A stretch of 64,000 nt of DNA, taken from positions 1-64,000 of the IMG/VR virus record IMGVR_UViG_3300049215_000481; one strand, given 5' to 3'. A program made the position numbers and the translations under genes. The notes below the pieces were generated by a model. That model had not been told where the DNA came from, did not search any database, and worked only from the letters and a program-made list of their open reading frames with translations. The stretch is from a virus. This document shows positions 1 to 64,000 of the stretch, one piece after another (positions within the stretch are counted from its first letter, which is position 1; every line of letters begins with the position of its first letter).

Positions 1-311
1 AACTGGACAGCCGACATTCCGGGCGTGAGAGACGCCACGAGGTAGGCGCCCCAGAACCACGTCAGGAGCGGCGTGTGCGAGTCCTGCATCACGGTGCCCG
101 CCGTCAACCGCGCCTCCTTCTTGCACGCCTTGCAGCGCAGCACGTGCGGGCGCGTGGCGATGCGTCCGGGCTCTCCGACCATCTCGCAGGACGGACAGAC
201 GAAGCCCTTGGGCCAGCGCACTTGCTCCATGTAGGTCGCGCACGCGGCGTCGTTTGGAAAGAGCTTCTGAAACTCGGGCAGGGACTTGGGGAACGGAAGC
301 TCGCGGGTCAT
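1..311 (-). CDS. IS1595/ISXO2-type transposase, N-terminal part (runs off the window)
   Basis: The minus strand is open from an ATG at 311 to the window edge, giving 103 residues. A four-cysteine zinc ribbon (CPSC, then CKAC about 20 residues later) is followed by a GTVMQDSHTPL stretch. This order is typical of the N-terminal zinc ribbon and linker of IS1595/ISXO2-family transposases; the DDE catalytic domain would lie outside the window. The start overlaps the stop of the upstream small membrane gene by ATGA, so the two are translationally coupled, which is unusual for an autonomous insertion sequence. It could be a domesticated transposase-like gene. Confidence 0.6.
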   Translation of the reverse strand, partial: MTRELPFPKSLPEFQKLFPNDAACATYMEQVRWPKGFVCPSCEMVGEPGRIATRPHVLRCKACKKEARLTAGTVMQDSHTPLLTWFWGAYLVASLTPGMSAVQ

Positions 312-424
312 TGCATCGCCCACAGTTTGATGACCGTATGGAACAGCCAGAGACACCCAGCCGACGCCCCTAGACCAAGCGTCAGTAGGATGGCGCCGGT
401 TACCCAATCGCGCTCAGGTTCCAT
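308..424 (-). CDS. Small single-pass membrane protein (38 aa)
   Basis: Begins at the ATG at 424 (MEPERDW); a longer frame opens at 490 but lies inside the neighbouring gene. One hydrophobic helix fills most of the protein. The stop overlaps the start of the transposase-like gene by 4 bases. I do not recognise the family. Confidence 0.45.
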   Translation of the reverse strand: MEPERDWVTGAILLTLGLGASAGCLWLFHTVIKLWAMQ

Positions 425-428
425 AGGG

Positions 429-1142
429 TTACACCGCCTCCCGGAAGATGCGCCCGGTACGATGCCACGCGCACACCGGCTTGCCGGCATCGTTGGCCGT
501 GGTCGCCTTCCTGTTGCAGCGGCGACCCAGCACGGACTCCGGTTCGTTCACCTGCTCGGTACAGTAAGCGGCGAGCGCGCCCGTCTCGGTCAGGATGACG
601 CCGCGCCGGTTCTTCGCGCGATCACCGACGGCTCTGTACTTGGCACCGCCGAGCCCGAGAGCGCACCACTCATCAAGCGTGACCTGAGACAAGCCGCCAT
701 CGCAGGGCAGATTTTTGAATGCTTCCAGCCCGTGCCGCACGGCGTAGCAGTAGCCGTGGATATAGCGGCCCGGGACACCGCGCTTCACCTTGGGTGCCAA
801 CTCGATCATCGACGTGCGTGGCGCCAGGGCTTTGCACGCCTCGCACACTTGAAGGGCGCGCATCTCCTGCACGGTGCGCATCGATGGGGCGGGCGCCTTC
901 CAAGAGGCGAAGGGAGCGACGGTGTGTACATTTCGTGCGGCGGCGGCTTCGGCGAAAGTCTTGGCAGCCGCCTGCATAGCAGCGCGGCCCGCTTCCGTGA
1001 CGAAGTAGCCCCTGTCGTGCCAGCGCACCAACCCGGCGTTTCGGAGCCGGTCCACAAGGGCATGCTGCGCCCCGCCGTACGGTCGGCACCCATCCGCGAG
1101 CATCTTGAATGCGGCCGGGGAAAGTTTCGTTTCCGTGTTCAT
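429..1142 (-). CDS. Unknown protein with N-terminal winged-helix-like segment
   Basis: The ATG at 1142 is preferred over one at 1154 because GGAGGT lies 5-6 bases upstream of it. The first ~60 residues (ALVDRLRNAGLVRW then GYFVTEAGRAAM) resemble a small winged-helix domain. Cysteine pairs (CEAC around residue 100 and two more near the C-terminus) suggest metal binding. Similar winged-helix wording occurs in the broken gene at 12339-12609. Function unknown. Confidence 0.7.
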   Translation of the reverse strand: MNTETKLSPAAFKMLADGCRPYGGAQHALVDRLRNAGLVRWHDRGYFVTEAGRAAMQAAAKTFAEAAAARNVHTVAPFASWKAPAPSMRTVQEMRALQVCEACKALAPRTSMIELAPKVKRGVPGRYIHGYCYAVRHGLEAFKNLPCDGGLSQVTLDEWCALGLGGAKYRAVGDRAKNRRGVILTETGALAAYCTEQVNEPESVLGRRCNRKATTANDAGKPVCAWHRTGRIFREAV

Positions 1143-1235
1143 TGTGACCTCCACCCCTGCACACTACAGAAAGGACCCAGGTGTGTCAACCGGATAAGCA
1201 TGCTTGGATCGAATCAGGCGCAAGAGGCGCGGCGG
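1143..1235. other. Short intergenic segment
   Basis: Contains the GGAGGT ribosome-binding site of the 1142 gene. I see no convincing promoter or terminator. Confidence 0.4.
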
Positions 1236-1475
1236 CTAGAAGTAGACGCGGTAGCCCTCGCTCGCGCGCGAGTTCTCGACCACCTGCACGAAGTGCTGGG
1301 AGTCCTCAGGGCGGACGCGGAGGCGCATCTTGCTGTTCGCCGCAAACGCAGCGACCATCGCCTCGACGGCGACCTCGTTCTCGTAGCGCGCCCCGCCCTT
1401 GTGCTCGAAGTAGTACACCGCGCGCGTTGCCGCGCGCAGCTTCGTCACCGCGGTGGTGCGTCGGACAGCTATCAT
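1236..1475 (-). CDS. Unknown small protein (79 aa)
   Basis: Starts at the ATG at 1475, which overlaps the TGA of the upstream gene (ATGA), so translation is coupled. A longer frame reaching 1751 only reads the neighbour out of frame. The protein is basic at the N-terminus and ends with an aromatic tail. No family recognised. Confidence 0.65.
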   Translation of the reverse strand: MIAVRRTTAVTKLRAATRAVYYFEHKGGARYENEVAVEAMVAAFAANSKMRLRVRPEDSQHFVQVVENSRASEGYRVYF

Positions 1476-1864
1476 CCGTCGACGTCCCCAGGGTCTGTCT
1501 GGCCGAACCAGTCGTTCTTGTCGAGCCAGTCTAGGTGCTTCTCGAAGTCGCCAGGTTCGTTGGGCTTGGTGATGCCGGCAAGGACGAGACCCATCTTGAC
1601 GCCGGGCATGCGGTACTGCTCTTGACGATCGTTCGCGACTGCGATGCGCGCCATCCGGAACGTCAGCGAGCCCGTGCGCCGCGTGAGCGTGTCGGCCGCT
1701 GCGCAGTCGAAGCAGCACGAGCCCGAGCGGTCCTGCGCGCGAGGCGCCCACGCGCCTTTGGGCAAGCGCTGCACGCCCTCCATGCGTAGTTGTCCCTCCA
1801 GCGCGAGCGCGAGGCAGCGCTTGCAGGCTTCGTCGGTCATCTCAGGGACGCGCTGGCCAGTCAT
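1472..1864 (-). CDS. Unknown protein with CxxC pairs (130 aa)
   Basis: ATG at 1864, stop overlapping the next start. CKRC near residue 15 and CCFDC near residue 51 could bind a metal. It sits in the coupled minus-strand series. Function unknown. Confidence 0.65.
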   Translation of the reverse strand: MTGQRVPEMTDEACKRCLALALEGQLRMEGVQRLPKGAWAPRAQDRSGSCCFDCAAADTLTRRTGSLTFRMARIAVANDRQEQYRMPGVKMGLVLAGITKPNEPGDFEKHLDWLDKNDWFGQTDPGDVDG

Positions 1865-1871
1865 GTTGAAC

Positions 1872-2204
1872 TCAGGCTCTCTTGTGCGGGCGCGCAGAGA
1901 CGACAGGAGCTGCTGCCTGCAGTGGCACGACAGGCGCCTGCACCTTCTTCGGCCTGCCCTTCTTGCCGGTGCCCGTCTTCTTGAGCGCGCTCTGCAGCGT
2001 CGCCATCGACGTCGGGATGCCCGCCTGCGTGAGCAGCGTCGCGATGCTCTCGATCGTGTGCCCCTTCTCCTGCAGCTCGCGGATCTTCGGCTCCAGCTCG
2101 CGGATCGCAGCCGTCTTGGAGAGCTTCTTCGCGGGCGGCGGAGCTGCGTCGAGCTTCGCCATGACGTTCTTGAGCTGGTTCGTGTCGAAGGTATCGCGTG
2201 ACAC
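1872..2204 (-). CDS. Small helix-turn-helix-like basic protein (110 aa)
   Basis: GTG start at 2204 with AGGAG 8 bases upstream. The centre (ELEPKIRELQEKGHTIESIA, then GIPTS) resembles the short HTH segment seen in plasmid and mobile-element accessory proteins. The C-terminus is a flexible Lys/Pro/Ala tail (KKGRPKK, AT-hook-like). DNA binding is likely; the target is unknown. Confidence 0.65.
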   Translation of the reverse strand: MSRDTFDTNQLKNVMAKLDAAPPPAKKLSKTAAIRELEPKIRELQEKGHTIESIATLLTQAGIPTSMATLQSALKKTGTGKKGRPKKVQAPVVPLQAAAPVVSARPHKRA

Positions 2205-2225
2205 TGGTGTTTCTCCTTGGTTGGA

Positions 2226-2564
2226 CTACTTGAGGTAGACGGCGCCGAAGTGACTCACCCCATAGCCGTCGACTCGCTCGGCGTACACCGAGCCGCAGAC
2301 TCTCTTACCGGGCTTCTTCCAGCCCTCGGCGTTGAGGATGTTGCCGTTCGTCGTGTCGATGAACGTGTGGGCGCAGCGCTGGCCGCCGCCCTTGCTGATG
2401 ATGACCCGCGCGAACTTGGGCCCGACCGAGAACGTCACCGCGGGAGTGCCTGGAATGCCACCTCCCAGCGCCTGGTGGTTCGCGACCACCAGGCGTTCTA
2501 CGTGGAAGATGTACTTCTTGACCGCCCGTTCCAGCGGGTTCAGCTCGCTGTCCATCTCCATCAT
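2226..2564 (-). CDS. Conserved phage protein of unknown function
   Basis: Start at one of two tandem ATGs (2564 or 2561) behind AAGGGG; an upstream frame would run into the tRNA and is rejected. The C-terminal half (HTFIDTTNGNILNAEGWKKP, then YGVSHFGAVYL) matches a very widespread small phage protein whose hallmark is a WKxPxK segment and a final GAVYL-like strand. Function unknown. It lies directly downstream of tRNA-Ala. Confidence 0.75.
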   Translation of the reverse strand: MMEMDSELNPLERAVKKYIFHVERLVVANHQALGGGIPGTPAVTFSVGPKFARVIISKGGGQRCAHTFIDTTNGNILNAEGWKKPGKRVCGSVYAERVDGYGVSHFGAVYLK

Positions 2565-2598
2565 GGTACCCCTTTCGGTGCCCTTTTCAACGCCTTTG

Positions 2599-2671
2599 TG
2601 GAGCGTGCGGGGTTCGAACCCGCGACCCCCGGCTTGCAAAGCCGGTGCTCTCCCAACTGAGCTAACGCCCC
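2599..2671 (-). tRNA. tRNA-Ala (anticodon TGC)
   Basis: 73 nt folding into a full cloverleaf: 7-bp acceptor stem with the G3-U70 pair that marks alanine tRNAs, D-arm GCTC/GAGC, anticodon arm CCGGC-TTTGCAA-GCCGG, and T-arm GCGGG-TTCGAAC-CCCGC. The discriminator is A; CCA is not encoded. It sits between two coupled phage genes on the same strand. Confidence 0.95.
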
Positions 2672-2676
2672 TTCTA

Positions 2677-3348
2677 CTACTCGATCTCCTTGACAGGCGC
2701 CGGTGCGGCCTCCAGCACCCGCTTCATGTCTTCCAGCTTCTCGAACCCCAGGCGCTCGACCGTCGACTGTACCGAAGCAGCCATCTCGGCGTTGAACGCG
2801 GTCACGACCTTCTCAGCCGCCTCCCCGAACATCCGGATCATGAACGGCGCGTTGGCCTCCACGTCCTGCAGCGCCTTGCCGACGATCCAGTCGATCTTCT
2901 CCTTGTCGTCCTTCGACAAGGTCTTCTTGGCCAGCAGCACGCGCAGCTTCTTCTGCGCCTCGCGGAGGCGCTCGGCTGTCTCGGCGGTCTGCTGCTTGAA
3001 CGCGTCAACAACGCGCTCGTGCTCCACAGGCTCGTCCTCGGGCGGCGACTCGATCCGCGGCTGACCCCGGACGAAGTTGATGGTGCACGGCACGCCCCCG
3101 CCGATGTTGGGCGATGTGATGAGATCGGCGTACTGGGCCGGCGACAGCGAGACCTCGATCAGCTCGTCCTCGGCGTGGTGCCAGTCGCTGCCCAGGTCGT
3201 GCTTGAACGACGCAGTCGAGATGGTGATGCGCATCGCGTGCGTGTGGTCCTTCAGCGGGCTGCCGTGCAGCCGGCCGATGTGACCACCCGTCCGGTGGAT
3301 GACGATGTTGCCGTACGAGGGGTGTCGCTTCGCTTCTTCGTCCCTCAT
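2677..3348 (-). CDS. Conserved phage protein of unknown function (223 aa)
   Basis: Start at the ATG at 3348 behind GGAGTAGGAAC; the longer frame to 3528 reads the upstream gene out of frame. The N-terminal half (HPSYGNIVIHR, SLSPAQYADLITSPN, GGGVPCTI) is a recognisable, widespread phage family. The C-terminal half is a helical, probably coiled-coil segment. Molecular role unknown. tRNA-Ala follows within 10 bases of its stop. Confidence 0.8.
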   Translation of the reverse strand: MRDEEAKRHPSYGNIVIHRTGGHIGRLHGSPLKDHTHAMRITISTASFKHDLGSDWHHAEDELIEVSLSPAQYADLITSPNIGGGVPCTINFVRGQPRIESPPEDEPVEHERVVDAFKQQTAETAERLREAQKKLRVLLAKKTLSKDDKEKIDWIVGKALQDVEANAPFMIRMFGEAAEKVVTAFNAEMAASVQSTVERLGFEKLEDMKRVLEAAPAPVKEIE

Positions 3349-3352
3349 GTTC

Positions 3353-3565
3353 CTACTCCCAGGCTCCAACGGCCTTGAGGTTTTGGGTTTCTTTGTCGAA
3401 GAACAGGACGGACGAGAACCCGATGTACCCGCGGTTCGGTCCGCCGCTCTGGTTGTCGGAGTAGTCCGACTCGATGTTGAGTGCCACCTCGTTGGCACTC
3501 TCGGCCTCCGTAAAGACCACCCTCGCACGCGTCAACATCGCCTTCATCGTCTCCAGGTCGCTCAT
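3353..3565 (-). CDS. Small conserved phage protein (70 aa)
   Basis: ATG at 3565 preceded by GGAGGAG. It ends in a strand pattern (GYIGFSSVLFFDKE, then VGAWE) that I associate with a common phage family of unknown role. The stop of the upstream gene abuts the start. Confidence 0.7.
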   Translation of the reverse strand: MSDLETMKAMLTRARVVFTEAESANEVALNIESDYSDNQSGGPNRGYIGFSSVLFFDKETQNLKAVGAWE

Positions 3566-3886
3566 CTACTCCTCCAGCTCAGGTGCCCAACCGTCAAGCT
3601 CACAGACGTAGAAGGGCGGGTCGAAACTCGGCTCGGGCAGGTGCGGGAAGTCCTCCGACTTGAACCCCGTCCACATTCCCTTCGAAACCTTTCTGCCGTA
3701 GTGCTCCTCCGTCTCCTCGACGGCGATCTCTCCCCACCGAGGCGAATCCGGGAACAGCTCGGTGGACGGGGACGCAGTGAAGATGGCCTTCGGCACGCCG
3801 TTCTCGTCCTCGAACACCTCGACGGTGTCGGAGACCAGGACGATGCGCCTGCCGTACCAGCGCCCCTGGAGCGGCACCGCGCTCAC
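3566..3886 (-). CDS. Unknown phage protein (106 aa)
   Basis: Starts at a GTG (3886) that overlaps the upstream TGA as GTGA; codons before it only read the neighbour out of frame. Acidic and aromatic, no recognised motif. Confidence 0.65.
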   Translation of the reverse strand: MSAVPLQGRWYGRRIVLVSDTVEVFEDENGVPKAIFTASPSTELFPDSPRWGEIAVEETEEHYGRKVSKGMWTGFKSEDFPHLPEPSFDPPFYVCELDGWAPELEE

Positions 3887-4092
3887 GACGCGGCCTTCTT
3901 GGGCGTCAGCTTCTTGCAGCACCCGCGGCAGTCGTCGGCCCGGCCGCCCACGTCGTCGGGGCTGGTCAGCTCGCCCGTGAACATCCACTTGCCGCACAGC
4001 GCGCGGCTGTCGACGAAGTAGTGGGCCTTCTTGGAGAGGAAGGGCCAGCCCCACCCGCGGGGCTTCGCCTTCGGTTGCTCGGTGTCGCTCAC
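3883..4092 (-). CDS. Small cysteine-containing phage protein (69 aa)
   Basis: GTG start at 4092 overlapping the upstream stop. A lone Cys near residue 33 and a CRGCC cluster near residue 56 suggest a small zinc-binding fold. Coupled on both sides by GTGA overlaps. Confidence 0.65.
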   Translation of the reverse strand: MSDTEQPKAKPRGWGWPFLSKKAHYFVDSRALCGKWMFTGELTSPDDVGGRADDCRGCCKKLTPKKAAS

Positions 4093-4520
4093 GGTTGCTC
4101 CTTGGTGAAGTAGCCGTACACGCAGCGGGAACCTCCCCGCTGGTCGTCGAACGTGTCGTAGATGACGCCGTCGATCACGCAGAGCACGTGCTTGCTCACG
4201 CGGACGATGAGCCGGCCCGCGGGCAGCTCCTCGGCGCGCAGGTGGACCTTGCAGCCCGCACCCACCTGCATCGTGGGGACCCAGCGCCAGCCAAGGCTGT
4301 GCAGGTAGCTCCGGTAGGTGGGCGTGCGAACGCCTGTCCTCGCGCTGGAGCGCTTCTTCCCGTTCCTGGGCCGCTCCTCCTTCGCCGCCTCGTTGAGCGC
4401 GTCGTAGACCTCCTGGTAGGGCTTCATGGTGGCGATGGCGATGGCCCTCGTCACGCAGTCCCCGGTGCGGCCCTTGAAGCCGGCCGCGTCGCGCCCGCCG
4501 TCATGGTAGACGAACTTCAC
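4089..4520 (-). CDS. Conserved phage protein, possible papain-like cysteine peptidase fold
   Basis: GTG start at 4520 overlapping the previous stop. An early GDCVTRAIAI segment supplies a candidate nucleophilic Cys, and HVLCVIDGVIYDT near the C-terminus a candidate His and acid. This arrangement resembles C39/papain-like folds. The family is common in phages and its activity is not known to me; peptidase function is an inference from residue order only. Confidence 0.75.
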   Translation of the reverse strand: MKFVYHDGGRDAAGFKGRTGDCVTRAIAIATMKPYQEVYDALNEAAKEERPRNGKKRSSARTGVRTPTYRSYLHSLGWRWVPTMQVGAGCKVHLRAEELPAGRLIVRVSKHVLCVIDGVIYDTFDDQRGGSRCVYGYFTKEQP

Positions 4521-4768
4521 TGGCCGTCCTCCTTGAGGATGCGACTCACCTCGGTCAGCTCGACGACGCGCGCGTGCTGGTTGATCAGCTCGGCGAGACC
4601 GAAGGGGATGGCGCTGCCGCCGAGGCGGTTCGAGCGCCCTGCCACCTTCAGCTCCTCGACGACCCGGTTGACGTCCGCCTGGAGATCCAGCGCCACCTGC
4701 ATCAGGCGCCGCTGCGCCGCCGGCAGCGTCATGTCGACGTAGCTCTTGATGAAGCTCTTGTCGCTCAC
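4517..4768 (-). CDS. Helical phage protein (83 aa)
   Basis: GTG start at 4768 (overlapping the upstream TGA) with GGAGG upstream. Predicted mostly helical (AAQRRLMQVALDLQADVNRV). No family recognised. Confidence 0.65.
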   Translation of the reverse strand: MSDKSFIKSYVDMTLPAAQRRLMQVALDLQADVNRVVEELKVAGRSNRLGGSAIPFGLAELINQHARVVELTEVSRILKEDGQ

Positions 4769-4959
4769 GTTCCGACCTCCAGACCGTCGCCCTCGGCGCC
4801 GTCGACGACGTTGAAGACCGTGCGGGGCTCGCAGGCCAGGGCGCCTCCGAGCCACTGCCAGTCCTCGGCCTGCACGTTGTCGTCCAGCCAGCGCCGCCCT
4901 ACCTCGTTCAGCGGGCGCAGCAGCGTGACCGACCCGTGGTTCTCCACCCGGATGTCCAT
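4765..4959 (-). CDS. Conserved small phage/bacterial protein (64 aa)
   Basis: ATG at 4959 sharing one base with the upstream TGA. The pattern NHGSVTLLRPLNEVGRRWLD, NVQAEDWQWLGGALACEPR is a widespread small family found in phages and mobile elements. Function unknown. Confidence 0.8.
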   Translation of the reverse strand: MDIRVENHGSVTLLRPLNEVGRRWLDDNVQAEDWQWLGGALACEPRTVFNVVDGAEGDGLEVGT

Positions 4960-5147
4960 CAGACCAGCACCGCGATGACGGCCACGCAGGCCAGCACGAT
5001 GGCCCCGAGCACCACCACGCGCGCGACCATCGCGCGCCTCGCCCGACCTTCCGCCTGGATGCGGTAGCGGAGCTGCTGAAGCTCCACCTGGCCGTACCAG
5101 GGTTGGGCCTTGCGAACCCCCACCCAGCTCTCCGTTTCATAGTTCAT
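4959..5147 (-). CDS. C-terminally anchored membrane protein (62 aa)
   Basis: ATG at 5147 with AGGGAAG upstream. A soluble N-terminal part is followed by one strongly hydrophobic helix reaching the C-terminus. It is first in the run of coupled genes extending left, directly behind a sigma70-like promoter. The same frame stays open upstream to 5699 across another gene; see the entry at 5516. Confidence 0.65.
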   Translation of the reverse strand: MNYETESWVGVRKAQPWYGQVELQQLRYRIQAEGRARRAMVARVVVLGAIVLACVAVIAVLV

Positions 5148-5172
5148 GGCATCTTCCCTCACCTTCCCCGCA

Positions 5173-5200
5173 ATACTACCACACCAGATGCCCACGTCAA
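5173..5200 (-). promoter_or_regulatory. Sigma70-like promoter upstream of the 5147 gene
   Basis: On the minus strand TTGACG (5200-5195) and TAGTAT (5178-5173) are 16 bp apart, 26 bases before the ATG at 5147. It should be readable by host RNA polymerase. Confidence 0.5.
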
Positions 5201-5215
5201 TACCCATTTTATCGC

Positions 5216-5515
5216 CTACTCGCCAACCAGAGAGAAGTCGACGTTTCCCTCCAGCGTCCAGCCCTGCTTGAGCTGCTTCTCGAAGAGAGCCTTCACCGTC
5301 CCCACCTTGACCGACGCATACTCGGTCCAACCACCAGAAGACCTCTGGCCGTCCGAGCGGAACTTGAGCTGGGTCTTGGTCAGGACCTTGTGGTCCGACA
5401 TCACCGCGTACGTCACCTTGCGCCAGCAGACGAGCGAGTTCTGATCGGGAGTTAGGTCGGTCTCCCTGGAGACCCTGTAGACCTCCTTGCGACCGCGTGC
5501 CGAGAGCTTGGCCAT
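5216..5515 (-). CDS. Unknown phage protein (99 aa)
   Basis: ATG at 5515 with AAGGACGG upstream. Basic N-terminus and alternating hydrophobic strands; no domain recognised. A second frame stays open across the whole gene (5699 to 4959) without a stop. Confidence 0.65.
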   Translation of the reverse strand: MAKLSARGRKEVYRVSRETDLTPDQNSLVCWRKVTYAVMSDHKVLTKTQLKFRSDGQRSSGGWTEYASVKVGTVKALFEKQLKQGWTLEGNVDFSLVGE

Positions 5516-5699
5516 GGCGTCCGTCCTTTGCCTTCCTTGTACCCCAGTGATAACCCTTTTTCAACTCCTCTTTTTTGTCCGGCTCGTAGCCGTACCAGAG
5601 GTCCAGTAGCGCATCCCTGTGCTTCACCATCGTGTAGGCCGCGAGCCTCAGCCCGAGACCCACGAAGACCAGCAGCCAGAACGCGTGCAGAGGGTTCAT
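5516..5699 (-). CDS. N-terminally anchored small membrane protein, 3' end uncertain
   Basis: ATG at 5699. Residues 5-23 form a hydrophobic helix, then a basic/acidic tail up to about residue 58. No stop codon occurs in this frame where the protein should end; it reads through the next gene and merges with the 62-aa gene in the same frame. A lost stop, a frameshift or a sequencing indel (there is a T6 run near 5570) are the obvious explanations. Confidence 0.4.
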
Positions 5700-5705
5700 G
5701 GCGTA

Positions 5706-6602
5706 CTACTTCCAGATGACCGGGATGATGGGGTACTCGCCGTCCTGGCGAACGTGCCTGCGCTCCCACTCCTCGCAGTACAGCAGGATGGCCTTCAACT
5801 TCAGGTCCGGAGCCGCCTCGCTGATCTCGTCGATGATGTGGTTCACCGTCCGGCCCGACGCCACCGTGTCCTCGACGATGATGTACTGGCCGGCGCCCGT
5901 GTAACCGGTCACCTGCCTGCCACCGTGCTCCTTGTGCAGGTTGTCGTCCTTCTTACGCACGATCGTCATCGGGCGACCCGTCTCGGCTGACAGCGCAGCA
6001 GCCAGCGGGACCGAGCTGAAGCCGCACCCGGCGATGGACGTGACCTCGGGATGCTCCTGCAGGTAGAGCTTGTACGCGTCGATCACCTTGCGGAACTTCT
6101 GCGGGTGAAAGAGCGGGTCCATGTAGCCGGGAGAGTCGATGTCGATGTGCTCGCCCTCGCCGTCACCCACGCGGGCGCGCACGGGCACCCGCTCGTCGCG
6201 CTTGTACGTCCTCGTGTACAGCACATCGCACGTGGGCGTGGGCGACACCTTGATGACGGCCTCGTCGTGCTTCTCGGTGGGCGCACGGCCCGCGACGTAG
6301 AGCCTGGCGCCCCAGTCGCCCAGGATGATGTCCCCGGCCATGAGCAGGCAGGCCGCCTTCGTCTTGACCTCGCCGACGCCCTGCAGTGTCGCCAGCAGCG
6401 GCCCCTTGTTCGCGACCGTCTGTCCTGGGGGAGGTCCCGAGACATCGATCACGCCGGGGTCGAAGACGCCAGGCACTAGCGCCTTCTCGATGCCCACCCA
6501 GTTGTACGTGGCGTACGTGCGCTCGTACACCGCCGTGATTGCCGCGTCACTCAGTGCGACAGGCTTAACCTGCACTTCTTCGATCTTCGCGTCCGTGTCC
6601 AT
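5706..6602 (-). CDS. Phosphoribosyltransferase-domain protein (298 aa)
   Basis: The C-terminal third carries the PRPP-binding loop VEDTVASGRTVNHI, with a preceding segment (IAGCGFSSVPLAAALSAETG, then IVRKKDD) typical of type I phosphoribosyltransferases such as orotate or adenine PRTases. The first ~130 residues are unassigned. It would move a base onto or off PRPP in purine, pyrimidine or nicotinamide salvage; the substrate cannot be read from sequence. The start lies exactly 8 bases after a TTCGCTATG element and has no Shine-Dalgarno, so the mRNA is probably leaderless. Confidence 0.8.
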   Translation of the reverse strand: MDTDAKIEEVQVKPVALSDAAITAVYERTYATYNWVGIEKALVPGVFDPGVIDVSGPPPGQTVANKGPLLATLQGVGEVKTKAACLLMAGDIILGDWGARLYVAGRAPTEKHDEAVIKVSPTPTCDVLYTRTYKRDERVPVRARVGDGEGEHIDIDSPGYMDPLFHPQKFRKVIDAYKLYLQEHPEVTSIAGCGFSSVPLAAALSAETGRPMTIVRKKDDNLHKEHGGRQVTGYTGAGQYIIVEDTVASGRTVNHIIDEISEAAPDLKLKAILLYCEEWERRHVRQDGEYPIIPVIWK

Positions 6603-6610
6603 ATGGAACG

Positions 6611-6619
6611 CATAGCGAA
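6611..6619 (-). promoter_or_regulatory. CGCTAT element before the phosphoribosyltransferase
   Basis: TTCGCTATG, 8 bases before the ATG at 6602. Confidence 0.55.
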
Positions 6620-6770
6620 AGTCGCTACGATTCCATGCGGACGCCCCGGTGGCTCAGTCAGCGTTCGGGGGTGGCCACAACTTGGCCACATTTCGTGTCA
6701 TCGGATGGCATCTCTGGCCACATTTTCGATGAAAAAGCGGGGGACGAAGTGCGCATTTCCCGCAGAAATC

Positions 6771-6815
6771 TGGAGCCGGTGGACAGGATTGAACTGTCGA
6801 CCTACGGTTTACGAA
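6771..6815 (-). other. attP core: 3' half of a tRNA-Thr(CGT)
   Basis: Read on the minus strand this is exactly half a tRNA: anticodon loop TTCGTAA (anticodon CGT), the 3' anticodon stem strand ACCGT, a 5-nt variable loop, a perfect T-arm GACAG-TTCAATC-CTGTC, the acceptor strand CACCGGC, a U discriminator and CCA. The 5' half is absent. Integrase 1 starts 94 bases away. Phage attP sites often reproduce the 3' half of the host tRNA gene used as attB, so integration into a host tRNA-Thr is predicted. Confidence 0.8.
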
Positions 6816-6820
6816 GGCGA

Positions 6821-6837
6821 GTTACAGGTTCTGTAAC
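6821..6837. promoter_or_regulatory. Palindrome GTTACAG-N3-CTGTAAC, candidate operator
   Basis: Perfect 7-bp inverted repeat between the attP core and the integrase gene. The same half-sites recur with a 4-base spacer at 13666-13683, and a single GTTACAG lies just before the integrase ATG (6900-6906). A repressor or excisionase site is possible. Confidence 0.35.
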
Positions 6838-6871
6838 ATAGTGTAGGCACTTGTTTTCAAGAACCTACGTA

Positions 6872-6877
6872 TTGACA
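6872..6877 (+). promoter_or_regulatory. TTGACA -35-like box before integrase 1
   Basis: Consensus -35 hexamer 31 bases before the integrase ATG; no good -10 at the expected spacing (ACAAAG at 17 bp). Confidence 0.3.
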
Positions 6878-6908
6878 CTGGCCAGGTTCTGGCCACAAAG
6901 TTACAGCC

Positions 6909-8102
6909 ATGGCCAAGGCCACCAAGAAGAAGCTGGCATGGGGTGAGGGCTCCATCAGGCAGCGTGGTAACAGGTTCCAGGTCCGCTGGCGAGAGGGCGG
7001 CACGATGCGCTCGGCGTCCGGCTTCGCCTCCAGGTTCGAGGCCCACGAGGAGCTGGAGCGCATCCACGCCCGCCTGAAGCTCGGGCAGCCTGGCGTCGAG
7101 CCCAAGGCGCCGCCGAAGCCCGCGTCGCGCGAGTTCGCCGACCTGCTCGACGAGTGGATCGACTACCGCGTGAAGCACGACAAACGCATGGCGCTGGAGG
7201 AGAGGTCTCGTTGGGCTCTTCACCTGGCCGTGCCACTGGCGACGCAGACCGTGGACACGGTGACATCGAAATGGGTGAGGAACTTGGCAGTGCAGCTCGT
7301 GAAGCCCGAGGTGGGAGACAAGGCGCCCAACGGGAAGAGGAAGGAGCCCATCTCGGGGCCCACGGCCCAGCGCGTGCTCACGCTGCTCTCGTCGTTCTAC
7401 ACGTGGGCAGTCGACGAGGGCATCGCGACCGACAACCCAGCGCGCGCAGCTCTCCGCCACAAGGACGTGAAGAAGCTGCTCGCTTCGAAGCACGACGGGA
7501 AGATGCAGCCCTACCTGAAGAGCTGGGAGCTGGTGACTGCGTTGTACAACGCACTCGCCCCGCCCTACTCGATCGCCTACCTCATCGGTGCGCGCGCAGG
7601 CCTGCGTCCCGGAGAGGTGGTCGCGCTGCAGTGGTCGGACGTCGACTTCGCCGCCGGCACGCTGCTCGTCGAGCGTCAGGTGCGGTCCGGCAAGCTGGGC
7701 CCGACCAAGGGCGGCAGGGCTCGCACGGTGCCGCTCTCGCCGGCTCTCGCCGAGGTCCTGAAGAAGTGGAAGCCGGCCAAGGCAAGGTCCGGGGACTTGG
7801 TGTGCCCGCCGGCCGTCCGCATGAGGAAGAACGGCAAGCCTGGCGCGCGCTACGGCATGTACCTCGGGCCGAAGAGATTCACCACGGCGCTCGCTGCCGC
7901 GTTCAAGGTGAGCGGCATCGCGCCGGGCACTCTGTACCAGTACGGCAGGCACACGTTCGGCTCGCTCACCGCGCTCGGCGGCGTCTCGACGTGGCGCTTG
8001 AAGGAGTGGATGGGGCACCAGGACATCAGCACGACGGAGCGCTACGTGTCGCTGGTCGGCCAGCAGCTCACGCCTGCGGAACTAGTGGCGCTCGGCGGCT
8101 AG
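6909..8102 (+). CDS. int: Tyrosine recombinase, phage integrase 1
   Basis: 397 residues. A basic N-terminal arm-binding region (MAKATKKKLAW, then SIRQRGNRFQVRW) is followed by a SAM-like core-binding domain and a catalytic domain. The box I arginine is in RAGLRPGEV near residue 232, the box II arginine in YQYGRHTF near 345, and the nucleophile in TTERYV near 379. The box II histidine is replaced by Gln, as also in integrase 2. The gene sits beside the tRNA-Thr attP core, so it is the likely enzyme for that site. Its stop overlaps the stop of the convergent gene. Confidence 0.93.
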   Translation: MAKATKKKLAWGEGSIRQRGNRFQVRWREGGTMRSASGFASRFEAHEELERIHARLKLGQPGVEPKAPPKPASREFADLLDEWIDYRVKHDKRMALEERSRWALHLAVPLATQTVDTVTSKWVRNLAVQLVKPEVGDKAPNGKRKEPISGPTAQRVLTLLSSFYTWAVDEGIATDNPARAALRHKDVKKLLASKHDGKMQPYLKSWELVTALYNALAPPYSIAYLIGARAGLRPGEVVALQWSDVDFAAGTLLVERQVRSGKLGPTKGGRARTVPLSPALAEVLKKWKPAKARSGDLVCPPAVRMRKNGKPGARYGMYLGPKRFTTALAAAFKVSGIAPGTLYQYGRHTFGSLTALGGVSTWRLKEWMGHQDISTTERYVSLVGQQLTPAELVALGG

Positions 8103-8293
8103 TCCTTCATGCAGCCGAAGACGAGGTCGGCCGGAGGCTCCTCGCCGAGTTCCTTCTTCTTCGCCGCGAGCGCTTCGTCAGCCTCTGGCACTCCGCACAT
8201 CACCATCATCACGGCGACGCGGCCCTCCATGTTCCAGCGAGGGTCAGCCTTCGACGAGTACCACCAGCTACCAGACTTTGAGAACATCCCCAT
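8099..8293 (-). CDS. Unknown small protein (64 aa)
   Basis: ATG at 8293 (a second in-frame ATG at 8287) behind GGGAG. Met-rich, tail-to-tail with integrase 1. Function unknown. Confidence 0.55.
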   Translation of the reverse strand: MGMFSKSGSWWYSSKADPRWNMEGRVAVMMVMCGVPEADEALAAKKKELGEEPPADLVFGCMKD

Positions 8294-8302
8294 GTTCGCT
8301 CC

Positions 8303-8533
8303 CTACGTCCTCGGAGCCAGCAGAGCCAGGTTGAAGCGCAGCGTCTTGCCGATGCGCCGGTACGGCACCTGGTCGTTCGCCACGTACCGGAGGAGCGTCC
8401 GCGTGCTTACGCCCATGTGCTCGGCAGCCGCCTTGATGTCGACGAGCGGCTGGTGCGCGGCCATCTTCTCCACAGCAATTCGCAGTTCGCGAATCTCGTC
8501 AGCAAGTGTTTCGAGCGTTACAGCGGCTGCCAT
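8303..8533 (-). CDS. Excisionase/HTH_17-like DNA-binding protein (76 aa)
   Basis: The C-terminal ~45 residues (VDIKAAAEHMGVSTRTLLRY, then VPYRRIGKTLRFN) form the winged HTH typical of excisionases and MerR-like HTH_17 proteins. Its position beside integrase 1 suggests a recombination directionality factor or an early regulator. The start lies 8 bases after an ATCGCTATT element with no Shine-Dalgarno, consistent with a leaderless mRNA. Confidence 0.75.
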   Translation of the reverse strand: MAAAVTLETLADEIRELRIAVEKMAAHQPLVDIKAAAEHMGVSTRTLLRYVANDQVPYRRIGKTLRFNLALLAPRT

Positions 8534-8541
8534 GAAGAGGT

Positions 8542-8550
8542 AATAGCGAT
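8542..8550 (-). promoter_or_regulatory. CGCTAT element before the HTH gene
   Basis: ATCGCTATT, 8 bases before the ATG at 8533. Confidence 0.5.
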
Positions 8551-8645
8551 TGTGCTAAGGTCGATTTCCAATTACTGGAGGTCGGAAGCGACCTGTATCG
8601 CGTCGTCGACGCCATGACGGTAAAGAGATGAACAATCTGCGCAGC

Positions 8646-8654
8646 CGCAATCTA
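8646..8654 (+). promoter_or_regulatory. CGCAATC (late-type) element before glycosyltransferase 1
   Basis: CGCAATCTA, 10 bases before the ATG at 8665; the same type as those preceding the tail genes. Confidence 0.5.
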
Positions 8655-8664
8655 TGGCGGCGCG

Positions 8665-9612
8665 ATGCATCTCAACCATGGAATGAAGAACGACAGCACG
8701 CTCCACGTGATCGGAGTCGTGTCCAACCCGTCGAGGTTCCAGAGCAGGGTCAGGCTCGCGCGTGAGTGGATCGCGCGCATGGAGGCGACGGCGAACGTGC
8801 AGCTCCACCTCGTCGAGACCGCGCACGGCGACCACCACCACGAGGTCACGCGCGACTCGCACGCGAACCACCTGCAGCTCCGCACGGACCATGAGCTGTG
8901 GACCAAGGAGTCGATGATCAACCTCGGCATCTGCCACCTGCTGCCGTCCGACTGGCGGTACGTCGCGTGGGTCGACGCCGACGTCTCGTTCTCGAACCCC
9001 GACTGGGCCATCCAGACGATCCACCAGCTCCAGCGCCGGCACATCGTGCAGCCGTGGAGTGAGTGCGTTGACCTCGGGCCCAAGGGCGAGGCGCTGCAGC
9101 TCCACAGGTCGTTCGCCAGCCGCGTGAACGGCGGCCACAAGCTCCCGCTCAACCCGAAGGACCCGTACGCGTTCGGCCACATGGGCTACGCGACGGCCGC
9201 CACGCGCGAGTTCATCGAGAACACACGCGGTCTCATCGACTGGGCCATCCTCGGTGCCGGCGACTCGCACATGGCCTACGCCACGATCGGCAAGGTGGAC
9301 CACTCCATCAACGGCCGCGCGGCCGAGGGCTACAAGCGCCTCGCCCGCGAGTGGCAGTTCCACGCGCACCGCCTGACCAACGGCCACTGGGGCTACGTGC
9401 CCGGCGTCATCCTGCACCACTGGCACGGCACGAAGAAGAGCCGGCAGTACCAGAGCCGCTGGCAGATCCTCGTGGACCACAAGTTCGACCCGACCGTGGA
9501 CCTCGCCAAGGACTCGCAGGGCCTCTACAAGCTGGTGGGCAAGCCGCACCTTCAGGAGGCCGTGCGCCGCTACTTCGACAGCAGGAACGAGGACTCGGTC
9601 GACACCGAGTAG
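8665..9612 (+). CDS. Phage glycosyltransferase (GT-A type)
   Basis: 315 residues with the nucleotide-sugar metal site VDADVSF near residue 104, a Rossmann-like opening (LHVIGVVSNPSRF) and a C-terminal HHWHGTKKSRQYQSR block typical of phage GT-A enzymes. It probably glycosylates a virion protein, phage DNA or a host surface polymer. The ATG at 8665 is used here; 8683 (MKNDST) is an alternative. Unlike its neighbours it is on the plus strand and follows a CGCAATCTA element of the tail-gene type, suggesting late expression. Confidence 0.8.
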   Translation: MHLNHGMKNDSTLHVIGVVSNPSRFQSRVRLAREWIARMEATANVQLHLVETAHGDHHHEVTRDSHANHLQLRTDHELWTKESMINLGICHLLPSDWRYVAWVDADVSFSNPDWAIQTIHQLQRRHIVQPWSECVDLGPKGEALQLHRSFASRVNGGHKLPLNPKDPYAFGHMGYATAATREFIENTRGLIDWAILGAGDSHMAYATIGKVDHSINGRAAEGYKRLAREWQFHAHRLTNGHWGYVPGVILHHWHGTKKSRQYQSRWQILVDHKFDPTVDLAKDSQGLYKLVGKPHLQEAVRRYFDSRNEDSVDTE

Positions 9613-9613
9613 C

Positions 9614-9796
9614 TCAGCGAGCCCGAGCGGCCAACCCCAGGCACATCCCGAGCACTGCGCGGGCGCGCACACGACCGCGCTCTTCGCGACGCCAGCGCAA
9701 CACGCGCAGGTCGTGGAAGACCGTCCAGTACCACCACGGGATGTCCCCGTAGTCGTTCGCCCAGCGCCTCGGCTGGCCAAGGACCATCACCTTCAT
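9614..9796 (-). CDS. Small conserved phage-type protein (60 aa)
   Basis: ATG at 9796 sharing one base with the upstream TGA. Trp-rich N-terminus (RRWANDYGDIPWWYW) followed by basic DLRVLRWRREE, a layout seen in small phage proteins of unknown role. Confidence 0.6.
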   Translation of the reverse strand: MKVMVLGQPRRWANDYGDIPWWYWTVFHDLRVLRWRREERGRVRARAVLGMCLGLAARAR

Positions 9797-9981
9797 CAGG
9801 GAAGCTCGACAACTACGAAAGGCCAGATGTTCGAGGCGAATGCACGCTCGGCCGTGTCCTCAGCCTCTTCGTACGTGTCGAAGGTCGACACGAAAGTGGT
9901 GCCTTCATCGTCCTGGTCGTGCATGAAGTCCGGGCCGTCCGGCGTGGACCACACGACGGCGTACTTTCCTGAGCACTTCAT
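9796..9981 (-). CDS. Unknown acidic small protein (61 aa)
   Basis: ATG at 9981, which overlaps the stop of an 8-codon open frame starting at 10004 (see next entry). Acidic and strand-rich; no family recognised. Confidence 0.6.
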   Translation of the reverse strand: MKCSGKYAVVWSTPDGPDFMHDQDDEGTTFVSTFDTYEEAEDTAERAFASNIWPFVVVELP

Positions 9982-10004
9982 GACTCGCCCGCGATCGTCT
10001 TCAT
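9980..10004 (-). CDS. Possible 8-residue leader peptide MKTIAGES
   Basis: The ATG at 10004 lies exactly 8 bases after a TTCGCTATC element, the spacing seen at many gene starts. It opens an 8-codon frame whose TGA overlaps the ATG of the 61-aa gene (ATGA). The element thus seems placed for the leader, and the main gene would be reached by termination-reinitiation. Purely sequence-based. Confidence 0.4.
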
Positions 10005-10012
10005 GTGGAGTT

Positions 10013-10021
10013 GATAGCGAA
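10013..10021 (-). promoter_or_regulatory. CGCTAT element
   Basis: TTCGCTATC, 8 bases before the ATG at 10004. Confidence 0.55.
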
Positions 10022-10056
10022 TCTGGCGCACCCGCAGTTCTCGCGTCTTGAGCTTG

Positions 10057-10617
10057 CTACTGCCGCAGCTTGAGCGGCTCGGACTGGCCCGAGGCGAACG
10101 CCTTGTCCGTCTCCGCGTTCGTCACGACCTTGAACTGCGAGAGGTCGATCGTCGGGTAGTGGAACCACATGCCGTAGAAGACGCTGTCGTTTCCCTTGAG
10201 CCCCACCTCGTACTCGCGCTTGATGTCCATGAGCTGGCGCTGGTCGGCGTCGAATCGCGTGCGGCCTGCTTCGATGGCGGTCTCGATCTTCGCGTACAGG
10301 CTGGAGTCGAAGTTCGGGTTGTGCTCCTGGATGAACTGGAACACGGCCTCCGAGCCGTCGGCGCCGTAGCGGCCCTTCATCGAGGCTTCGGTGACCTTCA
10401 CGAGGTCGTCGCGGTACATCTCGGGGACCTGGGCCAGCTCGCGGACCACGTTGATGTGGGTGGCCAGCGACGACTTGTTGGACTCCTCCTGCGCTTGGAG
10501 CCGGGCCTCCAGTGCGACGCACTCCTGGCGGTATGAGAAGGCCCCGCTGACGTAGGTGATCCCCAGCACGACTGCGATGATGCCGACTCCGAGCAAGATT
10601 CCGTTCTTCGTGTTCAT
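10057..10617 (-). CDS. LemA-like membrane-anchored protein (186 aa)
   Basis: ATG at 10617 behind GGAAAGG. One N-terminal transmembrane helix is followed by a long helical domain with the LemA-type pattern VRELAQVPEMYRDDLVKV, GRYGADGSEAVFQF, NPNFDSSLY. It probably lies in the inner membrane with its helices outside. The upstream gene encodes a TPM-like membrane protein; LemA and TPM-domain proteins are often neighbours in bacteria. Role in the phage unknown. Confidence 0.75.
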   Translation of the reverse strand: MNTKNGILLGVGIIAVVLGITYVSGAFSYRQECVALEARLQAQEESNKSSLATHINVVRELAQVPEMYRDDLVKVTEASMKGRYGADGSEAVFQFIQEHNPNFDSSLYAKIETAIEAGRTRFDADQRQLMDIKREYEVGLKGNDSVFYGMWFHYPTIDLSQFKVVTNAETDKAFASGQSEPLKLRQ

Positions 10618-10643
10618 AGCCTCGATCCTTTCCTTGGTTGAGT

Positions 10644-11744
10644 TCAGTAGCGCCGCCGAGTGCGGTACCAGTTTGAGAAGTCTCGCGGCTCCTCGCCGAA
10701 GACGTCGTTCTTGTAGAAGGCGATCGTCATGCCCAGCGACAGCAGGACGCCGAGGACGAGCAAGATGGTTGTCGCCGTGGACGAAGGCTCGATCGTGGAC
10801 TTCAGGTAGTCGAAGTCGTGCCAGGGCCGGCGCACCCAGTCGGCGCTCGCGTTCGTCTCGATGATGTTGAGCACCTTGTCGAGGTCGAAGGCAGGCAGGG
10901 CCTGGATCTGGTCGCGGATGTTGATGCCCATCGCGTCGCTCTTCGACCAGGTCATGACGTCGGCCCACCCGATGGCTGGCGGATTCGGCACGCCGATGAT
11001 GACGACGAGGTCGTTCTTCTTGCCGCCCAGCCAGTGCTCCCTCAGCGCCTCCTTGAACTCGCGGTCGCCTGACTTCGTGAGCACCACGATCACGTCAAGC
11101 TGCTTCTTCTTGCCCAAGCGCCCGTTCATCTCGGCCAGCAGGCGGTTCGCTTCAGCGCCACCGCCGATGAACTTGTCAGCGCGGTAGTAGTCGTAGACGC
11201 GCGGGTACTCGGGGAGCTTCCCCTTCCACTTCTCCTCCAGGCCCTGGCGCCTCAGCACGGAGTCTGGGTTGCCCTTGATGTAGTTGGTGAAGGAGTGCTC
11301 CACCGACGTGGGTTCACCGAGAACGATCTGGTTCCAGCGCTCGGGCGGCGACGAGTGCGGGCTGTTGCACCCGTCGTGGAAGATGCTCTCGTCGTTGGAC
11401 GATGTCGCGTCCCAGCTCAGGTCGTAGCTGTGCTCGTAGCACGTCATGCAGCAGTACGAGGAGCAGGTCGTGTTCCCCTTCGAGTCCGTGGTGCACGACT
11501 GGCACGTCATGCAGCAGTACGGGTGGCAGCAGCTGACCTCGTTCTGCGTCTTGGTCGCGACCACACCGTTCCAGTGCTCGACGTCGCTCGACCTGTTGCA
11601 GAGCGCGATGGCGTAGCCGACTCCAACAACCAGCAGGACGACGGCCTCCTGCAGCAGGAACTCCTTCAGCGTGATCTTGCCCTTGCCGAAGATGAGGCCC
11701 GCGAGGCCGATGAGGAGCGGAACGAGGAAGAGGAGGAAGAGCAT
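10644..11744 (-). CDS. Conserved phage membrane protein with Cys-rich and TPM-like domains (366 aa)
   Basis: Start at the ATG at 11744; the frame to 11918 reads the neighbour out of frame. Two N-terminal hydrophobic helices are followed by a cysteine-rich segment (CCHPYCCMTCQSC and CCMTCYEHSYD), a TPM-like alpha/beta region (KKKQLDVIVVLTKSG, KKNDLVVIIGV) and a C-terminal transmembrane helix. I recognise it as a conserved large-phage protein found with LemA-like partners. An AAGGAG lies 20 bases upstream, too far for a normal Shine-Dalgarno. Confidence 0.75.
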   Translation of the reverse strand: MLFLLFLVPLLIGLAGLIFGKGKITLKEFLLQEAVVLLVVGVGYAIALCNRSSDVEHWNGVVATKTQNEVSCCHPYCCMTCQSCTTDSKGNTTCSSYCCMTCYEHSYDLSWDATSSNDESIFHDGCNSPHSSPPERWNQIVLGEPTSVEHSFTNYIKGNPDSVLRRQGLEEKWKGKLPEYPRVYDYYRADKFIGGGAEANRLLAEMNGRLGKKKQLDVIVVLTKSGDREFKEALREHWLGGKKNDLVVIIGVPNPPAIGWADVMTWSKSDAMGINIRDQIQALPAFDLDKVLNIIETNASADWVRRPWHDFDYLKSTIEPSSTATTILLVLGVLLSLGMTIAFYKNDVFGEEPRDFSNWYRTRRRY

Positions 11745-12031
11745 GTTGATGTGGCGACCCGCGACTCCTTGAACGTGTCGATCTTCACGATGAACGCGGT
11801 GCCGTGCCCGAACACCCGTCTGAGGGTCTCCATGGCCGTGATGGCGGCGTCCACAGCGTCTTGGGCTGTTACGGTGAAGGCCACGGAGTCTTGACCGGTG
11901 GCGGTCACCTCCTCGCACCCACCTTCATGCAGTCTTCTGCCCACCAGGTAAGAGTTAACGTGCTGGATGTGAAGCGAGACTCTGAAGTCCTCTGTCATCA
12001 GCTCGCGGTCGATGGTTTTTGTTGCACCCAC
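11666..12031 (-). CDS. Unknown protein (121 aa) overlapping the next gene
   Basis: GTG start at 12031 with AAGGAG 8-9 bases upstream. The first ~95 residues look like a normal small alpha/beta protein. The last ~25 (Ser/Arg-rich) come from reading the following gene in another frame, so the true product may be shorter or the end frameshifted. Confidence 0.55.
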   Translation of the reverse strand: MGATKTIDRELMTEDFRVSLHIQHVNSYLVGRRLHEGGCEEVTATGQDSVAFTVTAQDAVDAAITAMETLRRVFGHGTAFIVKIDTFKESRVATSTCSSSSSSFRSSSASRASSSARARSR

Positions 12032-12051
12032 GTGTTGCCGCTCCTTCCAAT

Positions 12052-12338
12052 CCCCCCCACCACGGGAACAGGCGTCCTAGCTTTAAGCATTTTGGGAGTG
12101 TCAATAAGGGAAACCCATGGTTCGTGTCAGCCGTCGTCAACCATAGCTGTTTCCGTTTTGTAACAGAATGCGTCTTGTTGTCGCAGCCGGGCTTACTCAA
12201 TAACAACGGTGAGTTAGCGGCGCTTAGAGAAGTATAAGTCCTACGGGGCGTGCCCCTACGGGCAGCACTCCCGATGTCGACGCACGGCCTGCCCGATGGG
12301 TCTTAGTGGGCTGGCCGGCGCTCCAGGTTGCTGGTGGT
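12052..12338. promoter_or_regulatory. Intergenic region with a TTGACA box
   Basis: About 290 bases, less GC-rich than the surroundings. On the minus strand a consensus TTGACA (12104-12099) lies upstream of the GTG gene at 12031, but the expected -10 position holds only GCTAGG. TTGTAACAGA near 12160 resembles the GTTACAG/CTGTAAC half-sites elsewhere. No gene seen. Confidence 0.35.
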
Positions 12339-12609
12339 TCACGTTCCAACATGCCCCAGTGAACTCAGGCACTTCGGGCAGGTGACCTGGGCGGGGTCGG
12401 TCGACGTGACGATGCGCGCGACGCCGCGGGCCCGCCAGCTCCGCCGCCGGCACTTCGCGTCACCAGGGCGCGCGACCGTCCTGAACTCGGCTAGGCCCAT
12501 CTCGACCAGGATGTTCTGCACCCGCGCGCTGCTTCCCGAACGTCGGCTGAGGCTCCTGCGCGCACTCCTGCAGGCGCCTGAGCTGAGCCTGCGAGATCGA
12601 CTCGATCAT
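12339..12609 (-). pseudogene. Frameshifted winged-helix/zinc small protein
   Basis: An ATG at 12609 (ATGA overlap with the upstream gene) opens MIESISQAQLRRLQEC...QPTFGKQRA. The natural continuation (VQNILVEMGLAEFRTV, then CPKCLSSLGHV) lies in the next frame. A single extra base in a GGG run near 12521 would explain it. A GTG at 12521 could also start the second part independently. The joined product resembles a short winged helix plus CxxC. Confidence 0.5.
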
Positions 12610-12884
12610 TCCGACTCCCTCTCGTACCAGGGGCCAGCGTCGGGGTTCTTGTACACGTCGACGTCGAAGCGTTTCAGGCCCTTCCAGGGCTTCGACTGGC
12701 AGCCGCAGCTCCTCGTCCGGCCGCGCCGCAGGTACTGGCCCACGACCTCCTTCTCCTTGCCGCACACGCACTTGCAGCGCCAGAGCTGCTTGCGCTTGCT
12801 GCCCACGAGCTTGCGCTCAGTGGGGCCGAGAACGACGAGGTGTCCGAAGCGCTTCCCGGTCAGGTCTTCGAGTTGGTTGGTCAT
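12606..12884 (-). CDS. Zinc-binding domain protein related to HNH-endonuclease N-termini (92 aa)
   Basis: ATG at 12884. The pattern LTGKRFGHLVVLGPT, WRCKCVCGKEKEVVG, RRGRTRSCGCQ is the small zinc-binding module that begins many phage HNH homing endonucleases, including those at 34053 and 59826 here. No HNH nuclease motif follows, so it is a stand-alone module or a remnant. Confidence 0.7.
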   Translation of the reverse strand: MTNQLEDLTGKRFGHLVVLGPTERKLVGSKRKQLWRCKCVCGKEKEVVGQYLRRGRTRSCGCQSKPWKGLKRFDVDVYKNPDAGPWYERESE

Positions 12885-13282
12885 CCCATCAGCCCCCAGA
12901 TTGCAGCCTCGATGCAGAGCGCCGCCCAGCACCAGTTCTGAAGCCGGCTCACGACTGCGCTCCGAACGTCTGGCGGAAGCCGTCGAGCGCGAACACCTTG
13001 CAGACGGACTCGGACGGGATCGCCTTCACGAGCGCGAGCGCCCAGGCCTTGTCCCGAGCCTCGCGAGCCCGCTGCAGCAGCGGCAGGAAGTGGTCCTGCA
13101 GCGCCTTCTCCGCAGCGTCGTACGCGACCCGAGCCGCCGCGGACGATGATGACCCGCTTGCGCTCGTACGTGGTACGCGAGATGTCGACCACCACCCGCG
13201 ATCCGTCCTCGTCGGAGATCACTGTGACGACCGGCTCGTCGTGCCTGACCTCGTAGGTGTCTGTGTTGTCGTTGTGGACCAT
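12881..13282 (-). pseudogene. Apparently frameshifted small phage gene plus a 23-codon hydrophobic peptide
   Basis: The ATG at 13282 opens a plausible start (MVHNDNTDTYEVRHDEPVVT). From about 13150 the coding-looking sequence moves to another frame (YDAAEKALQDHFLPLLQRAR, then FALDGFRQTFG) and ends at a TGA near 12952. That stop overlaps a GTG opening a 23-residue hydrophobic peptide in the first frame, which runs to 12881. I read this as one gene split by an indel, followed by a tiny coupled membrane peptide. Confidence 0.45.
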
Positions 13283-13285
13283 GTT

Positions 13286-13612
13286 CTACTTCCCCACCCG
13301 CGCGCTGTAGACGCTCTCGTACGAGAAGAGCGGGACCATGTGCGTCACGATGACGCTGCCCGGCCGCGTGGTGCTCTCGTACGAGTTCTGCTCACAGTCG
13401 GCGTAGCGCTCGACGCGGACGACGCCGCTCCTCGCCTTGAACGTGGCCAGGTCCGCGTCCGCCAGCGCCTTGAGCTGCTTGGGCTCCAGGACGGTGCCGT
13501 GGTCGTACACGTGGTTCTCGCCCGACGTGCGCTTCACCAGCCGGTTGCGGCCGTACAGCCCCTCGAAGATGACCCGGTAGATGGTGACCTGCTTGCGGAT
13601 GCTGTTTTCCAT
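13286..13612 (-). CDS. Unknown protein (108 aa)
   Basis: Starts at the ATG at 13612 (MENSIRKQ). Strand-rich, no recognised domain. Upstream lie a TTGAAA box and the GTTACAG palindrome. Confidence 0.65.
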   Translation of the reverse strand: MENSIRKQVTIYRVIFEGLYGRNRLVKRTSGENHVYDHGTVLEPKQLKALADADLATFKARSGVVRVERYADCEQNSYESTTRPGSVIVTHMVPLFSYESVYSARVGK

Positions 13613-13650
13613 GCCCCGATCAGTACACCCGCGATTACCCACTTTCAAGA

Positions 13651-13998
13651 TCATTTTCTATCTGTGTTACAGATCGCTGTAACGCTTTGGCTTTCCGGCG
13701 GGCGCGAGTCAGTCAGCCCGGTAGTTCGCGCACGACGGGTTCGTGCACTCGACCGTCCTGGCCATGATGAGCGCGTCAGCTCATGCTCGTGACCACAGCG
13801 CTGGTTCAAGTTCTTGATGGCGCGCTCGTAGAACGAAGGCCCGCCTTCGACGTCCCACTTCTCCCAAGCGCCCGCCCCACGCGCCCCCGTATCGAGGCAG
13901 TAGGCTTCCAGACGCGCCTCCTTGTACCGGTAGTCGTCAGGGCCAGAGATGGGTGAGGCAGGCTGCTGCGAACCGTCCAGGATGCACTCGTGCTTCAT
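13651..13998 (-). CDS. Unknown protein, probably frameshifted near its C-terminus
   Basis: ATG at 13998. Sequence up to about residue 70 (RCGHEHEL) looks genuine. The next frame then offers a zinc-like ending, MARTVECTNPSCANYRAD with a stop near 13711. A one-base shift would give CxxH plus CxxxxC, a plausible small zinc ribbon. Confidence 0.5.
   Translation of the reverse strand: MKHECILDGSQQPASPISGPDDYRYKEARLEAYCLDTGARGAGAWEKWDVEGGPSFYERAIKNLNQRCGHEHELTRSSWPGRSSARTRRARTTGLTDSRPPESQSVTAICNTDRK
13666..13683. promoter_or_regulatory. Palindrome GTTACAG-N4-CTGTAAC
   Basis: Same 7-bp half-sites as upstream of integrase 1. It lies in the promoter region of the 13612 gene and inside the 3' end of the frame that runs to 13651. 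Confidence 0.35.
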
Positions 13999-14297
13999 GA
14001 CCTAGAGAGCCACAGGTCCTCGCGAACTCCGTACGCGATCGCGTCCCAGCTCTGCTCTGCTGCCCTCCGCCGGTTGGCCATGATGCGGTCCTTGACGATC
14101 CTCCTGATCTCGCTGAAGCCACGGGATTCATCGGGCGTCAACTCGGCCCGGTCGTACATGTGCTTGTACCGAGCCAGCGCCATGAGCTGTTCGTCTTTGA
14201 GAACACTCAGACAATCCGGCCCCACCGGGCCCAGGTCGTCGGGTAGGTCCAAGAACTCGACCAGGTCTTCTCTCGTGACTCGCTTGTTTTCGCTCAT
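13995..14297 (-). CDS. Unknown helical protein (100 aa)
   Basis: ATG at 14297 lies 8 bases after TTCGCTATC and has no Shine-Dalgarno. Predicted helical and acidic in its first half, basic in its second. Stop overlaps the next start. Confidence 0.65.
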   Translation of the reverse strand: MSENKRVTREDLVEFLDLPDDLGPVGPDCLSVLKDEQLMALARYKHMYDRAELTPDESRGFSEIRRIVKDRIMANRRRAAEQSWDAIAYGVREDLWLSRS

Positions 14298-14305
14298 GGA
14301 GCGCA

Positions 14306-14314
14306 GATAGCGAA
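14306..14314 (-). promoter_or_regulatory. CGCTAT element
   Basis: TTCGCTATC, 8 bases before the ATG at 14297. Confidence 0.55.
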
Positions 14315-14319
14315 TCGGC

Positions 14320-14796
14320 TCAGGGCTGCCCGTAGTCGTACGCGACAGGCATCCCACCACGACCTACACCGACCTGGTTCGCGTCGATCGCGCTCACCCA
14401 CTTGTTCTGCCGCCTGTCCACGAACCCGTGCACGTCGACCTTCTCCACCACCAGCACACCAGACGGGGCCATCCTGCAGCGAGCAAGCTTCTCGGGCCCG
14501 AAGTCCTCGAACAGCTTCCGCAACTGAGGCCAGCCCTCTCGCGACCTCTTCGCCTCACTCTCGTTCGATTCGAGGCCCGCCGCGTTCTTGGGCACCTTGT
14601 ACACGTGACGCCCGTTCCTGCTCATGAACGTGACCCTCATCCCGCCGTAGCCGACAGCACGCAGACCGGAGTCGAACAACCCCTTGGCGATCTTCACGAA
14701 CCGCTCCTCGGTCCTGAACTCGTCCACCTCGCGGTCGTAGAACTCCATCCCGTCCACGACCTCGTTCCAGCTCATTCGCTCCCGGTGGATGCACAT
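14320..14796 (-). CDS. Unknown protein with a faint kinase-like pattern (158 aa)
   Basis: The ATG at 14796 (MCIHRERM) is chosen because it lies exactly 8 bases after an ATCGCTATC element; the frame opens earlier at 14850. VGYGGMRVTFMS, HVYKVPKN and ESEAKR recall a glycine loop, a lysine strand and a glutamate helix of protein-kinase-like folds. The family is not identified and catalytic residues are not evident. Confidence 0.6.
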   Translation of the reverse strand: MCIHRERMSWNEVVDGMEFYDREVDEFRTEERFVKIAKGLFDSGLRAVGYGGMRVTFMSRNGRHVYKVPKNAAGLESNESEAKRSREGWPQLRKLFEDFGPEKLARCRMAPSGVLVVEKVDVHGFVDRRQNKWVSAIDANQVGVGRGGMPVAYDYGQP

Positions 14797-14804
14797 GTGG
14801 AACC

Positions 14805-14813
14805 GATAGCGAT
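14805..14813 (-). promoter_or_regulatory. CGCTAT element
   Basis: ATCGCTATC, 8 bases before the ATG at 14796. Confidence 0.5.
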
Positions 14814-14888
14814 TCCAACTCCACAGCTCATCACACAGCGACGTTCTCACCTCCCAACACCCATTTGCCCACCCTCACCGATCGCCTC

Positions 14889-14999
14889 TTATACGGCAAG
14901 CACGAATCTTCCAGGACGAGCAGACGCCCAACCGGCGCAGGCCAGACTCGTCTCTCTGGTCCAGGACAGGACGTCACCTACGAGCAGGCGCCCCGTCAC
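14889..14999 (-). CDS. Possible 36-aa peptide, coupled
   Basis: GTG at 14999 overlaps the TGA of the upstream small frame (GTGA). Reads MTGRLLVGDVLSWTRETSLA. Too short to judge on composition. Confidence 0.3.
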   Translation of the reverse strand: MTGRLLVGDVLSWTRETSLACAGWASARPGRFVLAV

Positions 15000-15148
15000 G
15001 AAAGAGACGACATCAGCATTCCACCCGATAGCGAAGTGAACCACCGAACACCGTCCCCAGTCCCAAGCGCCGCTCGACTGTCCAGCTCACAACGTCCCGC
15101 CTGGTGTCCCAACATCATCTCGAACACCAGGACGAGGAAGCGAGCCAC
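14996..15148 (-). CDS. Possible 50-aa protein
   Basis: GTG at 15148 with AGGTGA upstream; reads MARFLVLVFEMMLGHQ then RCELDSRAALG. A TTCGCTATC-like sequence (15014-15022) lies inside it, 7 rather than 8 bases from an ATG. Supported mainly by the Shine-Dalgarno and the GTGA coupling. Confidence 0.35.
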   Translation of the reverse strand: MARFLVLVFEMMLGHQAGRCELDSRAALGTGDGVRWFTSLSGGMLMSSLS

Positions 15149-15485
15149 CTACTTCACCTAGAACGCAGAGCTTAGTCCCCTACAGGAACCCGAACTCGAA
15201 CCCGAACTCGAACACCAACCCCTGAGCCAAGCCAGCCAAGAGCTGTAGAGCCCACAGGGGAAGGAGCTGACCAAGCGCCTAGGCGAGCAACTGGTCAAGC
15301 GCCTGCGGTGGCCCGGAGGGCCTGGGAGGGGCGATTCGGATACCGCGCGGTCGACGACGCGCGACGCCCAAAAGTGACCCGACGCGTCACCTAGCGCCAG
15401 CTCTGCGCCATCAACGGATGCCCCCTCCGTTGATGCAGCGCCGTTTCTCTCGTCTTTACGCGCATATACGTGCGCACGCACGCGT

Positions 15486-15516
15486 AGGCGCTGCGCAGGC
15501 GCTGCGCAGGCGCTGC
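15486..15516 (+). repeat. Three tandem 11-bp repeats
   Basis: Unit AGGCGCTGCGC at 15486, 15497 and 15508 (last copy partial). Confidence 0.8.
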
Positions 15517-15771
15517 AATCGCGCCGCGTCAACGCCCCGGCTGCAAGCGCCGGGCCACCGCCGCCGGGGATAGTACTACCCGGGGGTGTTTTACGGTAAG
15601 GGGCCCCACTTTTCGAGAACCCGGCGGCTCCGCCTGCCGCAGCTACCCAGTCCCACCCGGCCAGGGATCTCGCCCACCGTCGCCGACCAGGCCCACGGGA
15701 AGCCCCACGAGAGGGACCGACCGCAGGAGCTTGACCAGCCGCGTCGCCACATCTGACGCAGGAGCTGATGC

Positions 15772-15819
15772 AGCAGCTTCTCCAGCAGCTTCTCCAGCAT
15801 CTTCTCCAGCATCTTCACC
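15772..15819 (+). repeat. Four tandem 12-bp repeats
   Basis: Two AGCAGCTTCTCC units followed by AGCATCTTCTCC and AGCATCTTCACC. On the minus strand one frame reads an LEKLLEK-type coil, but no gene start supports it. Confidence 0.8.
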
Positions 15820-16081
15820 GTCCCCGCGCGCGAGCCCCACGCCAGAGGCCCCCACCCACCACCCCGGCGGCACACCCGGGGGTGTCCAAAACGGTTCAGG
15901 GTCCCATCCAGGGTAACCCAGGGCCACGAAGAGGACCCGGGCGCGCGCCGCGAGGCGACACCGGGTGACGGGAGGCGACACCAAGTCCGTTGGACCCCGC
16001 TACTGGAGTAGCCCGCGGGCCGCGCCGCTCCAGAGGTTCCAAGTTTTTTCGGGGGGGCTGGAACATCCGCTCCTGGGGACA

Positions 16082-16090
16082 TTCGCTATC
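16082..16090 (+). promoter_or_regulatory. CGCTAT element, start of the rightward block
   Basis: TTCGCTATC followed by AGCTCTTCAG, the same extension as at 18216. It is 72 bases before the ParB-like ATG, giving a long leader with a GAGGAG Shine-Dalgarno. Confidence 0.55.
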
Positions 16091-16162
16091 AGCTCTTCAG
16101 AACCGCCGGAGAGGCCCCGAGGGGCAGCCGGCACCACCCCGGAATTTTTGAGGAGCCAGATC

Positions 16163-17071
16163 ATGAATCCGAGCACGAACATCCGAGTCAGCCCCTTCCA
16201 GTCCGCCTTCCAGTTCCGCCCCGTCCCGGTCTACACGACCCGGGTCGAGACGATGACGCCCGACCGCGCCCGGTCGCTGCTGGACAACCCGAGCCGCCCG
16301 CAGAACCGCCCCATCACTCCGAGCCAGGTCGAGCTGATCAAGACGGCGGTCCGTCGCGGCGAGTACCGGACGCACGCGCGGGACATCCTCCTGCACTACC
16401 TCTCGGGTGTCCTGCTGGACGGCCAGCACTTCTGCACGGCCGTGGTCGAGCTGGGCGTGCCGGTGAACGTCAAGGTGACGTACGGGATCGAGGAGGACAT
16501 GCTCGCCCGCGACTTCAACAAGCCCCGGAGCCTCGCGGACCAGCTCGGTTTCGCGGACGGCACGCCGGCCTTGACGAACAGGGCCTTCCAGGGGCTGCTC
16601 CGCGCGGTCTTCGCGATGGAGACGGGCCAGAACGCGAACTCGAAGATCACGGTCGGCGAGGCCCACGAGCGCCTCGCGACGATCGGTGAGGAGCACCTCG
16701 CGGCCGTGGTGCCGTACGCGACCCGCGTCCGCTACTCCATCCTCGCCGCCCTCGCCTACCTGCGGCCGACGAACCCGGCCCAGATCGACCGCCTCGCCAA
16801 GATCACGGTGGGCGAGGTGGACCCGGTGACGGACACCGAGATCGCATTCAAGGGCCTCAGCCACAAGTTCAAGACGACGAAGGTCGGCGGCACCTACGCC
16901 GAGGCGCGCCTCACGGTCCGCGGCATCCTCGCGCACCTGCGCGGCGAGAAGCGGAAGCGCCTCCGCATCGAGACCGAGGGCACCTTCCTCCGCGAGGGGG
17001 TCGTGGCCGCCCAGGACCTCCGCCGCCGTGCCGGCGTCGCCCCGTTCGTGTGGCGCGCGACGCAGTCGTAA
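16163..17071 (+). CDS. ParB-like domain protein (302 aa)
   Basis: ATG at 16163 behind GAGGAG. Residues ~75-130 contain GVLLDGQHFCTAVVELG followed by DMLARDFNKPRSLADQLGF, the pattern of phage and actinobacterial ParB/Srx-like DNA-binding or nucleotide-acting proteins. A helical C-terminal half follows. Being first in the rightward early block, next to the candidate origin, it could act in replication or regulation; this is inference. Confidence 0.65.
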   Translation: MNPSTNIRVSPFQSAFQFRPVPVYTTRVETMTPDRARSLLDNPSRPQNRPITPSQVELIKTAVRRGEYRTHARDILLHYLSGVLLDGQHFCTAVVELGVPVNVKVTYGIEEDMLARDFNKPRSLADQLGFADGTPALTNRAFQGLLRAVFAMETGQNANSKITVGEAHERLATIGEEHLAAVVPYATRVRYSILAALAYLRPTNPAQIDRLAKITVGEVDPVTDTEIAFKGLSHKFKTTKVGGTYAEARLTVRGILAHLRGEKRKRLRIETEGTFLREGVVAAQDLRRRAGVAPFVWRATQS

Positions 17072-17088
17072 GAGCGACCGGCGCAGAC

Positions 17089-17122
17089 CAGGCCCCGCAC
17101 TGCCTCACGGTGGTGCGGGCCT
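17089..17122 (+). terminator. Hairpin after the ParB-like gene
   Basis: GGCCCCGCAC and GTGCGGGCC pair around a short loop, followed by TTCGTGCG. It has no T-run, so it may be an attenuator or an mRNA-stabilising hairpin. Confidence 0.4.
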
Positions 17123-17141
17123 TCGTGCGTCTGGGGCGACA

Positions 17142-17150
17142 TTCGCTATC
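17142..17150 (+). promoter_or_regulatory. CGCTAT element
   Basis: TTCGCTATC, 22 bases before the ATG at 17173, with CGGAGG between. Confidence 0.55.
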
Positions 17151-17172
17151 GGCTCCCCGGAGGACACAGACC

Positions 17173-17298
17173 ATGCAGCTCAAGACCGTCGTCACGAAGA
17201 CCAGCACCGAGAACTCCTCGGCCGATCTCGAACCCCGCGGGTACGCCATCGTCGCCGCGGGCCAGGGCAGGCGCGGATTCGCTATCGGCTCTACATGA
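17173..17298 (+). CDS. Small unknown protein (41 aa)
   Basis: ATG at 17173 with a good CGGAGG site. The last codons coincide with the next TTCGCTATC element and its TGA overlaps the next ATG. No homology recognised. Confidence 0.45.
   Translation: MQLKTVVTKTSTENSSADLEPRGYAIVAAGQGRRGFAIGST
17278..17286 (+). promoter_or_regulatory. CGCTAT element inside the 3' end of the 41-aa frame
   Basis: TTCGCTATC, 8 bases before the ATG at 17295. Confidence 0.55.
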
Positions 17299-17732
17299 AC
17301 AAGCTCTCCTGGTTCCCATTCAGTCAGCGCCTCATCGAGTTCGCCCCGAGCCCCCAGGCGGAGGCCGGCGTCCGCGGCAGCGTCACGATCTACGGCGACA
17401 CGTACGAGGCTGTGGCCTACAGCGAGAACGACGCCGTGATCGCCGAGGCCATCTTCACTAACCTCGACGAGGCGAAGAGCTTCGTCGAGAAGCTCGTCAA
17501 CGGCTCCGCCGGCACCCCGCGCCCGACCTTCCCACCCAAGAAGGGTGACGTGTGGGCGTGGGACGGGACGTTCCGAGACACGGAGACGCGCGACGCGCCC
17601 GAGCTGGTCACGTTCACCGGCACCGTCGACATGCACGGCCACTTCGAGTGCACGCACCCGGGCCTCGTCTCGGGGACCTGGGCGAAGGAAGCCTTCTTCG
17701 ACGGGCGCCTCATCCCCGTCCGCTGCGGCTGA
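17295..17732 (+). CDS. Unknown protein (145 aa)
   Basis: ATG at 17295 is 8 bases after TTCGCTATC with no Shine-Dalgarno, so likely leaderless. The C-terminal half (GDVWAWDGTFRDTETRDAPE, then GHFECTHPGLVSGTW) is strand-rich. Function unknown. The TGA stop is itself part of the next element (TGATTCGCTATC). Confidence 0.7.
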   Translation: MNKLSWFPFSQRLIEFAPSPQAEAGVRGSVTIYGDTYEAVAYSENDAVIAEAIFTNLDEAKSFVEKLVNGSAGTPRPTFPPKKGDVWAWDGTFRDTETRDAPELVTFTGTVDMHGHFECTHPGLVSGTWAKEAFFDGRLIPVRCG

Positions 17733-17741
17733 TTCGCTATC
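17733..17741 (+). promoter_or_regulatory. CGCTAT element
   Basis: TTCGCTATC directly after the preceding TGA, 21 bases before the ATG at 17763, with CGGAGG between. Confidence 0.55.
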
Positions 17742-17762
17742 AGCCCTCCGGAGGTCACGAAC

Positions 17763-18215
17763 ATGAACCAGATCCAGAACGCCACCGTCCGCGCCCGCAA
17801 GCTCGGGAAGCTCATCCGCAACGAGGTCGCCGCCGGCAACTTCAAGGTCGACTCCGGCTACCTGGCAGAGTCGTCCCTCACCCGGAAGTGCTACGGCTGC
17901 GCGCTCGCCGCAGCAGCCTACGCGCTGGGGACTCGGCCGAAGCCTGAGGACTCCTACCTCGGCCGCGAAGAGCTTCTCGACACGGTCAGCGCGTGCCCGA
18001 CCGTCAAGATCTCGCGCCGAGAGGCCGCGCAGTTGGAGATGGGCTTCGAGCAGTGGGGCTCCGTCTACACCTGGAGCGAACCCAACGAGACTGGGAACCA
18101 CATGCTCGTGAAGAGCGACACGAGGAACCCGTTCTACCGCCTGGGTGCGCGCCTCCGCGTGGAGCGCGACAAGGCCCGCGCGGCGGCGGCTCGGACTCGG
18201 GCTCGTCGGTCCTGA
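17763..18215 (+). CDS. Unknown protein with a distant DUF6197-like look (150 aa)
   Basis: ATG at 17763, CGGAGG upstream. KCYGCALAAAAYALG recalls the Cys/Ala-rich core of the two clearer DUF6197-like proteins downstream. The C-terminus is Arg/Ala-rich. Confidence 0.65.
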   Translation: MNQIQNATVRARKLGKLIRNEVAAGNFKVDSGYLAESSLTRKCYGCALAAAAYALGTRPKPEDSYLGREELLDTVSACPTVKISRREAAQLEMGFEQWGSVYTWSEPNETGNHMLVKSDTRNPFYRLGARLRVERDKARAAAARTRARRS

Positions 18216-18224
18216 TTCGCTATC
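18216..18224 (+). promoter_or_regulatory. CGCTAT element
   Basis: TTCGCTATC overlapping the preceding TGA stop, 19 bases before the ATG at 18244, with AGGAGG between. Confidence 0.55.
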
Positions 18225-18243
18225 AGCTCTTCAGGAGGACACG

Positions 18244-18615
18244 ATGAACACCGTCAAGACACTCGAACGCGCCACGCGGCTCTCTCGCCGTATCAACCAC
18301 AACAAGGGCCAGATGTACCGCGGCGGTACGCCGTCGAGGCCCCAGTCCTGCTGCGCAATCGGGCTCCTTCACCTCGCCAGCTCCGGCAAGGCCGACGGGC
18401 CGTTGACCGGGAACCTGATGAAGCCCGACGTGCGCGAGGCAGTTGCGCTCGCGAAGGTCGTCGCGTTCGAGGACGAGAACTACTACTACGAGCCCTCCCT
18501 CTACCGCTGGAACGACCGACCGAGGACGGAGAAGAAGGACGTCGTCCAGGTCATCGACGCGGCCTACGTCCTGGCTCTGCAGGAGCAGGGCATCGAGCCC
18601 GAGGACGTCCTCTAG
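18244..18615 (+). CDS. DUF6197-like protein, copy 1 (123 aa)
   Basis: ATG at 18244 with AGGAGG. Pattern: N-terminal helix (TRLSRRINHNKGQMY), SCCAIGLLHLAS, then WNDRPRTEKKDVVQVIDAAY. The combination of a Cys core and a WND(x)P motif followed by a helix matches the DUF6197-like family common in phages. A paralogue lies at 20827. Function unknown. Confidence 0.7.
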   Translation: MNTVKTLERATRLSRRINHNKGQMYRGGTPSRPQSCCAIGLLHLASSGKADGPLTGNLMKPDVREAVALAKVVAFEDENYYYEPSLYRWNDRPRTEKKDVVQVIDAAYVLALQEQGIEPEDVL

Positions 18616-18619
18616 CCCG

Positions 18620-18816
18620 ATGAAATTTTTGTCGGGGGGAGCCGGAAGCGCTGCAGCCGGCTCTGCGTCACGTGGGGTGAAGGCCGCTGGGCGTTCCACC
18701 TCTTCGTCGATCGCGAGTACTAGGCCTGGGGGCACGTCGTAGAGAACGGCGACGTGCCCGAGTACACGCTCGACATCTGGGGTCTCGGCCCTCTCTTCCA
18801 GGTCATCAGGGCCTGA
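18620..18816 (+). pseudogene. Decayed small gene with an in-frame TAG
   Basis: One frame reads LCVTWGEGRWAFHLFVDREY, then TAG at 18721-18723, then AWGHVVENGDVPEYTLDIWG and GLGPLFQVIRA to a TGA at 18814. Codon use is gene-like on both sides of the TAG. The only nearby ATG (18620) is in another frame, so both an indel and a nonsense change are needed. Amber suppression is an alternative reading. Confidence 0.5.
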
Positions 18817-18825
18817 TTCGCTATC
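18817..18825 (+). promoter_or_regulatory. CGCTAT element
   Basis: TTCGCTATC, 8 bases before the ATG at 18834. Confidence 0.6.
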
Positions 18826-18833
18826 AGCCCACC

Positions 18834-19376
18834 ATGGACTGCAAAGCAGAGAAGTGGTGGAGAGTGGTGTTCCCCTTCCCCGACGACGCGGACGGGACGC
18901 ACATCAAGACGCACGTCGTCCCGGACAGCCTGCTGCAGCCGCTGCTCGCTGACCTGAAGGCCCGCTACCAGCAGGACCCGCACGAGGTCGTCGAGCAACC
19001 CGACTACTGGGTGGACTACGGCGGGATGGCGGTGGGCGGCGAGCCCGAGATCTCGACCGAGGTCGCCGGCCTCAAGGTCGAAATGAAGGTCCACTTCTTC
19101 GACGGCTTCCTCAGGGCGCTGAAGAACAGCAAGCCGCGCCGCTTCGCCGACGGCCCCGAGTACGTCAAGCACCACGCCTGGTTCCTGTGCCTGGTGCTCA
19201 CTCTGGAGCAGGAGGACGAGCTGCACCAGAAGCTCGCGGTGCAGTCGGACGAAGCCCACCGGCTCGACGACGAGTTCATGGACCGGCTCAAGCCCGTGGT
19301 GGCCGAGCTGAAGAAGAACCCGCACCTGCACATGAACGACCTGCCGGTGCGCCCGGTCGAGCCGGTAGGGAACTGA
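18834..19376 (+). CDS. Unknown protein (180 aa)
   Basis: ATG at 18834, leaderless-type start (8 bases after the element). Mixed alpha/beta N-terminus (WWRVVFPFPDD) and a helical C-terminal region (LTLEQEDELHQKLAVQSDEA). The stop shares a base with the next ATG. No family recognised. Confidence 0.7.
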   Translation: MDCKAEKWWRVVFPFPDDADGTHIKTHVVPDSLLQPLLADLKARYQQDPHEVVEQPDYWVDYGGMAVGGEPEISTEVAGLKVEMKVHFFDGFLRALKNSKPRRFADGPEYVKHHAWFLCLVLTLEQEDELHQKLAVQSDEAHRLDDEFMDRLKPVVAELKKNPHLHMNDLPVRPVEPVGN

Positions 19377-19840
19377 TGAACGTCCACGGCATCGTCCTGA
19401 TGGGCGACCTCCTCGCGCCGTACAACACGATCGACGTCGGTGGCCTGGAGAACATCGGGCACTTCATCGCTCGCGGCGAGGTGTGGTCCAGCGACAGGGA
19501 CAGGAACAACCTCGACTCCATCCTCGGCCGCATCCTGGACGCGAAGATCGTCCTCACGTCGAACGACTGTAGGTCCGATTCGGACCGCGCGCTGCTCGAC
19601 GTCGCGCGCGGCCAGCCGTTCGTCCGGGCCAGCGTCGAGATCTACAAGTCGAAGGCCGACCTGGTGGCCGTCCTCCTGAAGGGCCTGCGCTGGTCAGCGT
19701 GGGGCACCGCGCTCGAAAAGACCGACGACCCAGTCGCACGCCACATGCACGTCCACCGGTATGCGCTCCACGGCATCAACGTCGAAGCCGCCCGCCTCCA
19801 CGAGGTGTCTCCGTACCGACTGTTCCCGGGGCTTGGCTGA
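19376..19840 (+). CDS. Unknown protein (154 aa)
   Basis: TGATG-coupled to the previous gene. No domain recognised. Confidence 0.65.
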   Translation: MNVHGIVLMGDLLAPYNTIDVGGLENIGHFIARGEVWSSDRDRNNLDSILGRILDAKIVLTSNDCRSDSDRALLDVARGQPFVRASVEIYKSKADLVAVLLKGLRWSAWGTALEKTDDPVARHMHVHRYALHGINVEAARLHEVSPYRLFPGLG

Positions 19841-19857
19841 CGAGCTGATCGAGCTGA

Positions 19858-19866
19858 TTCGCTATT
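19858..19866 (+). promoter_or_regulatory. CGCTAT element
   Basis: TTCGCTATT, 8 bases before the ATG at 19875. Confidence 0.55.
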
Positions 19867-19874
19867 CGCTCCAC

Positions 19875-20156
19875 ATGAACAAGAAAGCTGTCGCTGGCTT
19901 CTTCCTGGCCCTGACCCTCGTCGTCACTACGGTCTGCTGCCTGAACGACCCCGTGTCGACGCAGCCGACCAACAACGCCCACGTGCCCGTGTCGCTGCTC
20001 TTCGAGCACGACGGGTGTAAGGTGTTTCGGTTCACCGACGGCCAGTACGCGCGCTACTTCGCGCTCGGCACCTGCGGCGACGCCTCGGTCTCGCACGTCG
20101 AGAGCTGCGGCAAGAACTGCTCGCGCCCGGTCGAAGTGCCGTCGGTGAACAAGTGA
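19875..20156 (+). CDS. Phage lipoprotein, DUF4884-like (93 aa)
   Basis: A basic-hydrophobic signal peptide ends in a lipobox-like TTVC around residue 21. The mature part has FEHDGCKVFRFTDGQYARYF and a Cys-rich tail (SCGKNCSRP), matching the DUF4884-like small phage lipoproteins. It should be anchored in a host membrane; superinfection exclusion or surface masking is possible but not shown. Leaderless-type start; the stop overlaps the next GTG. Confidence 0.7.
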   Translation: MNKKAVAGFFLALTLVVTTVCCLNDPVSTQPTNNAHVPVSLLFEHDGCKVFRFTDGQYARYFALGTCGDASVSHVESCGKNCSRPVEVPSVNK

Positions 20157-20809
20157 AGACCATCTACCTCGCCAACCCGTACGGCTTCTCGCCGACCCAG
20201 CGGGCCGCGCTCCTCCCGCCCATCATCGGCGCGCTGGAGAAGATGGGCTTCGAGGTGTGGGAGCCCTTCTCTCGCTGCTCGTCCGCCGACTTCACGCGGC
20301 CCGAGTGGGTTCGCGAGGTTGGCCAGCAGTGCCTCAGCGACGTGCGGAACGCGGACGCCATCTTCGCCATTGTGAACGGCTGTCCGCCCGACGAGGGCGT
20401 GATGTTCGAGCTGGGCTACGCCGTCGCGCTCGGGAAGCCCTTCTTCCTCTTCCGGGACGACTTCCGGAAGTGCACCGACAGCAACGAGCTGCCTCTCAAC
20501 CTCATGGCGTTCGTCGGCCTGCAGAACCACGAGGACTGGCGAGCGCGGTACTTCACCTCGCTCAACGACCTCAACGACAAGCGGAAGCAGCTCTACGCCT
20601 TCGCGCCCCGACAGAGGCCCGAGCCGGCCGCCGGCCAGTGGTGGCGATTCCCGGGCGAGCGCCCGTACCGGCTCACGCGCAGGTACCACGACGACCTCGA
20701 CTGGTGCTGCGAGCACGAGCCGGGCGCCGACGACGGCCTGATGTACGACTCCGACTTCCAGGACCCGCGCGTCATCTACTGCGGCGACGGCGAAACGCCC
20801 AGCGAGTGA
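20153..20809 (+). CDS. Nucleoside 2-deoxyribosyltransferase-like protein (218 aa)
   Basis: GTG start at 20153 coupled to the lipoprotein stop. Residues 4-95 carry the family signature: IYLANPYGF, ADAIFAIVNG, and DEGVMFELGYAVALGKPFF with the expected catalytic glutamate near residue 86. Family members cleave or exchange the N-glycosidic bond of deoxynucleosides or their monophosphates. The C-terminal ~100 residues are unassigned. It lies among other nucleotide/ADP-ribose genes. Confidence 0.85.
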   Translation: MKTIYLANPYGFSPTQRAALLPPIIGALEKMGFEVWEPFSRCSSADFTRPEWVREVGQQCLSDVRNADAIFAIVNGCPPDEGVMFELGYAVALGKPFFLFRDDFRKCTDSNELPLNLMAFVGLQNHEDWRARYFTSLNDLNDKRKQLYAFAPRQRPEPAAGQWWRFPGERPYRLTRRYHDDLDWCCEHEPGADDGLMYDSDFQDPRVIYCGDGETPSE

Positions 20810-20818
20810 TTCGCTATC
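20810..20818 (+). promoter_or_regulatory. CGCTAT element
   Basis: TTCGCTATC overlapping the preceding stop, 8 bases before the ATG at 20827. Confidence 0.6.
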
Positions 20819-20826
20819 AGACCACC

Positions 20827-21207
20827 ATGAGCACTCAAGTCGGATACGCACTGAGGCGCGCGGCGCAGATCGCAGAGCGCCTCGACCACTGCAAGGGTCT
20901 GATGTTCGTCCGAGACCGCGACAAGCGACCGGTCTCCTGCTGCACCATCGGAGCCGTCCAGCTCGCTTGCTTCGACCTCGATCTGGATGCCTCGGTGTTC
21001 AAACGTGCGCTCCAGCACCTCTACCTGATGAAGCCGGAGTTCAACGGCGAGATCGGCATCTGGAACGACAAGCCAGAGACCAGGAAGGACGACGTCGTCG
21101 CGCTCCTCCGGCAGGCGGCCGACGACCTCGATCCGCCGGTGACGCAGGCGTCGCGCGAGACGGCCGCGATGGTCGCGCAGCTCACCCGCAAGTGGCCGGT
21201 GAAGTGA
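20827..21207 (+). CDS. DUF6197-like protein, copy 2 (126 aa)
   Basis: Same layout as the 18244 protein: RRAAQIAERLDHCKG, VSCCTIGAVQLA, then WNDKPETRKDDVVALLRQAA. Leaderless-type start. The stop shares one base with the next ATG. Confidence 0.7.
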   Translation: MSTQVGYALRRAAQIAERLDHCKGLMFVRDRDKRPVSCCTIGAVQLACFDLDLDASVFKRALQHLYLMKPEFNGEIGIWNDKPETRKDDVVALLRQAADDLDPPVTQASRETAAMVAQLTRKWPVK

Positions 21208-21413
21208 TGCTCGCCGTCTACGTCGTCGTGGGCTTCCTCGTGTTCGGCATCGCGGCGCTGCTGTGGATGCTCTTCATCAACTCCGTCGGCGGGGACCTGA
21301 ACATCGCGTTCGCGCCCTGGATGCTCTTCTGCGTCGTCTGCTGGGGGATCGCGTGGGTCGCGAAGCAGCCGTTCCGCGCGATTCGCTATCTGGCCTCCAG
21401 GAGTAACCGATGA
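21207..21413 (+). CDS. Small two-helix membrane protein (68 aa)
   Basis: TGATG-coupled to copy 2. Two hydrophobic helices separated by a short loop, basic C-terminus inside. The next gene's TTCGCTATC element lies within its last codons. Confidence 0.65.
   Translation: MLAVYVVVGFLVFGIAALLWMLFINSVGGDLNIAFAPWMLFCVVCWGIAWVAKQPFRAIRYLASRSNR
21382..21390 (+). promoter_or_regulatory. CGCTAT element inside the 3' end of the membrane gene
   Basis: TTCGCTATC, 19 bases before the ATG at 21410, with CAGGAG between. Confidence 0.55.
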
Positions 21414-21958
21414 ACGTCAAGGCCCTGATCGCTCAGCGCGACGAAGGCATTCTCCACCAGTTCCTGTTCTTCTGGGGCCACCACGGCAAGAAGGACGGCG
21501 CCGTCGGCAAGGAGTGCCTCTCGCAGTGGTACCCCGCCCCGTTCCAGTTCGCGGGTGAGACGTACCCGACGGCCGAGCACTTCATGATGGTCTGGAAGGC
21601 TCGCACGTTCGGCGACGAGGCGACGGCGAAGAGGGTCTTCGCAGACCCGAGCCCGGAGACCGCGAAGTTCTGCGGGCGCGCCGTCCAGGGCTTCAACGAC
21701 GAGAAGTGGAACCAGTGCAAGTTCCAGATCGTCGTCACCGGCAGTTTCGCCAAGTTCAGCAAGAACCCCGCGCTGCGCGAGTTCCTCCTCAGCACCGGCG
21801 ACAAGGTGCTCGTCGAGGGGAGTCCGCACGACAGAATCTGGGGCATCGGCATGAGAGGCGACCTAAACCCGGATTCATTCGACCCGCGCAAGTGGCGCGG
21901 CGAGAACCTGCTCGGGTTCGCGCTGATGGAAGCGCGCCGGATGATCCGCGCGCAGTAA
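21410..21958 (+). CDS. NADAR-domain protein (YbiA-like, 182 aa)
   Basis: Full-length NADAR/DUF1768 fold: FLFFWGHHG, WYPAPFQF, TYPTAEHFMMVWKA, and VLVEGSPHDRIWGIGM near the C-terminus. NADAR enzymes are N-glycosidases acting on ADP-ribose-type or riboflavin-precursor substrates, and some remove ADP-ribose from guanine in nucleic acids. Beside NAMPT-like and PRPP-synthetase-like genes, a role in NAD+/ADP-ribose handling or counter-defence is attractive. Confidence 0.88.
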   Translation: MNVKALIAQRDEGILHQFLFFWGHHGKKDGAVGKECLSQWYPAPFQFAGETYPTAEHFMMVWKARTFGDEATAKRVFADPSPETAKFCGRAVQGFNDEKWNQCKFQIVVTGSFAKFSKNPALREFLLSTGDKVLVEGSPHDRIWGIGMRGDLNPDSFDPRKWRGENLLGFALMEARRMIRAQ

Positions 21959-22090
21959 CAGTCTTCGGTCCCAGTCGAGGCACAGGACCCGCGGGTAGCT
22001 CCCGCCTCAGGGTTCGATTCCCTCCGTGGTTTGGACAGAGCCGGTTCGAGTCCGGCACTTCGACGTTGGCGGCACGGCGCCGGGACCACT
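21959..22090 (+). other. Non-coding stretch with two tRNA T-arm-like hairpins
   Basis: Contains a perfect GCGGG/CCCGC hairpin, AGGG-TTCGATT-CCCT and GCCGG-TTCGAGT-CCGGC, both with tRNA T-loop sequences. No complete acceptor stem can be paired, so these may be tRNA remnants or tRNA-like RNA. Confidence 0.3.
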
Positions 22091-22099
22091 TTCGCTATT
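22091..22099 (+). promoter_or_regulatory. CGCTAT element
   Basis: TTCGCTATT, 8 bases before the ATG at 22108. Confidence 0.55.
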
Positions 22100-22107
22100 A
22101 GGACCAC

Positions 22108-22353
22108 ATGAAGAAGCTCCCAAAGCTCACCGAGGACCTGCTGAACGAACCGATCCACAACCTCGGCACCGTCTCGAAGTCCGTGAAGCTCACGTGGCAC
22201 ATGGACGGAGGCGTGGAGCCGATCACCGGCAAGCCTCACCAGCACCTCGCAGCGTGCGTGCTCCAGAACATGAACCTCTGGACGCGCGAAGGCGGCTACG
22301 AGGTCGCCCTGTCACTCAGCCTCGACGGCTGCGACGTCAACGAGCTGCCGTGA
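22108..22353 (+). CDS. Unknown protein (81 aa)
   Basis: Leaderless-type start; stop overlaps the next GTG. No motif recognised. Confidence 0.65.
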   Translation: MKKLPKLTEDLLNEPIHNLGTVSKSVKLTWHMDGGVEPITGKPHQHLAACVLQNMNLWTREGGYEVALSLSLDGCDVNELP

Positions 22354-22565
22354 CGATCGCCCGCGCCTTCGTAGTGGCCTGCGTCTCCCTCGCGGTCCTC
22401 GTGCTCGCCCTGTCGGACGACAACGTCGTGTCGACCGAGGCGTGCTACCAGGCCATCCACGAGGTCGAGGAGGGCTGCAAGAAGGAGCTGCGCGCCTGCG
22501 ACGAGCGCGCCTACCAGAACTACAACCGCGGCTGGAGCAACGCCGCGATGAACACCTGCCCATGA
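22350..22565 (+). CDS. Small exported or anchored Cys-containing protein (71 aa)
   Basis: GTG start at 22350 coupled by GTGA. The first ~22 residues form a signal or anchor helix; the rest carries several cysteines (EACYQ, EGCKK, RACDE). Probably periplasmic. The stop overlaps the next ATG. Confidence 0.6.
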   Translation: MTIARAFVVACVSLAVLVLALSDDNVVSTEACYQAIHEVEEGCKKELRACDERAYQNYNRGWSNAAMNTCP

Positions 22566-23005
22566 GCGACACACCTCTACACGGACACACCTTCCTGGGT
22601 CCGAATGGCACCTGCATCTGCTGCGGCGATCCGGGCCCTGAGCAGGGAGCGTGTATCCCGCAGGTGCTCATGGCCATCGGCGAGCCACCTCTTCGAAAAG
22701 AAGAGCTGATCGAGATGCGGCGTGAGTGGAAGCCGCCCGTCGTCGGCGACACGCACCCTTTCCCGTGGCGCACGAAGCGCCACCGAAGCAACGACCGCTT
22801 TCAGAACGTCGTGTTCGTCATCCTCGACCGGCGCGACCGGTTCGTGGCTGAGAGCGAGTCCCAGCATGTCGCCGAGGCGATCGTCAACACGATGAACGCA
22901 GCGGCAGCGAAGCAGGACCAGGTCGTCGAGCTGCAGCCGGGCGTCTACACCGACCCCAGCGTGAAGAGCGCCTTCGCCGACCTGCCGCCCAAGGACAAGA
23001 AGTAG
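22562..23005 (+). CDS. Unknown protein with N-terminal CICCG (147 aa)
   Basis: ATGA-coupled. CICCGDPGPEQGAC near residue 18 may bind zinc; the rest is unassigned. Confidence 0.65.
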   Translation: MSDTPLHGHTFLGPNGTCICCGDPGPEQGACIPQVLMAIGEPPLRKEELIEMRREWKPPVVGDTHPFPWRTKRHRSNDRFQNVVFVILDRRDRFVAESESQHVAEAIVNTMNAAAAKQDQVVELQPGVYTDPSVKSAFADLPPKDKK

Positions 23006-23023
23006 CCGGCCCGCGTTCGCTGA

Positions 23024-23032
23024 TTCGCTATC
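23024..23032 (+). promoter_or_regulatory. CGCTAT element
   Basis: TTCGCTATC, 8 bases before the ATG at 23041. Confidence 0.6.
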
Positions 23033-23040
23033 TGCCCATC

Positions 23041-23598
23041 ATGGACAACATCCAGCACCTCACCAGCGCAGCGCTCAGCCTCGCCCTCAAGCTCCTCCAG
23101 GCGAAGGACCGCATCGCCGACCTCGTTCGTCAGAACGAGATCCTGACCAAGCAGCGCGACCGCGCCAACAAGCGCACGGCCGACCTCGACGCCAACTACA
23201 TGGAGAGCCTCAAGAAGCTGCAGAAGCAGCTCGAACAGGCTGTCGATGAGGCGTTCGACGACGGCAAGAGGGAAGGCCGCATCGACGCCAGCACGGACCG
23301 CATGAACCGCGCCCCCAAGAGCATCGCGCCGGAGGTCACTCCGTTCGGGATCATCTACCCGAACAAGCTCCTCAGCTCGATCGCCGGTGCCACCAACGTC
23401 ACCTGGACGAACGAGCCGTACGGCACGACCCGCGAGGTCATCGTGGCCGCCGTCGAGCACGCGAAGTGGCTCGTGAAGAGCGAGGACGCGCAGAAGGACT
23501 TCAACACTGCGTTCGAGGAAGACGCTGCGTTCGCCGCCCGCGCGGTCGACTGGTTCCTCACGCGCTTCAGCGCCGCGGTCAAGCCCGCCAAGGAATGA
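23041..23598 (+). CDS. Coiled-coil phage protein (185 aa)
   Basis: Residues ~10-80 are a charged heptad-rich helix (LKLLQAKDRIADLVRQNEIL). The C-terminal part is mixed. Leaderless-type start; the stop overlaps the next ATG. Function unknown. Confidence 0.65.
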   Translation: MDNIQHLTSAALSLALKLLQAKDRIADLVRQNEILTKQRDRANKRTADLDANYMESLKKLQKQLEQAVDEAFDDGKREGRIDASTDRMNRAPKSIAPEVTPFGIIYPNKLLSSIAGATNVTWTNEPYGTTREVIVAAVEHAKWLVKSEDAQKDFNTAFEEDAAFAARAVDWFLTRFSAAVKPAKE

Positions 23599-24275
23599 CT
23601 CCCGTCCTGTTTCTCGACTTCGACGGCGTCCTCAACGGCCAGTCGAACAAGGTTGAGCCGCCTCTAGTTGCGCTGCTCAACCAGATCGTCGAGCAGTCCA
23701 GGTGTGACGTCGTCGTGTCGTCCGCCTGGCGCATCGACGGGGTCGAGCGCCTGCAGGTGGTGTTGAGCAACGCCGGCTACACCGGCACTCTGCGCGATGT
23801 CACCCCGAGTGGCGGCTGCACCGAGCACTTTGACCGCGGGTGGATCTGCAGCGAGGCGCACCGCGGGTTCGAGATCCTGGAGTGGCTCCGCACCAACTAC
23901 CCCGACGGGGTCTTCCCTCCGATCGTCTGTCTCGACGACTCGTCTGACCTGCACCCATTCCTCGACCGGCACGTGCACACACGCTCGTACGTCGGACTGG
24001 AGGACCGGCACGTCGCCGAGGCGCTCCAGATCTTGTCCGAGCCGATGGACCCGTTCTGCACGGGCTGCTGGGCGCAGATCGACCCCGATACCTGCGGGTG
24101 TGGCGACTCCCTGAAGTACCACGGCAGTTGTTTGACCGCCGGCCACTCGTTCGTCCCAATGGGCTGCAACTGCCTCCGCCCGAAGAGGCCCGACTGCGCC
24201 GAGTGCGAGAACAAGCGCTTCATCCAGCGCATGTGGGACAAGACGCCCTGCTACTCGTGCGTGAAACGCTATTAG
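23595..24275 (+). CDS. HAD-like hydrolase, RNA-repair (SAK) type, with Cys-rich tail (226 aa)
   Basis: Begins with the HAD nucleophile motif FLDFDGVLNG, followed by VVVSSAWR (motif II Ser) and CLDDSSD (motif IV acids). This compact layout matches HAD domains linked with Swiss-army-knife RNA repair proteins, and related HADs of phages. The last ~70 residues add many Cys pairs (CTGC, CGCG, CNC, CAEC, CYSC), probably zinc sites. A role in phosphate removal from RNA ends is inferred. Confidence 0.75.
   Translation: MTPVLFLDFDGVLNGQSNKVEPPLVALLNQIVEQSRCDVVVSSAWRIDGVERLQVVLSNAGYTGTLRDVTPSGGCTEHFDRGWICSEAHRGFEILEWLRTNYPDGVFPPIVCLDDSSDLHPFLDRHVHTRSYVGLEDRHVAEALQILSEPMDPFCTGCWAQIDPDTCGCGDSLKYHGSCLTAGHSFVPMGCNCLRPKRPDCAECENKRFIQRMWDKTPCYSCVKRY
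24265..24273 (+). promoter_or_regulatory. CGCTAT element (variant)
   Basis: AACGCTATT at the end of the HAD gene, 10 bases before the ATG at 24284. Confidence 0.45.
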
Positions 24276-24283
24276 GCCTTCAA

Positions 24284-24667
24284 ATGTCATCCACGAACAC
24301 CAAGAAGGCTCCCATCTACAACTACCGCTCCGGCGGTTGGGTCGGATTCGACCTCGACGGCACGCTGGCCGTATACGACGAGTGGCGTGGCGCCACGCAC
24401 ATCGGCGAGCCCATCATGCCGAACGTAAAGCGGGCTCAGCGCTACCTGCAGGACGGCATCGAGGTCCGCATTTTCACGGCGCGCGCCGACGGTGGCCTCG
24501 ACCTCGAAGAGGTCACCAACGCGATCCAGGACTGGACCGAGAAGCACATCGGCCGACGCCTCGCGGTGACCAACCGGAAGGACTTCGGGATGATCCGCCT
24601 GTACGACGACCGCGCCATCCAGGTCGAGTTCAACACCGGCCGGCGCGTCGACGGCCGCGAAGACTAG
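24284..24667 (+). CDS. HAD-superfamily phosphatase (127 aa)
   Basis: FDLDGTLAVYD near residue 23 is the HAD motif I; VRIFTARA is motif II and the DDRAIQVE segment supplies the acidic motif. It belongs to the small class of phage/bacterial HADs acting on nucleotides or polynucleotide 3' phosphates. Substrate unknown. Confidence 0.75.
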   Translation: MSSTNTKKAPIYNYRSGGWVGFDLDGTLAVYDEWRGATHIGEPIMPNVKRAQRYLQDGIEVRIFTARADGGLDLEEVTNAIQDWTEKHIGRRLAVTNRKDFGMIRLYDDRAIQVEFNTGRRVDGRED

Positions 24668-24668
24668 A

Positions 24669-24677
24669 TTCGCTATG
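24669..24677 (+). promoter_or_regulatory. CGCTAT element
   Basis: TTCGCTATG overlapping the TAG stop, 8 bases before the ATG at 24686. Confidence 0.55.
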
Positions 24678-24685
24678 CGCCCACC

Positions 24686-25357
24686 ATGGGCGCGCGAAGA
24701 CTCCGCAACCTCATCCACCACGCCGCCAGCGCGCACCTCTGCCTGGTGCCGCTGTCGCGTGAGGGCTTCTACGCCGTCGTCGACAAGATCGACGCGCCGT
24801 ACGTCGCGCAGTACAGGTGGGCGGTCAAGCAAGACCACAAGGCGTTATACGCCAAGACGGTCATCGACGGACACCACGTCCTCCTGCACCGCTTCATCTG
24901 GGCGCTGCACGCACGGCCGGAAGCGCGTCTCATCGACCACAAGGACGGCGACGGGCTCAACAACCAGTTGAGCAACCTGCGCGCGGCGTCCACCTTTCAG
25001 AACACGGCCAACCGAGGCGACAGTGCGCTCTCGTCGAGTGGCATCCGCGGCGTCGCACTCCGCAAGGGGTTGTGGCGAGTGCGCCTGAAGCAGAACGGCA
25101 AGGAAGTGCACGTCGGCTACTTCCGCCGCAAACGCGACGCGGTCCGCGCGCAACCGAGCAGCACGCGCTCTGCACGGCGAGTTCGCAAGAACACATTCGC
25201 TATGGGCCCCACATGTCGAACAAACAGCTCATGGTCGCCGACGTCAACGGCGTGGTCCACGACATCGCGATCACCGAGTACGCCGACGGCGCTCCTCTCA
25301 TCAAGCAGCGCATCGACCTCAACGAAGCACGCATCCTGTTCCGCCCGAACTCGATGA
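24686..25357 (+). CDS. HNH homing endonuclease with AP2-like domain, C-terminal frame disrupted
   Basis: Residues ~60-100 hold the HNH core HHVLLHRFIWALH, IDHKDGDGLNNQLSNLR, with AASTFQN linking to an AP2-like strand region (GIRGVALRKGLWRVRL, VHVGYFRRKRDAV). At about 25150 the expected ending (RAARALHGEFART) lies in another frame; the annotated frame runs into the next gene until 25357. A short deletion is likely, so the true protein should end near 25200. Confidence 0.65.
   Translation: MGARRLRNLIHHAASAHLCLVPLSREGFYAVVDKIDAPYVAQYRWAVKQDHKALYAKTVIDGHHVLLHRFIWALHARPEARLIDHKDGDGLNNQLSNLRAASTFQNTANRGDSALSSSGIRGVALRKGLWRVRLKQNGKEVHVGYFRRKRDAVRAQPSSTRSARRVRKNTFAMGPTCRTNSSWSPTSTAWSTTSRSPSTPTALLSSSSASTSTKHASCSARTR
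25196..25204 (+). promoter_or_regulatory. CGCTAT element
   Basis: TTCGCTATG, 8 bases before the ATG at 25213. Confidence 0.55.
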
Positions 25358-26049
25358 AGGAGTTCGTCGCGGCGATGTTCTGGTGCGACGCAATGGACGA
25401 GCGGTACGACGGGTACCCTCATCTCGTCCTGCCCTTCGTGCCCGGCGCGCGCCAGGACCGTCTCAACGACGAGGGCGACGCGCTCTTCACGCTCAAGAGC
25501 GTCGCCAAGATGATCAACGAGCGGTCGTTCGCGTCCGTCACGGTTGTCGACCCCCACTCGTACGTCACGCCGGCACTCATCGACCGCTGCATCGTCATCC
25601 CGGCCGTCGACTGCATCCAGTCGTACACGCGTAGGATCGCCGGCGTCGTGTCGCCCGACGCGGGCGCCGAGAAGCGCGCCAGCTCCATCGCGAAGTTCTT
25701 CCACGTGCCGCTCTTCCACGCCTGGAAGAGCCGCGACATCGAGACGGGCGCGATCACCGGCTTCGGCGTCGAGGAGTCGATCAGCGAGCTGCGCGGCAAG
25801 CGCGTCCTCGTGGCGGACGACATCTGCGACGGCGGCGGCACCTTCGTCGGCCTCGCCGACCAGCTCGACGCCCACGGCGTCGCGGCCGACCTCTACGTCA
25901 CTCACGGTCTCTTCACGCAGGGAACGGCGCGGCTCAAGAGCCGCTTCCGCCACGTGTGGACGACCGACTCCGTCCTCAACAACGCCACGGGCGTCGACGT
26001 CATGCGCGTCTGCGAGCGCCTGCTCTTCCAACCCTCTCTGAAAGGCTGA
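25213..26049 (+). CDS. Ribose-phosphate pyrophosphokinase-like protein (Prs/Adps type, 278 aa)
   Basis: Two tandem PRTase-like domains as in PRPP synthetases: LVLPFVPGARQDR (ATP/flexible region), TVVDPHS, and the PRPP loop VLVADDICDGGGTF near residue 200. In cells Prs makes PRPP from ribose 5-phosphate. In some phages the homologue paired with a NAMPT-like enzyme converts ADP-ribose to ADPR-pyrophosphate for NAD+ rebuilding (NARP1). The NAMPT-like gene follows 7 bases downstream, so that pairing is present here. Confidence 0.88.
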   Translation: MSNKQLMVADVNGVVHDIAITEYADGAPLIKQRIDLNEARILFRPNSMKEFVAAMFWCDAMDERYDGYPHLVLPFVPGARQDRLNDEGDALFTLKSVAKMINERSFASVTVVDPHSYVTPALIDRCIVIPAVDCIQSYTRRIAGVVSPDAGAEKRASSIAKFFHVPLFHAWKSRDIETGAITGFGVEESISELRGKRVLVADDICDGGGTFVGLADQLDAHGVAADLYVTHGLFTQGTARLKSRFRHVWTTDSVLNNATGVDVMRVCERLLFQPSLKG

Positions 26050-26056
26050 TCCGCAC

Positions 26057-27541
26057 ATGAACCTCTCTCCTCTGACCCGCAGCGCACTCCAGGCCGTCAC
26101 GCGCATCGACGGCTACAAGCTGGACCACCGGCGGCAGTACCCGAAGAACACCACCCGCGTCTACTCCAACTGGACCCCGCGCGGCACCCGCGTCGAGGGC
26201 CAGAAGAAGGTCGTCGCCCTCGGCACCCCGTTCCTGGTCCAGAAGTACCTGGTCGAGGACTTCGAGCCGTTCTTCGCGGCCAACATCGACGAGGTGTGCG
26301 CGGCCTACGAGGCCCGCGTCAACGGCTACCTCGGCCCGAACTCGATCGGCTCGGACCACATCCGCGCGCTGCACGCCCTCGGCTACCTGCCGCTGGAGAT
26401 CCGCGCGCTGCCCGAGGGCACGCACGTCCCGCTGCGCATCCCGATGGTGACGGTCGAGAACACGCACGACGACTTCGCGTGGCTCGTGAACTACTTCGAG
26501 ACGCTCATTTCGAGCGTGCTCTGGATGCCGTCGACGTCGGCCACCTCCGCGCTCCGCGTGCGTGAGGTCCTGGAGGACGGCGCGCGTCTCACCGGCTCAC
26601 CGCTCGGGTTCGTCGACTGGCAGGGGCACGACTTCTCGTTCCGCGGCATGCTGCTGCCCGAGGGCGCGGCGCTGTCGGGCGTCGGCCACCTGCTCTTCTT
26701 CACGGGCACCGACACGCTGCCCGCGATCGACCTCATCGAGCAGTACTACGGCGTCCCCGAGGGCTACCTCATCGCCGGCTCCGTCGCCGCGACCGAGCAC
26801 TCGGTCATGTGCGCTGGCGGCAAGGAGGACGAGCGCGCGACGTTCGAGCGCCTGCTGGAGCTGTACCCAGAGGGGATCGTCTCGGTCGTCTCGGACACGT
26901 GGGACCTCTGGAAGGTCCTCACCGAGATCCTGCCGTCGCTCAAGGACCGCATCATGGCCCGCAACGGCAAGCTCGTCATCCGCCCCGACTCGGGCAACCC
27001 CGCGGACATCGTCTGTGGTGACCCGAACGCGCCCGAGGGTTCGCCCGCTCGCAAGGGCGTCATTGAGCTGCTCTGGGAGACGTTCGGCGGCACAAAGACG
27101 GACCTCGGCTTCAAGGTGCTCGACTCACACATCGGCTGCATCTACGGCGACGCCATCACCCGCGACCGCGCCAAGGAGATCATCGAGCGCCTCGCGGCCA
27201 AGGGCTTCGCGTCCTGCAACATGGTGTTCGGCGTCGGCTCGTTCACCTACCAGTTCGTCACGCGCGACACCTACTCCTTCGCGATGAAGGCGACGTGGGC
27301 CATGGTCGACGGCGAGGGCCGCGACCTGTTCAAGTCGCCCATCACTGACAAGGGCGAGAAGAAGAGCGCCAAGGGTCGCCTCGCGGTCCTGCGCGACGAG
27401 AACGGCGAGCTGTACCTCGTCGAAGGCGCGACGCCCGAGCAGGAGGCCGCGTCGCTCCTCCGCGTCGTTTGGCGCAACGGCCAGTTCCTCGTGCGCGAGA
27501 CGTTCGACGTCATCCGCGCCCGCGCGCAGTCCGAGCGCTGA
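26057..27541 (+). CDS. Nicotinamide phosphoribosyltransferase-like protein (NAMPT/Namat type, 494 aa)
   Basis: Full-length NAMPT fold. DGYKLDHRRQYP opens the protein, DWQGHDFSFRGM and GVGHLLFFTGTDTLPA line the substrate channel, ATEHSVMCAGG carries the conserved catalytic His, and VIRPDSGNPAD the phosphate-binding Arg/Asp. It would join nicotinamide to PRPP (giving NMN) or, in the NARP1 pathway, to ADPR-pyrophosphate (giving NAD+ directly). No NMN adenylyltransferase is visible here, which slightly favours the second. Confidence 0.92.
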   Translation: MNLSPLTRSALQAVTRIDGYKLDHRRQYPKNTTRVYSNWTPRGTRVEGQKKVVALGTPFLVQKYLVEDFEPFFAANIDEVCAAYEARVNGYLGPNSIGSDHIRALHALGYLPLEIRALPEGTHVPLRIPMVTVENTHDDFAWLVNYFETLISSVLWMPSTSATSALRVREVLEDGARLTGSPLGFVDWQGHDFSFRGMLLPEGAALSGVGHLLFFTGTDTLPAIDLIEQYYGVPEGYLIAGSVAATEHSVMCAGGKEDERATFERLLELYPEGIVSVVSDTWDLWKVLTEILPSLKDRIMARNGKLVIRPDSGNPADIVCGDPNAPEGSPARKGVIELLWETFGGTKTDLGFKVLDSHIGCIYGDAITRDRAKEIIERLAAKGFASCNMVFGVGSFTYQFVTRDTYSFAMKATWAMVDGEGRDLFKSPITDKGEKKSAKGRLAVLRDENGELYLVEGATPEQEAASLLRVVWRNGQFLVRETFDVIRARAQSER

Positions 27542-27547
27542 GCGGCC

Positions 27548-28012
27548 ATGCACCGGCCACTCGACCAAGAGCCCGAGATCGTCGTCAACGGCGTGCGCCT
27601 CTCGCGCGCGCAGGCGAAGGCGGTCCGGGTGGCGGTGACGGACTTCAACGCCCAGATGACGACCCCACACGCTGCCGAGTGTCTGGGGTCGCCGCTGGCG
27701 TCCGCGTACCTGGACCGTACGAACGAAGTCATCGGCCTCATGCTCGCGCCTCGGGTGGAGACGTCGATCCCACACCCGAAGATCTCGGTCTTCTTCAACG
27801 AGATGGGTGCCTCGTTCATCGTGCAGCAGGACATCACGCTCACGAACGAGCAGATGCTGGACCTCAGCGACCACGTCAGCCGCTTCAAGGCGCCGCCGCA
27901 CCTCGTGGACAAGGTGGCGCTGCAGGAGGCTGTCGACGCGTGGGGGCGGCGCCTCGTCGCGAACAACCACATCGAGCTGGACTACATCACGGGCAAGTGG
28001 GTGCAGAGATGA
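27548..28012 (+). CDS. Unknown protein (154 aa)
   Basis: ATG at 27548, 6 bases after the NAMPT-like stop. No domain recognised; the stop overlaps the next ATG. Probably co-transcribed with the NAD+ genes. Confidence 0.65.
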   Translation: MHRPLDQEPEIVVNGVRLSRAQAKAVRVAVTDFNAQMTTPHAAECLGSPLASAYLDRTNEVIGLMLAPRVETSIPHPKISVFFNEMGASFIVQQDITLTNEQMLDLSDHVSRFKAPPHLVDKVALQEAVDAWGRRLVANNHIELDYITGKWVQR

Positions 28013-28574
28013 GCTGTCGACACGACCTGGCCAACGGAACCTGCAGCGTCTGCTACCCGGCGACCGGAGTGGTCAACCCGGGCCCCGAAGAGGCATGCCC
28101 GGACAACCTCGATGGCCCAGGCGCGGTTCCGCGGCAGTTCGGCGCGTGCAAGACGGTCAGCCGCCGGGTCGCGCCTCCCCCCCGCCGGTCGGCGGACAGG
28201 AGTTCGACGAGGTCGGACGCGGCTACTGGAACTGCCCGGGGCTGGACCACGTCGGCTCGTCCAGCGACACCGACGTCGAGGACCCGCACGAGTTCCGCGA
28301 GCCGTCCACCAAGGCCGAAGCTAATCTCCTCTCGTCACTGTGCGCGGACGGCCTACACCGTCCCGTGCTCGACATCGACATCCCGGCCCACTTCGTCCCG
28401 AGCAGCACGCCGGGGCACGCCCACCTCTACATCGACCAGGGCATGACCTGGGAGCGCTACGAGAAGCTCCTGCGCGCGCTCGACGAGGCAGGCGTCCTGG
28501 AGCCCGGCTACGTGAACGCAGCGCTCACGCGCAAGGCGACGTTCGTGCGTCCCGAGTGGGTCCGCAAGGCCTAG
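28009..28574 (+). pseudogene. Zinc-finger-like protein split by a frameshift at a C7 run
   Basis: The ATG at 28009 (ATGA overlap) opens MSCRHDLANGTCSVCYPATG. At seven consecutive Cs (28177-28183) coding-like sequence passes to the next frame (VGGQEFDEVGRGYWNCPGLD) and continues to a stop at 28572-28574. Joined, it is about 187 residues with CxxH and CxxC at the N-terminus and a helical C-terminus. A sequencing indel, a real mutation or programmed slippage would each explain it. Confidence 0.6.
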
Positions 28575-28581
28575 CCGGACT

Positions 28582-28590
28582 TTCGCTATC
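28582..28590 (+). promoter_or_regulatory. CGCTAT element
   Basis: TTCGCTATC, 22 bases before the ATG at 28613, with AGGAGG between. Confidence 0.55.
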
Positions 28591-28612
28591 GGTCTCTTAG
28601 GAGGTCGACAGC

Positions 28613-29020
28613 ATGTGCTCCCCCAACACGCCACACACCGAAGTCGTCCAGCGCAAGGCCGAGGAGGCCCTGCTCAAGATGGCGCGCTACCTCTGCGGCA
28701 GCGCCAAGCCGTGCGAGAAACACGCGAACCAGGCGAAGGACCTCTTCGCCATGGCCGCCCAGACGTTCCGAGTCGAGCAGCCGGACGCGTCGGTGCACGT
28801 ACCGACACCTCCGCCGGCCACCGAGATCACTCCCGAGGAAATCGAGCGCTCCTGCGCGATGAAGACGCGCTACCGCTCGCCGGAGGCCGCCGGCCGCGCC
28901 GCGCAGACCGCGTACAACGAGCGTGGCGTCACGGGGCTGCGGGTGTACCCCTGCCCCATCTGCAGTGGATTCCACCTCACCAAGGAGTCGCTGGAGACGT
29001 ACATCAGCGGTCGCGGCTGA
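28613..29020 (+). CDS. Small phage protein with C-terminal CPxC-HLT zinc motif (135 aa)
   Basis: ATG at 28613 behind AGGAGG. The C-terminal part (RYRSPEAAGRAAQTAYN, then YPCPICSGFHLTK) is a short zinc-finger module repeatedly seen in phage proteins. Function unknown. Its end overlaps the convergent gene by 17 bases. Confidence 0.7.
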   Translation: MCSPNTPHTEVVQRKAEEALLKMARYLCGSAKPCEKHANQAKDLFAMAAQTFRVEQPDASVHVPTPPPATEITPEEIERSCAMKTRYRSPEAAGRAAQTAYNERGVTGLRVYPCPICSGFHLTKESLETYISGRG

Positions 29021-29234
29021 GGGCGGCAGCCGCCTCAAGCACACCGTGCCCCTTGCAGGTCGGGCACTGAGCGACGTGGTCGGACTCGATGCAGTACTCG
29101 CACATGAGCCTACCTGCGACCGCCGGATTCTTGCAGCCGGTCTGGCCCTTGTGCAGGCACATGCACGGGGCCACCGGCTCCTGCTTCAGCGCCTCTTGGT
29201 TGTACTGGCGGTGCTTCTCGTCTCCCAATGCCAT
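29004..29234 (-). CDS. Small Cys-rich protein (76 aa)
   Basis: The ATG at 29234 is preferred over 29243: it lies 8 bases after a TTCGCTATA element, whereas the earlier ATG would overlap the element. Three Cys groups (CMCLHKGQTGC, CEYC, CPTC) suggest a two-zinc fold. Confidence 0.65.
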   Translation of the reverse strand: MALGDEKHRQYNQEALKQEPVAPCMCLHKGQTGCKNPAVAGRLMCEYCIESDHVAQCPTCKGHGVLEAAAALSRDR

Positions 29235-29242
29235 CGGAGACA

Positions 29243-29251
29243 TATAGCGAA
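29243..29251 (-). promoter_or_regulatory. CGCTAT element
   Basis: TTCGCTATA, 8 bases before the ATG at 29234. Confidence 0.5.
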
Positions 29252-29256
29252 TCTCG

Positions 29257-30444
29257 CTAGTTCAGCGGCGCGGCGACGTCGTTCGCGGGAGCAACCAGGT
29301 TGACCTGGACGCGTCCGCGGTCGACGTCGTTGAAGGAGTCGGGGCGGAGGTGGGCGTAGCGCTCCGTGATCGTGACGCTGGAGTGGCCCATCATCTCGCA
29401 GAGCTTCTCCAGCGAGCCGCCGGCCAGGACCCACTGGGAGGCGAACGTGTGGCGCGTCGCCTGGTACCAGGTCATCTCGTCGAGCTGCAGGCGCTCCAGC
29501 ACCTCTTCGAGCGCGTCGGCAATGACGTGGCGATTGAGAAAGGGCGTGGTCTGGCGCGAGGAGATGGACGGGCACACGAGCCCATGGCCGCCGCAGCGAG
29601 CGCGGTACGCGAGCAGGAGAGGCGCCAGGCTGTCGAAGAGCGGCACCACCCGGCTCTCGCCGTCCTTCAGGGGCGCGAAGCCGTCGTCGGTCCGCTCGCG
29701 GCCAGTCGTGCGCTCACATTGGACCTGGACGTGGATCTCCTTCCGCTCGAACGAGATGTCGGACCAGCGGAGCCCGAGGACCTCTCCCGTGCGAAGCCCG
29801 GCGAGGGCCCCGAGAGCGTAGGCGACCGCGATGACCTCGTGCTGCTCCAGCAGCGCCCGGTAGACGCGCTCGACGTCCTGGGGCGTGCGGATGAAGGGGA
29901 CCTTCCGCGGGTCGTGCTCCGAGCGCAGGTACTTCTCGCGCGTGGCCTTCGACAGGAGCTTCACCGGGTTCAGACGAGCCACGCCGTCCTCGACCAGGTC
30001 CGAGTACAGGGACGACAGCAAGCTGATGCAGAGGTTCGCCGTGGACTTCGACAACCCCTTCGCGAGCAGGCCCTTGATGAGCTGCTTCAGCTCTGGAACG
30101 CCGACCTGGTTCGGGCTGTAGGAGCCGACCTCGGACGCCAGATGCAGGTTCCAGCGGTTCCTGTCGTCGTAGGCTGACGCGTTCGTCCGCAAGGCCAGCC
30201 ACGCCTCGGCGTGGGCCTTGAGCGGCCGGCTGGGCTCGCGCTCGGTGACGACCAGGCCGACCTCGCCGCGGATGACGTTCGCCGTGACCTGCGCCAGCGT
30301 CTGCTTGGCCAGCTCCTCCGACGGGAAGCTCTTCGTCTTCCTGGTGCCGTCCAGCTCCGTCCACTGGATGATGTGGCGGTTCCCGCGGGCGTAGTACGTG
30401 CCGGCGCCATGGGTCCTGCGGTGGGTCTTTTTCTTCCGAGCCAT
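29257..30444 (-). CDS. Tyrosine recombinase, integrase 2
   Basis: Start at the ATG at 30444 (MARKKKTHRRTHG), because a consensus sigma70 promoter lies directly before it; the frame opens at 30525. 395 residues: basic N-terminal strand region, SAM-like core-binding domain, then a catalytic domain with LAGLRTGEVLGLRWSD, WYQATRHTFASQW and ITERYAHL. As in integrase 1, Gln replaces the usual box II His. No tRNA-like core is evident beside it, so its target is unknown. Confidence 0.9.
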   Translation of the reverse strand: MARKKKTHRRTHGAGTYYARGNRHIIQWTELDGTRKTKSFPSEELAKQTLAQVTANVIRGEVGLVVTEREPSRPLKAHAEAWLALRTNASAYDDRNRWNLHLASEVGSYSPNQVGVPELKQLIKGLLAKGLSKSTANLCISLLSSLYSDLVEDGVARLNPVKLLSKATREKYLRSEHDPRKVPFIRTPQDVERVYRALLEQHEVIAVAYALGALAGLRTGEVLGLRWSDISFERKEIHVQVQCERTTGRERTDDGFAPLKDGESRVVPLFDSLAPLLLAYRARCGGHGLVCPSISSRQTTPFLNRHVIADALEEVLERLQLDEMTWYQATRHTFASQWVLAGGSLEKLCEMMGHSSVTITERYAHLRPDSFNDVDRGRVQVNLVAPANDVAAPLN

Positions 30445-30450
30445 GGACCC

Positions 30451-30479
30451 ACTATATGGGCACTCGCCGGGGTAGTCAA
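30451..30479 (-). promoter_or_regulatory. Near-consensus sigma70 promoter of integrase 2
   Basis: TTGACT (30479-30474), 17-bp spacer, TATAGT (30456-30451). Only 6 bases separate the -10 from the ATG, so the transcript should be essentially leaderless. No CGCWATC element is present. Confidence 0.75.
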
Positions 30480-30499
30480 GGGGGTCGTTCCAGGCCGCA

Positions 30500-30508
30500 C
30501 CTAATCTT
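30500..30508 (+). promoter_or_regulatory. Late-type element (CCTAATCTT variant)
   Basis: 51 bases before the ATG at 30560; the same variant precedes the 61374 gene. Confidence 0.45.
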
Positions 30509-30559
30509 CTGGGGGACCGTTCCAACCAACCTCAACCCAGAAAGAAAGGACTCCCGGTC

Positions 30560-31045
30560 ATGTCGAAAGAAATCATCTCCCAGGGCAATCCGTTCGCAGT
30601 CGAGTTCCGTGACCGCGAGTTCGGCAAGGGCGCTTCCAAGAGCGTCATCAACGCAGACGAGACGGGCCTCAAGCTCGGTGGCCGCACGGTCCTCGGCGAC
30701 CCGTCGGTCTCGGTCGGCGCTCTCACCGCCAACAAGGTGCAGGTCACGTTCCAGCTCAACGACTGCCTCGGCAACCCCCACCTCGCGGTGCGCCGCGTGT
30801 TCGTGTGGGTGAGCGCGACGCCGGGTGCGACCTCGGTCGGCACCTCGACGACCGGCCTGACGACCTCGGTCGACACGGGCGTGGCCATCACGGCGGTGTC
30901 GGGCAACCTGACGGTCGACTGTCTCACGGACGCGACCGGCAAGCTGGTCATCGGCCTGACGGATGCGGCCGGTGCGGAGACGCGCTACGTGAACTTCGCG
31001 GTCGACGACAAGATCTTCTCCAGCGCCGCGGTCGTCACCTCGTAA
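30560..31045 (+). CDS. Probable virion protein with Ig-like/strand-rich fold (161 aa)
   Basis: ATG at 30560 with AAAGAAAGGA upstream and a ~50-base leader. Thr/Ser/Val-rich alternating strands (VTFQLNDCLGNPHLAVRRVF, TTSVDTGVAITAVSG) and a C-terminal adhesin-like repeat (ATGKLVIGLTDAAGAETRYV) suggest an Ig-like decoration or tail protein. It has its own terminator, so it may be strongly expressed. Identity not established. Confidence 0.65.
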   Translation: MSKEIISQGNPFAVEFRDREFGKGASKSVINADETGLKLGGRTVLGDPSVSVGALTANKVQVTFQLNDCLGNPHLAVRRVFVWVSATPGATSVGTSTTGLTTSVDTGVAITAVSGNLTVDCLTDATGKLVIGLTDAAGAETRYVNFAVDDKIFSSAAVVTS

Positions 31046-31077
31046 TTTCCTCTCTCGCTTAGCTTAGCTGATTGGCT

Positions 31078-31112
31078 GACGCCCCGGCACCGAGAGGTGA
31101 CCGGGGCGTTTG
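31078..31112 (+). terminator. Strong hairpin terminator, convergent
   Basis: ACGCCCCGG and CCGGGGCGT pair, with an inner CACC/GGTG stem and a GAGA tetraloop, then TTTGCGTTT. It follows the 30560 gene and lies just beyond the stop of the convergent minus gene. Confidence 0.65.
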
Positions 31113-31116
31113 CGTT

Positions 31117-31425
31117 TCAGGACGTCCTCAGCTTCGACATCAATTTGAGCGCTGCAGCGGCGCCGTCCTTGGCGCGCACCTTCTTGATTCGCTCGCGCTC
31201 CGCGCCTTTGAAAGAGTGCAGGCGGCCGATGTACTTCCCGTGAAGTGAGGCCGCCGCACTCGGCGCGTTTTTCTTCTTCATCGGCACCTTCTTTGACGCC
31301 GCCGGTCCGTTGATGAGCGCCTCCAGCGCGTTCCGTGCACTTTGTCTCGATTCGACCTCCATGAGAGCGCCGAGGTCACCCACGAACTTCTCCACTAGGT
31401 CTCTGAGTTGCTTTGAGGTCTCCAT
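31117..31425 (-). CDS. Basic Ala/Lys-rich protein (102 aa)
   Basis: ATG at 31425. Helical N-terminal half (LRDLVEKFVGDLGALMEVE), a Lys/Pro/Ala linker (KKVPMKKKNAPSAAA) and a basic C-terminal helix suggest DNA binding. Isolated minus-strand gene within the late block, divergent from the 31472 baseplate gene. Confidence 0.6.
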   Translation of the reverse strand: METSKQLRDLVEKFVGDLGALMEVESRQSARNALEALINGPAASKKVPMKKKNAPSAAASLHGKYIGRLHSFKGAERERIKKVRAKDGAAAALKLMSKLRTS

Positions 31426-31456
31426 GTGGCGGAGCGTACCTTAGCTCCCAACGGCC

Positions 31457-31465
31457 CGCAATCTT
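31457..31465 (+). promoter_or_regulatory. CGCAATCTT late-type element
   Basis: 6 bases after its end (8 after the CGCAATC core) is the ATG at 31472; no Shine-Dalgarno. Confidence 0.6.
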
Positions 31466-31471
31466 GAGCAC

Positions 31472-33997
31472 ATGGCGACCCAAGTGCCGGGCCCTGTGAC
31501 CCCGGGTGCGTTGTTCGATCTGGCCCGCGCGAATGAACTCGCGCCTGGGCAGGAGACGGACAAGACCTGGTACCGCGAGCCCACCATCGCGGGTGCCAAG
31601 TGGAACCAGCTCTTCCCGTACCAGCTCATCGTCGTCGATCGCCAGGCCGACGGCACGTACGTGCGGCGCCGCGAGAAGGGCTGGACCTACACACTGCCGA
31701 TGTCGCCCGAGTCGCTCTCGATCGAGATGCCGTTCGCGATCACGACGTCGGTCACGATGGGCGGCTACGTCGAGCACCACAACGGCACGCCCATCCGCAT
31801 GCTGCAGCTCTCGGGCACCTTCGGCGTGTTCTTCGGCCGCGGTGAGGCCAAGGTGCCCCCGCAGTTGACGTTCGCCGAGTCCATCCTGGGCGGCACCATC
31901 TCCGCCTTCCAGAGCACTCTGCAGGCCGCGCGAGACATCCCAAGCGCGTACACGGGCAAGGAGTACAACACCAACTCCGCCGACGCGAACTCGTTCGACT
32001 CGGGCCAGGCCAACGAGAAGGCCACCGGCTACTTCCAGGCTCGCCTGCTGCAGGCGTTCTTCGACTCCTACGCCGAGTTCAAGAAGACGAAGGCCGGGCG
32101 CAACTCGCGCCTGGCATTCGCCATCTGGAAGCAGGAGGCCGTCTACCTCGTGCAGCCCATCGACTACCGGGCCACGCAGTCGGCTGACAGTCCGCTGGAG
32201 TACCGCTACTCGCTCACCCTGAAGGCGACCAAGCGCGTGAAGCTCACCCAGGGCGCGATGGACATCGCCGTCCCGTACGTGCCCGTGCAGCGCGACCCGG
32301 GCAAGCTGGCCAAGCTCCTCGCGACGGTCACGCAGGCTCGGCAGGTCCTCCAGAACGCCCGCAAGACGATCATCGCCATCGGCGGCGACGTCGAGCACTC
32401 GCTATTCGAGCCGATGCGCGAGCTGTCCATGTTCGCCAAGGACGCGCTGGCGGTCCCGCTCTCGATCGCGGACCTCGGCGACAGCCTCGTCCAGTCGACG
32501 CGCACCGCAGTGATGGACCTGGCCCAGACTCGCAACGACATCACCCACTTCCCGCAGAACATCCGCGGCGCCTACGGGTCGTACACGAAGGACCTCAAGG
32601 ACTCGTACGAGTCCATCCGCCAGTTCAACGCAGAGCGGAGTGACGACGACGGCAGGGACGACCCGACCCGCAGTGCGGACGCGGCGACGAGCAGCCGCAA
32701 CGCTCACCCGGCCAACAACCCGTTCCTGAACCCGTCTGACAACTTCTCGTTCTTCTCGACCATCAGCGTGGGTGACCTGCACCTGCCTCCCGCGACGATG
32801 ACGAAGATCGCGGCTGAGCGCGAGCGGGTCCGCAACCTGACCAGGGCCGACTTCGAGGCGCGCCGCAACGCCATCAGCGCCGTCACGGCGAACTTCGCCA
32901 ACGCCATCGGCCTCGGCTCCTCGACGTACAACGCCACGTACAACATCACGGCGCCGACCAACCAGGCTGTCACGCGCGCAACCGACGAGGACTTCGAGGC
33001 GCTCTTCGCGCTCAACGCCCTCATCATGGAGATGAACCGCCTCGTGGTCACGACTGACCGCGAGCCGCGCGCCCTCATCGACGCCATCGCGTCCGTCGCC
33101 GGCATGGCCTCTCGCTCGGGCATCGCCTTCCAGATGCCGCGCTCGAAGTACGCCGTGCCCTTCCCGTACGGCAGCACGCTGGAGATGCTCTCCACCCTGT
33201 ACCTGGGCACCCCGGACCGCTGGCACGAGATCGCGGCCCTCAACGGGCTTCAGGCTCCTTACGTCGACGAGCAGGGCTTCGAGCTGCCGCTGCTGACCAC
33301 CGGCGCCGGCAACACGCTCCTCGTCGAGGACGCGTCTCAGCTCTTCGTCGGTCAGCCCGTGTGGGTCGAGTCGATCGGGAAGCTCCGCAGTAAGCGCCGC
33401 GTGACGAAGATCGACCACCTGTCGGCCGACCAACACCTCATCACGGTCGACGGCCCCGCCGACCTCGACGGCTACTCGCCGCAGTCGTTGGCGAAGCTGA
33501 TCGCGTTCCTCCCGAACACGGTCAACTCCCAGATGCTCATCTACATCCCGAGCAGCATCGAGCCGAAGGACGGCGACTTCCAGACGAAGTCCATCCCGGG
33601 CGTCGACGAGTTCGACCGTCTCATCGCAGTGGGCGGCGTGGACCTCCTGCTCGACCAGAAGAACGACCTCATCATCACTCCGGACGGCGACGCGCGCTGG
33701 GCGGTCGGCCTCACGAACATCATCCAGAAGGTGCGCCTCGCACTCTCAGTGCGCCAGGGGACGCTCAACCGTCACCCGGAGTACGGCCTTCCGCTCGTCG
33801 TGGGCCAGAGTATCGCCGACACGGACGCGGTCGACATCGCGAAGGCGGTGCAGAGCATGGTCGCCGGTGACCCGACCTTCACCGGCGTGAGGGGCGCGAC
33901 GGTCAACATCACAGGTCCGGTGGCGCGTCTCGCGTTCGGCGTCGAGGTGTCCGGCGTCTCACAAGTCATCCCGGTGTCCATCGACGTGAAGCAGTAG
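31472..33997 (+). CDS. Baseplate protein with LysM-like and gp25-like regions (841 aa)
   Basis: The N-terminal ~270 residues resemble phage baseplate hub/wedge proteins (WTYTLPMSPESLSIEMPFAI, GGYVEHHNGTPIRMLQLSGT). A helical middle follows, then a LysM-like segment near 564-603 (YGSTLEMLSTLYLGTPDRWH) and a C-terminal gp25/W-like domain from ~745 (VRLALSVRQGTLNRHPEYGL). Such fusions occur in contractile-tailed phages. Leaderless-type start after CGCAATCTT. It precedes the baseplate-J-like gene, interrupted by an HNH gene. Confidence 0.8.
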   Translation: MATQVPGPVTPGALFDLARANELAPGQETDKTWYREPTIAGAKWNQLFPYQLIVVDRQADGTYVRRREKGWTYTLPMSPESLSIEMPFAITTSVTMGGYVEHHNGTPIRMLQLSGTFGVFFGRGEAKVPPQLTFAESILGGTISAFQSTLQAARDIPSAYTGKEYNTNSADANSFDSGQANEKATGYFQARLLQAFFDSYAEFKKTKAGRNSRLAFAIWKQEAVYLVQPIDYRATQSADSPLEYRYSLTLKATKRVKLTQGAMDIAVPYVPVQRDPGKLAKLLATVTQARQVLQNARKTIIAIGGDVEHSLFEPMRELSMFAKDALAVPLSIADLGDSLVQSTRTAVMDLAQTRNDITHFPQNIRGAYGSYTKDLKDSYESIRQFNAERSDDDGRDDPTRSADAATSSRNAHPANNPFLNPSDNFSFFSTISVGDLHLPPATMTKIAAERERVRNLTRADFEARRNAISAVTANFANAIGLGSSTYNATYNITAPTNQAVTRATDEDFEALFALNALIMEMNRLVVTTDREPRALIDAIASVAGMASRSGIAFQMPRSKYAVPFPYGSTLEMLSTLYLGTPDRWHEIAALNGLQAPYVDEQGFELPLLTTGAGNTLLVEDASQLFVGQPVWVESIGKLRSKRRVTKIDHLSADQHLITVDGPADLDGYSPQSLAKLIAFLPNTVNSQMLIYIPSSIEPKDGDFQTKSIPGVDEFDRLIAVGGVDLLLDQKNDLIITPDGDARWAVGLTNIIQKVRLALSVRQGTLNRHPEYGLPLVVGQSIADTDAVDIAKAVQSMVAGDPTFTGVRGATVNITGPVARLAFGVEVSGVSQVIPVSIDVKQ

Positions 33998-34037
33998 TAG
34001 AGCTTCTAAGACCCCCGCGGAATCACATTCTTCGCGT

Positions 34038-34046
34038 CACAATCTT
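34038..34046 (+). promoter_or_regulatory. Late-type element before the HNH gene
   Basis: CACAATCTT; the GTG at 34053 is 8 bases after the core. Confidence 0.5.
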
Positions 34047-34052
34047 TATCGT

Positions 34053-34652
34053 GTGCCGCCTAGTAAGTTCGGTTGGAAGTTCAAGGATCTGTCTGGCCAG
34101 CAGTTCGGCCGCCTAACAGTCCTCGCAGAGTGCGGAAGAGACGCTCACGGCAATGTGCGCTGGAAGTGTCACTGCTCGTGCGGCGAGATCAAGGTCATCT
34201 CAGGCGCCAGCCTGAGGCGCGGTCTGACCCGCTCTTGTGGTTGTTTCATCGGAGACTCGCATCGTGAGCGTGCCCAGCTCAAGCACGAAGAGAGCGGAGG
34301 CAGGACTGGGGCGTTCAGACTGCTCGTAAATCAGTACAGGTCTGACGCACGAGATCGCGGACACGCCTGGGAGCTTTCCGACGATCTGGTCGCATCCCTT
34401 ACCTCGGGATGTTGTCGATACTGCGGGAAACCGCCGTCGCAGACTATCAAGTCGCGCAAGCGTCTCTACATCTACAACGGCATCGATCGGGTAGACAACC
34501 GCGTTGGTTACGTACCTGGGAACGTGGTTCCGTGTTGTGGACCATGCAACCGAATGAAGCGAGACATGAGCGCGGACGAGTTCTTCTCGCTGGTATCCGC
34601 CATCTACGAGCATTCGGCCCGGCCGCAATCTTTGGCCATGAACCATGGCTGA
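34053..34652 (+). CDS. HNH homing endonuclease with N-terminal zinc module (199 aa)
   Basis: GTG start at 34053, leaderless-type. Residues 10-70 are the LSGQQFGRLTVLAEC, WKCHCSCGEI, RRGLTRSCGC zinc module. Residues ~120-170 hold the HNH core (CRYCGK, YNGIDRVDNRVGY, CCGPCNRMK). Less GC-rich than its neighbours, consistent with recent insertion between two baseplate genes. Its last codons contain the CGCAATCTT element of the downstream gene. Confidence 0.85.
   Translation: MPPSKFGWKFKDLSGQQFGRLTVLAECGRDAHGNVRWKCHCSCGEIKVISGASLRRGLTRSCGCFIGDSHRERAQLKHEESGGRTGAFRLLVNQYRSDARDRGHAWELSDDLVASLTSGCCRYCGKPPSQTIKSRKRLYIYNGIDRVDNRVGYVPGNVVPCCGPCNRMKRDMSADEFFSLVSAIYEHSARPQSLAMNHG
34624..34632 (+). promoter_or_regulatory. 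CGCAATCTT late-type element inside the HNH 3' end
   Basis: 5 bases before an ATG at 34638 (a 4-codon frame) and 12 before the baseplate-J ATG at 34645. Confidence 0.5.
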
Positions 34653-37600
34653 CACTCCTACGCCGCGCAGTTACCAGCAGGCCCTCGGTGACCTGATCGA
34701 CGCCTTTCTATCGAGGCAGGGACTGAAAAAGCTGCGGGTCGGATCTCCGCTGCTTTCCATCATGGAGGCTGCAGCCCAGAGCGACATGCGTTCGAGCCAG
34801 GACACCTTCGGGCTCCTGAACGCCGTCTCGCTCGACAAGGCCACCGGCCTCGCGCTGGAGCGCATCGGCAACGACGAGAACGTGCCGAAGTACCAGCAGA
34901 GCGCGACGACCGGCACCGTCGACATCTCGGACGCGTCATTCACGAAGAGGGCGACGAAGCTCTTCCAGGGCTCCCCTGCCCCCATCGCGGGCTCGATGAC
35001 CATCGACGTCGTCGACGCCGGCCTGTGGCCCAGCAGCGGCCAGCTCTACATCGGCCGCGGCACGCCCAACTACGAAGGGCCCATCTCGTACACCTCGAAG
35101 GTGAACGCCGGCACGCACTACACCATCACGCTCGCGGCTGGCACGGCCCGGTTCCACAACACGTCCGAGTCCGTGATCCTCGCCCAGGGCGGCAACCGTC
35201 AGATCGGCCAGGGCGTCATCGTCAAGACGCCGCAGGCGAACACGTCGGACGCCGTCGAGTTCACGATCGTCACGCAGCGGACCATCCCCGACGGCGAGAC
35301 CCTCGTCTCGGGCGTCGAGGTCCGCGCGCTGAAGCCCGGCAACATCGGCAACGTCCCGGCGGGCGCCATCAAGGAGTGGTCGGCTGAGCCGTTCGCGGGC
35401 GCGACGGTCACGAACCCCGGCCCCTTCAGCAACGGCCGCGAGACGGAGACGGACGACGACTACCGCGAGCGCATCAAGAACGTGCGGCGCTCTCGCGCGC
35501 TCGGCACGTCGCTCGCCATCACCAACGCAGTCGACGGCATCACGGCCCCAGACGAGAACAAGCGCGTCAGCTCCGCATCGCTCGTGCCGCGGCTGAACCT
35601 CGCCTCCACGCTCTACATCGACGACGGCACCGGCTACGAAGAGAAGCAGGCTGGCGTCGCCATCGAGACCCTGGCGGACTCGGCGGTCGGCGGCGAGCTG
35701 TACTTCGAGACGAAGCAGCGCCCGGTCGCGCGCGCCTTCGCGGTCACGCAGAACTCGGCTCCGTACACCCTGACGCCGGGCGCCCAGCTCGCGGTGAAGG
35801 TCGGCGGACGGACGTTCATGCACACCTTCAACGTGGTCGACTTCGTGTCGATCGCGAACGCGTCGGCCTACGAAGTCGTGGCGTCGATCAACGGCAACCC
35901 CACGATCGGCTTCCGCGCCCGCACGGCCGAGTCGGGCACCAAGGTCGCCCTGTTCGCTGACGTCGACGCGAACGAGGACGTCGAGGTCGTCGCGGCTGCG
36001 TTCAACGACTCGAACCCGGCTCTCGGCTTCCCGCCGGGCATCAACTACACGATGCAGCTCTACCGCAACGACCGCCTCCTGACCAAGGACGGCGTGATCG
36101 CGGCGTTCGTCGGCGAGAACGTCTCGCAGTGGGACTCGGTGAGCGGCTCGCAGACCCTGGTGGTCGCGGTCGACAACACCCCCGCGCAGACGTACGCGTT
36201 CGTCGACCAGGACTTCGTGGACGCCCGCACGGGCTACTCGACGGTCGCGCGCAACACGATTGCCGCATGGTGTGCGGTGATTGAGGCCAAGATTCCCGGC
36301 ATCACGGCGACCGAGGACGCGGGCCGCATCGTGCTCACCTCCACCGCTGGTCCGGCGGCGAAGGCTGCTGTCGAGGTCCTCGGCGGTACCCTGGTCAGCC
36401 ACAAGTTCTTCAGTACGGGCAAGGTCGTGGGCAAGGCTCGCGACTACACGCTCGACCGCAACAACGCGCAGATCCGTCTGGAGCAGCCGCTGCTGGCCGG
36501 CGACAAGCTCACGATCGGCTCACAGTACACCCGCGCGTTCATCGAGTCGGACGTCATCCCTCCGACCTCGATCGGCGGCGTGGCCCGTTTCTGGTTCGTG
36601 ATCGACGGCGACGCCGAGGTGGTGCCCACGGGCGTCACGGGCGGCACGACTCTCGCCATCGCCCCCACGGCGGCCCACCCGAGCGGCAACGTCGTCACGC
36701 TGACGGCGAGCGCCGGCACCCCGTTCGTGAACGCCCGAGCGGGCGACTGGCTCATTACCTGGGACCCGGCCCTCGACGCCTCCATCCAGGGTGCCTTCCG
36801 CATCGCGGAGGCTGCGCCCACCTACCTGCGCATCGAGCGCCGAGCCGGCACCGCCGTCCGCGTCGGTCACCGCGCCGCCGCCCTCCAGGCGTCCGGCGCC
36901 TCCATGTGCAAGGTCCTGATCTGCGGCGGCAGCTACCGCGTCAGCGACATCTACGGCGTCAACTACGGCACGCCCACGGCTGAGCTGTACGACCCGAACA
37001 CGAAGACGTCGACGCCCGTGGCGCCGATGAACTTCGCGCGCACGTTCCACTCGGCGACGCTGGTCCCGAGCGGCAAGGTGGTCGTGGCGGGCGGCTTCGA
37101 CGGCAACGGCAAGCCGGTCAAGGCCATCGAGATCTTCGACCCGGTCGCGGGCACGTGGACCCTCTCGGCGGTCCAGCTCACCACCGGCGTCGGTCACCAC
37201 ACGGCAACCTTGATGGCCGACGGCCGCATCGTGTTCGCTGGCGGCAACGCCGGCACCGGCGGCGCGGTCGACGCGCTCCAGGTGTACGACCCGGTCGCCG
37301 ACACCATCACGGTCGCAGCTCACCTCGTGCACCCGCGTGCGAAGCACAAGGCGGTGCTGATGCCGAACAACGACATCCTGATCGCGGGCGGTTACGACGC
37401 GAGCTTCACGGACCAGGCGACGGTCGAGGTGTTCTCGCACACGACCCTGCTGACGACGGCCGGCATCCACAACATGAACCGCGCGCGCTCGGGCTTCGGC
37501 CTCGCCGTGGTCGGCACGTCGCCCACCAAGGTGATGGCGGTCGGCAACAGGAAGGGCGCGGCTGGCAACAACACCTACGAGCTGTACGACATCGCGGCCA

Positions 37601-40600
37601 CCACGTGGGGCGCCGAGACGCCTTTCCCGGCGGGCGGCCAGACGTTCGAAGAGAACGACGCCATCACCCTGACGAACGGTCACGTCGTCGGCGTGCACGG
37701 CTACGACGGCGGCGTCTGCGTCGGCTTCACGTACAACGGCACGACGTTCACCGAGACCTTCCCGGACCCGACGCTCGACGTGAACGTCAAGTGGGCCGGT
37801 CAGTACGTCGAGATCAAGAACGGCAGCGGGACCATCAAGAACATCGTGGGCGCGTTCGGCGGCGCCTGCGAGCTGTCGCCCGGCTGGGGCTTCCTGCCCA
37901 CGGCGAGCATCGAGCAGTACGACGAGGTCGGCGCGACGTGGACGGTTCCCGACCCGGCGACGACCACGGGCGTCACGCTCGCGAACCAGGGTCTCGCCAT
38001 CGTCCGCACGAGCGGCATCGTGCGCGAGGTCGACCTGCCCATCGGCACCAACTACACCGCGTCCACGGTCGCGGCGGCACTGAACACGGGCCTGGTCGGC
38101 GCGGTCGCGTCCGTCTACAAGACGAACCAGCTCCGCATCTCGACTGCCACGTTCGCGAAGGGCGGCGACATCGCCCTCGTCGCCCAGAACCAGCTCGCAC
38201 CGAGCTTCCAGCTCGACACGGGCTCGGCGGTCTCGAACCTGACGGGCCACATGGCAGCCATCGAGTCGGGCAACAGCGACCTCGGCACCCCGTCCTTCGA
38301 CGAAACGCGCATCTTCGGCACGACCAAGACGGGCGCGAACGCGGAGTCGGTCCTCGTCGGCACCGGCAACACGTACGTCAACTACGGCCTGGTCGGCCTG
38401 AAGAGCTGGTGGGGCGGCGCCGACGGCGACAGCTCCTTCGACGGCGCGGCGTACTTCTACCCGCGCGAGGGCAACAACTTCGGTTTCCGGACGCGCCTGA
38501 AGACGGCGCAGTCCTACGGTACTGCCGCGAGGCTGGACGTTCGAACCAGCAGCATCGAGCCATGGTCCCCGCTGGATCGCGCCTACCTCGCGGCTCCTTT
38601 TGCCATCGGTCCGAACGACGACCTCACGGTCCTCGTCGACAACGACACGAACAAGCGCTTCACCGTCAAGATGTGGCGGAAGCTGCAGACGGTCGGTGGG
38701 ACGTACGCGGCGACGAACACCTTCCGCGACGCGGACGGTGGCGGCGCATCGCTCGCGGCGACGTTCGGCCTCGGCTACAGCTTCAACGACTTCGCGGTCT
38801 ACATGAAGGCGCGCGCTGTGGCCTACTCGGACCCGACACAGCAGATGCTGTTCCGCTACTTCCGCTTCGGTGCGGAGGGTGAGGCGGCCCGCGTCCGCAT
38901 CGGCAACCCGCTGGGTCCGACGGCCCAGGTGTCGGTCGGCGTCGACCTCGTCAGCGACGAGAACAACGAGAACATCACGATCCGCCTGGCCTCCGGCGCA
39001 CTCCGTTCGCCGACGCTTAACAGCACCACCCAGGTCGGGCAGGCGTGCTACGGACACTCGGCCGGCGACGTGGCGAAGTTCGTCTACGTCCTCAACCTCC
39101 CCATCTCCTCGGCCTCGCGCACGACGAACGTCGACACGCTCACGCTGACCCTGCCGCCGTCCATCACGGACCACGGCCTGAACGTCAACGACGTCGTGTG
39201 GGTGAACTCGACGAACATCAACTTCGCCTCGGGCCTGAAGACGATCACGGCGCGCACGTCGACGACCATCTCCTACGCTGAGACGGCGGCCGACCAGGGC
39301 GCGACGGCCAACATCGGCACGGTGTCTAAAGACGCGGCGGCCGAGGCAACGTTCAACGGGTCCTCGACGGTGGCTGGCGACTTCCTCCGCATCAACGACC
39401 CGGGCGTTCTGGGCGGCAACGCGACGATGCGCATCGCCGCGGTGACGAACAGCTACGCCCAGACGACCTCGGGCGACCAGATCGACGGGCACGGCGTCGC
39501 CAGCGGCACCACGCTCTCGTGGACGCCTCTCGTCTCGGCGTCTGCCTTCCAGGTGTTCTCGAACCCCGCCCAGACCGCCACGCAGGTAGCCGCGAAGGTG
39601 AACTCGCTGGCGAGCGGCTCGACGTCGAAGTGCCCGATCACGGTCACGCTGCTCGGCAGCGGCGCTGGCACGATCGACCGTTCGACGCCCGACTTCCTGG
39701 ACGACAACGTCGCGTGGTACCAGCTCGCGGACGGCATCAACTGGGTCCAGACGACGACGTCACCGGGCTCGAACGTCGGTGACTACACCCTGCTCTTCAA
39801 GCGTCCCACGACCGGCTCGCTCGCCACGGGTGCCGACTGGGCGAACGAGGAGGTCCGCATCGCTCCCTCGACGACCGCCAACGTCGTCGCGTGGCTCAAC
39901 ACGCCCACGGTGACGGGTCTCTTCACGGTCTGCTCCATCCAGGCGTCGCAGGACGGTGAGAAGGTCCAGATCAGCTCGAAGACCCCGGGCTCGGTCGGCG
40001 CAGTGCAGGTTCAGGGCGGCTCGGCCAACGCCGCGACGACCGTGGTGGTGGGCAGCCCCGTCTCGGTCGGCAACAAGACCGTCTCGACGGTGGCGCGCGC
40101 CTTCTTCGACAGCTTCACCGGCGGGTCGTGGTGCCGCATCGACAACGAGAACACCGTGCCTCGCGCCCTGCTCTTCGGTACGGGCGTGACCCTACTCTCC
40201 CTGAGCGCTGACGGCACGGCCGTGTTCGACACGAGCGTCGCCAACCTCACCTACAGCCCCACGCAGTTGAAGGTCCAGGTCGAGAAGACGGGCAACTACG
40301 TCGCCATCTCCGACATGGGCATGAACGGCCTGGTCTTCTGGAACAGCGTGGAGCCGGGCAGCGTCGTGCGCCTCAGCCCGTCCACGGCACCGACGGCCAA
40401 CATGCCGCAGATGTCGAGCGCCAACCAAGGCCTGTTCCGCGTCCTGCGGGTCGGCCAGTCGTTCGTCGGCTCGGGCGGCACGCTGTACATCGAGAACCCC
40501 AACGCGATCCCCGAGCGCTCGGAGTGCACCCTCACGATCTTCTCCCCGGACTCGGTGATGCCGGGCGACAAGTTCGTGGTCGCCACCTCCGTGATGGGCG

Positions 40601-41382
40601 TGGAGAACCAGGGCGTGTGGACTGTTCGCTCGGTCGGCGACACGGACGGCTCGTCGGGCGACCCGTTCGCTCACACGGACCGCTTCATCCTCGACACCAC
40701 GGAGCGCACGCCGCTCCCGCAGACGAACATCGCCTTCTCGAACGACACGACGCTGGGTCTCGTCCGCGTGGTCGAGGGCACTCCCGCGAGCTTCCTGATG
40801 AAGCTGGAGGCGGTGGCCCCCAACCAGGACGACGGGGCGTACCTCGACATCCGCTGGGACAGGGACATCGCCAGCTCGACGATCGCCGGCTCTGCTGGGT
40901 CGGTCGTGACCGCGCTCGACAAGCTCGACTTCCCGCTGGACTTCATCTCGGGCATCGACGGCTACAGCTACAACACCGGTCTGATCGGTGAGGCGAACCG
41001 GGTGGTCTACGGCGACCCGTCCGACACGGCGACCTACCCGGGCGTCGCGGCGGCGAGCGCGCGGATCAACATCTCGGGCCCGCTCGTGAAGCGCATCACC
41101 CTGGCCCTGGCTCTGCGCGTCCGCTCGGGCGTCAGCAACCAGGACATCGCCGACCGGGTGCGCTCGGCCGTGGCGACCGTCATCAACCAGACGGGCATCG
41201 GCCAGCCGATCGCGCTCTCGACGGTCGTCGCTGCGGCGGCGAAGGTCGTCGGCGTGATCTCGGTGTCGGTCCTCTCGCCCACCTACAGCGTGGGCAACGA
41301 CCTCATTGCGGTGCAGCCGTTCGAGAAGCCGCTGGTCCTGAACCTGAACAGCGACATCCAGATCTCGTTCGCCGGAGAGTAG
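34645..41382 (+). CDS. Giant baseplate J-like protein with internal Kelch propeller (2245 aa)
   Basis: Residues ~30-290 are a gp47/baseplate-J N-terminal region, including the signature NPGPFSNGRETETDDDYRER near 258-277. The matching C-terminal J domain is at ~2130-2235 (LAVQPF-type ending, ALALRVRSGVSNQDIADRVR). Between them lie ~1,850 inserted residues. At ~752-1090 there are Kelch repeats (KVLICGGS, AELYDPNTKT, RTFHSATLVPSGKVVVAGG, HHTATLMADGRIVFAGG), then LamG-like and repeated strand-rich modules. Likely a baseplate wedge that also carries host-surface-binding domains. Confidence 0.85.
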   Translation: MADTPTPRSYQQALGDLIDAFLSRQGLKKLRVGSPLLSIMEAAAQSDMRSSQDTFGLLNAVSLDKATGLALERIGNDENVPKYQQSATTGTVDISDASFTKRATKLFQGSPAPIAGSMTIDVVDAGLWPSSGQLYIGRGTPNYEGPISYTSKVNAGTHYTITLAAGTARFHNTSESVILAQGGNRQIGQGVIVKTPQANTSDAVEFTIVTQRTIPDGETLVSGVEVRALKPGNIGNVPAGAIKEWSAEPFAGATVTNPGPFSNGRETETDDDYRERIKNVRRSRALGTSLAITNAVDGITAPDENKRVSSASLVPRLNLASTLYIDDGTGYEEKQAGVAIETLADSAVGGELYFETKQRPVARAFAVTQNSAPYTLTPGAQLAVKVGGRTFMHTFNVVDFVSIANASAYEVVASINGNPTIGFRARTAESGTKVALFADVDANEDVEVVAAAFNDSNPALGFPPGINYTMQLYRNDRLLTKDGVIAAFVGENVSQWDSVSGSQTLVVAVDNTPAQTYAFVDQDFVDARTGYSTVARNTIAAWCAVIEAKIPGITATEDAGRIVLTSTAGPAAKAAVEVLGGTLVSHKFFSTGKVVGKARDYTLDRNNAQIRLEQPLLAGDKLTIGSQYTRAFIESDVIPPTSIGGVARFWFVIDGDAEVVPTGVTGGTTLAIAPTAAHPSGNVVTLTASAGTPFVNARAGDWLITWDPALDASIQGAFRIAEAAPTYLRIERRAGTAVRVGHRAAALQASGASMCKVLICGGSYRVSDIYGVNYGTPTAELYDPNTKTSTPVAPMNFARTFHSATLVPSGKVVVAGGFDGNGKPVKAIEIFDPVAGTWTLSAVQLTTGVGHHTATLMADGRIVFAGGNAGTGGAVDALQVYDPVADTITVAAHLVHPRAKHKAVLMPNNDILIAGGYDASFTDQATVEVFSHTTLLTTAGIHNMNRARSGFGLAVVGTSPTKVMAVGNRKGAAGNNTYELYDIAATTWGAETPFPAGGQTFEENDAITLTNGHVVGVHGYDGGVCVGFTYNGTTFTETFPDPTLDVNVKWAGQYVEIKNGSGTIKNIVGAFGGACELSPGWGFLPTASIEQYDEVGATWTVPDPATTTGVTLANQGLAIVRTSGIVREVDLPIGTNYTASTVAAALNTGLVGAVASVYKTNQLRISTATFAKGGDIALVAQNQLAPSFQLDTGSAVSNLTGHMAAIESGNSDLGTPSFDETRIFGTTKTGANAESVLVGTGNTYVNYGLVGLKSWWGGADGDSSFDGAAYFYPREGNNFGFRTRLKTAQSYGTAARLDVRTSSIEPWSPLDRAYLAAPFAIGPNDDLTVLVDNDTNKRFTVKMWRKLQTVGGTYAATNTFRDADGGGASLAATFGLGYSFNDFAVYMKARAVAYSDPTQQMLFRYFRFGAEGEAARVRIGNPLGPTAQVSVGVDLVSDENNENITIRLASGALRSPTLNSTTQVGQACYGHSAGDVAKFVYVLNLPISSASRTTNVDTLTLTLPPSITDHGLNVNDVVWVNSTNINFASGLKTITARTSTTISYAETAADQGATANIGTVSKDAAAEATFNGSSTVAGDFLRINDPGVLGGNATMRIAAVTNSYAQTTSGDQIDGHGVASGTTLSWTPLVSASAFQVFSNPAQTATQVAAKVNSLASGSTSKCPITVTLLGSGAGTIDRSTPDFLDDNVAWYQLADGINWVQTTTSPGSNVGDYTLLFKRPTTGSLATGADWANEEVRIAPSTTANVVAWLNTPTVTGLFTVCSIQASQDGEKVQISSKTPGSVGAVQVQGGSANAATTVVVGSPVSVGNKTVSTVARAFFDSFTGGSWCRIDNENTVPRALLFGTGVTLLSLSADGTAVFDTSVANLTYSPTQLKVQVEKTGNYVAISDMGMNGLVFWNSVEPGSVVRLSPSTAPTANMPQMSSANQGLFRVLRVGQSFVGSGGTLYIENPNAIPERSECTLTIFSPDSVMPGDKFVVATSVMGVENQGVWTVRSVGDTDGSSGDPFAHTDRFILDTTERTPLPQTNIAFSNDTTLGLVRVVEGTPASFLMKLEAVAPNQDDGAYLDIRWDRDIASSTIAGSAGSVVTALDKLDFPLDFISGIDGYSYNTGLIGEANRVVYGDPSDTATYPGVAAASARINISGPLVKRITLALALRVRSGVSNQDIADRVRSAVATVINQTGIGQPIALSTVVAAAAKVVGVISVSVLSPTYSVGNDLIAVQPFEKPLVLNLNSDIQISFAGE

Positions 41383-41395
41383 CCCGAGAGCCGCT

Positions 41396-41404
41396 CACAA
41401 TCTT
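41396..41404 (+). promoter_or_regulatory. CACAATCTT late-type element
   Basis: 23 bases before the ATG at 41428, with GGAGGGGAAAGG between. Confidence 0.55.
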
Positions 41405-41427
41405 GGAGGGGAAAGGTATTTCCCCGA

Positions 41428-41877
41428 ATGAGCCTCTCGAACGCAGCCGAGTCCGATCTCCTCAAGCTTCTCTTCCAGAACGTCACCTGGGCAGGTCTCG
41501 GTGACGTGACCGGCGTCGTAGGCAGCGGCGCCGCGGGCAGCCTGTACGTCGCACTCCACACTGCTGACCCCGGCGAGGCCGGCAATCAGTCCACGAGCGA
41601 GGCGAACTACACAGGCTACGCTCGCGTGGCTGTCGCCCGTTCGGCGGGCGGCTGGACTGTCTCTGGCACAGCTCCCACGCAGGTGGCGAATGCTGGGGAC
41701 ATCACGTTCGGTGCCTGCACCGCCGGCTCGAACACGATCACTCACTTCTCGATCGGCCTCGCGTCGTCCGGCGCCAACGAGATCCTCGCGTCTGGCGCGG
41801 TGTCGTCGCCGCTGCCAGTCGGCGCCGGCATCACCCCCGCCTTCGCGATCGGGCAGCTCACCACGACGGTGGACTAA
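41428..41877 (+). CDS. Phage tail-fibre-type protein (149 aa)
   Basis: Recognisable family: LYVALHTADPGEAGNQSTSE, YTGYARVAVARS, W, then FGACTAGSNTITHFSIG and a final G-L-TTTVD strand. These small proteins accompany tail-fibre genes in many phages. Shine-Dalgarno GGAGGGG upstream. Confidence 0.75.
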   Translation: MSLSNAAESDLLKLLFQNVTWAGLGDVTGVVGSGAAGSLYVALHTADPGEAGNQSTSEANYTGYARVAVARSAGGWTVSGTAPTQVANAGDITFGACTAGSNTITHFSIGLASSGANEILASGAVSSPLPVGAGITPAFAIGQLTTTVD

Positions 41878-41880
41878 TCC

Positions 41881-42381
41881 ATGGCCGACAACAAGCTTGC
41901 GTACGTAAATAGTGCGCCGGTAACGATCTCGCTCGCCTCTCTGGCGTCGTCGAGCGCGCTGGTGTCCGGCCGCAGCTCCGTCCTGATCGACAACACGTCG
42001 GACAAATTCCTCGACAGGCAGTATTCGGTCAAGATCAAGATGGGCACGTCGCCCACCGTGGGCCAGATCGAGGTCTGGTGCATCCCGGTCATGGACGACA
42101 CGCCGACCTACTTCGACACGTTCGACGGCACCGACAAGAACGTGACCGTGACGTCGCGAGGCATGCTCGTCTCGTACGGCATCCTGCTGGCCACCATCCA
42201 GATGGACAGCACCACCACGGGCGCCAACTTCTCGTGCTACGCGCCGCTGGCGGCGCGAGTCGGGTCGATCATCCCGCGCAAGTACCAGCTCTTCATCACG
42301 CACAACTGCGTCGCCGCCCTGAACTCCACCGGTGGCAACCACGTCGTTACGGAGCTTTCTTCGTACATCACGACGGTGTAA
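41881..42381 (+). CDS. Probable tail structural protein (166 aa)
   Basis: Strand-rich (YSVKIKMGTSPTVGQIEVW, then YQLFITHNCVAALNSTGGN), matching small structural proteins beside tail fibres. No signature residues. 3 bases after the previous stop. Confidence 0.65.
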   Translation: MADNKLAYVNSAPVTISLASLASSSALVSGRSSVLIDNTSDKFLDRQYSVKIKMGTSPTVGQIEVWCIPVMDDTPTYFDTFDGTDKNVTVTSRGMLVSYGILLATIQMDSTTTGANFSCYAPLAARVGSIIPRKYQLFITHNCVAALNSTGGNHVVTELSSYITTV

Positions 42382-42384
42382 CCG

Positions 42385-43560
42385 ATGCTCGGCCCTCAGC
42401 TCTTTCGAGCTGTACCTCCTGGTCCGACTCGGCTGAACTCGCACTCCCCTCTTGCAAAGGGGGCAGTGTTCGCTTGGGCTGCTGGTTCGGGCCTCGACGT
42501 CGTCAACGGCCTGCGCCCGGTGGGCACAGGACATTCGTTCGGCACCGTAGCTGGGCGGCGATCGTACCGGATGCCGGGGGTGGCCGGTTCCTTGGCCAAC
42601 ATCAGTTTCGGCGCCCCCACATCCGTTACGAATCTGGCCCAAGGGCCTTCGACGTACGCCTTCTACTACTCGGTCAACGACACCCAGGCCGGCTGGGCGA
42701 ACCTCGCGAGCCGTGCCGTTGGCGGCGTCAACTCAGGTGGCTGGAGCTGCCGCGGGTTCAACGAAGTCGTCTACTTCCTGGTCGAGAAGTCCACGACCGA
42801 GATGTACGCGGGCTTCAACGGCGGCGTCGCCAACAACGTCCCCGGAACGGTGGTGTTCACGTACACCGGCGGGAACACCGCAGCGACGGACATCAAGTGC
42901 TACATCAACGGGAAGCTGGTCTCCGCCGCGGTCACCCAGGACGGCGTCGGCTCGAACCCATCTGACGCCAGCGCCACGCTCTACCTGGGTGTCTCGCGTG
43001 TCTCCAACGCCGACTTCAGTCTCAAGGGCGACATCATGGTCGGCGTTCTCGCCAACCGTGTCTGGTCGGACGCCGAAGCCGCGGAGTTCGCACGAGACCC
43101 CTACAGCGTTTTCGCGGGCTCGAACCCAATCCCGGCCGTCAGCTACCCGGTCAACTGGACGGGCACAAGCTCGATTGCATTCGGCGGCTCGGGCTCGCTG
43201 ACGGGCTCGGGCGCTCTCCATGGCAGCGCCACGGTCACGTTTGGCGGCAGCGGCGTCACCACCACGATCGGTCAGCTCGCGGGCACAACCGCCATCGTCT
43301 TCAGCGGTACAGCCGACTTCGGTGACTCGCAGATCCAGAGTGCAGCTCCCGCACATCGGGACAGTCGAACCGTCGACGTAATCTTTTTCGGCCCCGTAGA
43401 GGAGGCCGCCGCACTGACCCCGGCCAACTACATCATGAACCATGGCGCCCAGGTCATCTCGGTTACGAAGATCACGGCGACCTGGTACCGGCTCACGACC
43501 ACACGCCTCGTCGACGGCCAGACGTACTCCCTGTCGTCCAAAAACATCGGACTCACCTAA
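42385..43560 (+). CDS. Tail protein with concanavalin/LamG-like lectin domain (391 aa)
   Basis: Residues ~20-240 have the jelly-roll pattern of phage LamG/ConA-like domains (STYAFYYSVNDTQAGWANLA, DIKCYINGKLV, LYLGVSRVSNADFSLKGDI, WSDAEAAEFARDPYSVF). A Gly/Ser/Thr-rich linker and a C-terminal strand domain follow. Likely binds host surface glycans. Confidence 0.7.
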   Translation: MLGPQLFRAVPPGPTRLNSHSPLAKGAVFAWAAGSGLDVVNGLRPVGTGHSFGTVAGRRSYRMPGVAGSLANISFGAPTSVTNLAQGPSTYAFYYSVNDTQAGWANLASRAVGGVNSGGWSCRGFNEVVYFLVEKSTTEMYAGFNGGVANNVPGTVVFTYTGGNTAATDIKCYINGKLVSAAVTQDGVGSNPSDASATLYLGVSRVSNADFSLKGDIMVGVLANRVWSDAEAAEFARDPYSVFAGSNPIPAVSYPVNWTGTSSIAFGGSGSLTGSGALHGSATVTFGGSGVTTTIGQLAGTTAIVFSGTADFGDSQIQSAAPAHRDSRTVDVIFFGPVEEAAALTPANYIMNHGAQVISVTKITATWYRLTTTRLVDGQTYSLSSKNIGLT

Positions 43561-46302
43561 GTGCCAACCATCGTCGGACCAGGCTTCGCCCTGGAGAGCG
43601 TCACCCAGCTCAGCGCCACCTCACTCTGCGTGAAGTTCACGCAGAACCCGAAGGCGGTCTCTGCTGCGGCCACCAACGACGCGCTCAACCCCGAGAACTA
43701 CTCGCTCACGGGGCCTGGGCTGAATCACGTCCTATCGGTCTCGACGGTGGCCGGCGACCCGCAGTCCGTTGCACTCACGCTGAAGGCGCCCCTGCTCATC
43801 GGCGGGTGGACGCTCTCCGTCGCCAACGTAGTCGAGGACAACCTCAACGCGCTCACGCCGCCGACCGCCCTCGACTTCATCGTCGCGACGCAGCCGACGC
43901 AGACCCCGCTCCACGGCGGCGCGTCCAACGACGAGGCAGCCGCGGTCATCCGCAAGTTCCTGAACCCCGCCCTCGTCGGCAAGGGCTGGGACTCGATGAT
44001 CGCCGCTCTCGCCGCGGGCGACGCCGCGAACTGGGAGAACGCGAAGAAGGCCTTCAACCAGCTCTTCCTCTCGACGGCCTCGGGCATCTACCTCGACCGC
44101 CGCGCGGGCGACTACGGCCAGAAGCGCCCCGAGGGCGTGGACATGCCGGACGAGATTTTCCGCCGGCTGGCCATCATCGGCAAGACGCGCAAGCTCACGC
44201 AGGAAGCTGTCCTCGAAGTCCTGGAGGTCTACTACGGCCGGGACGCTCTCCGCGGCTTCGCCACGACGGGCACGTTCGAGACGTTCACCCTGAACGACGG
44301 CGACACCCTCTCCATCCTCTTCGACGAGAAGGACCTCGTCACCACCACGTTCAAGAGCAGCGAGTTCATCCGCATCTCGCAGGCGACGGCGCTGGAGGTG
44401 GCAGCGGCCATCACGCGCGCGTGCAAGGCGGCTGGCAACCAGGGCTTCGCGGTCGCGCAGACGGACCAGACGACTGGTCAGGTCGGCGTCCGCGTGTACA
44501 GCGGCAGCTTGGGCCTCAGCTCGTCGGTACGCATTGTCGGCGGGCGCGCGCAGACGCAGCTCCTGTTCCCGACGTCGATCTTCCCGTTCTCCAGCTCGTC
44601 TCCGACCGCCGTGTGGAGCGTCTCGCTCTCCCCGACGACGCCCGGCAACGTCCGCTTCACGATGACGAGCGGCTCGGTCTTCGACCTCACCGACGTGCAG
44701 GCCGGCGACCTCGTCTACATCTACGGCGCGGAGTTCGCCGCGTGCTCGTGCATCGGTACGTTCACGATCACCGACGTGTCCGTCACCTACGCGGGCTCGG
44801 TCAAGACGCAGTGGTTCGAGTTCGCGAACGAGGACGGCACCGCCGGCAGCGTCACGCAGACTAGCTTCACGGACTTGATGTTCTTCCGCCCGGTGCGGCA
44901 CACCATCTACGAGCACCCGCGGCATGTGGTCGTGGCGCAGGCCGACGACGCGCTCGACATCGTCATCCCGGCGACCACGCAGGCCGTCGGTCGCTCGCCC
45001 GGCATCGCCGGCTACCTGAACGACAACGACACCGTCGAGGTCACCTCCCTCGTTCGCACGCCGACGGGCGACATCACGGTCATGGCGTCGGCCCCGCACG
45101 GCCTCGCGGCGGGCGACCAGATCGTCATCGACGACGCGTTCCCCACGGGCGCTGCAGCTCCCGTCACGACGGGCGCCCCCAGCGGAGACTTCTCCGGCGG
45201 CGTGGCCACGGGCACGACGGACGCCTCGCTGGCGACGACGGCGAGCGAAGCGCACACGTTCGAGGGGGTGAACCACAAGGTCGCGCGCACCCCCGAGGGC
45301 CTGCTGCTGATCATCGGCGGCCAGACGCAGACTAACGACGTGACCATCACCTCGCTCGCCAACCCGGTGGTCTTCGAGATCGTCAACGAGGTCGTCGACG
45401 GCAACACGGGTGGTCGCGAGCAGAACTACAAGTGGACGAAGCTCGCCAGCTCATTCCACACCGCGCGGCGCGCGTTCGGCCTCAGCGCATCGAGCTGGAG
45501 CGGCAAGGTGCTCGCCACCGGCGGGACGAACGGCGACGACGTCACCGGCACGCCCAACAACCACTGGGACCTCTACACCTACACCAACGCGCCCCCGCGG
45601 AACACCCAGGCGACGGGCACGATGCCCATCTCCGTCGCCGCTCACGCACAGGCGTCCCTCGGCATCTACGGCGAGCTGATCTCCGGCGGCTGGACGACCC
45701 CTGGCGTCCCCATCGCAACCGCCTACATCTTCGACACCGTCGCGCAGACGTGGACTGCGAAGGCGTCGATGAAGCGCGCCCGCATGTACCACCAGATCGT
45801 GCCCCTGCCGGGAAACCCGCCCCTCGGGCTCGCCATCGGCGGCAAGACGGACACCAAGGTCCTGGCGGCTTGCGAGACCTACGACGCCGTCGAGGACGCC
45901 TGGACGCCCACGTGCTCCATGACGTACGCCCGATACAACTTCGGCGCAGTTGCACTCGGCGACGGGCGCGTGCTCGTGGTCGGCGGCAAGGGCTACCATG
46001 CCACGCAGAGCACGACGCAGGTGACGCTCGCGACGTGCGAGCTGTACGACCCGACGTCGAAACTCTGGAGTGTCATCCCACCGATGGCTCTCGCGCGTGA
46101 GAACCCGGCCATCGCCTACATCCCCTCCCAGAACGTCGTCATGGTGGCTGGCTCCGGCAGCACGACCATCGAGATCCTCGACGTCGCGACGATGCGCTGG
46201 AGGCGCTCGCTGTCCTCGTTGTCGGTGGCGTTCATCGGCTCTGTTGGTGCTCTCGCAGGCGTCGACACGTTCACGGTCATCGGCGGGGTCCTGGCAGGCT
46301 AG
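43561..46302 (+). CDS. Tail/baseplate protein with C-terminal Kelch propeller (913 aa)
   Basis: GTG directly after the previous TAA. Residues ~155-210 (NAKKAFNQLFLSTASGIYLD, then DEIFRRLAIIGKTRKLT) resemble a tail-protein segment of baseplate-associated proteins. Strand-rich middle. From ~563 to the end come Kelch-type repeats (HKVARTPEGLLLIIGG, AYIFDTVAQTWTAKASM, FGAVALGDGRVLVVGG, CELYDPTSKLWSVIPPM). Second Kelch protein in the operon. Confidence 0.75.
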   Translation: MPTIVGPGFALESVTQLSATSLCVKFTQNPKAVSAAATNDALNPENYSLTGPGLNHVLSVSTVAGDPQSVALTLKAPLLIGGWTLSVANVVEDNLNALTPPTALDFIVATQPTQTPLHGGASNDEAAAVIRKFLNPALVGKGWDSMIAALAAGDAANWENAKKAFNQLFLSTASGIYLDRRAGDYGQKRPEGVDMPDEIFRRLAIIGKTRKLTQEAVLEVLEVYYGRDALRGFATTGTFETFTLNDGDTLSILFDEKDLVTTTFKSSEFIRISQATALEVAAAITRACKAAGNQGFAVAQTDQTTGQVGVRVYSGSLGLSSSVRIVGGRAQTQLLFPTSIFPFSSSSPTAVWSVSLSPTTPGNVRFTMTSGSVFDLTDVQAGDLVYIYGAEFAACSCIGTFTITDVSVTYAGSVKTQWFEFANEDGTAGSVTQTSFTDLMFFRPVRHTIYEHPRHVVVAQADDALDIVIPATTQAVGRSPGIAGYLNDNDTVEVTSLVRTPTGDITVMASAPHGLAAGDQIVIDDAFPTGAAAPVTTGAPSGDFSGGVATGTTDASLATTASEAHTFEGVNHKVARTPEGLLLIIGGQTQTNDVTITSLANPVVFEIVNEVVDGNTGGREQNYKWTKLASSFHTARRAFGLSASSWSGKVLATGGTNGDDVTGTPNNHWDLYTYTNAPPRNTQATGTMPISVAAHAQASLGIYGELISGGWTTPGVPIATAYIFDTVAQTWTAKASMKRARMYHQIVPLPGNPPLGLAIGGKTDTKVLAACETYDAVEDAWTPTCSMTYARYNFGAVALGDGRVLVVGGKGYHATQSTTQVTLATCELYDPTSKLWSVIPPMALARENPAIAYIPSQNVVMVAGSGSTTIEILDVATMRWRRSLSSLSVAFIGSVGALAGVDTFTVIGGVLAG

Positions 46303-46303
46303 C

Positions 46304-46312
46304 AGCAATCTT
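46304..46312 (+). promoter_or_regulatory. AGCAATCTT late-type element
   Basis: 9 bases before the ATG at 46322; GGGGAG lies between. Confidence 0.5.
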
Positions 46313-46321
46313 TCCGGGGAG

Positions 46322-47233
46322 ATGGAGTGGCTCACCGTCCTCACCTGCCCCGCGCGCCGCGAGTACTTCGCGGCCACGATTGCGTCCCTCAGGTGGGCCG
46401 GCAGCGACAAGTTCACGGGTGAGAAGATCGTCTTCATCGACGGCACCACCCAGCTCTCCGACGAGGACTGGGCCTGGTACCGCGAGGCGGCCCCGGGGTG
46501 GTCCTTCCGAAGCACTAGCCCTGACGGAGCCTCGATCGGCACCAAGCCGGCGATGCTCTCGCTGCTGCACCAAGCGGCCGAGGCAGCTGTCGAGCGCCTC
46601 GTCTACTGCGAGGACGACATCCTCTGCAGCAAGAACGCCATCCCAGCGATCCTGCGACTGAAGGGCCACGACCGCCTCGCTTTCGTCAGCTTCTGCGACA
46701 TCAAGAACCTCGGCTTCAAGCCGGGGCTCACCGAGGCGCCGGGCTACGACTTCGCAGGCCCCTCCGGCCAGGGTGGACACTGGGGCAACCAGATGTTGCT
46801 CCTCAGCGGCAAGGCCCTGCAGTACCTGCGGTCGACGACGGAGATGCCCGACTGGGGTATCAGCATCCCGAACCTCGGGCAGGACTGGCCGAAGAAGCCC
46901 GAGGACATCGCGCTCGGCAAGAAGGCGTCGGACATCATGCTGGGTATCTCCCTGGCGCTGCCGCCGGCCCCCTGGGCGAAGTACGGCATCTTCACCCCGT
47001 CGCTCTGCCAGCACATCGGCGAGCGCTCGTTGGTGAACCCGGTGGCGACTGCGAACGGGTTCGGCCGGGACTCGCTCACGTGGCCAGGTACGGACTTCGA
47101 CGCGCTCACTCTCAATCTTGAGGACCCTGAGCATCACGAGGCCATCCCGCACTGGAGGGCCGACAAGAGGACGCAGTACGCGATCCGATTCCGCGGCGGC
47201 AACGCGCGTCGCAACCGAGCAACGAAGGACTAG
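46322..47233 (+). CDS. Glycosyltransferase-like protein in the tail operon (303 aa)
   Basis: GT-A-like layout: EWLTVLTCPARREYFAATIA, IVFIDG, and the acidic metal motif YCEDDILC near residue 97. The second half contains GGHWGNQMLLLSGKAL. It may glycosylate a tail protein; no acceptor can be read from sequence. It follows its own late element and abuts a methyltransferase. Confidence 0.75.
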   Translation: MEWLTVLTCPARREYFAATIASLRWAGSDKFTGEKIVFIDGTTQLSDEDWAWYREAAPGWSFRSTSPDGASIGTKPAMLSLLHQAAEAAVERLVYCEDDILCSKNAIPAILRLKGHDRLAFVSFCDIKNLGFKPGLTEAPGYDFAGPSGQGGHWGNQMLLLSGKALQYLRSTTEMPDWGISIPNLGQDWPKKPEDIALGKKASDIMLGISLALPPAPWAKYGIFTPSLCQHIGERSLVNPVATANGFGRDSLTWPGTDFDALTLNLEDPEHHEAIPHWRADKRTQYAIRFRGGNARRNRATKD

Positions 47234-47791
47234 ATGACGATCACGTGGAAAGACGTACCCGGTTGGTTTAGCTGGCCAGCGATCTATGACGACGCCATTG
47301 CGCGCGCTCCCCAGTCGGGAGCGCTGTTCGTGGACGTCGGTGTGTTCTGCGGCAGGTCGGTCATCTACCTGGCCCAGAAGGCGATGGAGGCCGGCAAGGA
47401 CATCAGGATCGACGCGGTCTACGACTACAGCCGCTCCTTCGGCCTGACGCCGGACGCGACGCGCGCGTTCTTCGAGGTGTGCGGTGTGACCGACAAGATC
47501 ACGCTTCGCACCGGGCGCCCCGCCGCGCAGGCGACGGCTTACGCCGACGACTCCATCGACATGCTCTACCTCGACTGCGACCACTCGTACGAGGCGATGG
47601 TTGCGGTCATCAGCGCCTTCCTGCCGAAGGTGAAGAGCGGCGGCGTCATCGCGGGTGACGACTACACGGACAAGTGGCCTGGCGTCATCAGGGCGGTGAC
47701 GGAGCTGCTGCCGAACGCGCAGGTCATCGACTGCACCGACGGCCTCACGCCGGAGACGAAAGGTACGACCTTCCGCTGGGTCAAGCCGTAA
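47234..47791 (+). CDS. Class I SAM-dependent methyltransferase (185 aa)
   Basis: Begins right after the glycosyltransferase stop. LFVDVGVFCGRSVIYLA is the SAM-binding motif I, LYLDCDHSYEAM and GGVIAGDDY are the later motifs of the Methyltransf_24 type, which often methylate sugars or small molecules. With the preceding gene it could build a modified glycan on tail proteins. Confidence 0.85.
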   Translation: MTITWKDVPGWFSWPAIYDDAIARAPQSGALFVDVGVFCGRSVIYLAQKAMEAGKDIRIDAVYDYSRSFGLTPDATRAFFEVCGVTDKITLRTGRPAAQATAYADDSIDMLYLDCDHSYEAMVAVISAFLPKVKSGGVIAGDDYTDKWPGVIRAVTELLPNAQVIDCTDGLTPETKGTTFRWVKP

Positions 47792-47797
47792 GGACGC

Positions 47798-49435
47798 ATG
47801 TCCCTCCACTTCCAATACCCGACCATCGCCGGGGCCACCGTCACGAACACGGTGGGCCTGGCGCTGCGCGCTGACCACACGTGGACGGTCGACTGGACCA
47901 CGCTGGGGTCGCCGGTCCAGGTCACGCTCTCTTTCGACGGTCAGATCGACCCGGCGGTGTTCCCCGGCGGCATCGCGCTCTGGGCGTCGTCCATCTCAGG
48001 TGACACGAGCGGCACCGGCGCTCTGCTCGCAGAGATCGAGCTGCCTCTGGGCGGTACGGTCGCGTGGGGGCCCAACACCTACGCCGAGACGTGGACGACG
48101 ACGAGTGCGACCAGCGTCGTCGTGAAGCAGATCGCGATCGACGGCTCGACCCTCCCGACGGGCATCAACGCTCTCACGCTCTCCATCCTGGCTGGCCAGG
48201 TCCAGTACAGCAACGTCGACGGCGGCCTGAACATCATCGTCAGCCCCACGAACGACCCGCTCCACGACCCAGACGCCACCATCCTCTGGTACTCGGCCGG
48301 CGAGTCGGGCCCGGCGACGACATGGACGAACTTCAACTCGCTGCCCGATCCATCGCTCGCGCGCTTCACGAACCCGAACCCCAGCGGCACCTTCTACCTG
48401 AGCTTCACCGCGGCCGTCGGCGGCGGCACGGTCACGCCGTCCGGGTTCCGCAACTTCGAGATCGACCTACTCCAGTACGAGCACTTCACGACGACGGTCA
48501 CCGTCGCGAACCCCGGCCCGTCGAAGCCGTACCTCGTGTTCACGTCCTTCGCGGGCGAGATGGGCGAAGAGGCCGGGTTCGCATCCGTCACGCTCGAGTA
48601 TAAGAACGGCGACGTCTTGATCGCAGACGTCGCGCCTGCACCACCGGGCCCCGGCGCCACGGGGAAGTTCAACTACGTCGTCATCAAGGCGTCCGAGGTC
48701 CGCCGCCAGGGCGGCTTGAATCGAGAGGGGTCCGTGGCGTCCGTGCTCACGAGCACCGCGTTCACCCTCAAGGCGACCGACCAGGACTACACTCGGCCGT
48801 ACACCGAGGCGAGCGGCTCGGTCGTCGTGAAGAAGAAGGCCCCGGCGGCCCCGAACGGCGTCCCGGGTCCGTTCTCGTACGACGTCAAAAACGGGCTGCC
48901 TGTCACGAGCACCGACGCCAAGCTCGGCCAGACGATCGAGAAGGGCCGCAAGTACTCCTCGATCATGCTCGACACCAGCTCGGACTCGTCGCCCGCGATG
49001 AGCTTCCCCGACGCTGAGGGGTTCCTCGTCTTCAACTTCGGCCGCGCCAACGTCGTCGGCCCGGTCAAGTACCTGGGGCGCCTCGGCACCGCAGAGCTGG
49101 CCATCGACGCCTCCTTCGCCTTCCCCGCTTCGTTTGACGTCGGTGTGACGGTCACCCTGCTCTCGGGCCGCACCCCCTTCCAGCCTCCCCAGGGCACGAA
49201 CCCGGGCAACTTCTACGCAACCGGCTCGGCCGCTGGGCGCGTCGCCGCTCAGGCGTCGATCGACGACACCGTCGCTTCCGGCGTCAACGTCAACGTCGAC
49301 GTGGTGTACCCGAGCGACCGCGGCCTCGGCGGCGAGGGCCTCCCGGCCAAGGGGGCGCAGAAGCTCTCCGACAAGGTGGCAGTGTGGGGCGGCGACGACC
49401 TGGACGCTGAGGTCGCGAAGGCCAAGAAAGAGTAG
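47798..49435 (+). CDS. Large structural protein, tail-sheath position (545 aa)
   Basis: Strand-rich N-terminal half with Gly/Thr repeats, a PAPPGPGATGKFN linker and a second domain (EKGRKYSSIMLDTSSDSSPA). It sits before the tube-like gene. No sheath signature is visible, so only a virion role is supported. Confidence 0.6.
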   Translation: MSLHFQYPTIAGATVTNTVGLALRADHTWTVDWTTLGSPVQVTLSFDGQIDPAVFPGGIALWASSISGDTSGTGALLAEIELPLGGTVAWGPNTYAETWTTTSATSVVVKQIAIDGSTLPTGINALTLSILAGQVQYSNVDGGLNIIVSPTNDPLHDPDATILWYSAGESGPATTWTNFNSLPDPSLARFTNPNPSGTFYLSFTAAVGGGTVTPSGFRNFEIDLLQYEHFTTTVTVANPGPSKPYLVFTSFAGEMGEEAGFASVTLEYKNGDVLIADVAPAPPGPGATGKFNYVVIKASEVRRQGGLNREGSVASVLTSTAFTLKATDQDYTRPYTEASGSVVVKKKAPAAPNGVPGPFSYDVKNGLPVTSTDAKLGQTIEKGRKYSSIMLDTSSDSSPAMSFPDAEGFLVFNFGRANVVGPVKYLGRLGTAELAIDASFAFPASFDVGVTVTLLSGRTPFQPPQGTNPGNFYATGSAAGRVAAQASIDDTVASGVNVNVDVVYPSDRGLGGEGLPAKGAQKLSDKVAVWGGDDLDAEVAKAKKE

Positions 49436-49441
49436 CCCGCC

Positions 49442-49450
49442 CGCAATCTT
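49442..49450 (+). promoter_or_regulatory. CGCAATCTT late-type element
   Basis: 13 bases before the ATG at 49464. Confidence 0.55.
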
Positions 49451-49463
49451 GTGTGAGTAGCCC

Positions 49464-49895
49464 ATGGCTCGCTCACACCTCATCACAGGGGCGAAGGTTG
49501 CCCTTTACGTCAACGGGGAGCGCTACGGGCGCGTCTTCGACTTCCGCTGGAGCCCCGAGACGCCCAAGCGGGCGATCCACGGCATCGACTCGCAGGAGGC
49601 ATTCGAGCTGGCGCCGACCATCGCGCGGTGCACGGGCTCGATGAACATCCTCCGCCTGTCCGGAGACGGCGGGGCCGAGGGGGCGGGCCTCTCCGTGCCG
49701 TTCCCCGAGCTGAGCCGCGAGCAGTACTTCAGCCTCGTGCTCGTCGAGATCCCAACGAACCTCGTGCTGTTCGCCTCTCGCCAGTGCTCAGCGAACTCTC
49801 AGTCCTGGGGCGCGGCGACGCGCGACTACGTGCGCGGGTCCGTGAACTTCGAGTGCATCGGTTGGAACAACGAAGTGAAGCCGTTCAACCGGTAG
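49464..49895 (+). CDS. Tail tube-like protein (143 aa)
   Basis: GAKVALYVNGERYGRVFDFR, then GIDSQEAFELAPTIARCTGS and GSVNFECIGWN form the pattern of small tail-tube/XkdM-like proteins. Its size suits the family (about 140-160). It has its own late-type element, as expected for an abundant protein. Confidence 0.7.
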   Translation: MARSHLITGAKVALYVNGERYGRVFDFRWSPETPKRAIHGIDSQEAFELAPTIARCTGSMNILRLSGDGGAEGAGLSVPFPELSREQYFSLVLVEIPTNLVLFASRQCSANSQSWGAATRDYVRGSVNFECIGWNNEVKPFNR

Positions 49896-49896
49896 C

Positions 49897-49905
49897 CGCA
49901 ATCTT
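49897..49905 (+). promoter_or_regulatory. CGCAATCTT late-type element
   Basis: 14 bases before the ATG at 49920. Confidence 0.55.
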
Positions 49906-49919
49906 CACCTGGAAACTAG

Positions 49920-51662
49920 ATGAGCGTTCTTCGTCAAGAAAACTGGCTCGGCCAGCAGCGCGTTGACATCCCCCACCTGCGCTCCATCGAGAGTGCGGTG
50001 GCGGGCGACTTCGACCTCCTGGCCGGCACCATCCTCGCGGGCAAGGCCCCGCTGGTGGCGTCGGGCTTCTACGTCTTCACGACCGCTGTCACCAAGGCGG
50101 AGGCGCTCCAAGTCCAGGTCGGCGACGCGACGCTGATCCACTTCTACGCTTCCGAGAGCGGCTCCATCTTCCATGTGCCGGCGGACCGCGCGGCGGAGAC
50201 GCTGTCTTCGACGAACCCGCGGGTCTCGGGCTCGTTCACGCCCGGCCAGGTCAACTACGTGGGCATCGACCTCGTTCGCTCAGCGGACGACAGCACGGTC
50301 GACCTCGTGCAGTTCATCGACACGAACTCCTTGCTGGAGGACCCCAAGTCGGTCCCGCTCGCGCGCACCCTCGACTACCGCTTCGTCATCTCGACGACGG
50401 ACTTCGAGTCGAACCCGAGCGTCGCCCCCATCGCGCGCGTCACGCTCGACGCGTCGAGCGGCGTCATCGCCGTCGAGGACGCCCGCAACATCTTCTGGCG
50501 CCTGGGCACCGGCGGCAGCACGCCCAACGCGCTCTACAACTACCCGTGGCCCGGCGGACGTCGCGAAGAGTCCAGCGGCGACAAGTTCCTCGGCGGCGAC
50601 AAGGGCATCAAGAGCCTCAAGGAGTGGATGGACGCGGCGATGAGCCGCATCTGGGAGGTCGGCGGCGGCGAGCACTGGTACAGCCCCGGCGCGGACCGCA
50701 ACGTGGTCCTCGCGCGCACGGGCTCGCCGTTCGTCAGCTCGGGCGAGTACTTCGAGTGGGACGGCACCAACCTCCACTGGAAGGGCCTCGTCGTCACGTT
50801 CGCGAACTCGACCGGCATCTTCAACGAGACCATTAGCGCGACGAGCGACCAGGCGGGACTCACTGACCTCGCGGACGGCGAGTGCATCTACGTCGACATC
50901 GACAGGTCGCAGAACCGCTACGTCACGCCTCCCCTGGGCGGCGCGACCGCACTGCAGCCCCAGAAGGCACCGCTCGCCCAGCTCGGCAACCCCGCTGTCC
51001 CCGGGAGCCGCTGGGTCCTGGCGTGGCGCTACGGCTCGAACATCTACGTCCGCGACCAGTCGTACCCGGTCGGTTCGTCGTTCAAGCTCGCGACGACGGC
51101 CGCCGCTGGTGGCGTGAAGGTCTCCGCGTCCGACAGCGCCTCGGTGTCCCCGATCACCGTCGCGACAGTGGACTCGGTCAGCAAGGCTGCGTACGCCTCC
51201 GGTATCACGCGCGGCTCCGACTTCTTCGGGGGCCCCGGCGATATCCAGATTGGCGGCTTCGGCTCGTACGACCACCGCGTACTCATCAAGGCTGGACGGC
51301 CCATCGACGACGTCCGCATCGAGGGTTCGCAGAACTTCACCTCGGGCTTCAACTCGCCGTGCTCGATCGCCAACACGCTCGACTTCGTCACGACCGACCT
51401 CCAGGCGCGCACGCTCAGGCTCATCGGCTACAACGGCTCCGAGTCGCGCGAAGAGGACGCCCACCAGTTCCATTCCGGCGGCGGCATGGGCTGGCGCGCA
51501 GTCATCGACGAGCCGGCCACTCCGACGCCGACTTCGGCGCAGCCCATCTGCGCGGTGGAGTTCTACCGCCAGCTCGGGACCACGCCAAACGCCCGATACC
51601 AGAAGTGCATCAAGTGGCCCGACGGAGACATCACCGTCATCGCCGAGAGCAACACCTTCTAA
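49920..51662 (+). CDS. Tail structural protein (580 aa)
   Basis: N-terminus NWLGQQRVDIPHLRSIESAV followed by GDFD is a pattern of large-phage structural proteins. A mixed strand-rich body and a short C-terminal domain (HSGGGMGWRAVIDEPATPT) follow. Exact role unknown. Confidence 0.65.
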   Translation: MSVLRQENWLGQQRVDIPHLRSIESAVAGDFDLLAGTILAGKAPLVASGFYVFTTAVTKAEALQVQVGDATLIHFYASESGSIFHVPADRAAETLSSTNPRVSGSFTPGQVNYVGIDLVRSADDSTVDLVQFIDTNSLLEDPKSVPLARTLDYRFVISTTDFESNPSVAPIARVTLDASSGVIAVEDARNIFWRLGTGGSTPNALYNYPWPGGRREESSGDKFLGGDKGIKSLKEWMDAAMSRIWEVGGGEHWYSPGADRNVVLARTGSPFVSSGEYFEWDGTNLHWKGLVVTFANSTGIFNETISATSDQAGLTDLADGECIYVDIDRSQNRYVTPPLGGATALQPQKAPLAQLGNPAVPGSRWVLAWRYGSNIYVRDQSYPVGSSFKLATTAAAGGVKVSASDSASVSPITVATVDSVSKAAYASGITRGSDFFGGPGDIQIGGFGSYDHRVLIKAGRPIDDVRIEGSQNFTSGFNSPCSIANTLDFVTTDLQARTLRLIGYNGSESREEDAHQFHSGGGMGWRAVIDEPATPTPTSAQPICAVEFYRQLGTTPNARYQKCIKWPDGDITVIAESNTF

Positions 51663-51671
51663 GAGTCCGAC

Positions 51672-51827
51672 ATGGCTGACAACACGCCTCCCCCGCCTCC
51701 CACTGTGACGATCCTGCGCTGCTCTTGCGGCAAGCAGATCGGCAAGATGACAACCGCCGCTCCGCCGGTCTCGGTGCCAGCAGTCGCATGCTTCCACTGC
51801 GCTGGCGACAGGAAGGGGAAGGCCTAA
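51672..51827 (+). CDS. Small zinc-ribbon-like protein (51 aa)
   Basis: Pro-rich start, then CSCGKQIG and CFHCAG, a four-Cys zinc ribbon. TAATG overlap with the next gene. Confidence 0.6.
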   Translation: MADNTPPPPPTVTILRCSCGKQIGKMTTAAPPVSVPAVACFHCAGDRKGKA

Positions 51828-52753
51828 TGGCATTTCGTGGTGGCAGTGGCGTCGACCCTTTCTTCTACGGGAATGGCGTCCTCGGAGATCTAGTCTTCAG
51901 CTCGACGACGATCCTCGTGCAGGACCTCTACGCGAAGCGCATTTCGTTCGTGAAGAACGACCCGCTCGACCCAGACTTCTCGATCCGACTGTACGGGTGT
52001 CGCCTGTTCGCGACCGAGAGCATCCACATCGGCCCAGGCGTCACGATCGACGCCTCCGGCCTGCCCGGCAACTCGGGCAGCGCTGCCGGCGCAGGTGGGG
52101 TCGGCACAGACTCTGGCTCTTCCATCCTCGGCGGTGGTGGCTCGGGCGGCAACGGTGGCAACGCCGGTGTCGCGGGCGCGAACGCTGACACCATGGACGT
52201 ACCGGCGAACACGGGTGGCCAGGGTGGCAGCTCCACCAGCGGAGCGCACGCTGGCGGCACCGGCGGCATCTACGTGCTCGACCCGCAGTACGCAGGCTCG
52301 GCGTTCAGCATCCAGGCGATGCTCCTCGGCCACATTCTGGCGCGCGGTACGAACTACATCATCGGAGGCGGCTCGGGCGGCGGTGGTGGTGCCGGTGCTG
52401 CAGCCACGGGCGGCGGCGGAGGCGCGGGAGGTGGGGTGATCTGCATGGCGGCCCCCACCATCACTCACGAGGGCATCATGACTGTAAAGGGTGGGCGCGG
52501 CGGCGACGGCCACACGTCAGGAGGGGGCGGTGGCGGCGGCGGCGCTGGCGGCCGGATCATGCTGATGTACGGCAAGCTCAACAACTTCGGCGGGACCTTC
52601 GACTACAGCGGTGGCAACGGCGGCGACGGCAAGAACGGCGTGACCAACCTCGGTGGGCGCGGTGGTGGCGGAGGCGTGCTGACGATCTTCTCCGACGAGG
52701 CGCACTCCGGTTCATTCAGCGGCAGCAACGGCTCGGACGGAGCCCACGGCTAG
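51827..52753 (+). CDS. Glycine-rich tail fibre/adhesin (308 aa)
   Basis: The ATG at 51827 overlaps the previous TAA. After ~110 residues it consists largely of Gly-rich runs (GGGGSGGNGGNAG, GGGSGGGGGAGAAATGGGGG) interrupted by short strands. Such segments resemble poly-glycine type II helical sandwiches of phage adhesins (for example S16 gp38-like), which place receptor loops at the fibre tip. Confidence 0.7.
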   Translation: MAFRGGSGVDPFFYGNGVLGDLVFSSTTILVQDLYAKRISFVKNDPLDPDFSIRLYGCRLFATESIHIGPGVTIDASGLPGNSGSAAGAGGVGTDSGSSILGGGGSGGNGGNAGVAGANADTMDVPANTGGQGGSSTSGAHAGGTGGIYVLDPQYAGSAFSIQAMLLGHILARGTNYIIGGGSGGGGGAGAAATGGGGGAGGGVICMAAPTITHEGIMTVKGGRGGDGHTSGGGGGGGGAGGRIMLMYGKLNNFGGTFDYSGGNGGDGKNGVTNLGGRGGGGGVLTIFSDEAHSGSFSGSNGSDGAHG

Positions 52754-52759
52754 CCCCGT

Positions 52760-52768
52760 CGCAATCTT
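52760..52768 (+). promoter_or_regulatory. CGCAATCTT late-type element
   Basis: 3 bases before the GTG at 52772; a second in-frame GTG is at 52778. Confidence 0.5.
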
Positions 52769-52771
52769 CAG

Positions 52772-53275
52772 GTGGCAGTGGAAGCCACCGATCTAGCGCG
52801 CAAGACAGCCGAGTTCGCGGTCCACGACCGCGGTAAGATGGAGGACCCGGTCGGGTCCAACGCAGGTCCGGCGATCATGCCGTACCTGCTCTACACTGGC
52901 CTGCCCGCAGGTCAGCCGTACTGCGCGTCCGCGTGCTCGCTGTGGGTGCACCTCGCGGCAGGCGCTCTCGACGTCACGCCCGTCTTCAAGAAGAGCGGCA
53001 GCGCGCTGGGGCTCGTGCGCGCGAACCCGAGTCTCGTGATCCCGAAGGAGCAGTTCGACGCCTCATGCGTCCCCTGCATCGGCATCAACGTGCACAGCGA
53101 CGGAGTCCACGGCCATGCGTTCCTCATCATCGGCTTCGACGAGGCCACGGGGGCGCTCACGACGGTCGACCCGAACTCGAATCCCTCCGGCTCTCGCGAA
53201 GGCATCGGCGTGTTCGTCCTGAACATCCGCAACATCAAGGACCCGCAGAGGGTCTGCTACCTGAGGATCGCGTAA
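52772..53275 (+). CDS. CHAP/NlpC-type cysteine peptidase, probable lysin (167 aa)
   Basis: Candidate catalytic Cys in PYCASACSLWVHLAAG, His in GVHGHAFLIIGFDE and Asn/Asp in VDPNSNPSG, in the order expected for CHAP/amidase-like peptidases. It could cut peptidoglycan for lysis or tail penetration. It sits at the end of the tail operon. GTG 52772 or 52778 may be the true start. Confidence 0.7.
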   Translation: MAVEATDLARKTAEFAVHDRGKMEDPVGSNAGPAIMPYLLYTGLPAGQPYCASACSLWVHLAAGALDVTPVFKKSGSALGLVRANPSLVIPKEQFDASCVPCIGINVHSDGVHGHAFLIIGFDEATGALTTVDPNSNPSGSREGIGVFVLNIRNIKDPQRVCYLRIA

Positions 53276-53430
53276 TGAGTGTTATCACAGGCTCTGTTGT
53301 GACCGGCGGCACCGCTGGCGGCCTCTCGGGTGACGGCATCCACCCCAGCGAGGCCGGTCACGCGAGCATCTTCGACGGCTCTGGCGGCTTCGCTGGCACC
53401 ACAAACGTCAAGGCAATCCTCGGGATCTAA
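53275..53430 (+). CDS. Small Gly/Ser/Thr-rich protein (51 aa)
   Basis: ATG overlaps the previous TAA. MSVITGSVVTGGTAGGLSG; perhaps a minor virion or fibre peptide. Confidence 0.5.
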   Translation: MSVITGSVVTGGTAGGLSGDGIHPSEAGHASIFDGSGGFAGTTNVKAILGI

Positions 53431-53434
53431 GAGC

Positions 53435-53443
53435 CGCAATCTT
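53435..53443 (+). promoter_or_regulatory. CGCAATCTT late-type element
   Basis: 15 bases before the ATG at 53459. Confidence 0.55.
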
Positions 53444-53458
53444 TTCTGCGAGAGTCAC

Positions 53459-53788
53459 ATGCCGTCCATCGCCATCCAAGAAGCCTTCGTCGCCATCTCG
53501 GCGGCCACCACCGGAGGCGTCCTCACCGTCACCGCGACCGACTACCTCTTCCCAGGCGCACTGGCGTGGGTCGTCAAGGACGACGGCAGCGCTCGCGCTC
53601 GGGTGAAGATCATCGCACGCCTCAGCTCGACGACCGTCCTGGTCCGCCGCTTCATCAACGACAACGAGAACGGGCCGCCGAACTACGGCAGCTCGGACAT
53701 GTCGGCGTTCAACGGCTCCTCGCACATCTGCCAGGAGCCCCAGACGGCTCCGGTCGACCCCGCCTACTCGGTCCGGGTCGTCGGCTAA
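53459..53788 (+). CDS. Small structural-type protein (109 aa)
   Basis: ATG at 53459. Strand-rich (FVAISAATTGGVLTVTATDY, RVKIIARLSSTTVLVRRF). Last gene of the late block, followed by a hairpin. Confidence 0.6.
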   Translation: MPSIAIQEAFVAISAATTGGVLTVTATDYLFPGALAWVVKDDGSARARVKIIARLSSTTVLVRRFINDNENGPPNYGSSDMSAFNGSSHICQEPQTAPVDPAYSVRVVG

Positions 53789-53808
53789 CCCAGCCTCGCC
53801 TCACCTGC

Positions 53809-53843
53809 AAGGGCGCCGCCTCCGCTCGGGGGTCGGCGCCCTT
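53809..53843. terminator. Convergent terminator hairpin
   Basis: Perfect 10-bp stem AAGGGCGCCG / CGGCGCCCTT around a 15-base loop, between the tail operon and the convergent helicase gene. Confidence 0.7.
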
Positions 53844-53846
53844 CGT

Positions 53847-55088
53847 CTATCTGGGCACGTAGACGTAGCTCGTCGCGAGCTTCGCGCGCGTGATGGCGGT
53901 GTACAGCCAGCGCGCCTTCTCGCGCCCCTTGAGCATGCCCAGCGCGTCCTCCAGGACGATGAGCACCTCGGGCCACTCGGAGCCCTGCGACTTGTGGCAG
54001 GTGAGCGCGTAGCCGTAGTTGCAGTGCAGGTGCGGCGGGACGTGCTCGTAGTCGTGGTTGTCCTGGTACCAGAAGCGCGCGCCGCGCCGGATGGCAGAGA
54101 TGCCGATCTGTGCCGCGTCCGTCTTGCCGAAGATCTCGTCCGGCGACAGCGTGGCCCAGTTCTCGTCGATCCGACCGACGCCGAAGTGCATCTCCAGCGC
54201 GCTGTTCGTGAACCTGTCGCTCACCACCTTCGGGCTCGGCGCGTACTGCCAGCCGCCGAAGTCGATGACCTCCCCGTTGTACCGGTTCAGCTTGTAGTTG
54301 TTCTGCGTGACCAGCAGCGGCTCCCCTGCTTTCAGGGTCGCCGGCTCGTACCCCAGCGCAGCCCGCACTTGGTTGTTCAGGTCGTGGCGGCGCAGGTTCG
54401 TGAAGGAGATGGCGCATCCGCCGCGGGCGCGCGTCGCGATGATCTCGTCGACCAGCTTGTCGGCTCCTACGGCGCGCAGGTGCCGCATCGCCATGAACTC
54501 CGGCTTACCCTCACGGAGGCTCATCGAGGCGCGGATGATCGGCGAGTCGAGGGCCTGGCGGTGGACCTCGGTGAGGTTGACGGAGAAGGGCGTCTCGACG
54601 CTGAGGGTGGAGAACGGGTTGCCCTCCTTGTCCTTGTGGACTGGCGGGAGCTGGAAGAGGTCACCCATCAGGACGATGTGGAAGCCGATGAGGCGCGCGA
54701 CCTTCAGGAGGTCGTGCCACACCTTCTCGTCCACCATCGACGCCTCGTCGATGAGCACGTACTTGCCGTGCATGTCGCCGACTTCCTCGGCCCACGACGT
54801 CTTCAGGTTGAAGACGAGCTTGCCCTTGTCGTCCTCGCTCGGGTCGTAGAGGAACCGGTGGATGGTCGACGCGGGCAGCCCGGTCGCCTCGTGGACGCGC
54901 AGCGCGGCCTTGCCGGTCGGCGTGAGGATGACCGGCTCGCCGTACAGCTCTGCGAGGACCGAGATCATCGTGGTCTTGCCGGTGCCGGCGTAGCCGGTGA
55001 TCTTGGCGACCAGCTCGTCGTTCTGCGCGAGGAAGACTCCTGTCATGTCGGCAGCGGCCTGCTGCCCTGACGCGAGGACGAGGCTCAT
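53847..55088 (-). CDS. RecD/Dda-like SF1B DNA helicase (413 aa)
   Basis: Start at the ATG at 55088 (ATGA overlap); the frame opens at 55505. Walker A GYAGTGKTT near residue 35, Walker B LIDEASMVD near 110, motif III MGDLFQLPPV, and C-terminal motifs LTCHKSQGSEW and YTAITRAK. A UvrD-like C-terminal domain is present. Probably unwinds DNA at phage replication or recombination forks. Confidence 0.93.
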   Translation of the reverse strand: MSLVLASGQQAAADMTGVFLAQNDELVAKITGYAGTGKTTMISVLAELYGEPVILTPTGKAALRVHEATGLPASTIHRFLYDPSEDDKGKLVFNLKTSWAEEVGDMHGKYVLIDEASMVDEKVWHDLLKVARLIGFHIVLMGDLFQLPPVHKDKEGNPFSTLSVETPFSVNLTEVHRQALDSPIIRASMSLREGKPEFMAMRHLRAVGADKLVDEIIATRARGGCAISFTNLRRHDLNNQVRAALGYEPATLKAGEPLLVTQNNYKLNRYNGEVIDFGGWQYAPSPKVVSDRFTNSALEMHFGVGRIDENWATLSPDEIFGKTDAAQIGISAIRRGARFWYQDNHDYEHVPPHLHCNYGYALTCHKSQGSEWPEVLIVLEDALGMLKGREKARWLYTAITRAKLATSYVYVPR

Positions 55089-55378
55089 TGCTTCGCCGCG
55101 GTGAGGACGCCGATCTGGGCGCGCAGTTCGGCGTTTTCGCTCCTGAGCACAGCCAGCTCGATCTCGGCCTTCATCCGCAGCTCGTGCGGGGTGAGCCTGC
55201 CGGCCTTCACGATGGCGAGAGTGAAGCGCTCGCCGACGCGGTTCCTGAAGCCGTGCTCGATGTAGTTGACGATCTCGGGCCCGGGACGGAGCAGGCGCTT
55301 CTTCGCACCCCACCTCATCAGTCGGCAGCCGATGAGAGCCACGATGGCCCGCGGCAAGCTGAGCCTCTGCCCGATCAT
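55085..55378 (-). CDS. Helical basic protein (97 aa)
   Basis: The ATG at 55378 (ATGA overlap) is preferred to 55405. Basic N-terminus, heptad-like C-terminal helix (ELRMKAEIELAVLRSENAEL). Function unknown. Confidence 0.6.
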   Translation of the reverse strand: MIGQRLSLPRAIVALIGCRLMRWGAKKRLLRPGPEIVNYIEHGFRNRVGERFTLAIVKAGRLTPHELRMKAEIELAVLRSENAELRAQIGVLTAAKQ

Positions 55379-55704
55379 TGGTGCCACCCGGGAAGCGAGC
55401 GCCACTCGATAGGGCGGCCGGCGGCGAGCGCTCTCTTGATGCCGTACTCCATGCCCATCGAGATCCCGCGGTCGATGTAGACGACCGTCTTCTCTGCCGC
55501 GTCACCCCAGAGGAGGCCAGCTTCGATGCCGAGGGTCCGCTCGCTGGGGATGTCGTCGTTGAGCACGCTGGGCTGTGTGTACAGCGCGTGGCTGGCGTAC
55601 GGCGCCTCGTCGCGCATGAGGCAGTCGTGCATCGCCGCGCGCACGTACTGGAGGTTCTGACTGACGTCGCCCGCGAACGGGCTCTCGATTAGGACGCGAA
55701 TCAT
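55375..55704 (-). CDS. SLOG-like protein (DUF7768 type, 109 aa)
   Basis: IESPFAGDVSQNLQYVRAAM, APYASHALYTQPSVL and TVVYIDRGISMGMEYGI are the hallmarks of the YspA/DUF7768 group in the SLOG/nucleoside-deoxyribosyltransferase superfamily, thought to bind nucleotide-derived ligands. Coupled by ATGA on both sides. Possible link to ADP-ribose or nucleotide sensing. Confidence 0.75.
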   Translation of the reverse strand: MIRVLIESPFAGDVSQNLQYVRAAMHDCLMRDEAPYASHALYTQPSVLNDDIPSERTLGIEAGLLWGDAAEKTVVYIDRGISMGMEYGIKRALAAGRPIEWRSLPGWHQ

Positions 55705-56009
55705 GACGCCGGACGAGTCACTGCGAGGCCGAAGCACGCGAGGCCGAGGAAGACGTTCGCGAACCCGAACAGGACGAGCCCTGCGGTGAAGGCGTGGATC
55801 GCTAGGGCTGCGACGGCGGCTCCGACCAGGAGGTAGAAGAACCGCACCACCACGTGCAGGCTCGACTCCGAGATGGTGGCCTGGAGCACCGCCAGGATGC
55901 CCAGCATCGCCAGCGGAGCCAGGCTGTGCGCGAGCACCGCCAGGCAGCAGGCAGCCTCGAAGAGGAAGATGGGCGGGGTGTAGCGAGCGAGACGTTGCAG
56001 CTTGTCCAT
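55701..56009 (-). CDS. Membrane protein with three to four helices (102 aa)
   Basis: The ATG at 56009 is 8 bases after TTCGCTATC, with no Shine-Dalgarno. Almost entirely hydrophobic after residue 12. Role unknown. Confidence 0.7.
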   Translation of the reverse strand: MDKLQRLARYTPPIFLFEAACCLAVLAHSLAPLAMLGILAVLQATISESSLHVVVRFFYLLVGAAVAALAIHAFTAGLVLFGFANVFLGLACFGLAVTRPAS

Positions 56010-56017
56010 GTGAGCCT

Positions 56018-56026
56018 GATAGCGAA
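56018..56026 (-). promoter_or_regulatory. CGCTAT element
   Basis: TTCGCTATC directly after the upstream TGA, 8 bases before the ATG at 56009. Confidence 0.6.
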
Positions 56027-56536
56027 TCAGCGCCTCGTGAGCGCCTTGTGGATCTTCCGGCGGATGATGTCGCGCTTCATCGTGCCTGCGCCGTCCACGA
56101 ACACCTTGCCGTCGAGGTGCTCGATCTCGTGCTGCGCGCACTGGGCCTCGATGCCGTACATGAGGAAGCGCGAGCGCGCGCCGTACGCCTCCTGCGCGGA
56201 GATGATGACCTCTGGGTGGCGCAGGACCTTCTCCGAGTATCCGGGCACCGACAGACAGCCCTCCTCGACCAGCGCCGGCTCGTCGATCAGCTCCTCGATC
56301 TGCGGGTTGACGTACGCCCGCACGGAGCCGTTGAAGGGAGCGAGTGCGATGAAGACGCGCTTCGGCACCCCCACCTGGATGGCCGCGAGGCCGACGCCGT
56401 TGTTCACGCGCATCGTCTCGATCATGTCGGCGACGAGCTTCTTGAACTCGTCGGACGCCTGCTCCTCGAAGCTGACCGGTTCGCTGACCTGCGCGAGGAC
56501 GCGGCTCGGCCAGTACACGAGCTGAAGGACGCTCAT
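56027..56536 (-). CDS. def: Peptide deformylase (169 aa)
   Basis: All three signatures are present: GVGLAAIQVG, EGCLSVPG (metal Cys) and HEIEHLDG (metal His pair and catalytic Glu). It removes formyl groups from nascent peptides. Phage deformylases are common in large genomes. AGGAG precedes the ATG at 56536. Confidence 0.95.
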   Translation of the reverse strand: MSVLQLVYWPSRVLAQVSEPVSFEEQASDEFKKLVADMIETMRVNNGVGLAAIQVGVPKRVFIALAPFNGSVRAYVNPQIEELIDEPALVEEGCLSVPGYSEKVLRHPEVIISAQEAYGARSRFLMYGIEAQCAQHEIEHLDGKVFVDGAGTMKRDIIRRKIHKALTRR

Positions 56537-56560
56537 CGTTGACTCCTGAATGGATGGTGA

Positions 56561-56600
56561 GGGCCGGGCCGTTGGGTCAGGCCCTGGGACGGCCCGGCCC
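56561..56600 (-). terminator. GC-rich hairpin between membrane gene and deformylase
   Basis: Perfect 11-bp stem GGGCCGGGCCG / CGGCCCGGCCC with an 18-base loop; no T-run, so it may instead stabilise mRNA. Confidence 0.5.
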
Positions 56601-56614
56601 CTTCACCGGTGAAA

Positions 56615-56902
56615 TCAGCCCTCGGTCTTGGCCGAGGCGCGCTTCAGACCGAGCGAGCCGCCGATGTGGCTGAGCACCACCAAGACAGCGGTGGCCTTGA
56701 GCGCCGTGAACGAGGGCGCGGCGGCGAAGGTGCCGACGACGCCGTAGTTCCAGCACAGAGCGAAGACCCAGCCGCCGAGGAGGAAGAGCGCAGCCACCAA
56801 GGCCAGGAAGAGGATCACCACGATGATGGCGATGCCCGCGCCGGTGACACCGCGGAGGGTGCGCTGCATTTTCTGCTGAACGAAGTCGATGATCGAGAAC
56901 AT
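56615..56902 (-). CDS. Membrane protein (95 aa)
   Basis: ATG at 56902 with AAGGAG upstream. Two hydrophobic helices after an amphipathic N-terminus. Its 44-base leader begins after TTCGCTATC. Confidence 0.65.
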   Translation of the reverse strand: MFSIIDFVQQKMQRTLRGVTGAGIAIIVVILFLALVAALFLLGGWVFALCWNYGVVGTFAAAPSFTALKATAVLVVLSHIGGSLGLKRASAKTEG

Positions 56903-56946
56903 GTCTGCTCCTTGTTTGTTTTGCTTTTCGAGCCTTCAAGGAGCCT

Positions 56947-56955
56947 GATAGCGAA
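56947..56955 (-). promoter_or_regulatory. CGCTAT element
   Basis: TTCGCTATC just after the upstream stop, 44 bases before the ATG at 56902. Confidence 0.5.
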
Positions 56956-56957
56956 TC

Positions 56958-57500
56958 TCACCACTCGGTGAAGTCGGTCAGCGTCTTCTTCTTCCGACAC
57001 GATACGCAGGCGATCGACGTGACGATGCCCAAGCCTGTGGGCGTGAACGTGTAGCTGAACCGGCCACCGGCCGCCGCGCGGCACCTGCCATGGCGCTTCT
57101 CGTGGCGCTTCATGAAGCGCTGCGCCAGGTCCTGCTCCTTCCACGTGAGCCGGAACTCGCCGTACGAGTACGTCATGCTACGGCCGAAGTAACTCGCGAT
57201 GACGGACTCGATGTTCTTCTTGCCGGCTGGATTCGCGCTGTGGCAGGTGGGCTTCTTCTCAGGCCAGCGACCGGTTGAGGCCATGAAGAGCGCGACCGTG
57301 TAGCCCGTCCAGTGGCATTTACACCCACACACGGACTTGTAGCCCTCGCACCCCTCGCACCCCTCGCAGTGCCCGAGGTCGTGGTCCAGCGACACCTCCT
57401 CGAAGTGCTGGCGGCCCAGCACCTCGATGGCGTCGAGGGCCGTCTTGACGTGCATCCAGCCCTCAGGAGCTGGGCGCTTGTCGTCGAGCCAGAGCTTCAC
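56958..57500 (-). CDS. Cyclic-phosphate-processing receiver (cREC) domain protein (180 aa)
   Basis: GTG at 57500 overlapping the upstream TGA. The first ~50 residues carry LWLDDKRPAPEGW and VSLDHDLG, the signature of cREC domains, which resemble response-regulator receivers and were predicted to process cyclic phosphates on RNA ends. A Cys-rich insert (CEGCEGCEG, CGCKC) and a C-terminal zinc-like CVSC tail follow. An RNA ligase lies 2.3 kb upstream in the same block. Confidence 0.75.
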   Translation of the reverse strand: MKLWLDDKRPAPEGWMHVKTALDAIEVLGRQHFEEVSLDHDLGHCEGCEGCEGYKSVCGCKCHWTGYTVALFMASTGRWPEKKPTCHSANPAGKKNIESVIASYFGRSMTYSYGEFRLTWKEQDLAQRFMKRHEKRHGRCRAAAGGRFSYTFTPTGLGIVTSIACVSCRKKKTLTDFTEW

Positions 57501-57772
57501 GACGGCTTCCCCGTCGGGGTCGGGTACGCGGAAACGGAGCCCGGCGGAAGCTGCATGTCGTCCGTGTTCGAGCGCCGGATGGTGCACTCGTAGATGACCC
57601 CGTTCCCGTCGGGGTCCATCGTCGCGTAGATGAGTGTGTCCGCGGACACGTAGACCACCGACGCGTCCGAGTCGACCTTCTGCAGCTCCTTGGCCGCACC
57701 GGCGATCATCGTGTCGACCTCTTGTTGGCTGAGCTTCCCCTCGGGGACCCAGCGCTTCATCTTGACGTCCAT
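57497..57772 (-). CDS. Unknown protein (91 aa)
   Basis: ATG at 57772 sharing bases with the dUTPase TAA. Helical N-terminus, strand-rich centre (ASVVYVSADTLIYATMDPDG). No family recognised. Confidence 0.6.
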   Translation of the reverse strand: MDVKMKRWVPEGKLSQQEVDTMIAGAAKELQKVDSDASVVYVSADTLIYATMDPDGNGVIYECTIRRSNTDDMQLPPGSVSAYPTPTGKPS

Positions 57773-58509
57773 TAGACGCCCGTGCTGCCCATCCCGCCCG
57801 CGCCGCGCGCGGTGTCGCTCAGCTCGTCGGTCTCGACGAACTCGACCTCGGGGACCTTCTGGATCACGAGCTGGGCGATGCGGTCGCCGTTGTTGATGTC
57901 GAAGGCCTCGGAGCCGTGGTTGATGATGATGGCGCCGACCTCACCGCGGTAGTCGGCGTCGACCGTGCCGGGCGAGTTGACGATGGAGATGCCCTTCTTG
58001 ATGGCCAGGCCGGAGCGCGGGCGCACCTGCGCCTCGTAGCCCGGCGGCAACTCGATCGCGATGCCGGCGCCGATGACCTTGCGCTGCCCCGGATAGATCC
58101 TCTGCGGGGCGCTCACGCGAGCGTGGAGGTCCACACCGGCGGCGCCCTCGGTCTGCTGCCTCGGGATGATGGCGTCGTCGAACAGCTTCTTGATCTTGAC
58201 GGTGACGTTGCTCATCTGTTCTTCCTCCCAGCTCTTCTTCTCGTCCGCGAGAACTTCGTCCCACACCTTGTTCTGGTAGTCGTTCGCCTCGCCGATGACG
58301 ACGCTGGCGTAGTAGTTCGGCTTCGACAGAAGCCCGCCGGTGATCTCGCAGTAGACCTTCGAGACCTGGTCCATCACGAAGCCGTAGTCGAACAGCTCGC
58401 ACATCACCTTCTCGGGGACGATGTTCCCCGCCTCGTCGCACACCAGGGCCTTCCAGTGGTTCTCCCACTGCTCGACGACTTCTGGCGGCACGGGCTTCTT
58501 CTCGCTCAT
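57772..58509 (-). CDS. dut: dUTPase with N-terminal phage domain fusion (245 aa)
   Basis: Residues ~99-245 are a complete trimeric dUTPase: AAGVDLHA, RPRSGLA, GTVDADYRGE, DRIAQLVI and the C-terminal RGAGGMGSTG loop. Residues 1-98 match a separate small phage protein (ELFDYGFVMDQVSKVYCEIT). An ATG at 58215, exactly at the domain border, has AGGAAG before it, so a free 147-aa dUTPase may also be made from an internal start. Confidence 0.9.
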   Translation of the reverse strand: MSEKKPVPPEVVEQWENHWKALVCDEAGNIVPEKVMCELFDYGFVMDQVSKVYCEITGGLLSKPNYYASVVIGEANDYQNKVWDEVLADEKKSWEEEQMSNVTVKIKKLFDDAIIPRQQTEGAAGVDLHARVSAPQRIYPGQRKVIGAGIAIELPPGYEAQVRPRSGLAIKKGISIVNSPGTVDADYRGEVGAIIINHGSEAFDINNGDRIAQLVIQKVPEVEFVETDELSDTARGAGGMGSTGV

Positions 58510-58796
58510 TTCGCGGCCTCCTCGCAGTAGCGCCGCACGGCCTCTTCGAGGCTGCAGCAGTCCGTGTCCTCCGCGAAGCTGAACGTCACCGTCAGGTGTC
58601 CTCGCTTCCCGATGATGGTGTCCTCGCCGCGATCGAAGAACTGCTCCAGGAGGTACCTGCAGCTCGGCTTGTTCGTCTCGGGGTTCGTCTTGGAGTGCCT
58701 GAGATGGGTCTCGTCCGACGGACAGTCGTCGATGACGATGCGGCCGAACGGGTCCTGTCGCACCCAGCCCTTAACGCTGAAGAACTTGTTGATCAT
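58506..58796 (-). CDS. Unknown protein (96 aa)
   Basis: ATG at 58796, 10 bases after AACGCTATT. Stop overlaps the dUTPase ATG. No domain recognised. Confidence 0.65.
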   Translation of the reverse strand: MINKFFSVKGWVRQDPFGRIVIDDCPSDETHLRHSKTNPETNKPSCRYLLEQFFDRGEDTIIGKRGHLTVTFSFAEDTDCCSLEEAVRRYCEEAAK

Positions 58797-58806
58797 GTGT
58801 GGGCCC

Positions 58807-58815
58807 AATAGCGTT
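58807..58815 (-). promoter_or_regulatory. CGCTAT element (variant)
   Basis: AACGCTATT, 10 bases before the ATG at 58796. Confidence 0.45.
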
Positions 58816-58816
58816 T

Positions 58817-59269
58817 CTACTCGTCGCGGCGAACGACAATGCCGTAGCGCAGGCCGTCCCTGTCGGGGGTCCACCAGCGCAGGAGCTGCTTCGCGTTGAT
58901 CACATCGACGCCGCATTCCTTGCGGTTCCACGCCGCGTTCCAACTGTCGAACGTGACGATGCGGACGCCGATGGCGCCGATCGCAGTCGCCCAGTGTCGG
59001 CCCTCCTCGACCGACAGGATGACGGCCGCGCCCTCACGCAGGTGGTGCAGCAGCGCCTCGTGCGCTTCGTCCTTCGGAGCCCGCAGGTCCTCCGGAGTGA
59101 ATCCGAGGCGCTCCAGCGCGTTCTTGATGCCGTGCTCTGTCGTGCCGTCCTTCTTCGTCGTGCCGCTGTGGGCACGAACGCTCCGCTCGGAGACTTTCAC
59201 TCCGAGCGCACGTGCGGCGTTGACGACGGCGAGGATGCCGCAGGTATATCGGCTTCGCTGCAACTTCAT
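58817..59269 (-). CDS. C39-like cysteine peptidase-fold protein (150 aa)
   Basis: The ATG at 59269 overlaps the HNH stop. TCGILAVVNAARALG supplies a candidate Cys, GRHWATAIGA the His and FDSWN the Asp, matching the papain/C39-like order. The target is unknown; bacteriocin-type leader cleavage is not implied. Confidence 0.65.
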   Translation of the reverse strand: MKLQRSRYTCGILAVVNAARALGVKVSERSVRAHSGTTKKDGTTEHGIKNALERLGFTPEDLRAPKDEAHEALLHHLREGAAVILSVEEGRHWATAIGAIGVRIVTFDSWNAAWNRKECGVDVINAKQLLRWWTPDRDGLRYGIVVRRDE

Positions 59270-59826
59270 AGCCCGCGCCGCTCTAGATGCTGCGCCACTT
59301 GTCGCACCCACGTGCAGAACTCCTGAATAGTCATGCTGGCCTTGGCCACATTGCAGCGCCAACACGCCGTTACGCAGTTCGCGGCCGAGTAGCCGTACCG
59401 GCTGTTGACGCGATCGAGGCCGTTGTACAGGTACCTACTGTGCTGCCCGCCATTGATGGCCACCGTGGCCGGTGGAGTGCCACAGTAGAAGCACGGCTGT
59501 GTCGTCAGTTCTCGGAACTGGCGTCTACCAATGCGGAAGCTGAGCCCGCGTCGTCGAGCCGTGTGGCGGTATTTGTTCAGGAGAAGGTTGAAGCCGCTAA
59601 GGCCGGCTGGCTTGCGGCGCCGTCGACCCGCGTCACCAGGCCCCCAACAGCCGCAAGAACGAGAGCCTCCTTGTCGCAAGCTGTAGCCAGCGACGGCCTT
59701 TCGACGTCCACATCGGCATCTACAGTCCCAATACAACGACGCGCTCTTGCTCCGGCGGCCCGCTAACGCCAGAACTGTCCAATGGCCGAACGTACGTCCG
59801 ATGAGATTGATTGGGCGGGCTGGCAT
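59266..59826 (-). CDS. HNH homing endonuclease (186 aa)
   Basis: The ATG at 59826 fits the start of the zinc module (LIGRTFGHWTVLALAG, WDCRCRCGRR, GSRSCGCWG). The HNH core follows (CFYCGTPP, NGLDRVNSRYGYS, CWRCNVAKA). Closely similar in plan to the 34053 enzyme. Inserted between RNA ligase and the C39-like gene, overlapping the latter by ATGA. Confidence 0.85.
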   Translation of the reverse strand: MPARPINLIGRTFGHWTVLALAGRRSKSASLYWDCRCRCGRRKAVAGYSLRQGGSRSCGCWGPGDAGRRRRKPAGLSGFNLLLNKYRHTARRRGLSFRIGRRQFRELTTQPCFYCGTPPATVAINGGQHSRYLYNGLDRVNSRYGYSAANCVTACWRCNVAKASMTIQEFCTWVRQVAQHLERRGL

Positions 59827-59827
59827 A

Positions 59828-60919
59828 TCAGTGCTTCTCGGTGCCGTTCTTCCGCAGCAGGTACGTCTCGCCGACCAGCTTGAGGACGACGCGGCCGAGG
59901 GCCGGGTGCCGGCGCTCCACGACGGGGCGGATGACGATGCCCTCGCGGAAGTGTCCGGCGATCGTGCTCGGACCATCAGAGAGAGGCTCGACCACCGCGG
60001 GGTCGTACGGGCCGCGGTACACGACGGGCACCGTGGGGAGGTCGATGGTGCGGCAGACGGAGACAATGTCGTCGTGGCTGCGGAACTCGCGCGTGGGCAT
60101 GTGCATGATGTCGAAGATGGCGAGCCGGATCTCACCGTCCTTGAGGCCGTACTCCATGTCCTGCACGCCCGAGCCGTACACCTCGCCGTAGAAGGCCACG
60201 TCCGGCCACTTGGCGAGCTTCTCGACCAGGTTGTACTGGCGCGCCGCGCGCCACCAGATGCTGTCGTCCTCGACGGGGCGCATGACCCTGTGCGAGCTGA
60301 CCCATAGCCGCCCCTTCGTGAAGCACAGCGCGGCGTTGCACCCGTGGATCTTCTCGGTCGCGACGATCTCTTCGCCCGGCGTCAGCACCGCCTTGTGCTT
60401 GCGGTAGTGGTTGATCTCGTACACCGGCATGAGGCGCGGGATCGGCTTCTTGACGAGACCCAGCTTCTTGCGCGCCCACGAGACGAAGCGCTGCCACAGC
60501 GTCTTCGGCTTCTTCTCGCGCTGCTCGGGCTGGTACGTCGCCTCGGGCTCCTCGTACTTCGTGATGCCGAGGGCCAGCGACACATCAGTGCCGTCGGGGC
60601 CGTGTCCGGGGGTCGGACCAGGACCAAGCGCTCCGATCGGCACGAGCATGCCCATCGAGAAGATCTGCCGAAGGCGCACTGCCTTGAGGCGGTGCACGCC
60701 GTTCTTGAACTTGAGGTGCGAGCAGTACGTCTTCACCCACTCGCGGTCCTCGGGGATGAGTGACTCGACGGGAATGTAGACGGCGAGGTCGCCCTCCTTG
60801 AAGTCCGTCGTCCTGACGATGACGGGACAGCCCTCTACCTCGGTGATGCTGATGGTGTCGGCGTTCGGGTGCTTCGAGATGGTTCCGAGCTTCACTACCG
60901 GGACGGAGAAATCACTCAT
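59828..60919 (-). CDS. RNA ligase (Rnl5/DRB0094-like, 363 aa)
   Basis: ATG at 60919 (ATGA overlap). The N-terminal ~100 residues form an OB-like tRNA-binding-type domain (VEGCPVIVRTTDFKEGDLAV). The ligase core has motif I EKIHGCN with Lys190, GEVYG (III), EGIVIRP (IV) and LKLVGETYL (V). It would reseal cut RNA, probably nicked tRNA, with ATP. Confidence 0.88.
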   Translation of the reverse strand: MSDFSVPVVKLGTISKHPNADTISITEVEGCPVIVRTTDFKEGDLAVYIPVESLIPEDREWVKTYCSHLKFKNGVHRLKAVRLRQIFSMGMLVPIGALGPGPTPGHGPDGTDVSLALGITKYEEPEATYQPEQREKKPKTLWQRFVSWARKKLGLVKKPIPRLMPVYEINHYRKHKAVLTPGEEIVATEKIHGCNAALCFTKGRLWVSSHRVMRPVEDDSIWWRAARQYNLVEKLAKWPDVAFYGEVYGSGVQDMEYGLKDGEIRLAIFDIMHMPTREFRSHDDIVSVCRTIDLPTVPVVYRGPYDPAVVEPLSDGPSTIAGHFREGIVIRPVVERRHPALGRVVLKLVGETYLLRKNGTEKH

Positions 60920-61023
60920 CGGCCGCGCTTCTTTCGTTTGGGAAGCGGCGGCGCGGGGAGATAGAGCAGGATGATCCCGCCCCCAATGTGCAGCTCTGTC
61001 TTGATGTCGGCCGGTCGCTTCAC
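60916..61023 (-). CDS. Small protein (35 aa) before RNA ligase
   Basis: GTG at 61023, 22 bases after ATCGCTATC. Reads MKRPADIKTELHIGGGIILL, then a basic tail. Its TGA overlaps the RNA ligase ATG, so it couples ligase translation. Confidence 0.5.
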   Translation of the reverse strand: MKRPADIKTELHIGGGIILLYLPAPPLPKRKKRGR

Positions 61024-61045
61024 GGGTTTCTGCTTTCCCGTGTCT

Positions 61046-61054
61046 GATAGCGAT
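61046..61054 (-). promoter_or_regulatory. CGCTAT element before the RNA-ligase unit
   Basis: ATCGCTATC, 22 bases before the GTG at 61023. Confidence 0.5.
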
Positions 61055-61074
61055 TCCGGCCGCTGTTCTCGGTG

Positions 61075-61374
61075 CTAGCTGAAGGCCTTTCGGCAGTGCT
61101 TGCACACGCGACGAACGGAGCCTGCCGGAGTGCTGAACGAGGCGACGTCCGCAGACCCGCACTCGGGACACGTGGGCTGGGACGTCTCGACCTTCTCGAC
61201 GACGTCCGGCGGTTCTTCTGACTCTGGCGTCAGTAGTTTGAGGCGGTCGATTTCTCGACGCAGCCTCTGAACTGTTCTGTGGAGCTGGTGGTTCTCACGC
61301 TTGAGGTCGGCCAGCTCTCTGCTTTTTCGGTCGTCACGGGCGAGGCGGTGTGGCGTCACGCGCTTCACATACAC
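61075..61374 (-). CDS. Coiled-coil plus zinc-ribbon protein (99 aa)
   Basis: GTG at 61374 with CAGGAG directly upstream. Residues ~20-50 form a basic coiled coil (LADLKRENHQLHRTVQRLRR). The end is a C4 zinc ribbon (CPECGS, CKHC). Preceded by the CCTAATCTT late-type element. Confidence 0.65.
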   Translation of the reverse strand: MYVKRVTPHRLARDDRKSRELADLKRENHQLHRTVQRLRREIDRLKLLTPESEEPPDVVEKVETSQPTCPECGSADVASFSTPAGSVRRVCKHCRKAFS

Positions 61375-61385
61375 TCCTGAGTGGA

Positions 61386-61394
61386 AAGATTAGG
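61386..61394 (-). promoter_or_regulatory. Late-type element (CCTAATCTT variant)
   Basis: 11 bases before the GTG at 61374; includes the TAA stop of the upstream gene. Confidence 0.4.
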
Positions 61395-61650
61395 TGGGGT
61401 CCGTCGAGACCACTGCCTCACCCTCCAACACCCAGTTCGAGCCGTTGTGCGTGATGCTGATGCGCTCCGGGTACGCAACACCGCATGAGAGGAGCGCCGG
61501 CTGATCAGCGACCGCCTGAATCAGACCGACGAGCCGCACTCGGGCTTCTTGACTGCCCTGGACGGACGGCTCGTCGTCGATACGAAGGCGGTGACGAGTC
61601 TTTGGGCTCGTCGGGTCGCCGATCTGCACCACTGTGACGGAGCGCTTCAC
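61390..61650 (-). CDS. Unknown protein (86 aa)
   Basis: GTG at 61650 overlapping the upstream TGA. Strand-rich (RSVTVVQIGDPTSPKTRHRL). Function unknown. Confidence 0.6.
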   Translation of the reverse strand: MKRSVTVVQIGDPTSPKTRHRLRIDDEPSVQGSQEARVRLVGLIQAVADQPALLSCGVAYPERISITHNGSNWVLEGEAVVSTDPT

Positions 61651-61859
61651 AGCGACGGGTCGCTGAAGTTGCCGTCTTCGTCCGACGGCTCCGCGTCCTC
61701 TTCCTCGTCGTCGTACGCGTCGGGGTCCTCGTCGACGATCTTCCCCGCCACCTGCGCCGCCACCTCTTCGATCTCGTCAGCGTCCAAGGAGTTCGTGCTC
61801 TCTTCGAGCGTCTCTTCCACGATGGTCTGAATGCGGCTTCGGCTGAGTCCCATGATCAT
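61647..61859 (-). CDS. Acidic-tailed small protein (70 aa)
   Basis: ATG at 61859. Helical N-terminus and a strongly acidic C-terminus (DDEEEDAEPSDEDG), as in DNA-mimic or chaperone-like small phage proteins; no specific function assigned. Confidence 0.6.
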   Translation of the reverse strand: MIMGLSRSRIQTIVEETLEESTNSLDADEIEEVAAQVAGKIVDEDPDAYDDEEEDAEPSDEDGNFSDPSL

Positions 61860-62467
61860 CTTTCCGTTGGTGGGTGTGCGGTCATGTACCGCTGTCCCGT
61901 GTAGAGTTCGAATAGCGATTCATTCAACGGCTCGCCGAGAGCGAATGCCTTCTGCAGCGCGACCTTCCAGAAGTCGAGCGCCAGACGTGCTGCCGGCTGC
62001 GGGATGGCCGACCCCTTCTCGACCTCCACCTCCAGGAAGCGCCTCCCGTCGTTGGCAATCTCGCACAGAGAGACGCAGACGTCGTACGTCCCGAGGTCGC
62101 ACACGCAGTGGTACTTGAAGTCGTGGACGTCACCCTTGCGCAGCGTGACGATGGGGGCCCAGCCCGTCTCGCGCAGGAACGCGTCGACGTCCTCCGGGGT
62201 GGTCTCCGGCCCAAACGTCAGGTCGATCTCGATGCGGTCTGCGGTGCTGTAGTTGCTTTTGCGCTTCTTGACCGTCAGCTCGCCCGCGCCGCCCTTGAGT
62301 CGGTGGCGGACGACGCCAGCCTGTCCGTTGATGTAGTAGACGTCCGTGTGCGATTGCCCGCTGCGGGTCGCGTAGGGTCGCCCCTCCTTGCACCAGTGGA
62401 CGAACGCCTTGGTCGAGACGTGCGTGGCGTCGAACTTGTACTCGATCTCTGAGTGCTTGTCGGTCAT
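61856..62467 (-). CDS. CYTH-domain tunnel phosphatase-like protein (203 aa)
   Basis: ATG at 62467 (ATGA overlap). EIEYKFDA is the EXEXK-type motif, followed by RHRLKG, LTVKKRKS, RIEIDL and FLEVEVEK, the acidic/basic strand residues lining the CYTH triphosphate tunnel. Family members hydrolyse triphosphates (thiamine triphosphate, RNA 5' ends) or cyclise nucleotides. An ATCGCTATT sequence lies within its last codons. Confidence 0.85.
   Translation of the reverse strand: MTDKHSEIEYKFDATHVSTKAFVHWCKEGRPYATRSGQSHTDVYYINGQAGVVRHRLKGGAGELTVKKRKSNYSTADRIEIDLTFGPETTPEDVDAFLRETGWAPIVTLRKGDVHDFKYHCVCDLGTYDVCVSLCEIANDGRRFLEVEVEKGSAIPQPAARLALDFWKVALQKAFALGEPLNESLFELYTGQRYMTAHPPTER
61911..61919 (-). promoter_or_regulatory. 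Possible CGCTAT element inside the CYTH gene
   Basis: ATCGCTATT 52 bases before the next ATG (61859); may be chance. Confidence 0.25.
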
Positions 62468-63477
62468 GTGAAACTTCGCGTGAGCGCCTCGACCGCGTTC
62501 GCCATGTCGCGTGGTGCCAGCCCGAGAGACGCCCGGTACCAGCCAGGCTCCCGCTGTCCGAAGACGCTGCCGCGGAGCATGTGCACGTCCGCCTTCTTGA
62601 GGGCGCGCTCGAACGCCGGCTGTGCGTCGACCCTGATCTGGAACCACGCGAACATGCCGAGACCCTCAGGAGCGAAGCGCTCGACGATCTTCAGGCCGTA
62701 CAGCCCCTCCTGCAGTGTGAAGTGGTTCATGTTGATGACCTGCGCAGCCGTCTCGGTGCTGACCGAGAGGTCGGTCGACAACATCCGTGCGACGAGCCGC
62801 TGCGACAGGTTGGAGACGCCAGACGTTGTCGACTCGACGAACATCGCCGCGCGCTCGGCGAGCTGTGGGTTCTCCGTCACGAGCCAGCCGACGCGCAGCC
62901 CGGAGACGCCCAGCATCTTCGACGCGGACTCGACCTTCACCTCCCAGGTGAATGGCTCCTTCCAGCGCCAGCCGTAGAGCGGACTGGCGTACGCCGCGTC
63001 CCAGATCTGGGTGTGCTTGGCGCGCTCGTAGTCCCAGCCGCAAGGGTTCCCGGGAGCCGTGAGGATGCGGCACACGTCCTCGGGGTGGTAGTTGGGCAGC
63101 GACTCCTCGTCGCGGATGAACGTCAGGAGCTGGTTGCGCGCCAGCGTCTCGAAGCTCGGCCAGTAGGGCCTCTTCGCGTACACGGCACCCAGGGCGACAC
63201 CGCCTGGCATCGACGTCGCGTAGTAGTGCAACGCCGCTTCCAGCGCCTGCTTCGCGCCGTTCGCCACGACCACGTGCATGCCCGGGTAGCGTGCCCGGAG
63301 CTGCTCCAGCAGCTCAGGATGGCCTCCCAGCTCCGGGTACTGCAGGTCCTCCTCGCGAGCCGCGAGCCGCGGGATCTCCAGGCGCGCGGCCAGGATGCTC
63401 TGCAGGCAGTAGGGCTCCCCGATGGCGAGGTTGAACCCGGTGCCGCGCTTCTTCGCGAACGCGATGTCGTGGTTCAC
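62464..63477 (-). CDS. PLP-dependent class I/II aminotransferase-like protein (337 aa)
   Basis: GTG at 63477 overlapping the upstream stop. NLAIGEPYCLQ opens the fold; YPELGGHPELLEQLR, ANGAKQALEAALHYY, APGNPCGWDY and VESASKMLGVSGLRVGW with the PLP lysine follow the fold-type-I order. Substrate unknown; amino-acid-like modification or host metabolism are possible. Rare in phages. Confidence 0.85.
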   Translation of the reverse strand: MNHDIAFAKKRGTGFNLAIGEPYCLQSILAARLEIPRLAAREEDLQYPELGGHPELLEQLRARYPGMHVVVANGAKQALEAALHYYATSMPGGVALGAVYAKRPYWPSFETLARNQLLTFIRDEESLPNYHPEDVCRILTAPGNPCGWDYERAKHTQIWDAAYASPLYGWRWKEPFTWEVKVESASKMLGVSGLRVGWLVTENPQLAERAAMFVESTTSGVSNLSQRLVARMLSTDLSVSTETAAQVINMNHFTLQEGLYGLKIVERFAPEGLGMFAWFQIRVDAQPAFERALKKADVHMLRGSVFGQREPGWYRASLGLAPRDMANAVEALTRSFT

Positions 63478-63734
63478 AGACCCTTCATCGCAATGCGCTT
63501 CAGCTCGACCACCTTTGCTTCGAGTGCCGCCGCCTTGGTGAGCGCCGCCTTCTTGACCTTCGCCACAGCTTCGGCGCGCGTCCCGAACGCGTCCGTGCCG
63601 ATGCGCACGAACACGAACATCTGGGTGATGCCCGTGCCGGACTTGAAGTACGTGGCGTTCTGCCCCTGGACGACCTCGCCCTCCACTTCCAGGATGCCGC
63701 GGGTCTCCCACCACTTCGTGACGTAGGCCTTCAC
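63474..63734 (-). CDS. Unknown protein (86 aa)
   Basis: GTG at 63734, with GGTG upstream overlapping the previous stop region. An alpha/beta start (TKWWETRGILEVEGEVVQG) leads into an Ala/Lys-rich helix. Function unknown. Confidence 0.6.
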   Translation of the reverse strand: MKAYVTKWWETRGILEVEGEVVQGQNATYFKSGTGITQMFVFVRIGTDAFGTRAEAVAKVKKAALTKAAALEAKVVELKRIAMKGL

Positions 63735-63735
63735 C

Positions 63736-64000
63736 TCACCACTCCAGGCGCAGCGACAGGCCGCCGTCGAGGTGGGTGCTCGCCCAGGCGCCGATGAACA
63801 GCGGGCCAGCAAGGCGGCGCTCGACCAGGACGTTCGCCATCACGTGCTTCAGCGGCAGCGGCGACAGCAGGTTGAAGGGCTGCGCCCCCATCCCGAATGC
63901 GGGAGCGAACTCGAAGCCGGGCATCACCGCGAGCGACCACTGCGGCTTGGCGCGCTCGATCGTCTTCGTCACCTCGCGGTCGCGGTACACGACCCTGTCC
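63736..64000 (-). CDS. Phage envelope-type protein, C-terminal part (runs off the window)
   Basis: Open to the window edge. The end (LVERRLAGPLFIGAWASTHL, then LSLRLEW) looks like the outer beta segment of small anchored phage proteins. The upstream VVYRDREVTKTIERA suggests a preceding membrane anchor outside the window. Confidence 0.55.
   Translation of the reverse strand, partial: DRVVYRDREVTKTIERAKPQWSLAVMPGFEFAPAFGMGAQPFNLLSPLPLKHVMANVLVERRLAGPLFIGAWASTHLDGGLSLRLEW

Follow-up and report, generated by a model that had tools for sequence, protein, structure and literature searches.

The window analysed here comprises bases 1-64000 of a 169,280-bp IMG/VR virus record (GC content of approximately 65 %), in which a home-made coding-potential caller predicted 203 genes and left 14.7 % as noncoding (both values for the whole record). 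Since the record encodes portal, terminase, and tail sheath proteins as well as DNA polymerase III alpha, a GroEL-like chaperonin, and a B12-type ribonucleotide reductase, the phage is best described as a large myovirus. Among named phages, Myxococcus phage Mx1 (OR576727; 169,621 bp) is the closest relative, with identities of 57 % for the major capsid protein and about 45 % for the sigma factor. Genome bins pointed to Deltaproteobacteria, Saprospiraceae, and Saccharibacteria as hosts, a mixture too great to be of use. A search of the record for an RNAP beta' subunit (PF00623), as would be expected of a phiKZ-type multisubunit RNAP, gave no match.

Within the window, a short element (class A) precedes genes on both strands. 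On the minus strand, it is located at 6611..6619 (ATG 6602; predicted leaderless gene of a 298-aa phosphoribosyltransferase-like protein), 8542..8550 (as ATCGCTATT; ATG 8533), 10013..10021 (ATG 10004), 14306..14314 (ATG 14297), 14805..14813 (as ATCGCTATC; ATG 14796), 29243..29251 (as TTCGCTATA; ATG 29234), and 56018..56026 (ATG 56009). The plus strand carries it at 17278..17286 (ATG 17295), 18817..18825 (ATG 18834), 19858..19866 (ATG 19875), 20810..20818 (ATG 20827), 22091..22099 (ATG 22108), 23024..23032 (ATG 23041), 24669..24677 (ATG 24686; HNH endonuclease), and 25196..25204 (ATG 25213; ribose-phosphate pyrophosphokinase). An earlier note on this DNA had proposed a fixed 8 bases between the element and these 15 start codons, and the spacing proved exact in every case, with 17 bases between the 9-mer's initial position and the A of ATG. 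The list of starts itself holds with some qualification: ATG 10004 begins an ORF of 8 codons whose end runs into the following ATG (ATGA), and ATG 24686 and ATG 25213 open overlapping ORFs. Two AACGCTATT variants, at 24265..24273 (plus strand; ATG 24284) and 58807..58815 (minus strand), have their ATG 2 nt past the predicted transcription start (+1). At further plus-strand sites, a Shine-Dalgarno (SD) sequence begins at the predicted +1, namely GGAGG at 17142..17150 (ATG 14 nt downstream) and 17733..17741 (ATG 17763), AGGAGG at 18216..18224 (ATG 18244) and 28582..28590 (ATG 28613), and AGGAG at 21382..21390 (ATG 21410); another leadered site on the minus strand (56947..56955) has its ATG 36 nt past the predicted +1.

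Over the whole record, TTCGCTAT occurs in 49 copies as compared to 1.2 expected from dinucleotides, and 46/49 lie outside called genes (p 5e-35), so that the element is by no means equally frequent inside genes. Counted from the ninth base, 23/49 copies have an ATG at offset 8, with every other offset represented at most three times; the motif search and distance measurement that the earlier note had proposed for the full genome thus bear out its description. Allowing for ≤1 mismatch, TTCGCTATC yielded 29 matches in the window (8.0 expected; maximum of 15 in 100 shuffles), and TTCGCTATC-N8-ATG yielded 28 matches at the same tolerance, with 0 for the reversed control. The genes concerned belong to DNA and nucleotide metabolism (e. 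g., PRPP synthetase, HNH, dNMP kinase, methyltransferase), and a further class A element at 91906 of the record precedes an operon of helicase and sigma factor. Among the papers listed for the literal 8-mers, none was relevant.

The full class A consensus, GATTCGCTATnnG, is longer than had been noted. The profile consists of A at -18, TTCGCTAT from -17 to -10, uninterrupted pyrimidines between -5 and -1, and a purine at +1. CGC is fixed at -15 to -13 and TAT at -12 to -10, an arrangement that corresponds to an extended -10 element; the CGCTAT core carries no weight in the profile because it served as the search seed, whereas the flanking positions (-20 to -16 and -7, which were not wholly seeded) do count. 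Among these, G at -7 is found in 50/57 upstream-type sites, which is an atypical base in the -10 hexamer of sigma-70 promoters and counts against the promoter reading developed below. As had been proposed, no -35 element is discernible, with almost no conservation from -60 to -26 and class A information of ≤0.13 bit. Moreover, back-to-back divergent pairs of elements lie only 10-20 bases apart (149938/149948, 126436/126446, and 103505/103525 of the record) and therefore leave no intergenic space for -35 boxes. Five CGCGAT/CGCCAT look-alikes (31733, 32117, 35850, 41842, and 63833) were set aside as probable chance occurrences.

Class A is not the sole element, since a second class (class B) had been missed: GCAATCTT is present in 30 copies in the whole record (2.0 expected), 27/30 of which are noncoding. 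In the window, it occurs on the plus strand at 31458..31465 (ATG 31472; predicted leaderless gene of a baseplate-like protein), 34625..34632 (ATG 34645; 2245-aa baseplate wedge-like protein), 46305..46312 (ATG 46322), 49443..49450 (ATG 49464), 49898..49905 (ATG 49920), 52761..52768 (GTG start or starts a few nt away), and 53436..53443 (ATG 53459), thus preceding baseplate and other virion genes. Read as AATCTT-N6-ATG, class B places an A at -11 and shares its register with the class A arrangement TATn-N8-ATG, and the two classes have CGCwAT in common in the studied phage. The spacing is looser than that of class A, with leaders of 3-9 nt in 12/26 cases in this record, and the purine bias at +1 (12/19) is not significant. 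Class A promoters would be active in the early or middle phase of infection, and those of class B in the late phase.

Relatives were represented by 78 IMG/VR loci (34-69 % GC) gathered with the sigma-factor profile. [CT]AATCTT is kept in most of these phages and in many of them lies upstream of a gene of approximately 327 aa before the portal gene, which is leaderless in some cases and SD-led in others. TTCGCTAT, on the other hand, is confined to some lineages. An unbiased count of 7-mers upstream of the relatives' genes placed TGATATA, CAATCTT, and CGCTATA on top, and TGATATA-N8-ATG showed an ATG peak at offset 8. The class A slot varies by lineage, being occupied by TTCGCTATA, TGATATA, or, in Mx1, GATCmAC..TA. 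No locus combines TTCGCTAT and TGATATA, but this exclusivity is not significant (p 0.09). Patterns of the two leaderless promoters were also sought across all viral contigs; among the matches listed, nearly all were single per contig and probably mostly due to chance, and they were left out of account.

The earlier note had considered the element as a -10 box, and this view gains support from its extragenic location, its fixed register to ATG or SD edge, the missing -35, and the TGATATA relatives. Most probably, both classes are promoters of the extended -10 type that need no -35 and have become fused to start codons, so that leaderless mRNAs result. According to this model, GATTCGCTATnnG (class A) and CCGCAATCTT (class B) would be the single-block promoters of an Mx1-like myovirus, each block, in which positions -12 to -10 are TAT (class A) or AAT (class B), serving the core RNA polymerase of the host as an extended -10. 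The first transcribed base would lie approximately 11 bases past the A at -11, which places the predicted start at, or ≤3 nt from, the start codon of about 38 class A and 15 class B genes; in genes with longer leaders, an SD often begins at the same predicted +1. On a leaderless mRNA, the ribosome would have to initiate at the 5'-terminal start codon, and we infer from the sequence both transcription at the predicted +1 and ribosome start on a 5' AUG.

A candidate reader is encoded by the phage itself. The gene at 93719-94798 of the record codes for a 359-aa sigma-70 protein, whose region 2 scored 17.7 bits with Sigma70_r2 as a single sequence (Pfam cut-off 24) and which matched a PHROG sigma factor at 1e-6. 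A 39-member profile aligned to residues 374-570 of the 617 of RpoD (E 1.4e-9), and the AlphaFold2 model, for which the Mx1 row was left out, reached a mean pLDDT of 87, with sigmaA chains ranked top by Foldseek. Regions 2, 3, and 4.1 are present, the stop precedes region 4.2 (the -35 reader), and all 39 homologues likewise end shortly after region 4.1; Sigma70_r4 found no match anywhere in the record. As it ends before region 4.2, the phage sigma should not read a -35 element, and it presumably drives transcription from the late class B promoters, at the least.

Its role at class A is less certain. It is about an even bet that class A is instead transcribed via the host primary sigma and a phage helper factor (comparable to P23-45 gp39 or T4 AsiA), with only class B depending on the phage sigma. 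Class B accompanies the sigma in most relatives, whereas class A is missing in many that encode it, which suggests that class A may not be a target of the phage sigma at all; the replacement of the class A block from lineage to lineage is likewise more in keeping with another reader or a helper. The class A element before the helicase-sigma operon also suits such a division, as expected for pre-late expression. Conversely, the CGCwAT core common to both classes speaks for a single reader. A role of host sigma at class A is in any case a refinement compatible with the promoters being -35-independent and fused to start codons. The bolder variant, in which one phage sigma without region 4.2 reads both classes and the Mx1-like clade has fused -35-less promoters to start codons, making much of the infection programme leaderless, is conceivable though rather doubtful; if true, leaderless mRNAs would bypass host control at the ribosome-binding site.

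The position of +1 is most directly addressed by the relatives. With ATG taken as +1, the TG of TGATATA falls at -15/-14 and its TATA occupies -12 to -9, that is, a canonical extended -10, and in this alignment the box has an A at -11 in common with class A and class B. This register is the strongest in-silico evidence for a predicted +1 at the start codon. Furthermore, leadered sites showed a purine at +1 in 22/27 and a pyrimidine at -1 in 22/27 cases, the purine being partly the SD itself. It is rather improbable that the same promoters start transcription 2-5 bases further upstream (with CGCTAT or GCTATC as the -10) and thus generate very short leaders. Such a shift would accommodate a GCTATC-centred hexamer and the eight class A genes whose ATG lies 1-3 nt past the predicted +1, but it is at odds with the TGATATA relatives, whose extended -10 register puts the +1 at ATG, and with the pyrimidine-to-purine switch and SD edge at that very position. 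For the fused promoters, a leader of 0 nt is predicted in preference to one of 1-3 nt.

The distribution of leader lengths at the 57 class A upstream-type sites is bimodal (0-3 nt or 9-15 nt): 30 have a predicted leader of 0 nt, eight of 1-3 nt, none of 4-8 nt, and nine of 9-15 nt, while the remainder comprise four with a longer leader, one at -1, and five for which no start was found. SD pairing in the 0-3 nt class is weaker than at random positions (mean of -0.7 as compared to -2.6 kcal/mol; p 5e-6), and strong in leadered genes (-7.4 kcal/mol), which confirms that genes with the fixed spacing lack an SD. In this respect, the 0-3 nt class resembles TA-led leaderless genes, as it does in the position of the box: 30 class A sites have TA at -12/-11 relative to the start codon. 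In the 9-15 nt class, the SD mostly starts at the predicted +1 (e. g., 17733, 18216, 21382, and 28582). The longer distance between element and start codon that had been noted for SD genes was recovered as 19-23 nt, with the distance to the SD edge staying fixed.

These data also bear on the idea that the element is a translation signal (by contact with 16S or the ribosome) and not a promoter, in support of which one might point out that half of the sites keep a constant spacing to the start codon. As the distance from element to +1 is constant and that from element to codon is not, a promoter is favoured; in addition, the element also precedes long-leader sites, and class A, class B, and TGATATA differ in sequence yet keep the promoter register. 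A translation signal is hence highly improbable and was rejected, given that the element tracks the SD edge and not the codon. Chance or a composition artefact, in favour of which only the five look-alikes can be cited, has a negligible likelihood and is refuted by the copy numbers, their extragenic placement, and reversed controls near zero.

Fused, -35-independent promoters as proposed here have precedent in each of their components, while the setting is undescribed. T4 late promoters (TATAAATA) consist of a -10 only and are read by gp55, a small phage sigma without region 4; they are clamp-coupled and leadered. The likeness lies in the combination of a -10-only late promoter with a phage sigma lacking the -35 reader, whereas the T4 element itself, its clamp coupling, and its leaders differ. 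For Thermus phage P23-45, Berdygulova and co-workers reportedly found in 2011 that many transcripts are leaderless. Its middle and late promoters belong to the extended -10 class (PMC7403470), as is proposed for those of the studied phage; however, P23-45 relies on host sigmaA remodelled by gp39, while the studied phage encodes a sigma and has two sequence classes. In phiEco32, gp36 is described as a phage sigma that lacks the -35-reading part of region 4, and the middle and late promoters as a single element, tAATGTAtA, with the start 6-8 bp downstream (PMC8948821). This sigma is a precedent for pairing a -35-less sigma with -35-less promoters, and the studied one would be gp36-like by function. 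Differences concern the element sequence, the region 4.1 stub retained by the studied sigma, and leaderless translation, which is not known to be described for phiEco32. Bacterial TA-led leaderless genes carry a -10-like box approximately 12 bp before the start codon (PMC3160421), but depend on TAnnnT boxes of host sigma-70, in contrast to the longer, phage-specific blocks used here.

The predictions amount to a testable transcription map, drawn from sequence, for a large and almost unstudied phage clade, with single-base positions for about 50 transcript starts in the record and, in addition, for late promoters in the culturable Mx1. They would connect a sigma factor that has lost its -35-reading half with one-block promoters pressed against the start codon, and the leaderless and SD-led genes may provide a natural matched set for studying 70S initiation on a 5'-terminal AUG. 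Mx1 is the nearest cultured relative, and its genome announcement does not discuss promoters (PMC10720576). TTCGCTAT was not found as a class in Mx1, which has middle and early boxes unlike those of the studied phage. The late CAATCTT-N6-ATG arrangement is present, for instance at 36563, 75289, and 121405 of OR576727; [CT]AATCTT has ATG at offset 6 in 6/41 cases, with other boxes before the remaining genes.

Virion genes, both in the window and in the rest of the record, are preceded by a second predicted promoter class (class B, probably late) with the element GCAATCTT, which occurs in the window at 31458, 34625, 46305, 49443, 49898, 52761, and 53436 and at about 20 further sites elsewhere in the record. 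Myxococcus phage Mx1 and most relatives also carry this element. At record positions 70171–70181 (TTCGCTATACGCAATCTT), it overlaps an element of class A, the predicted extended −10 promoter of nucleotide and DNA metabolism genes, possibly forming a dual middle/late promoter. Mx1 furthermore contains early-looking boxes, GGATCTnnnCTAGTATG, whose leaders bear Shine–Dalgarno sites, as well as GATCmACGsmGTA boxes about 11–12 bases upstream of ATG (examples of the two at 87509, 88636, and 117701), which constitute additional predicted promoter classes.

The phage sigma factor (record 93719–94798; 9719–10795 of stretch L010) stops short of region 4.2, the −35 reader; homologous proteins are encoded on about 75 stretches of viral contigs. 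In four loci (L098, L099, L100, and L101), the sigma ORFs span 747–755 aa, twice the usual length, with the match confined to residues 1–230, and probably contain an intein or some other insert.

Separate class A promoters are predicted for an HNH endonuclease ORF (window 24686–25357) and the PRPP synthetase gene (25213–26049), the start of which shares about 145 bases with the former. PRPP synthetase is followed by nicotinamide phosphoribosyltransferase, the two representing a phage NAD synthesis cassette (25213–27541). On the minus strand, an 8-codon ORF (window 9981–10004) begins at a predicted leaderless ATG and its stop shares bases with the next ATG (ATGA); it may encode a translationally coupled leader peptide. 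DNA polymerase III alpha is divided between two ORFs (record 70879–73128 and 73297–75756), the first ending in a weak intein-splicing match.

Follow-up and report, generated by a model that had tools for sequence, protein, structure and literature searches.

Described systems for rebuilding NAD+ in phages

The NARP1 system of Mycobacterium phage DyoEdafos is encoded by the genes for Adps (gp77) and Namat (gp79), and the two purified proteins make NAD+ (PMC13232231). Between these genes lies that of an RyR-domain glycosidase, RyDEP (gp78), which supplies ADPR to NARP1 (PMC13232231). For the NARP1 of SPbetaL1, structures are available (PDB 9W5W/9W5X), and from this work a signature was published for the selectivity-clamp helix of Namat, GSX(T/S)X(Q/N)X(N/V)TRD, given also as GSX-Phi-X-Phi-X-Phi-TRD with an aromatic X (PMC12774641). 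A second criterion for Namat is a residue in a loop which makes a stacking contact with the ADPR-PP adenine (PMC12774641); residues of the Arg, Lys or Tyr type are counted. The proven SPbetaL1 Namat also takes PRPP, with about half the activity of human Nampt (PMC12774641). A further two-gene system, NrsAB, is found in Vibrio phage ICP1, and infection by phage carrying NrsAB leads to higher NAD+ in Nezha-bearing cells (PMC11559045). Vibrio phage ValKK3 has a NadV-type salvage pathway made up of Nampt and an NMN adenylyltransferase (NMNAT).

The locus described here shares with DyoEdafos the order Adps then Namat on one strand and the same Namat signature, and neither phage has a match to PF01467, the NMNAT superfamily; the difference is that nothing lies between the two genes here. 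The gene order also agrees with that of NrsAB and the proteins are homologous, but identity to the ICP1 Namat is only 47%. SPbetaL1 is unrelated to the present phage and overall Namat identity is lower, yet all nicotinamide, ribose and adenine contacts that were checked are kept or conservatively changed. ValKK3 is unlike this locus: its Nampt belongs to the same protein superfamily as the Namat described below, at about 30% identity, but it lacks the clamp signature and an adjacent Adps, and the genome contains PF01467 nucleotidyltransferases.

The phage and the NARP1 locus

The DNA analysed (the window) comprises the initial 64 kb of a virus record of 169,280 bp with a G+C content of 65%. 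Genes for baseplate wedge, portal, tail-sheath-like, GroEL, DnaB and DNA polymerase III alpha proteins mark its source, by gene content, as a large contractile-tailed phage. The record also encodes two tyrosine recombinases (6909-8102 and 29257-30444), which points to a temperate history. When the first 24 kb were compared by megablast with 50,697 GenBank phage records, no matches were obtained. The first bases of the record were considered as a possible terminal repeat; they match a 304-bp segment (89%) located 868 bp before the end, and there is no exact direct repeat that would mark the record as complete.

The following features are all on the + strand:

20153..20809, +, nucleoside 2-deoxyribosyltransferase-like gene (PF05014, 5e-28); not a conserved NARP1 member
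21410..21958, +, NADAR-domain protein of the YbiA/riboflavin type (PF08719, 7e-50); not a conserved NARP1 member
24686..25357, +, HNH endonuclease ORF (HNH_3, 5e-7), just upstream of and overlapping the Adps gene
25195..25203, +, promoter-like motif ATTCGCTAT; distance to the Adps start codon exactly 9 nt
25213..26049, +, Adps-type gene (ADP-ribose pyrophosphate synthetase), 278 aa, assigned from PHROG match, clade, loop and fold
26057..27541, +, Namat (nicotinamide ADP-ribose transferase), 494 aa, assigned from PDB match, signature, clamp residues, tree and identity to gp79
27548..28012, +, ORF of 154 aa without known relatives, 6 nt after Namat

The original prediction had noted adjacent Prs-like and NAMPT-like genes at this site and read them as a NARP1 pair. 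Both ORFs were confirmed, adjoining with a gap of 7 nt. With a probability of roughly 0.93, the genes at 25213-26049 and 26057-27541 form a NARP1 counter-defence module, its reactions and counter-defence role being extrapolated from the published relatives. This identification draws on clade placement, the Namat signature, the clamp residues, likeness to a proven Namat and the absence of an NMNAT. In such a module, a host NADase (a TIR, SIR2 or SEFIR effector) would split NAD+ into ADP-ribose and nicotinamide. Adps, using ATP, would add pyrophosphate to ADP-ribose to give ADPR-PP, and Namat would join ADPR-PP and nicotinamide to form NAD+, two steps in total that would need no NMN adenylyltransferase. 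Once NAD+ had been rebuilt, phage replication could continue.

NARP1 is already known, and the pair described here leaves existing knowledge of it unchanged. It adds a well-supported module in a high-GC contractile-tailed phage, within an accessory region that has no near relative among GenBank phages. It also illustrates that Namat and Nampt of metagenomic phages can be told apart by the published signature, a distinction lost in generic annotation, which labels both alike as nicotinate phosphoribosyltransferase.

The Adps gene

The predicted Adps protein matches Pribosyltran in Pfam (1.4e-8), and in PHROGs its ORF is assigned to ribose-phosphate pyrophosphokinase (3.6e-63). Against the Prs model TIGR01251 it scores 92.6 bits, below the 113-bit cut-off, and a search of the record for the Prs N-domain (PF13793) gave no match. 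The protein shares only about 30% identity with the proven Adps of DyoEdafos. In the Adps tree the protein falls in a clade with that Adps and 18 other phage Adps, and three Prs lie outside the clade at 100/99, a separation to be read with caution given that some branches are long. The phosphate loop reads DDICDGGGTF, against DDMIDTGGT in E. coli Prs, and the form DD(I/L)CDGG(G/R/A)TF was seen in nearly all phage Adps examined. The Thr of the Prs loop presumably sits at the 5'-phosphate site; we infer that its loss would suit a substrate with AMP on its 5' end. The AlphaFold model (pLDDT 94.8) retrieves PRPP synthetases in a Foldseek search with TM scores of 0.73-0.79, so that a PRPP-synthetase fold is predicted with confidence.

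A promoter-like sequence is located directly upstream. The 9-base motif ATTCGCTAT occurs 42 times in the record, against 0.18 copies expected, and for 23 of the copies the distance to a following start codon is exactly 9 nt, suggesting a promoter for leaderless mRNAs. The copy at 25195 has this spacing and therefore supports the Adps start at 25213. Since the next variant copy on the same strand is at 28581, one transcript probably covers Adps, Namat and the 154-aa gene, and the motif at 25195..25203 is its predicted start.

The Namat gene

Matches of the Namat protein in Pfam are to NAPRTase (4e-36) and NAMPT_N (1.5e-5), and in PHROGs the ORF is assigned to nicotinamide phosphoribosyl transferase (4e-189). 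Its best PDB matches are the SPbetaL1 Namat structures 9w5w/9w5x at 511 bits, compared with 229 bits for human Nampt and about 230 bits for human and bacterial Nampts generally. It is 58% identical to DyoEdafos gp79. The clamp helix, GSFTYQFVTRD, fits the published signature exactly, and the form GS(F/Y)x(Y/F)(Q/E)xxTRD is kept in all 85 Namat-like proteins extracted (85/85). The Nampts of ValKK3 and phiAS4 do not keep it, having GGGLLQ..(D/N)RD at this site.

By alignment, the clamp residues of SPbetaL1 Namat correspond to R45 (R40 in SPbetaL1), S395 (S391), F396 (F392), F400 (Y396, the conservative change), T402 (T398), R403 (R399) and D404 (D400), and the contacts of the SPbetaL1 protein to nicotinamide and ribose are kept as well. 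Arg40, Ser391 and the aromatic residues of the SPbetaL1 type are missing from four Nampts. Among 34 aligned relatives, conservation of R45 is 90% or higher, and the catalytic residues D18, Y20, F193, R196, D219, R309 and D311 are intact. In a tree of 28 proteins that includes the DyoEdafos and SPbetaL1 Namats, the protein groups with these two and the four Nampts separate at 100/100; PDB 9ke8 was placed in the Namat reference group of this tree and is not counted as a validated Namat. Phylogenetic placement, the check proposed with the original prediction, thus sets both proteins outside ordinary Prs and NAMPT (100/99 and 100/100).

These results bear on the main alternative, ordinary salvage, in which Prs would make PRPP, a NAMPT/NadV enzyme would convert it to NMN, and a host NMN adenylyltransferase would complete NAD+. 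The generic names fit this scheme, as do the PHROG labels and the match to the NCBIfam model PRK09198, nicotinate phosphoribosyltransferase (531 bits), and the activity that SPbetaL1 Namat keeps with PRPP makes a dual role possible for the present enzyme. Yet both proteins are placed with full support outside Prs and Nampt, the Namat protein has the clamp signature and Arg45, the Adps protein does not reach the TIGR01251 cut-off and PF13793 is without a match in the record. Together with the NMNAT result given below, this makes ordinary salvage very improbable.

Gene pairing and NMN adenylyltransferase

Of 80 viral relatives from IMG/VR, 72 have Adps in the flanking sequence fetched around Namat (about 10 kb); the other eight are mostly short contigs or have short flanks. 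The pairing is far beyond chance.

The original prediction had also seen no NMNAT gene, and this holds across the record: PF01467 (CTP_transf_like) gave no match in the 169,280 bp, whose ends are not proven complete, in a search that detected the family in 14/14 control genomes. The same search gave no match in seven Adps/Namat phages and two matches in ValKK3, the phage with ordinary NadV. It likewise gave no match in phiAS4, which has an ordinary Nampt; absence of an NMNAT alone therefore does not discriminate, and is supporting rather than decisive. Salvage of the NadV/NadM type is recognized by a Nampt without the clamp together with an NMNAT, whereas here the clamp is present and no NMNAT was found in the record.

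Neighbouring genes

The original prediction had extended the NAD+/ADP-ribose theme to a wider cluster. On one such reading, modified nucleic acid or signals would be the source from which NADAR releases ADP-ribose for Adps, and the deoxyribosyltransferase and 154-aa proteins would act as helpers. The genes do lie close together on the same strand, phage NADARs near NAD+ salvage genes had been reported earlier by Iyer et al. (PMC9503650), so that a functional link would be only partly new, and RyDEP of DyoEdafos feeds ADPR to NARP1 in a similar manner (PMC13232231). The NADAR and deoxyribosyltransferase genes proved to be real, but neither is kept with NARP1 in relatives. NADAR was found in 4 of 50 relative records searched whole; in only 1 of 80 viral relatives is it no more than 10 kb from Namat, and the deoxyribosyltransferase and 154-aa genes were near Namat in none of the 80. 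Both NADAR and the deoxyribosyltransferase are 3-5 kb from NARP1 with unrelated genes between, and NADAR has its own copy of ATTCGCTAT at 21381, with a Shine-Dalgarno sequence. A wider cluster of this kind is accordingly hard to credit. The simplest view is of a run of unrelated accessory genes, two of which are NARP1.

The best model for NADAR is the riboflavin-intermediate N-glycosidase TIGR02464 (156.5 bits, cut-off 73.7), which speaks against the wider cluster. As read from the alignment, its block LVE..D.IWGIGM carries Glu as in E. coli YbiA; the DarT1-linked type (BC4488) has Asp at this position and the gp30.3 type has His, and the protein fits neither. Among 15 relatives of this NADAR, 5 have Namat or Adps matches within 10 kb; those loci hold distant Namat-family proteins (26-36% identity) and fall into two groups of near-identical contigs. 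NADAR is absent from the fetched NARP1 flank (up to 12 kb) of the Listeria LMSP-25 and Staphylococcus Maine phages. An E. coli phage NADAR that was tested cleaved G-ADPr in vitro and gave no protection against DarT1 (PMC11125620). We regard it as highly doubtful that the NADAR encoded 3.3 kb upstream acts on ADP-ribosylated guanine or some other conjugate and that NARP1 recycles the ADP-ribose so freed to NAD+; if true, the phage would both repair and refuel after an ADP-ribosylating defence.

No Macro domain was found in the record. A search for an RyR domain gave no match and is weak, having no positive control, as it gave no signal in any control genome. The single Nudix domain forms the N-terminal part of a protein of 946 aa (114897-117737), distant from NARP1.

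The deoxyribosyltransferase has partial matches in only 12 Enterococcus phages, and a pattern scan of viral contigs recovered no relatives. The 154-aa ORF, probably co-transcribed with Namat, had been put forward as a possible undescribed member of the system. Its protein has no match in Pfam, PHROG or NCBIfam, and with no relatives found in INPHARED or IMG/VR or near the 80 Namat relatives, it was rejected as a conserved NARP1 member. A single-sequence AlphaFold model was poor (pLDDT 48). Two distant genes named as extensions of the theme also fell away: the supposed PRTase at 5706 scores 21.6 bits against Pribosyltran, short of the cut-off of 26.3 bits, and a different family, DUF7768 (PF24963), takes in the "SLOG-like" gene at 55375.

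The HNH ORF that overlaps the start of Adps has its own ATTCGCTAT motif at 24668, 9 nt upstream, and is likely a homing-type insert outside the NARP1 pathway. In Rhodococcus phage Weasels2, an annotated HNH gene is located between Adps and Namat.

Putative promoter motifs

Across the whole record, the 9-mer ATTCGCTAT was found in 42 copies, against an expectation of 0.18. In 23 of these a start codon lies exactly 9 nt past the 9-mer, and no other spacing between 3 and 29 nt is represented by more than two copies. Examples on the + strand of the window are at 17277, 18816, 20809, 23023, 24668 and 25195, the last of these preceding the start codon of Adps. The consensus around the sites is gATTCGCTAT..G..C..CATG, in which TAT..G occupies -12 to -7 relative to the ATG, a position like that of the -10 box of leaderless mRNAs. 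A Shine-Dalgarno sequence is present at several copies whose gap is longer (18-24 nt). The 9-mer looks like a promoter class used phage-wide, and its positions suggest corrections to gene starts, for example at 19875.

A second motif, CGCAATCTT, occurs 23 times in the record where 0.8 copies would be expected; it lies 6 nt (in some cases 9-18 nt) upstream of start codons. Examples are at window positions 31472, 34645, 49464 and 49920 and at record positions 103539, 130817 and 159052. Some copies precede structural genes, such as that for a baseplate-like protein, and the motif possibly represents a late-promoter class.

Accessory region and related phages

The accessory region bearing NARP1 (the Adps and Namat genes) is flanked on both sides by tyrosine recombinases and includes two DUF6197 paralogues:

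Window 6909-8102, +, tyrosine recombinase
Window 18244-18615 and 20827-21207, DUF6197 (PF19698) paralogues, accessory block
Window 29257-30444, -, tyrosine recombinase

Because phrog_12872 (547 positions) is matched both by Adps (70-213) and by the C-terminal part of Namat, fused Adps-Namat proteins are suggested to exist in some phages. Adps and Namat of Staphylococcus phage Maine are separated by a hypothetical gene of 131 aa (11605-12000 of its stretch, L125), in the slot of the RyDEP glycosidase in Mycobacterium phage DyoEdafos.

DNA polymerase III alpha and a Nudix-domain protein

Features in later stretches of the record (L002 and L004, local coordinates) were:

Record 70876-73089 (L002:6876-9089) and 73294-75756 (L002:9294-11756), -, DNA polymerase III alpha, two genes
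Record 114897-117737 (L004:10897-13737), +, 946-aa protein, N-terminal Nudix domain (1.6e-20)

The polymerase is broken at an intein. In its N half there is a match to the intein N-terminal region model TIGR01445 (slightly below cut-off), and in its C half one to the intein C-terminal region model TIGR01443 (over cut-off; VKIVAARSLGVQPVYDLSVEHGDHSFIHESGVIVHNC); a frame containing CxxC motifs, HNH-like in appearance, lies between the halves. The polymerase gene appears to be fractured and to contain a split intein. The Nudix protein, encoded in the structural region, has a weak PI3/4-kinase-like stretch at about 680-720, slightly below cut-off.

Follow-up and report, generated by a model that had tools for sequence, protein, structure and literature searches.

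Upstream of a baseplate assembly gene in a large virus genome lies a short motif whose distance to the start codon matches that of a second, similar motif in front of many other genes, which raises the question of whether the two are one promoter core or two. The first-pass annotation had proposed that early and late elements share the core CGCWATC with the same 8-base spacing, and that one polymerase or sigma factor could read both, with stage-specific partners recognizing the flanking bases. The window analyzed here is a stretch of 64,000 bases that forms the start of a 169,280-bp virus record, with a GC content of 65.3% over the whole record; genes were called with a simple script.

The record is from a large contractile-tailed phage, kin to Myxococcus phage Mx1 (OR576727; 169,621 bases, 55.5% GC), its closest annotated relative and the only annotated one found; a phage collection searched at the DNA level contained no relative. 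The two phages have near-equal genome sizes, homologous genes for major capsid (58% identity), portal (49%), sigma (45%), large terminase (43%) and the baseplate assembly protein encoded at 31472 (38%), and an identical late element with identical spacing. Mx1 differs in its lower GC content and in the early element upstream of its early genes, which was read by eye as GGATCT-n-CTAGTAT. The Mx1 genome announcement contains no promoter analysis (PMC10720576).

Two elements with a common spacing

An iterated matrix applied to the whole record revealed an early consensus, [GC]ATTCGCTATnnG, at 58 sites, where 0.4 are expected from Markov simulations; the sequence GATTCGCTAT occurs in 31 copies across the record, with 0.02 expected. 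Early elements lie on both strands and precede genes for DNA polymerase III alpha, SSB, a recombination endonuclease and GroEL, as well as many small genes. Offsets such as +8 are given in bases past the 7-mer of the element. Predicted early promoters in the window include:

17277 to 17288, plus strand: ATTCGCTATCGG, with ATG 17295 at +8
17732 to 17743, plus strand: ATTCGCTATCAG, with the putative +1 at the first base of GGAGGT and an ATG at +21
18215 to 18226, plus strand: ATTCGCTATCAG, with the putative +1 at the first base of AGGAGG and an ATG at +19
18816 to 18827, plus strand: ATTCGCTATCAG, with ATG 18834 at +8
20809 to 20820, plus strand: ATTCGCTATCAG, with ATG 20827 at +8
21381 to 21392, plus strand: ATTCGCTATCTG, with AGGAG at the putative +1 and ATG 21410
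22090 to 22101, plus strand: TTTCGCTATTAG, with ATG 22108 at +8
23023 to 23034, plus strand: ATTCGCTATCTG, with ATG 23041 at +8
28581 to 28592, plus strand: TTTCGCTATCGG, with AGGAGG at the putative +1 and ATG 28613
14304 to 14315, minus strand: ATTCGCTATCTG, with an ATG at +8
56016 to 56027, minus strand: ATTCGCTATCAG, with an ATG at +8

The late element has the consensus RCAATCTT. CAATCTT occurs at 38 sites in the whole record (3.9 expected), and CGCAATCTT in 23 copies (0.45 expected). The strong part of the late matrix is CAATCTT; at the threshold used, the matrix gave 55 matches where 12.5 are expected, so the weakest of them include chance matches. Position −15 favors C and position −14 favors G, but neither is fixed, and the variants AGCAATC, AACAATC, CTCAATC and CACAATC occur. 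Late elements precede the genes for baseplate, baseplate J and head protease proteins and other plus-strand genes (35 of 42 CAATCT[TA] matches), although none was recognized within 70 bases upstream of the major capsid (109921) or tail sheath (133512) genes. Early and late elements lie within 120 bases of each other at six places, three of them on the same strand. A literature search for CAATCTT together with phage returned nothing relevant. Predicted late promoters and associated genes in the window include:

31457 to 31465, plus strand: late promoter −10 element CGCAATCTT, with the putative RNA start at the A of ATG 31472
31472 to 33997, plus strand: baseplate assembly protein gene, predicted to be leaderless (PHROG 975 baseplate, E=1e-15)
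34038 to 34046, plus strand: late promoter element CACAATCTT, with GTG 34053 at +8
34053 to 34652, plus strand: 199-aa ORF downstream of the 34038 promoter, without a Pfam match
34624 to 34632, plus strand: late promoter element CGCAATCTT, with ATG 34645 at +14; the Mx1 orthologue, 130008, likewise has an upstream CAATCTT
34645 to 41382, plus strand: baseplate J-like protein with kelch repeats
41396 to 41404, plus strand: late promoter element CACAATCTT, upstream of ATG 41428
46304 to 46312, plus strand: late promoter element AGCAATCTT, without C at −15
49442 to 49450, plus strand: late promoter element CGCAATCTT
49897 to 49905, plus strand: late promoter element CGCAATCTT, preceding the gene at 49920, which is 42% identical to Mx1 139197
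52760 to 52768, plus strand: late promoter element CGCAATCTT
53435 to 53443, plus strand: late promoter element CGCAATCTT

At the baseplate gene, the motif at 31457 to 31463 reads CGCAATC and ATG 31472 begins exactly 8 bases past it, as first annotated. At the second site named in that annotation, GTG 34053 does lie at +8, but the element is CACAATC (34038 to 34044), not CGCWATC. The common 8-base spacing held for the record as a whole, with start codons at +8 far more often than expected by chance in both classes: the start codon of an open frame lies 8 bases after the 7-mer at 23 of 49 early sites (0.81 expected, P=4e-28), and at +8 for 11 of the 38 late CAATCTT sites (0.63 expected, P=2e-11). 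Start codons at offsets 0 to 7 were absent from the early sites, where 6.5 are expected. At early sites that lack a start codon at +8, this base is often the very first of a Shine-Dalgarno sequence (AGGAGG, GGAGGT), and the switch from pyrimidine to purine seen at the putative +1 is found at such sites too. Late leaders range from 0 to 40 bases, with no enrichment of start codons nearer than +8. Given the position of the Shine-Dalgarno sequences and of the pyrimidine-to-purine switch, the fixed point most plausibly marks the RNA start. With the +8 base numbered +1, the part of the core that varies falls at −12 to −7, the place of the sigma −10 element, and both classes fit a −10 element at this position combined with leaderless mRNAs. 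No conserved block was detected near −35 in either class. Judged by these sequence patterns, both classes of element are real promoters.

In this register, the fuller early consensus given by the matrix is A(−20)-[GC](−19)-ATTCGC-TAT-n-n-G(−7), followed by a pyrimidine run and then a purine. G occupies −7 in 87% of early elements, unlike TAnnnT, and the element carries 24 bits of information with the initiator region included. Such uniformity is unusual for a host promoter. The last C of the proposed core lies outside the early element (at position 6, C 41%, T 26% and A 21%). Of the flanks described in the first-pass annotation, TT precedes the early core at 49 of 66 CGCTAT sites genome-wide and TT also follows the late core, whereas the description of CA before the late core reflects a slip of register.

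Conservation of the elements and of the phage sigma protein

The two classes were also compared across related phages. Upstream of the gene that follows terL, YAATCT(T/A) was present in all 40 IMG/VR orthologues recovered (37–69% GC), with the consensus A-18 R-17 C-16 n R-14 C-13 AATCTT; one row of this alignment used a later in-gene match, and the upstream copy is present there as well. In relatives, the late element shows no conserved C at −15 (C 13, A 11, G 9, T 2; n=35). CAATCTT with a start codon at +8 was found in 16 of 16 genomes, with 48 matches versus 3 for the reversed pattern, and +8 was the top or joint-top offset for AATCTT in each of the six genomes examined in full. The Mx1 orthologue of the 31472 baseplate gene carries the late element CACAATCTT at +8 spacing (CACAATCTTATCGGC-ATG at 121405), and the same element and spacing precede Mx1 genes 75289 and 36563.

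For the early element, TTCGCTAT was enriched solely in this genome and in two relatives (L011 and L020). The orthologous helicase promoter reads GATTCGC-TATA in L011, GATCCGC-TATACT in L021, TTTCGC-TACATG in L028 and TGC-TATAAT in L029, with TGATATA-like forms in AT-rich relatives. A de novo motif search of early promoters from five relatives returned only Shine-Dalgarno sequences or coding bias; the drift of the early element was therefore judged from the orthologous helicase promoters, from limited site sets of near relatives, and from Mx1 upstream regions by eye. These comparisons indicate that the late element is kept across the phage family while the early element varies by lineage.

Profile searches recognized a single sigma gene in the record:

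93590 to 94798: sigma-70-like gene, with the true start likely at 93719, matching the Mx1 protein

A search of the genome against Pfam gave a Sigma70_r2 match (E=5.8e-5) at 20.6 bits, below the curated cut-off of 24 bits, and further matches were to PHROG 351 sigma (E=1e-6) and to PDB sigma-70 family profiles (down to 3e-6). The predicted structure (mean pLDDT 85) resembles sigma regions 1.2 to 3 and aligns with 3ugo_A, sigma domain 2 with −10 DNA, over 150 residues (Z 11.9, rmsd 3.3); over the whole model, fold matches have an rmsd near 10 and say little of the C-terminus. In all relatives, the protein ends soon after a helix resembling region 4.1 and an LRLKG motif, leaving no room for the helix-turn-helix of region 4.2, and the Sigma70_r4 profile had no match in the record. 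A separate region 4 gene following sigma was considered and rejected: the ORFs at 10895–11188 in the relative L002 and 3075–3539 in Mx1 have no visible resemblance to region 4. The truncation before region 4.2 matches the absence of a −35 element. In a by-eye alignment with sigma-70, the phage sigma appears to lack the tryptophan pair that reads T at −12, which fits the A at −12 of the late element. Of the features that define the sigma-70 family, the protein thus has region 2 and lacks the region 4.2 helix-turn-helix; since other single-element phage sigmas are also without region 4 (PMC8948821), it was placed beside the sigma-70 family, as a truncated relative, rather than fully within it.

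Relatives of this sigma are encoded on 61 IMG/VR contigs. Metagenome-assembled genome (MAG) bins that contain them are labelled Deltaproteobacteria, Saprospiraceae and Saccharibacteria; these members are probably binned phage contigs, so the bin labels do not settle the host.

Candidate readers of the early and late elements

Together, these data suggest that the phage probably has two distinct −10-only promoter classes, the late class read by the phage sigma and the early class most likely by the host polymerase with a host sigma. Late promoters would consist of R-14 C-13 A-12 A-11 T-10 C-9 T-8 T-7, with the RNA starting 7 bases on, and would be transcribed by the host's core RNA polymerase in complex with the phage sigma, which, having regions 1.2 to 3 and ending before region 4.2, could dispense with a −35 element. 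The early promoters (A-18 T T C G C T-12 A-11 T-10 n n G-7, a pyrimidine run and a purine at +1) would come into use before them; host polymerase with a host sigma is their most likely reader, recognizing them as promoters of an extended −10 type. An early promoter at 91908 precedes the helicase gene, which lies directly upstream of sigma, so early transcription would have to come first and would yield the sigma needed to switch on the late genes. In both classes, transcripts may often begin with the start codon itself, or else immediately ahead of a short leader or Shine-Dalgarno sequence; such leaderless or near-leaderless starts would account for the common 8-base spacing. Co-conservation, promoter anatomy and precedent make the phage sigma the most likely reader of the late element, a role that another conserved factor could also fill. 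The host holoenzyme is the most likely reader of the early element, an assignment that the G at −7 and the uncommon uniformity of the element make weaker than the late one.

The same 24-bit uniformity and G at −7, the lack of a −35 element, and the confinement of the early element to this lineage and its near relatives would suit a model in which the phage sigma reads the late class and a second phage-specific factor, such as a cryptic sigma, an activator of host polymerase or a virion-carried protein, reads the early one. We consider this model possible but rather unlikely, since the profiles tried matched neither a second sigma nor a multisubunit polymerase, and since host-like −10 hexamers stand at equal register in the helicase promoters of L021 and L029. 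With the multisubunit profile tried (PF00623, Rpb1 domain 2), no phage RNA polymerase was recognized in the record, although divergent phiKZ-type subunits could escape it; a profile for T7-type single-subunit polymerases gave no match here or in the control genomes and is uninformative.

The model with which the analysis began, in which one polymerase or sigma reads a single CGCWATC core and stage-specific partners read the flanks, appears improbable. It agrees with the equal distance from element to putative start in both classes, with the letters at −15 to −13, −11 and −10 common to both classes in this genome, and with the single sigma-like gene found by profile. However, by itself CGCWATC is only weakly enriched in the window (26 occurrences versus 15.1 expected, a count reached by 1 of 100 shuffles), as several of its matches are due to chance, and genome-wide the sites split into two separate classes whose longer signals are real. 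In this genome, TT-CGC-T occurs at 49 sites, 23 of them with a start at +8, and CGC-A-AT-CTT at 23 sites, seven with a start at +8, whereas none of the 20 CGCAAT sites lacking CTT has one. The hybrid CGCTATCTT is absent from the genome, and TTCGCAAT occurs once, without a start at +8. The central base is thus wholly linked to its flanks, and functional hybrids are absent.

Relatives provided a further line of evidence against interchangeable central bases. Across 69 sources (2.08 Mb), starts at +8 followed CAATCTT 36 times (starts at +9, 18 times) and TAATCTT 15 times, whereas CTATCTT (0), CATTCTT (3), CAATCTA (1), CAATCTC (0) and CAATCCT (1) gave no +8 peak. The comparison of CTATCTT with CAATCTT implies that a central T is not tolerated in the late element. 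Relatives do not keep the C at −15, and across them it is the late element that persists and the early one that changes. A shared core was therefore rejected; on sequence grounds, the common letters (CG C W A T) occupy corresponding places in two −10 elements of the same register and do not form a shared recognition core. Of the proposal that one polymerase serves both classes, the common geometry is as expected if one core polymerase, the host's, uses a −10-type promoter in both, while a single sigma with interchangeable A and T finds no support. The first-pass annotation had set differing start positions in the two classes as a test of its model; the putative positions agree, a result that does not separate one sigma from two. 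Finally, it is very improbable that the elements act in translation or as operators rather than as promoters, since, despite the fixed distance to many start codons, a Shine-Dalgarno sequence often begins at +8 where a start codon is absent, marking the fixed point as an RNA start, and late leaders of variable length show no enrichment of starts below +8.

Parallels with other phages and implications

The proposed late promoters have parallels in phiEco32, where the sigma phi32_gp36 lacks region 4 and uses one −10-type element, tAATGTAtA, with no −35 element and a start 6–8 bp downstream; there, early genes are transcribed with host sigma70 and middle/late promoters with phi32_gp36 (PMC8948821). 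The phage described here likewise has a single −10-type element, no −35 element and, judging from start codons, a start 6–8 bases downstream; it differs in the element itself (RCAATCTT) and in phage type, and in the prominence of leaderless starts. Phage T4 also combines a phage sigma with a short, −10-only late element that is conserved across relatives. The T4 element, TATAAATA at −13 to −6, is read by gp55 and needs the sliding clamp gp45 and gp33 (PMC1524935); it differs from the late consensus here, RCAATCTT, and the present sigma (~350 aa) had no match to gp55 in the searches run. AR9 and phiKZ have two promoter classes with distinct short consensuses and a fixed start distance, and some AR9 genes have both promoter types (PMC5312081), as do some genes here. 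One difference is that AR9 and phiKZ encode their own multisubunit RNA polymerases, whereas PF00623 is unmatched in this record.

On balance, we lean toward the view that these proteins form an undescribed family of region-4-less phage sigmas, in phages of 34 to 69% GC, with YAATCTT near-constant at −13 to −7, host-facing early promoters diverging by lineage, and the late promoters coupled to leaderless translation of structural genes. If so, an orphan sigma factor would gain a target, and the early and late transcription units of a widespread and little-studied group of phages, with Mx1 as the one cultured member found, could be mapped from sequence alone. The late code would have stayed fixed while the host-dependent early promoters changed, and leaderless late mRNAs would correct several annotated gene starts.

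Gene organisation relative to Mx1

The following features were noted, three of them in comparison with the nearest annotated relative, Myxococcus phage Mx1 (OR576727) (G000, coordinates of the whole 169,280-bp phage record):

G000 70876-73128 and 73294-75864: DNA polymerase III alpha, two ORFs with Mx1 matches
G000 103539-107504, beyond the end of the window: gene for the predicted head maturation protease
34053-34652: 199-aa cysteine-containing ORF with its own predicted late promoter, between the two baseplate genes
34645-41382: baseplate J-like protein, 2245 aa

The two polymerase ORFs match one Mx1 protein (44% and 51% identity), such that a protein that is single in Mx1 is split in G000. 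The predicted protease carries a C-terminal GGDEF (diguanylate cyclase-like) domain (Pfam E=1e-14); Mx1 has a separate “nucleotide cyclase” gene just downstream of its protease gene. Kelch repeats lie within the baseplate J-like protein here; Mx1 has a separate kelch gene after baseplate J. The 199-aa ORF has no Pfam match; by eye, it resembles small HNH-type mobile proteins.

Late elements at structural genes

Late elements often have a start codon 8 bases after the 7-mer; applied to Mx1 13002-13025, the late element and this spacing suggest 13023, rather than the annotated 13002, as the start of the head protease gene. No recognised late element was found within 70 bases upstream of the major capsid (G000 109921) or tail sheath (G000 133512) genes, the operons of which look late.

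Juxtaposed early and late elements

At G000 70172-70179 (ATTCGCTATACGCAATCTTT), ahead of the SSB gene, one early element overlaps a late one, possibly constituting an early/late switch in 7 bases. Elsewhere, early and late promoter cores on opposite strands are only 11 (G000 126434/126445) and 21 (G000 103503/103524) bases apart; given this proximity, binding of the early and the late polymerase could be mutually exclusive at these sites.
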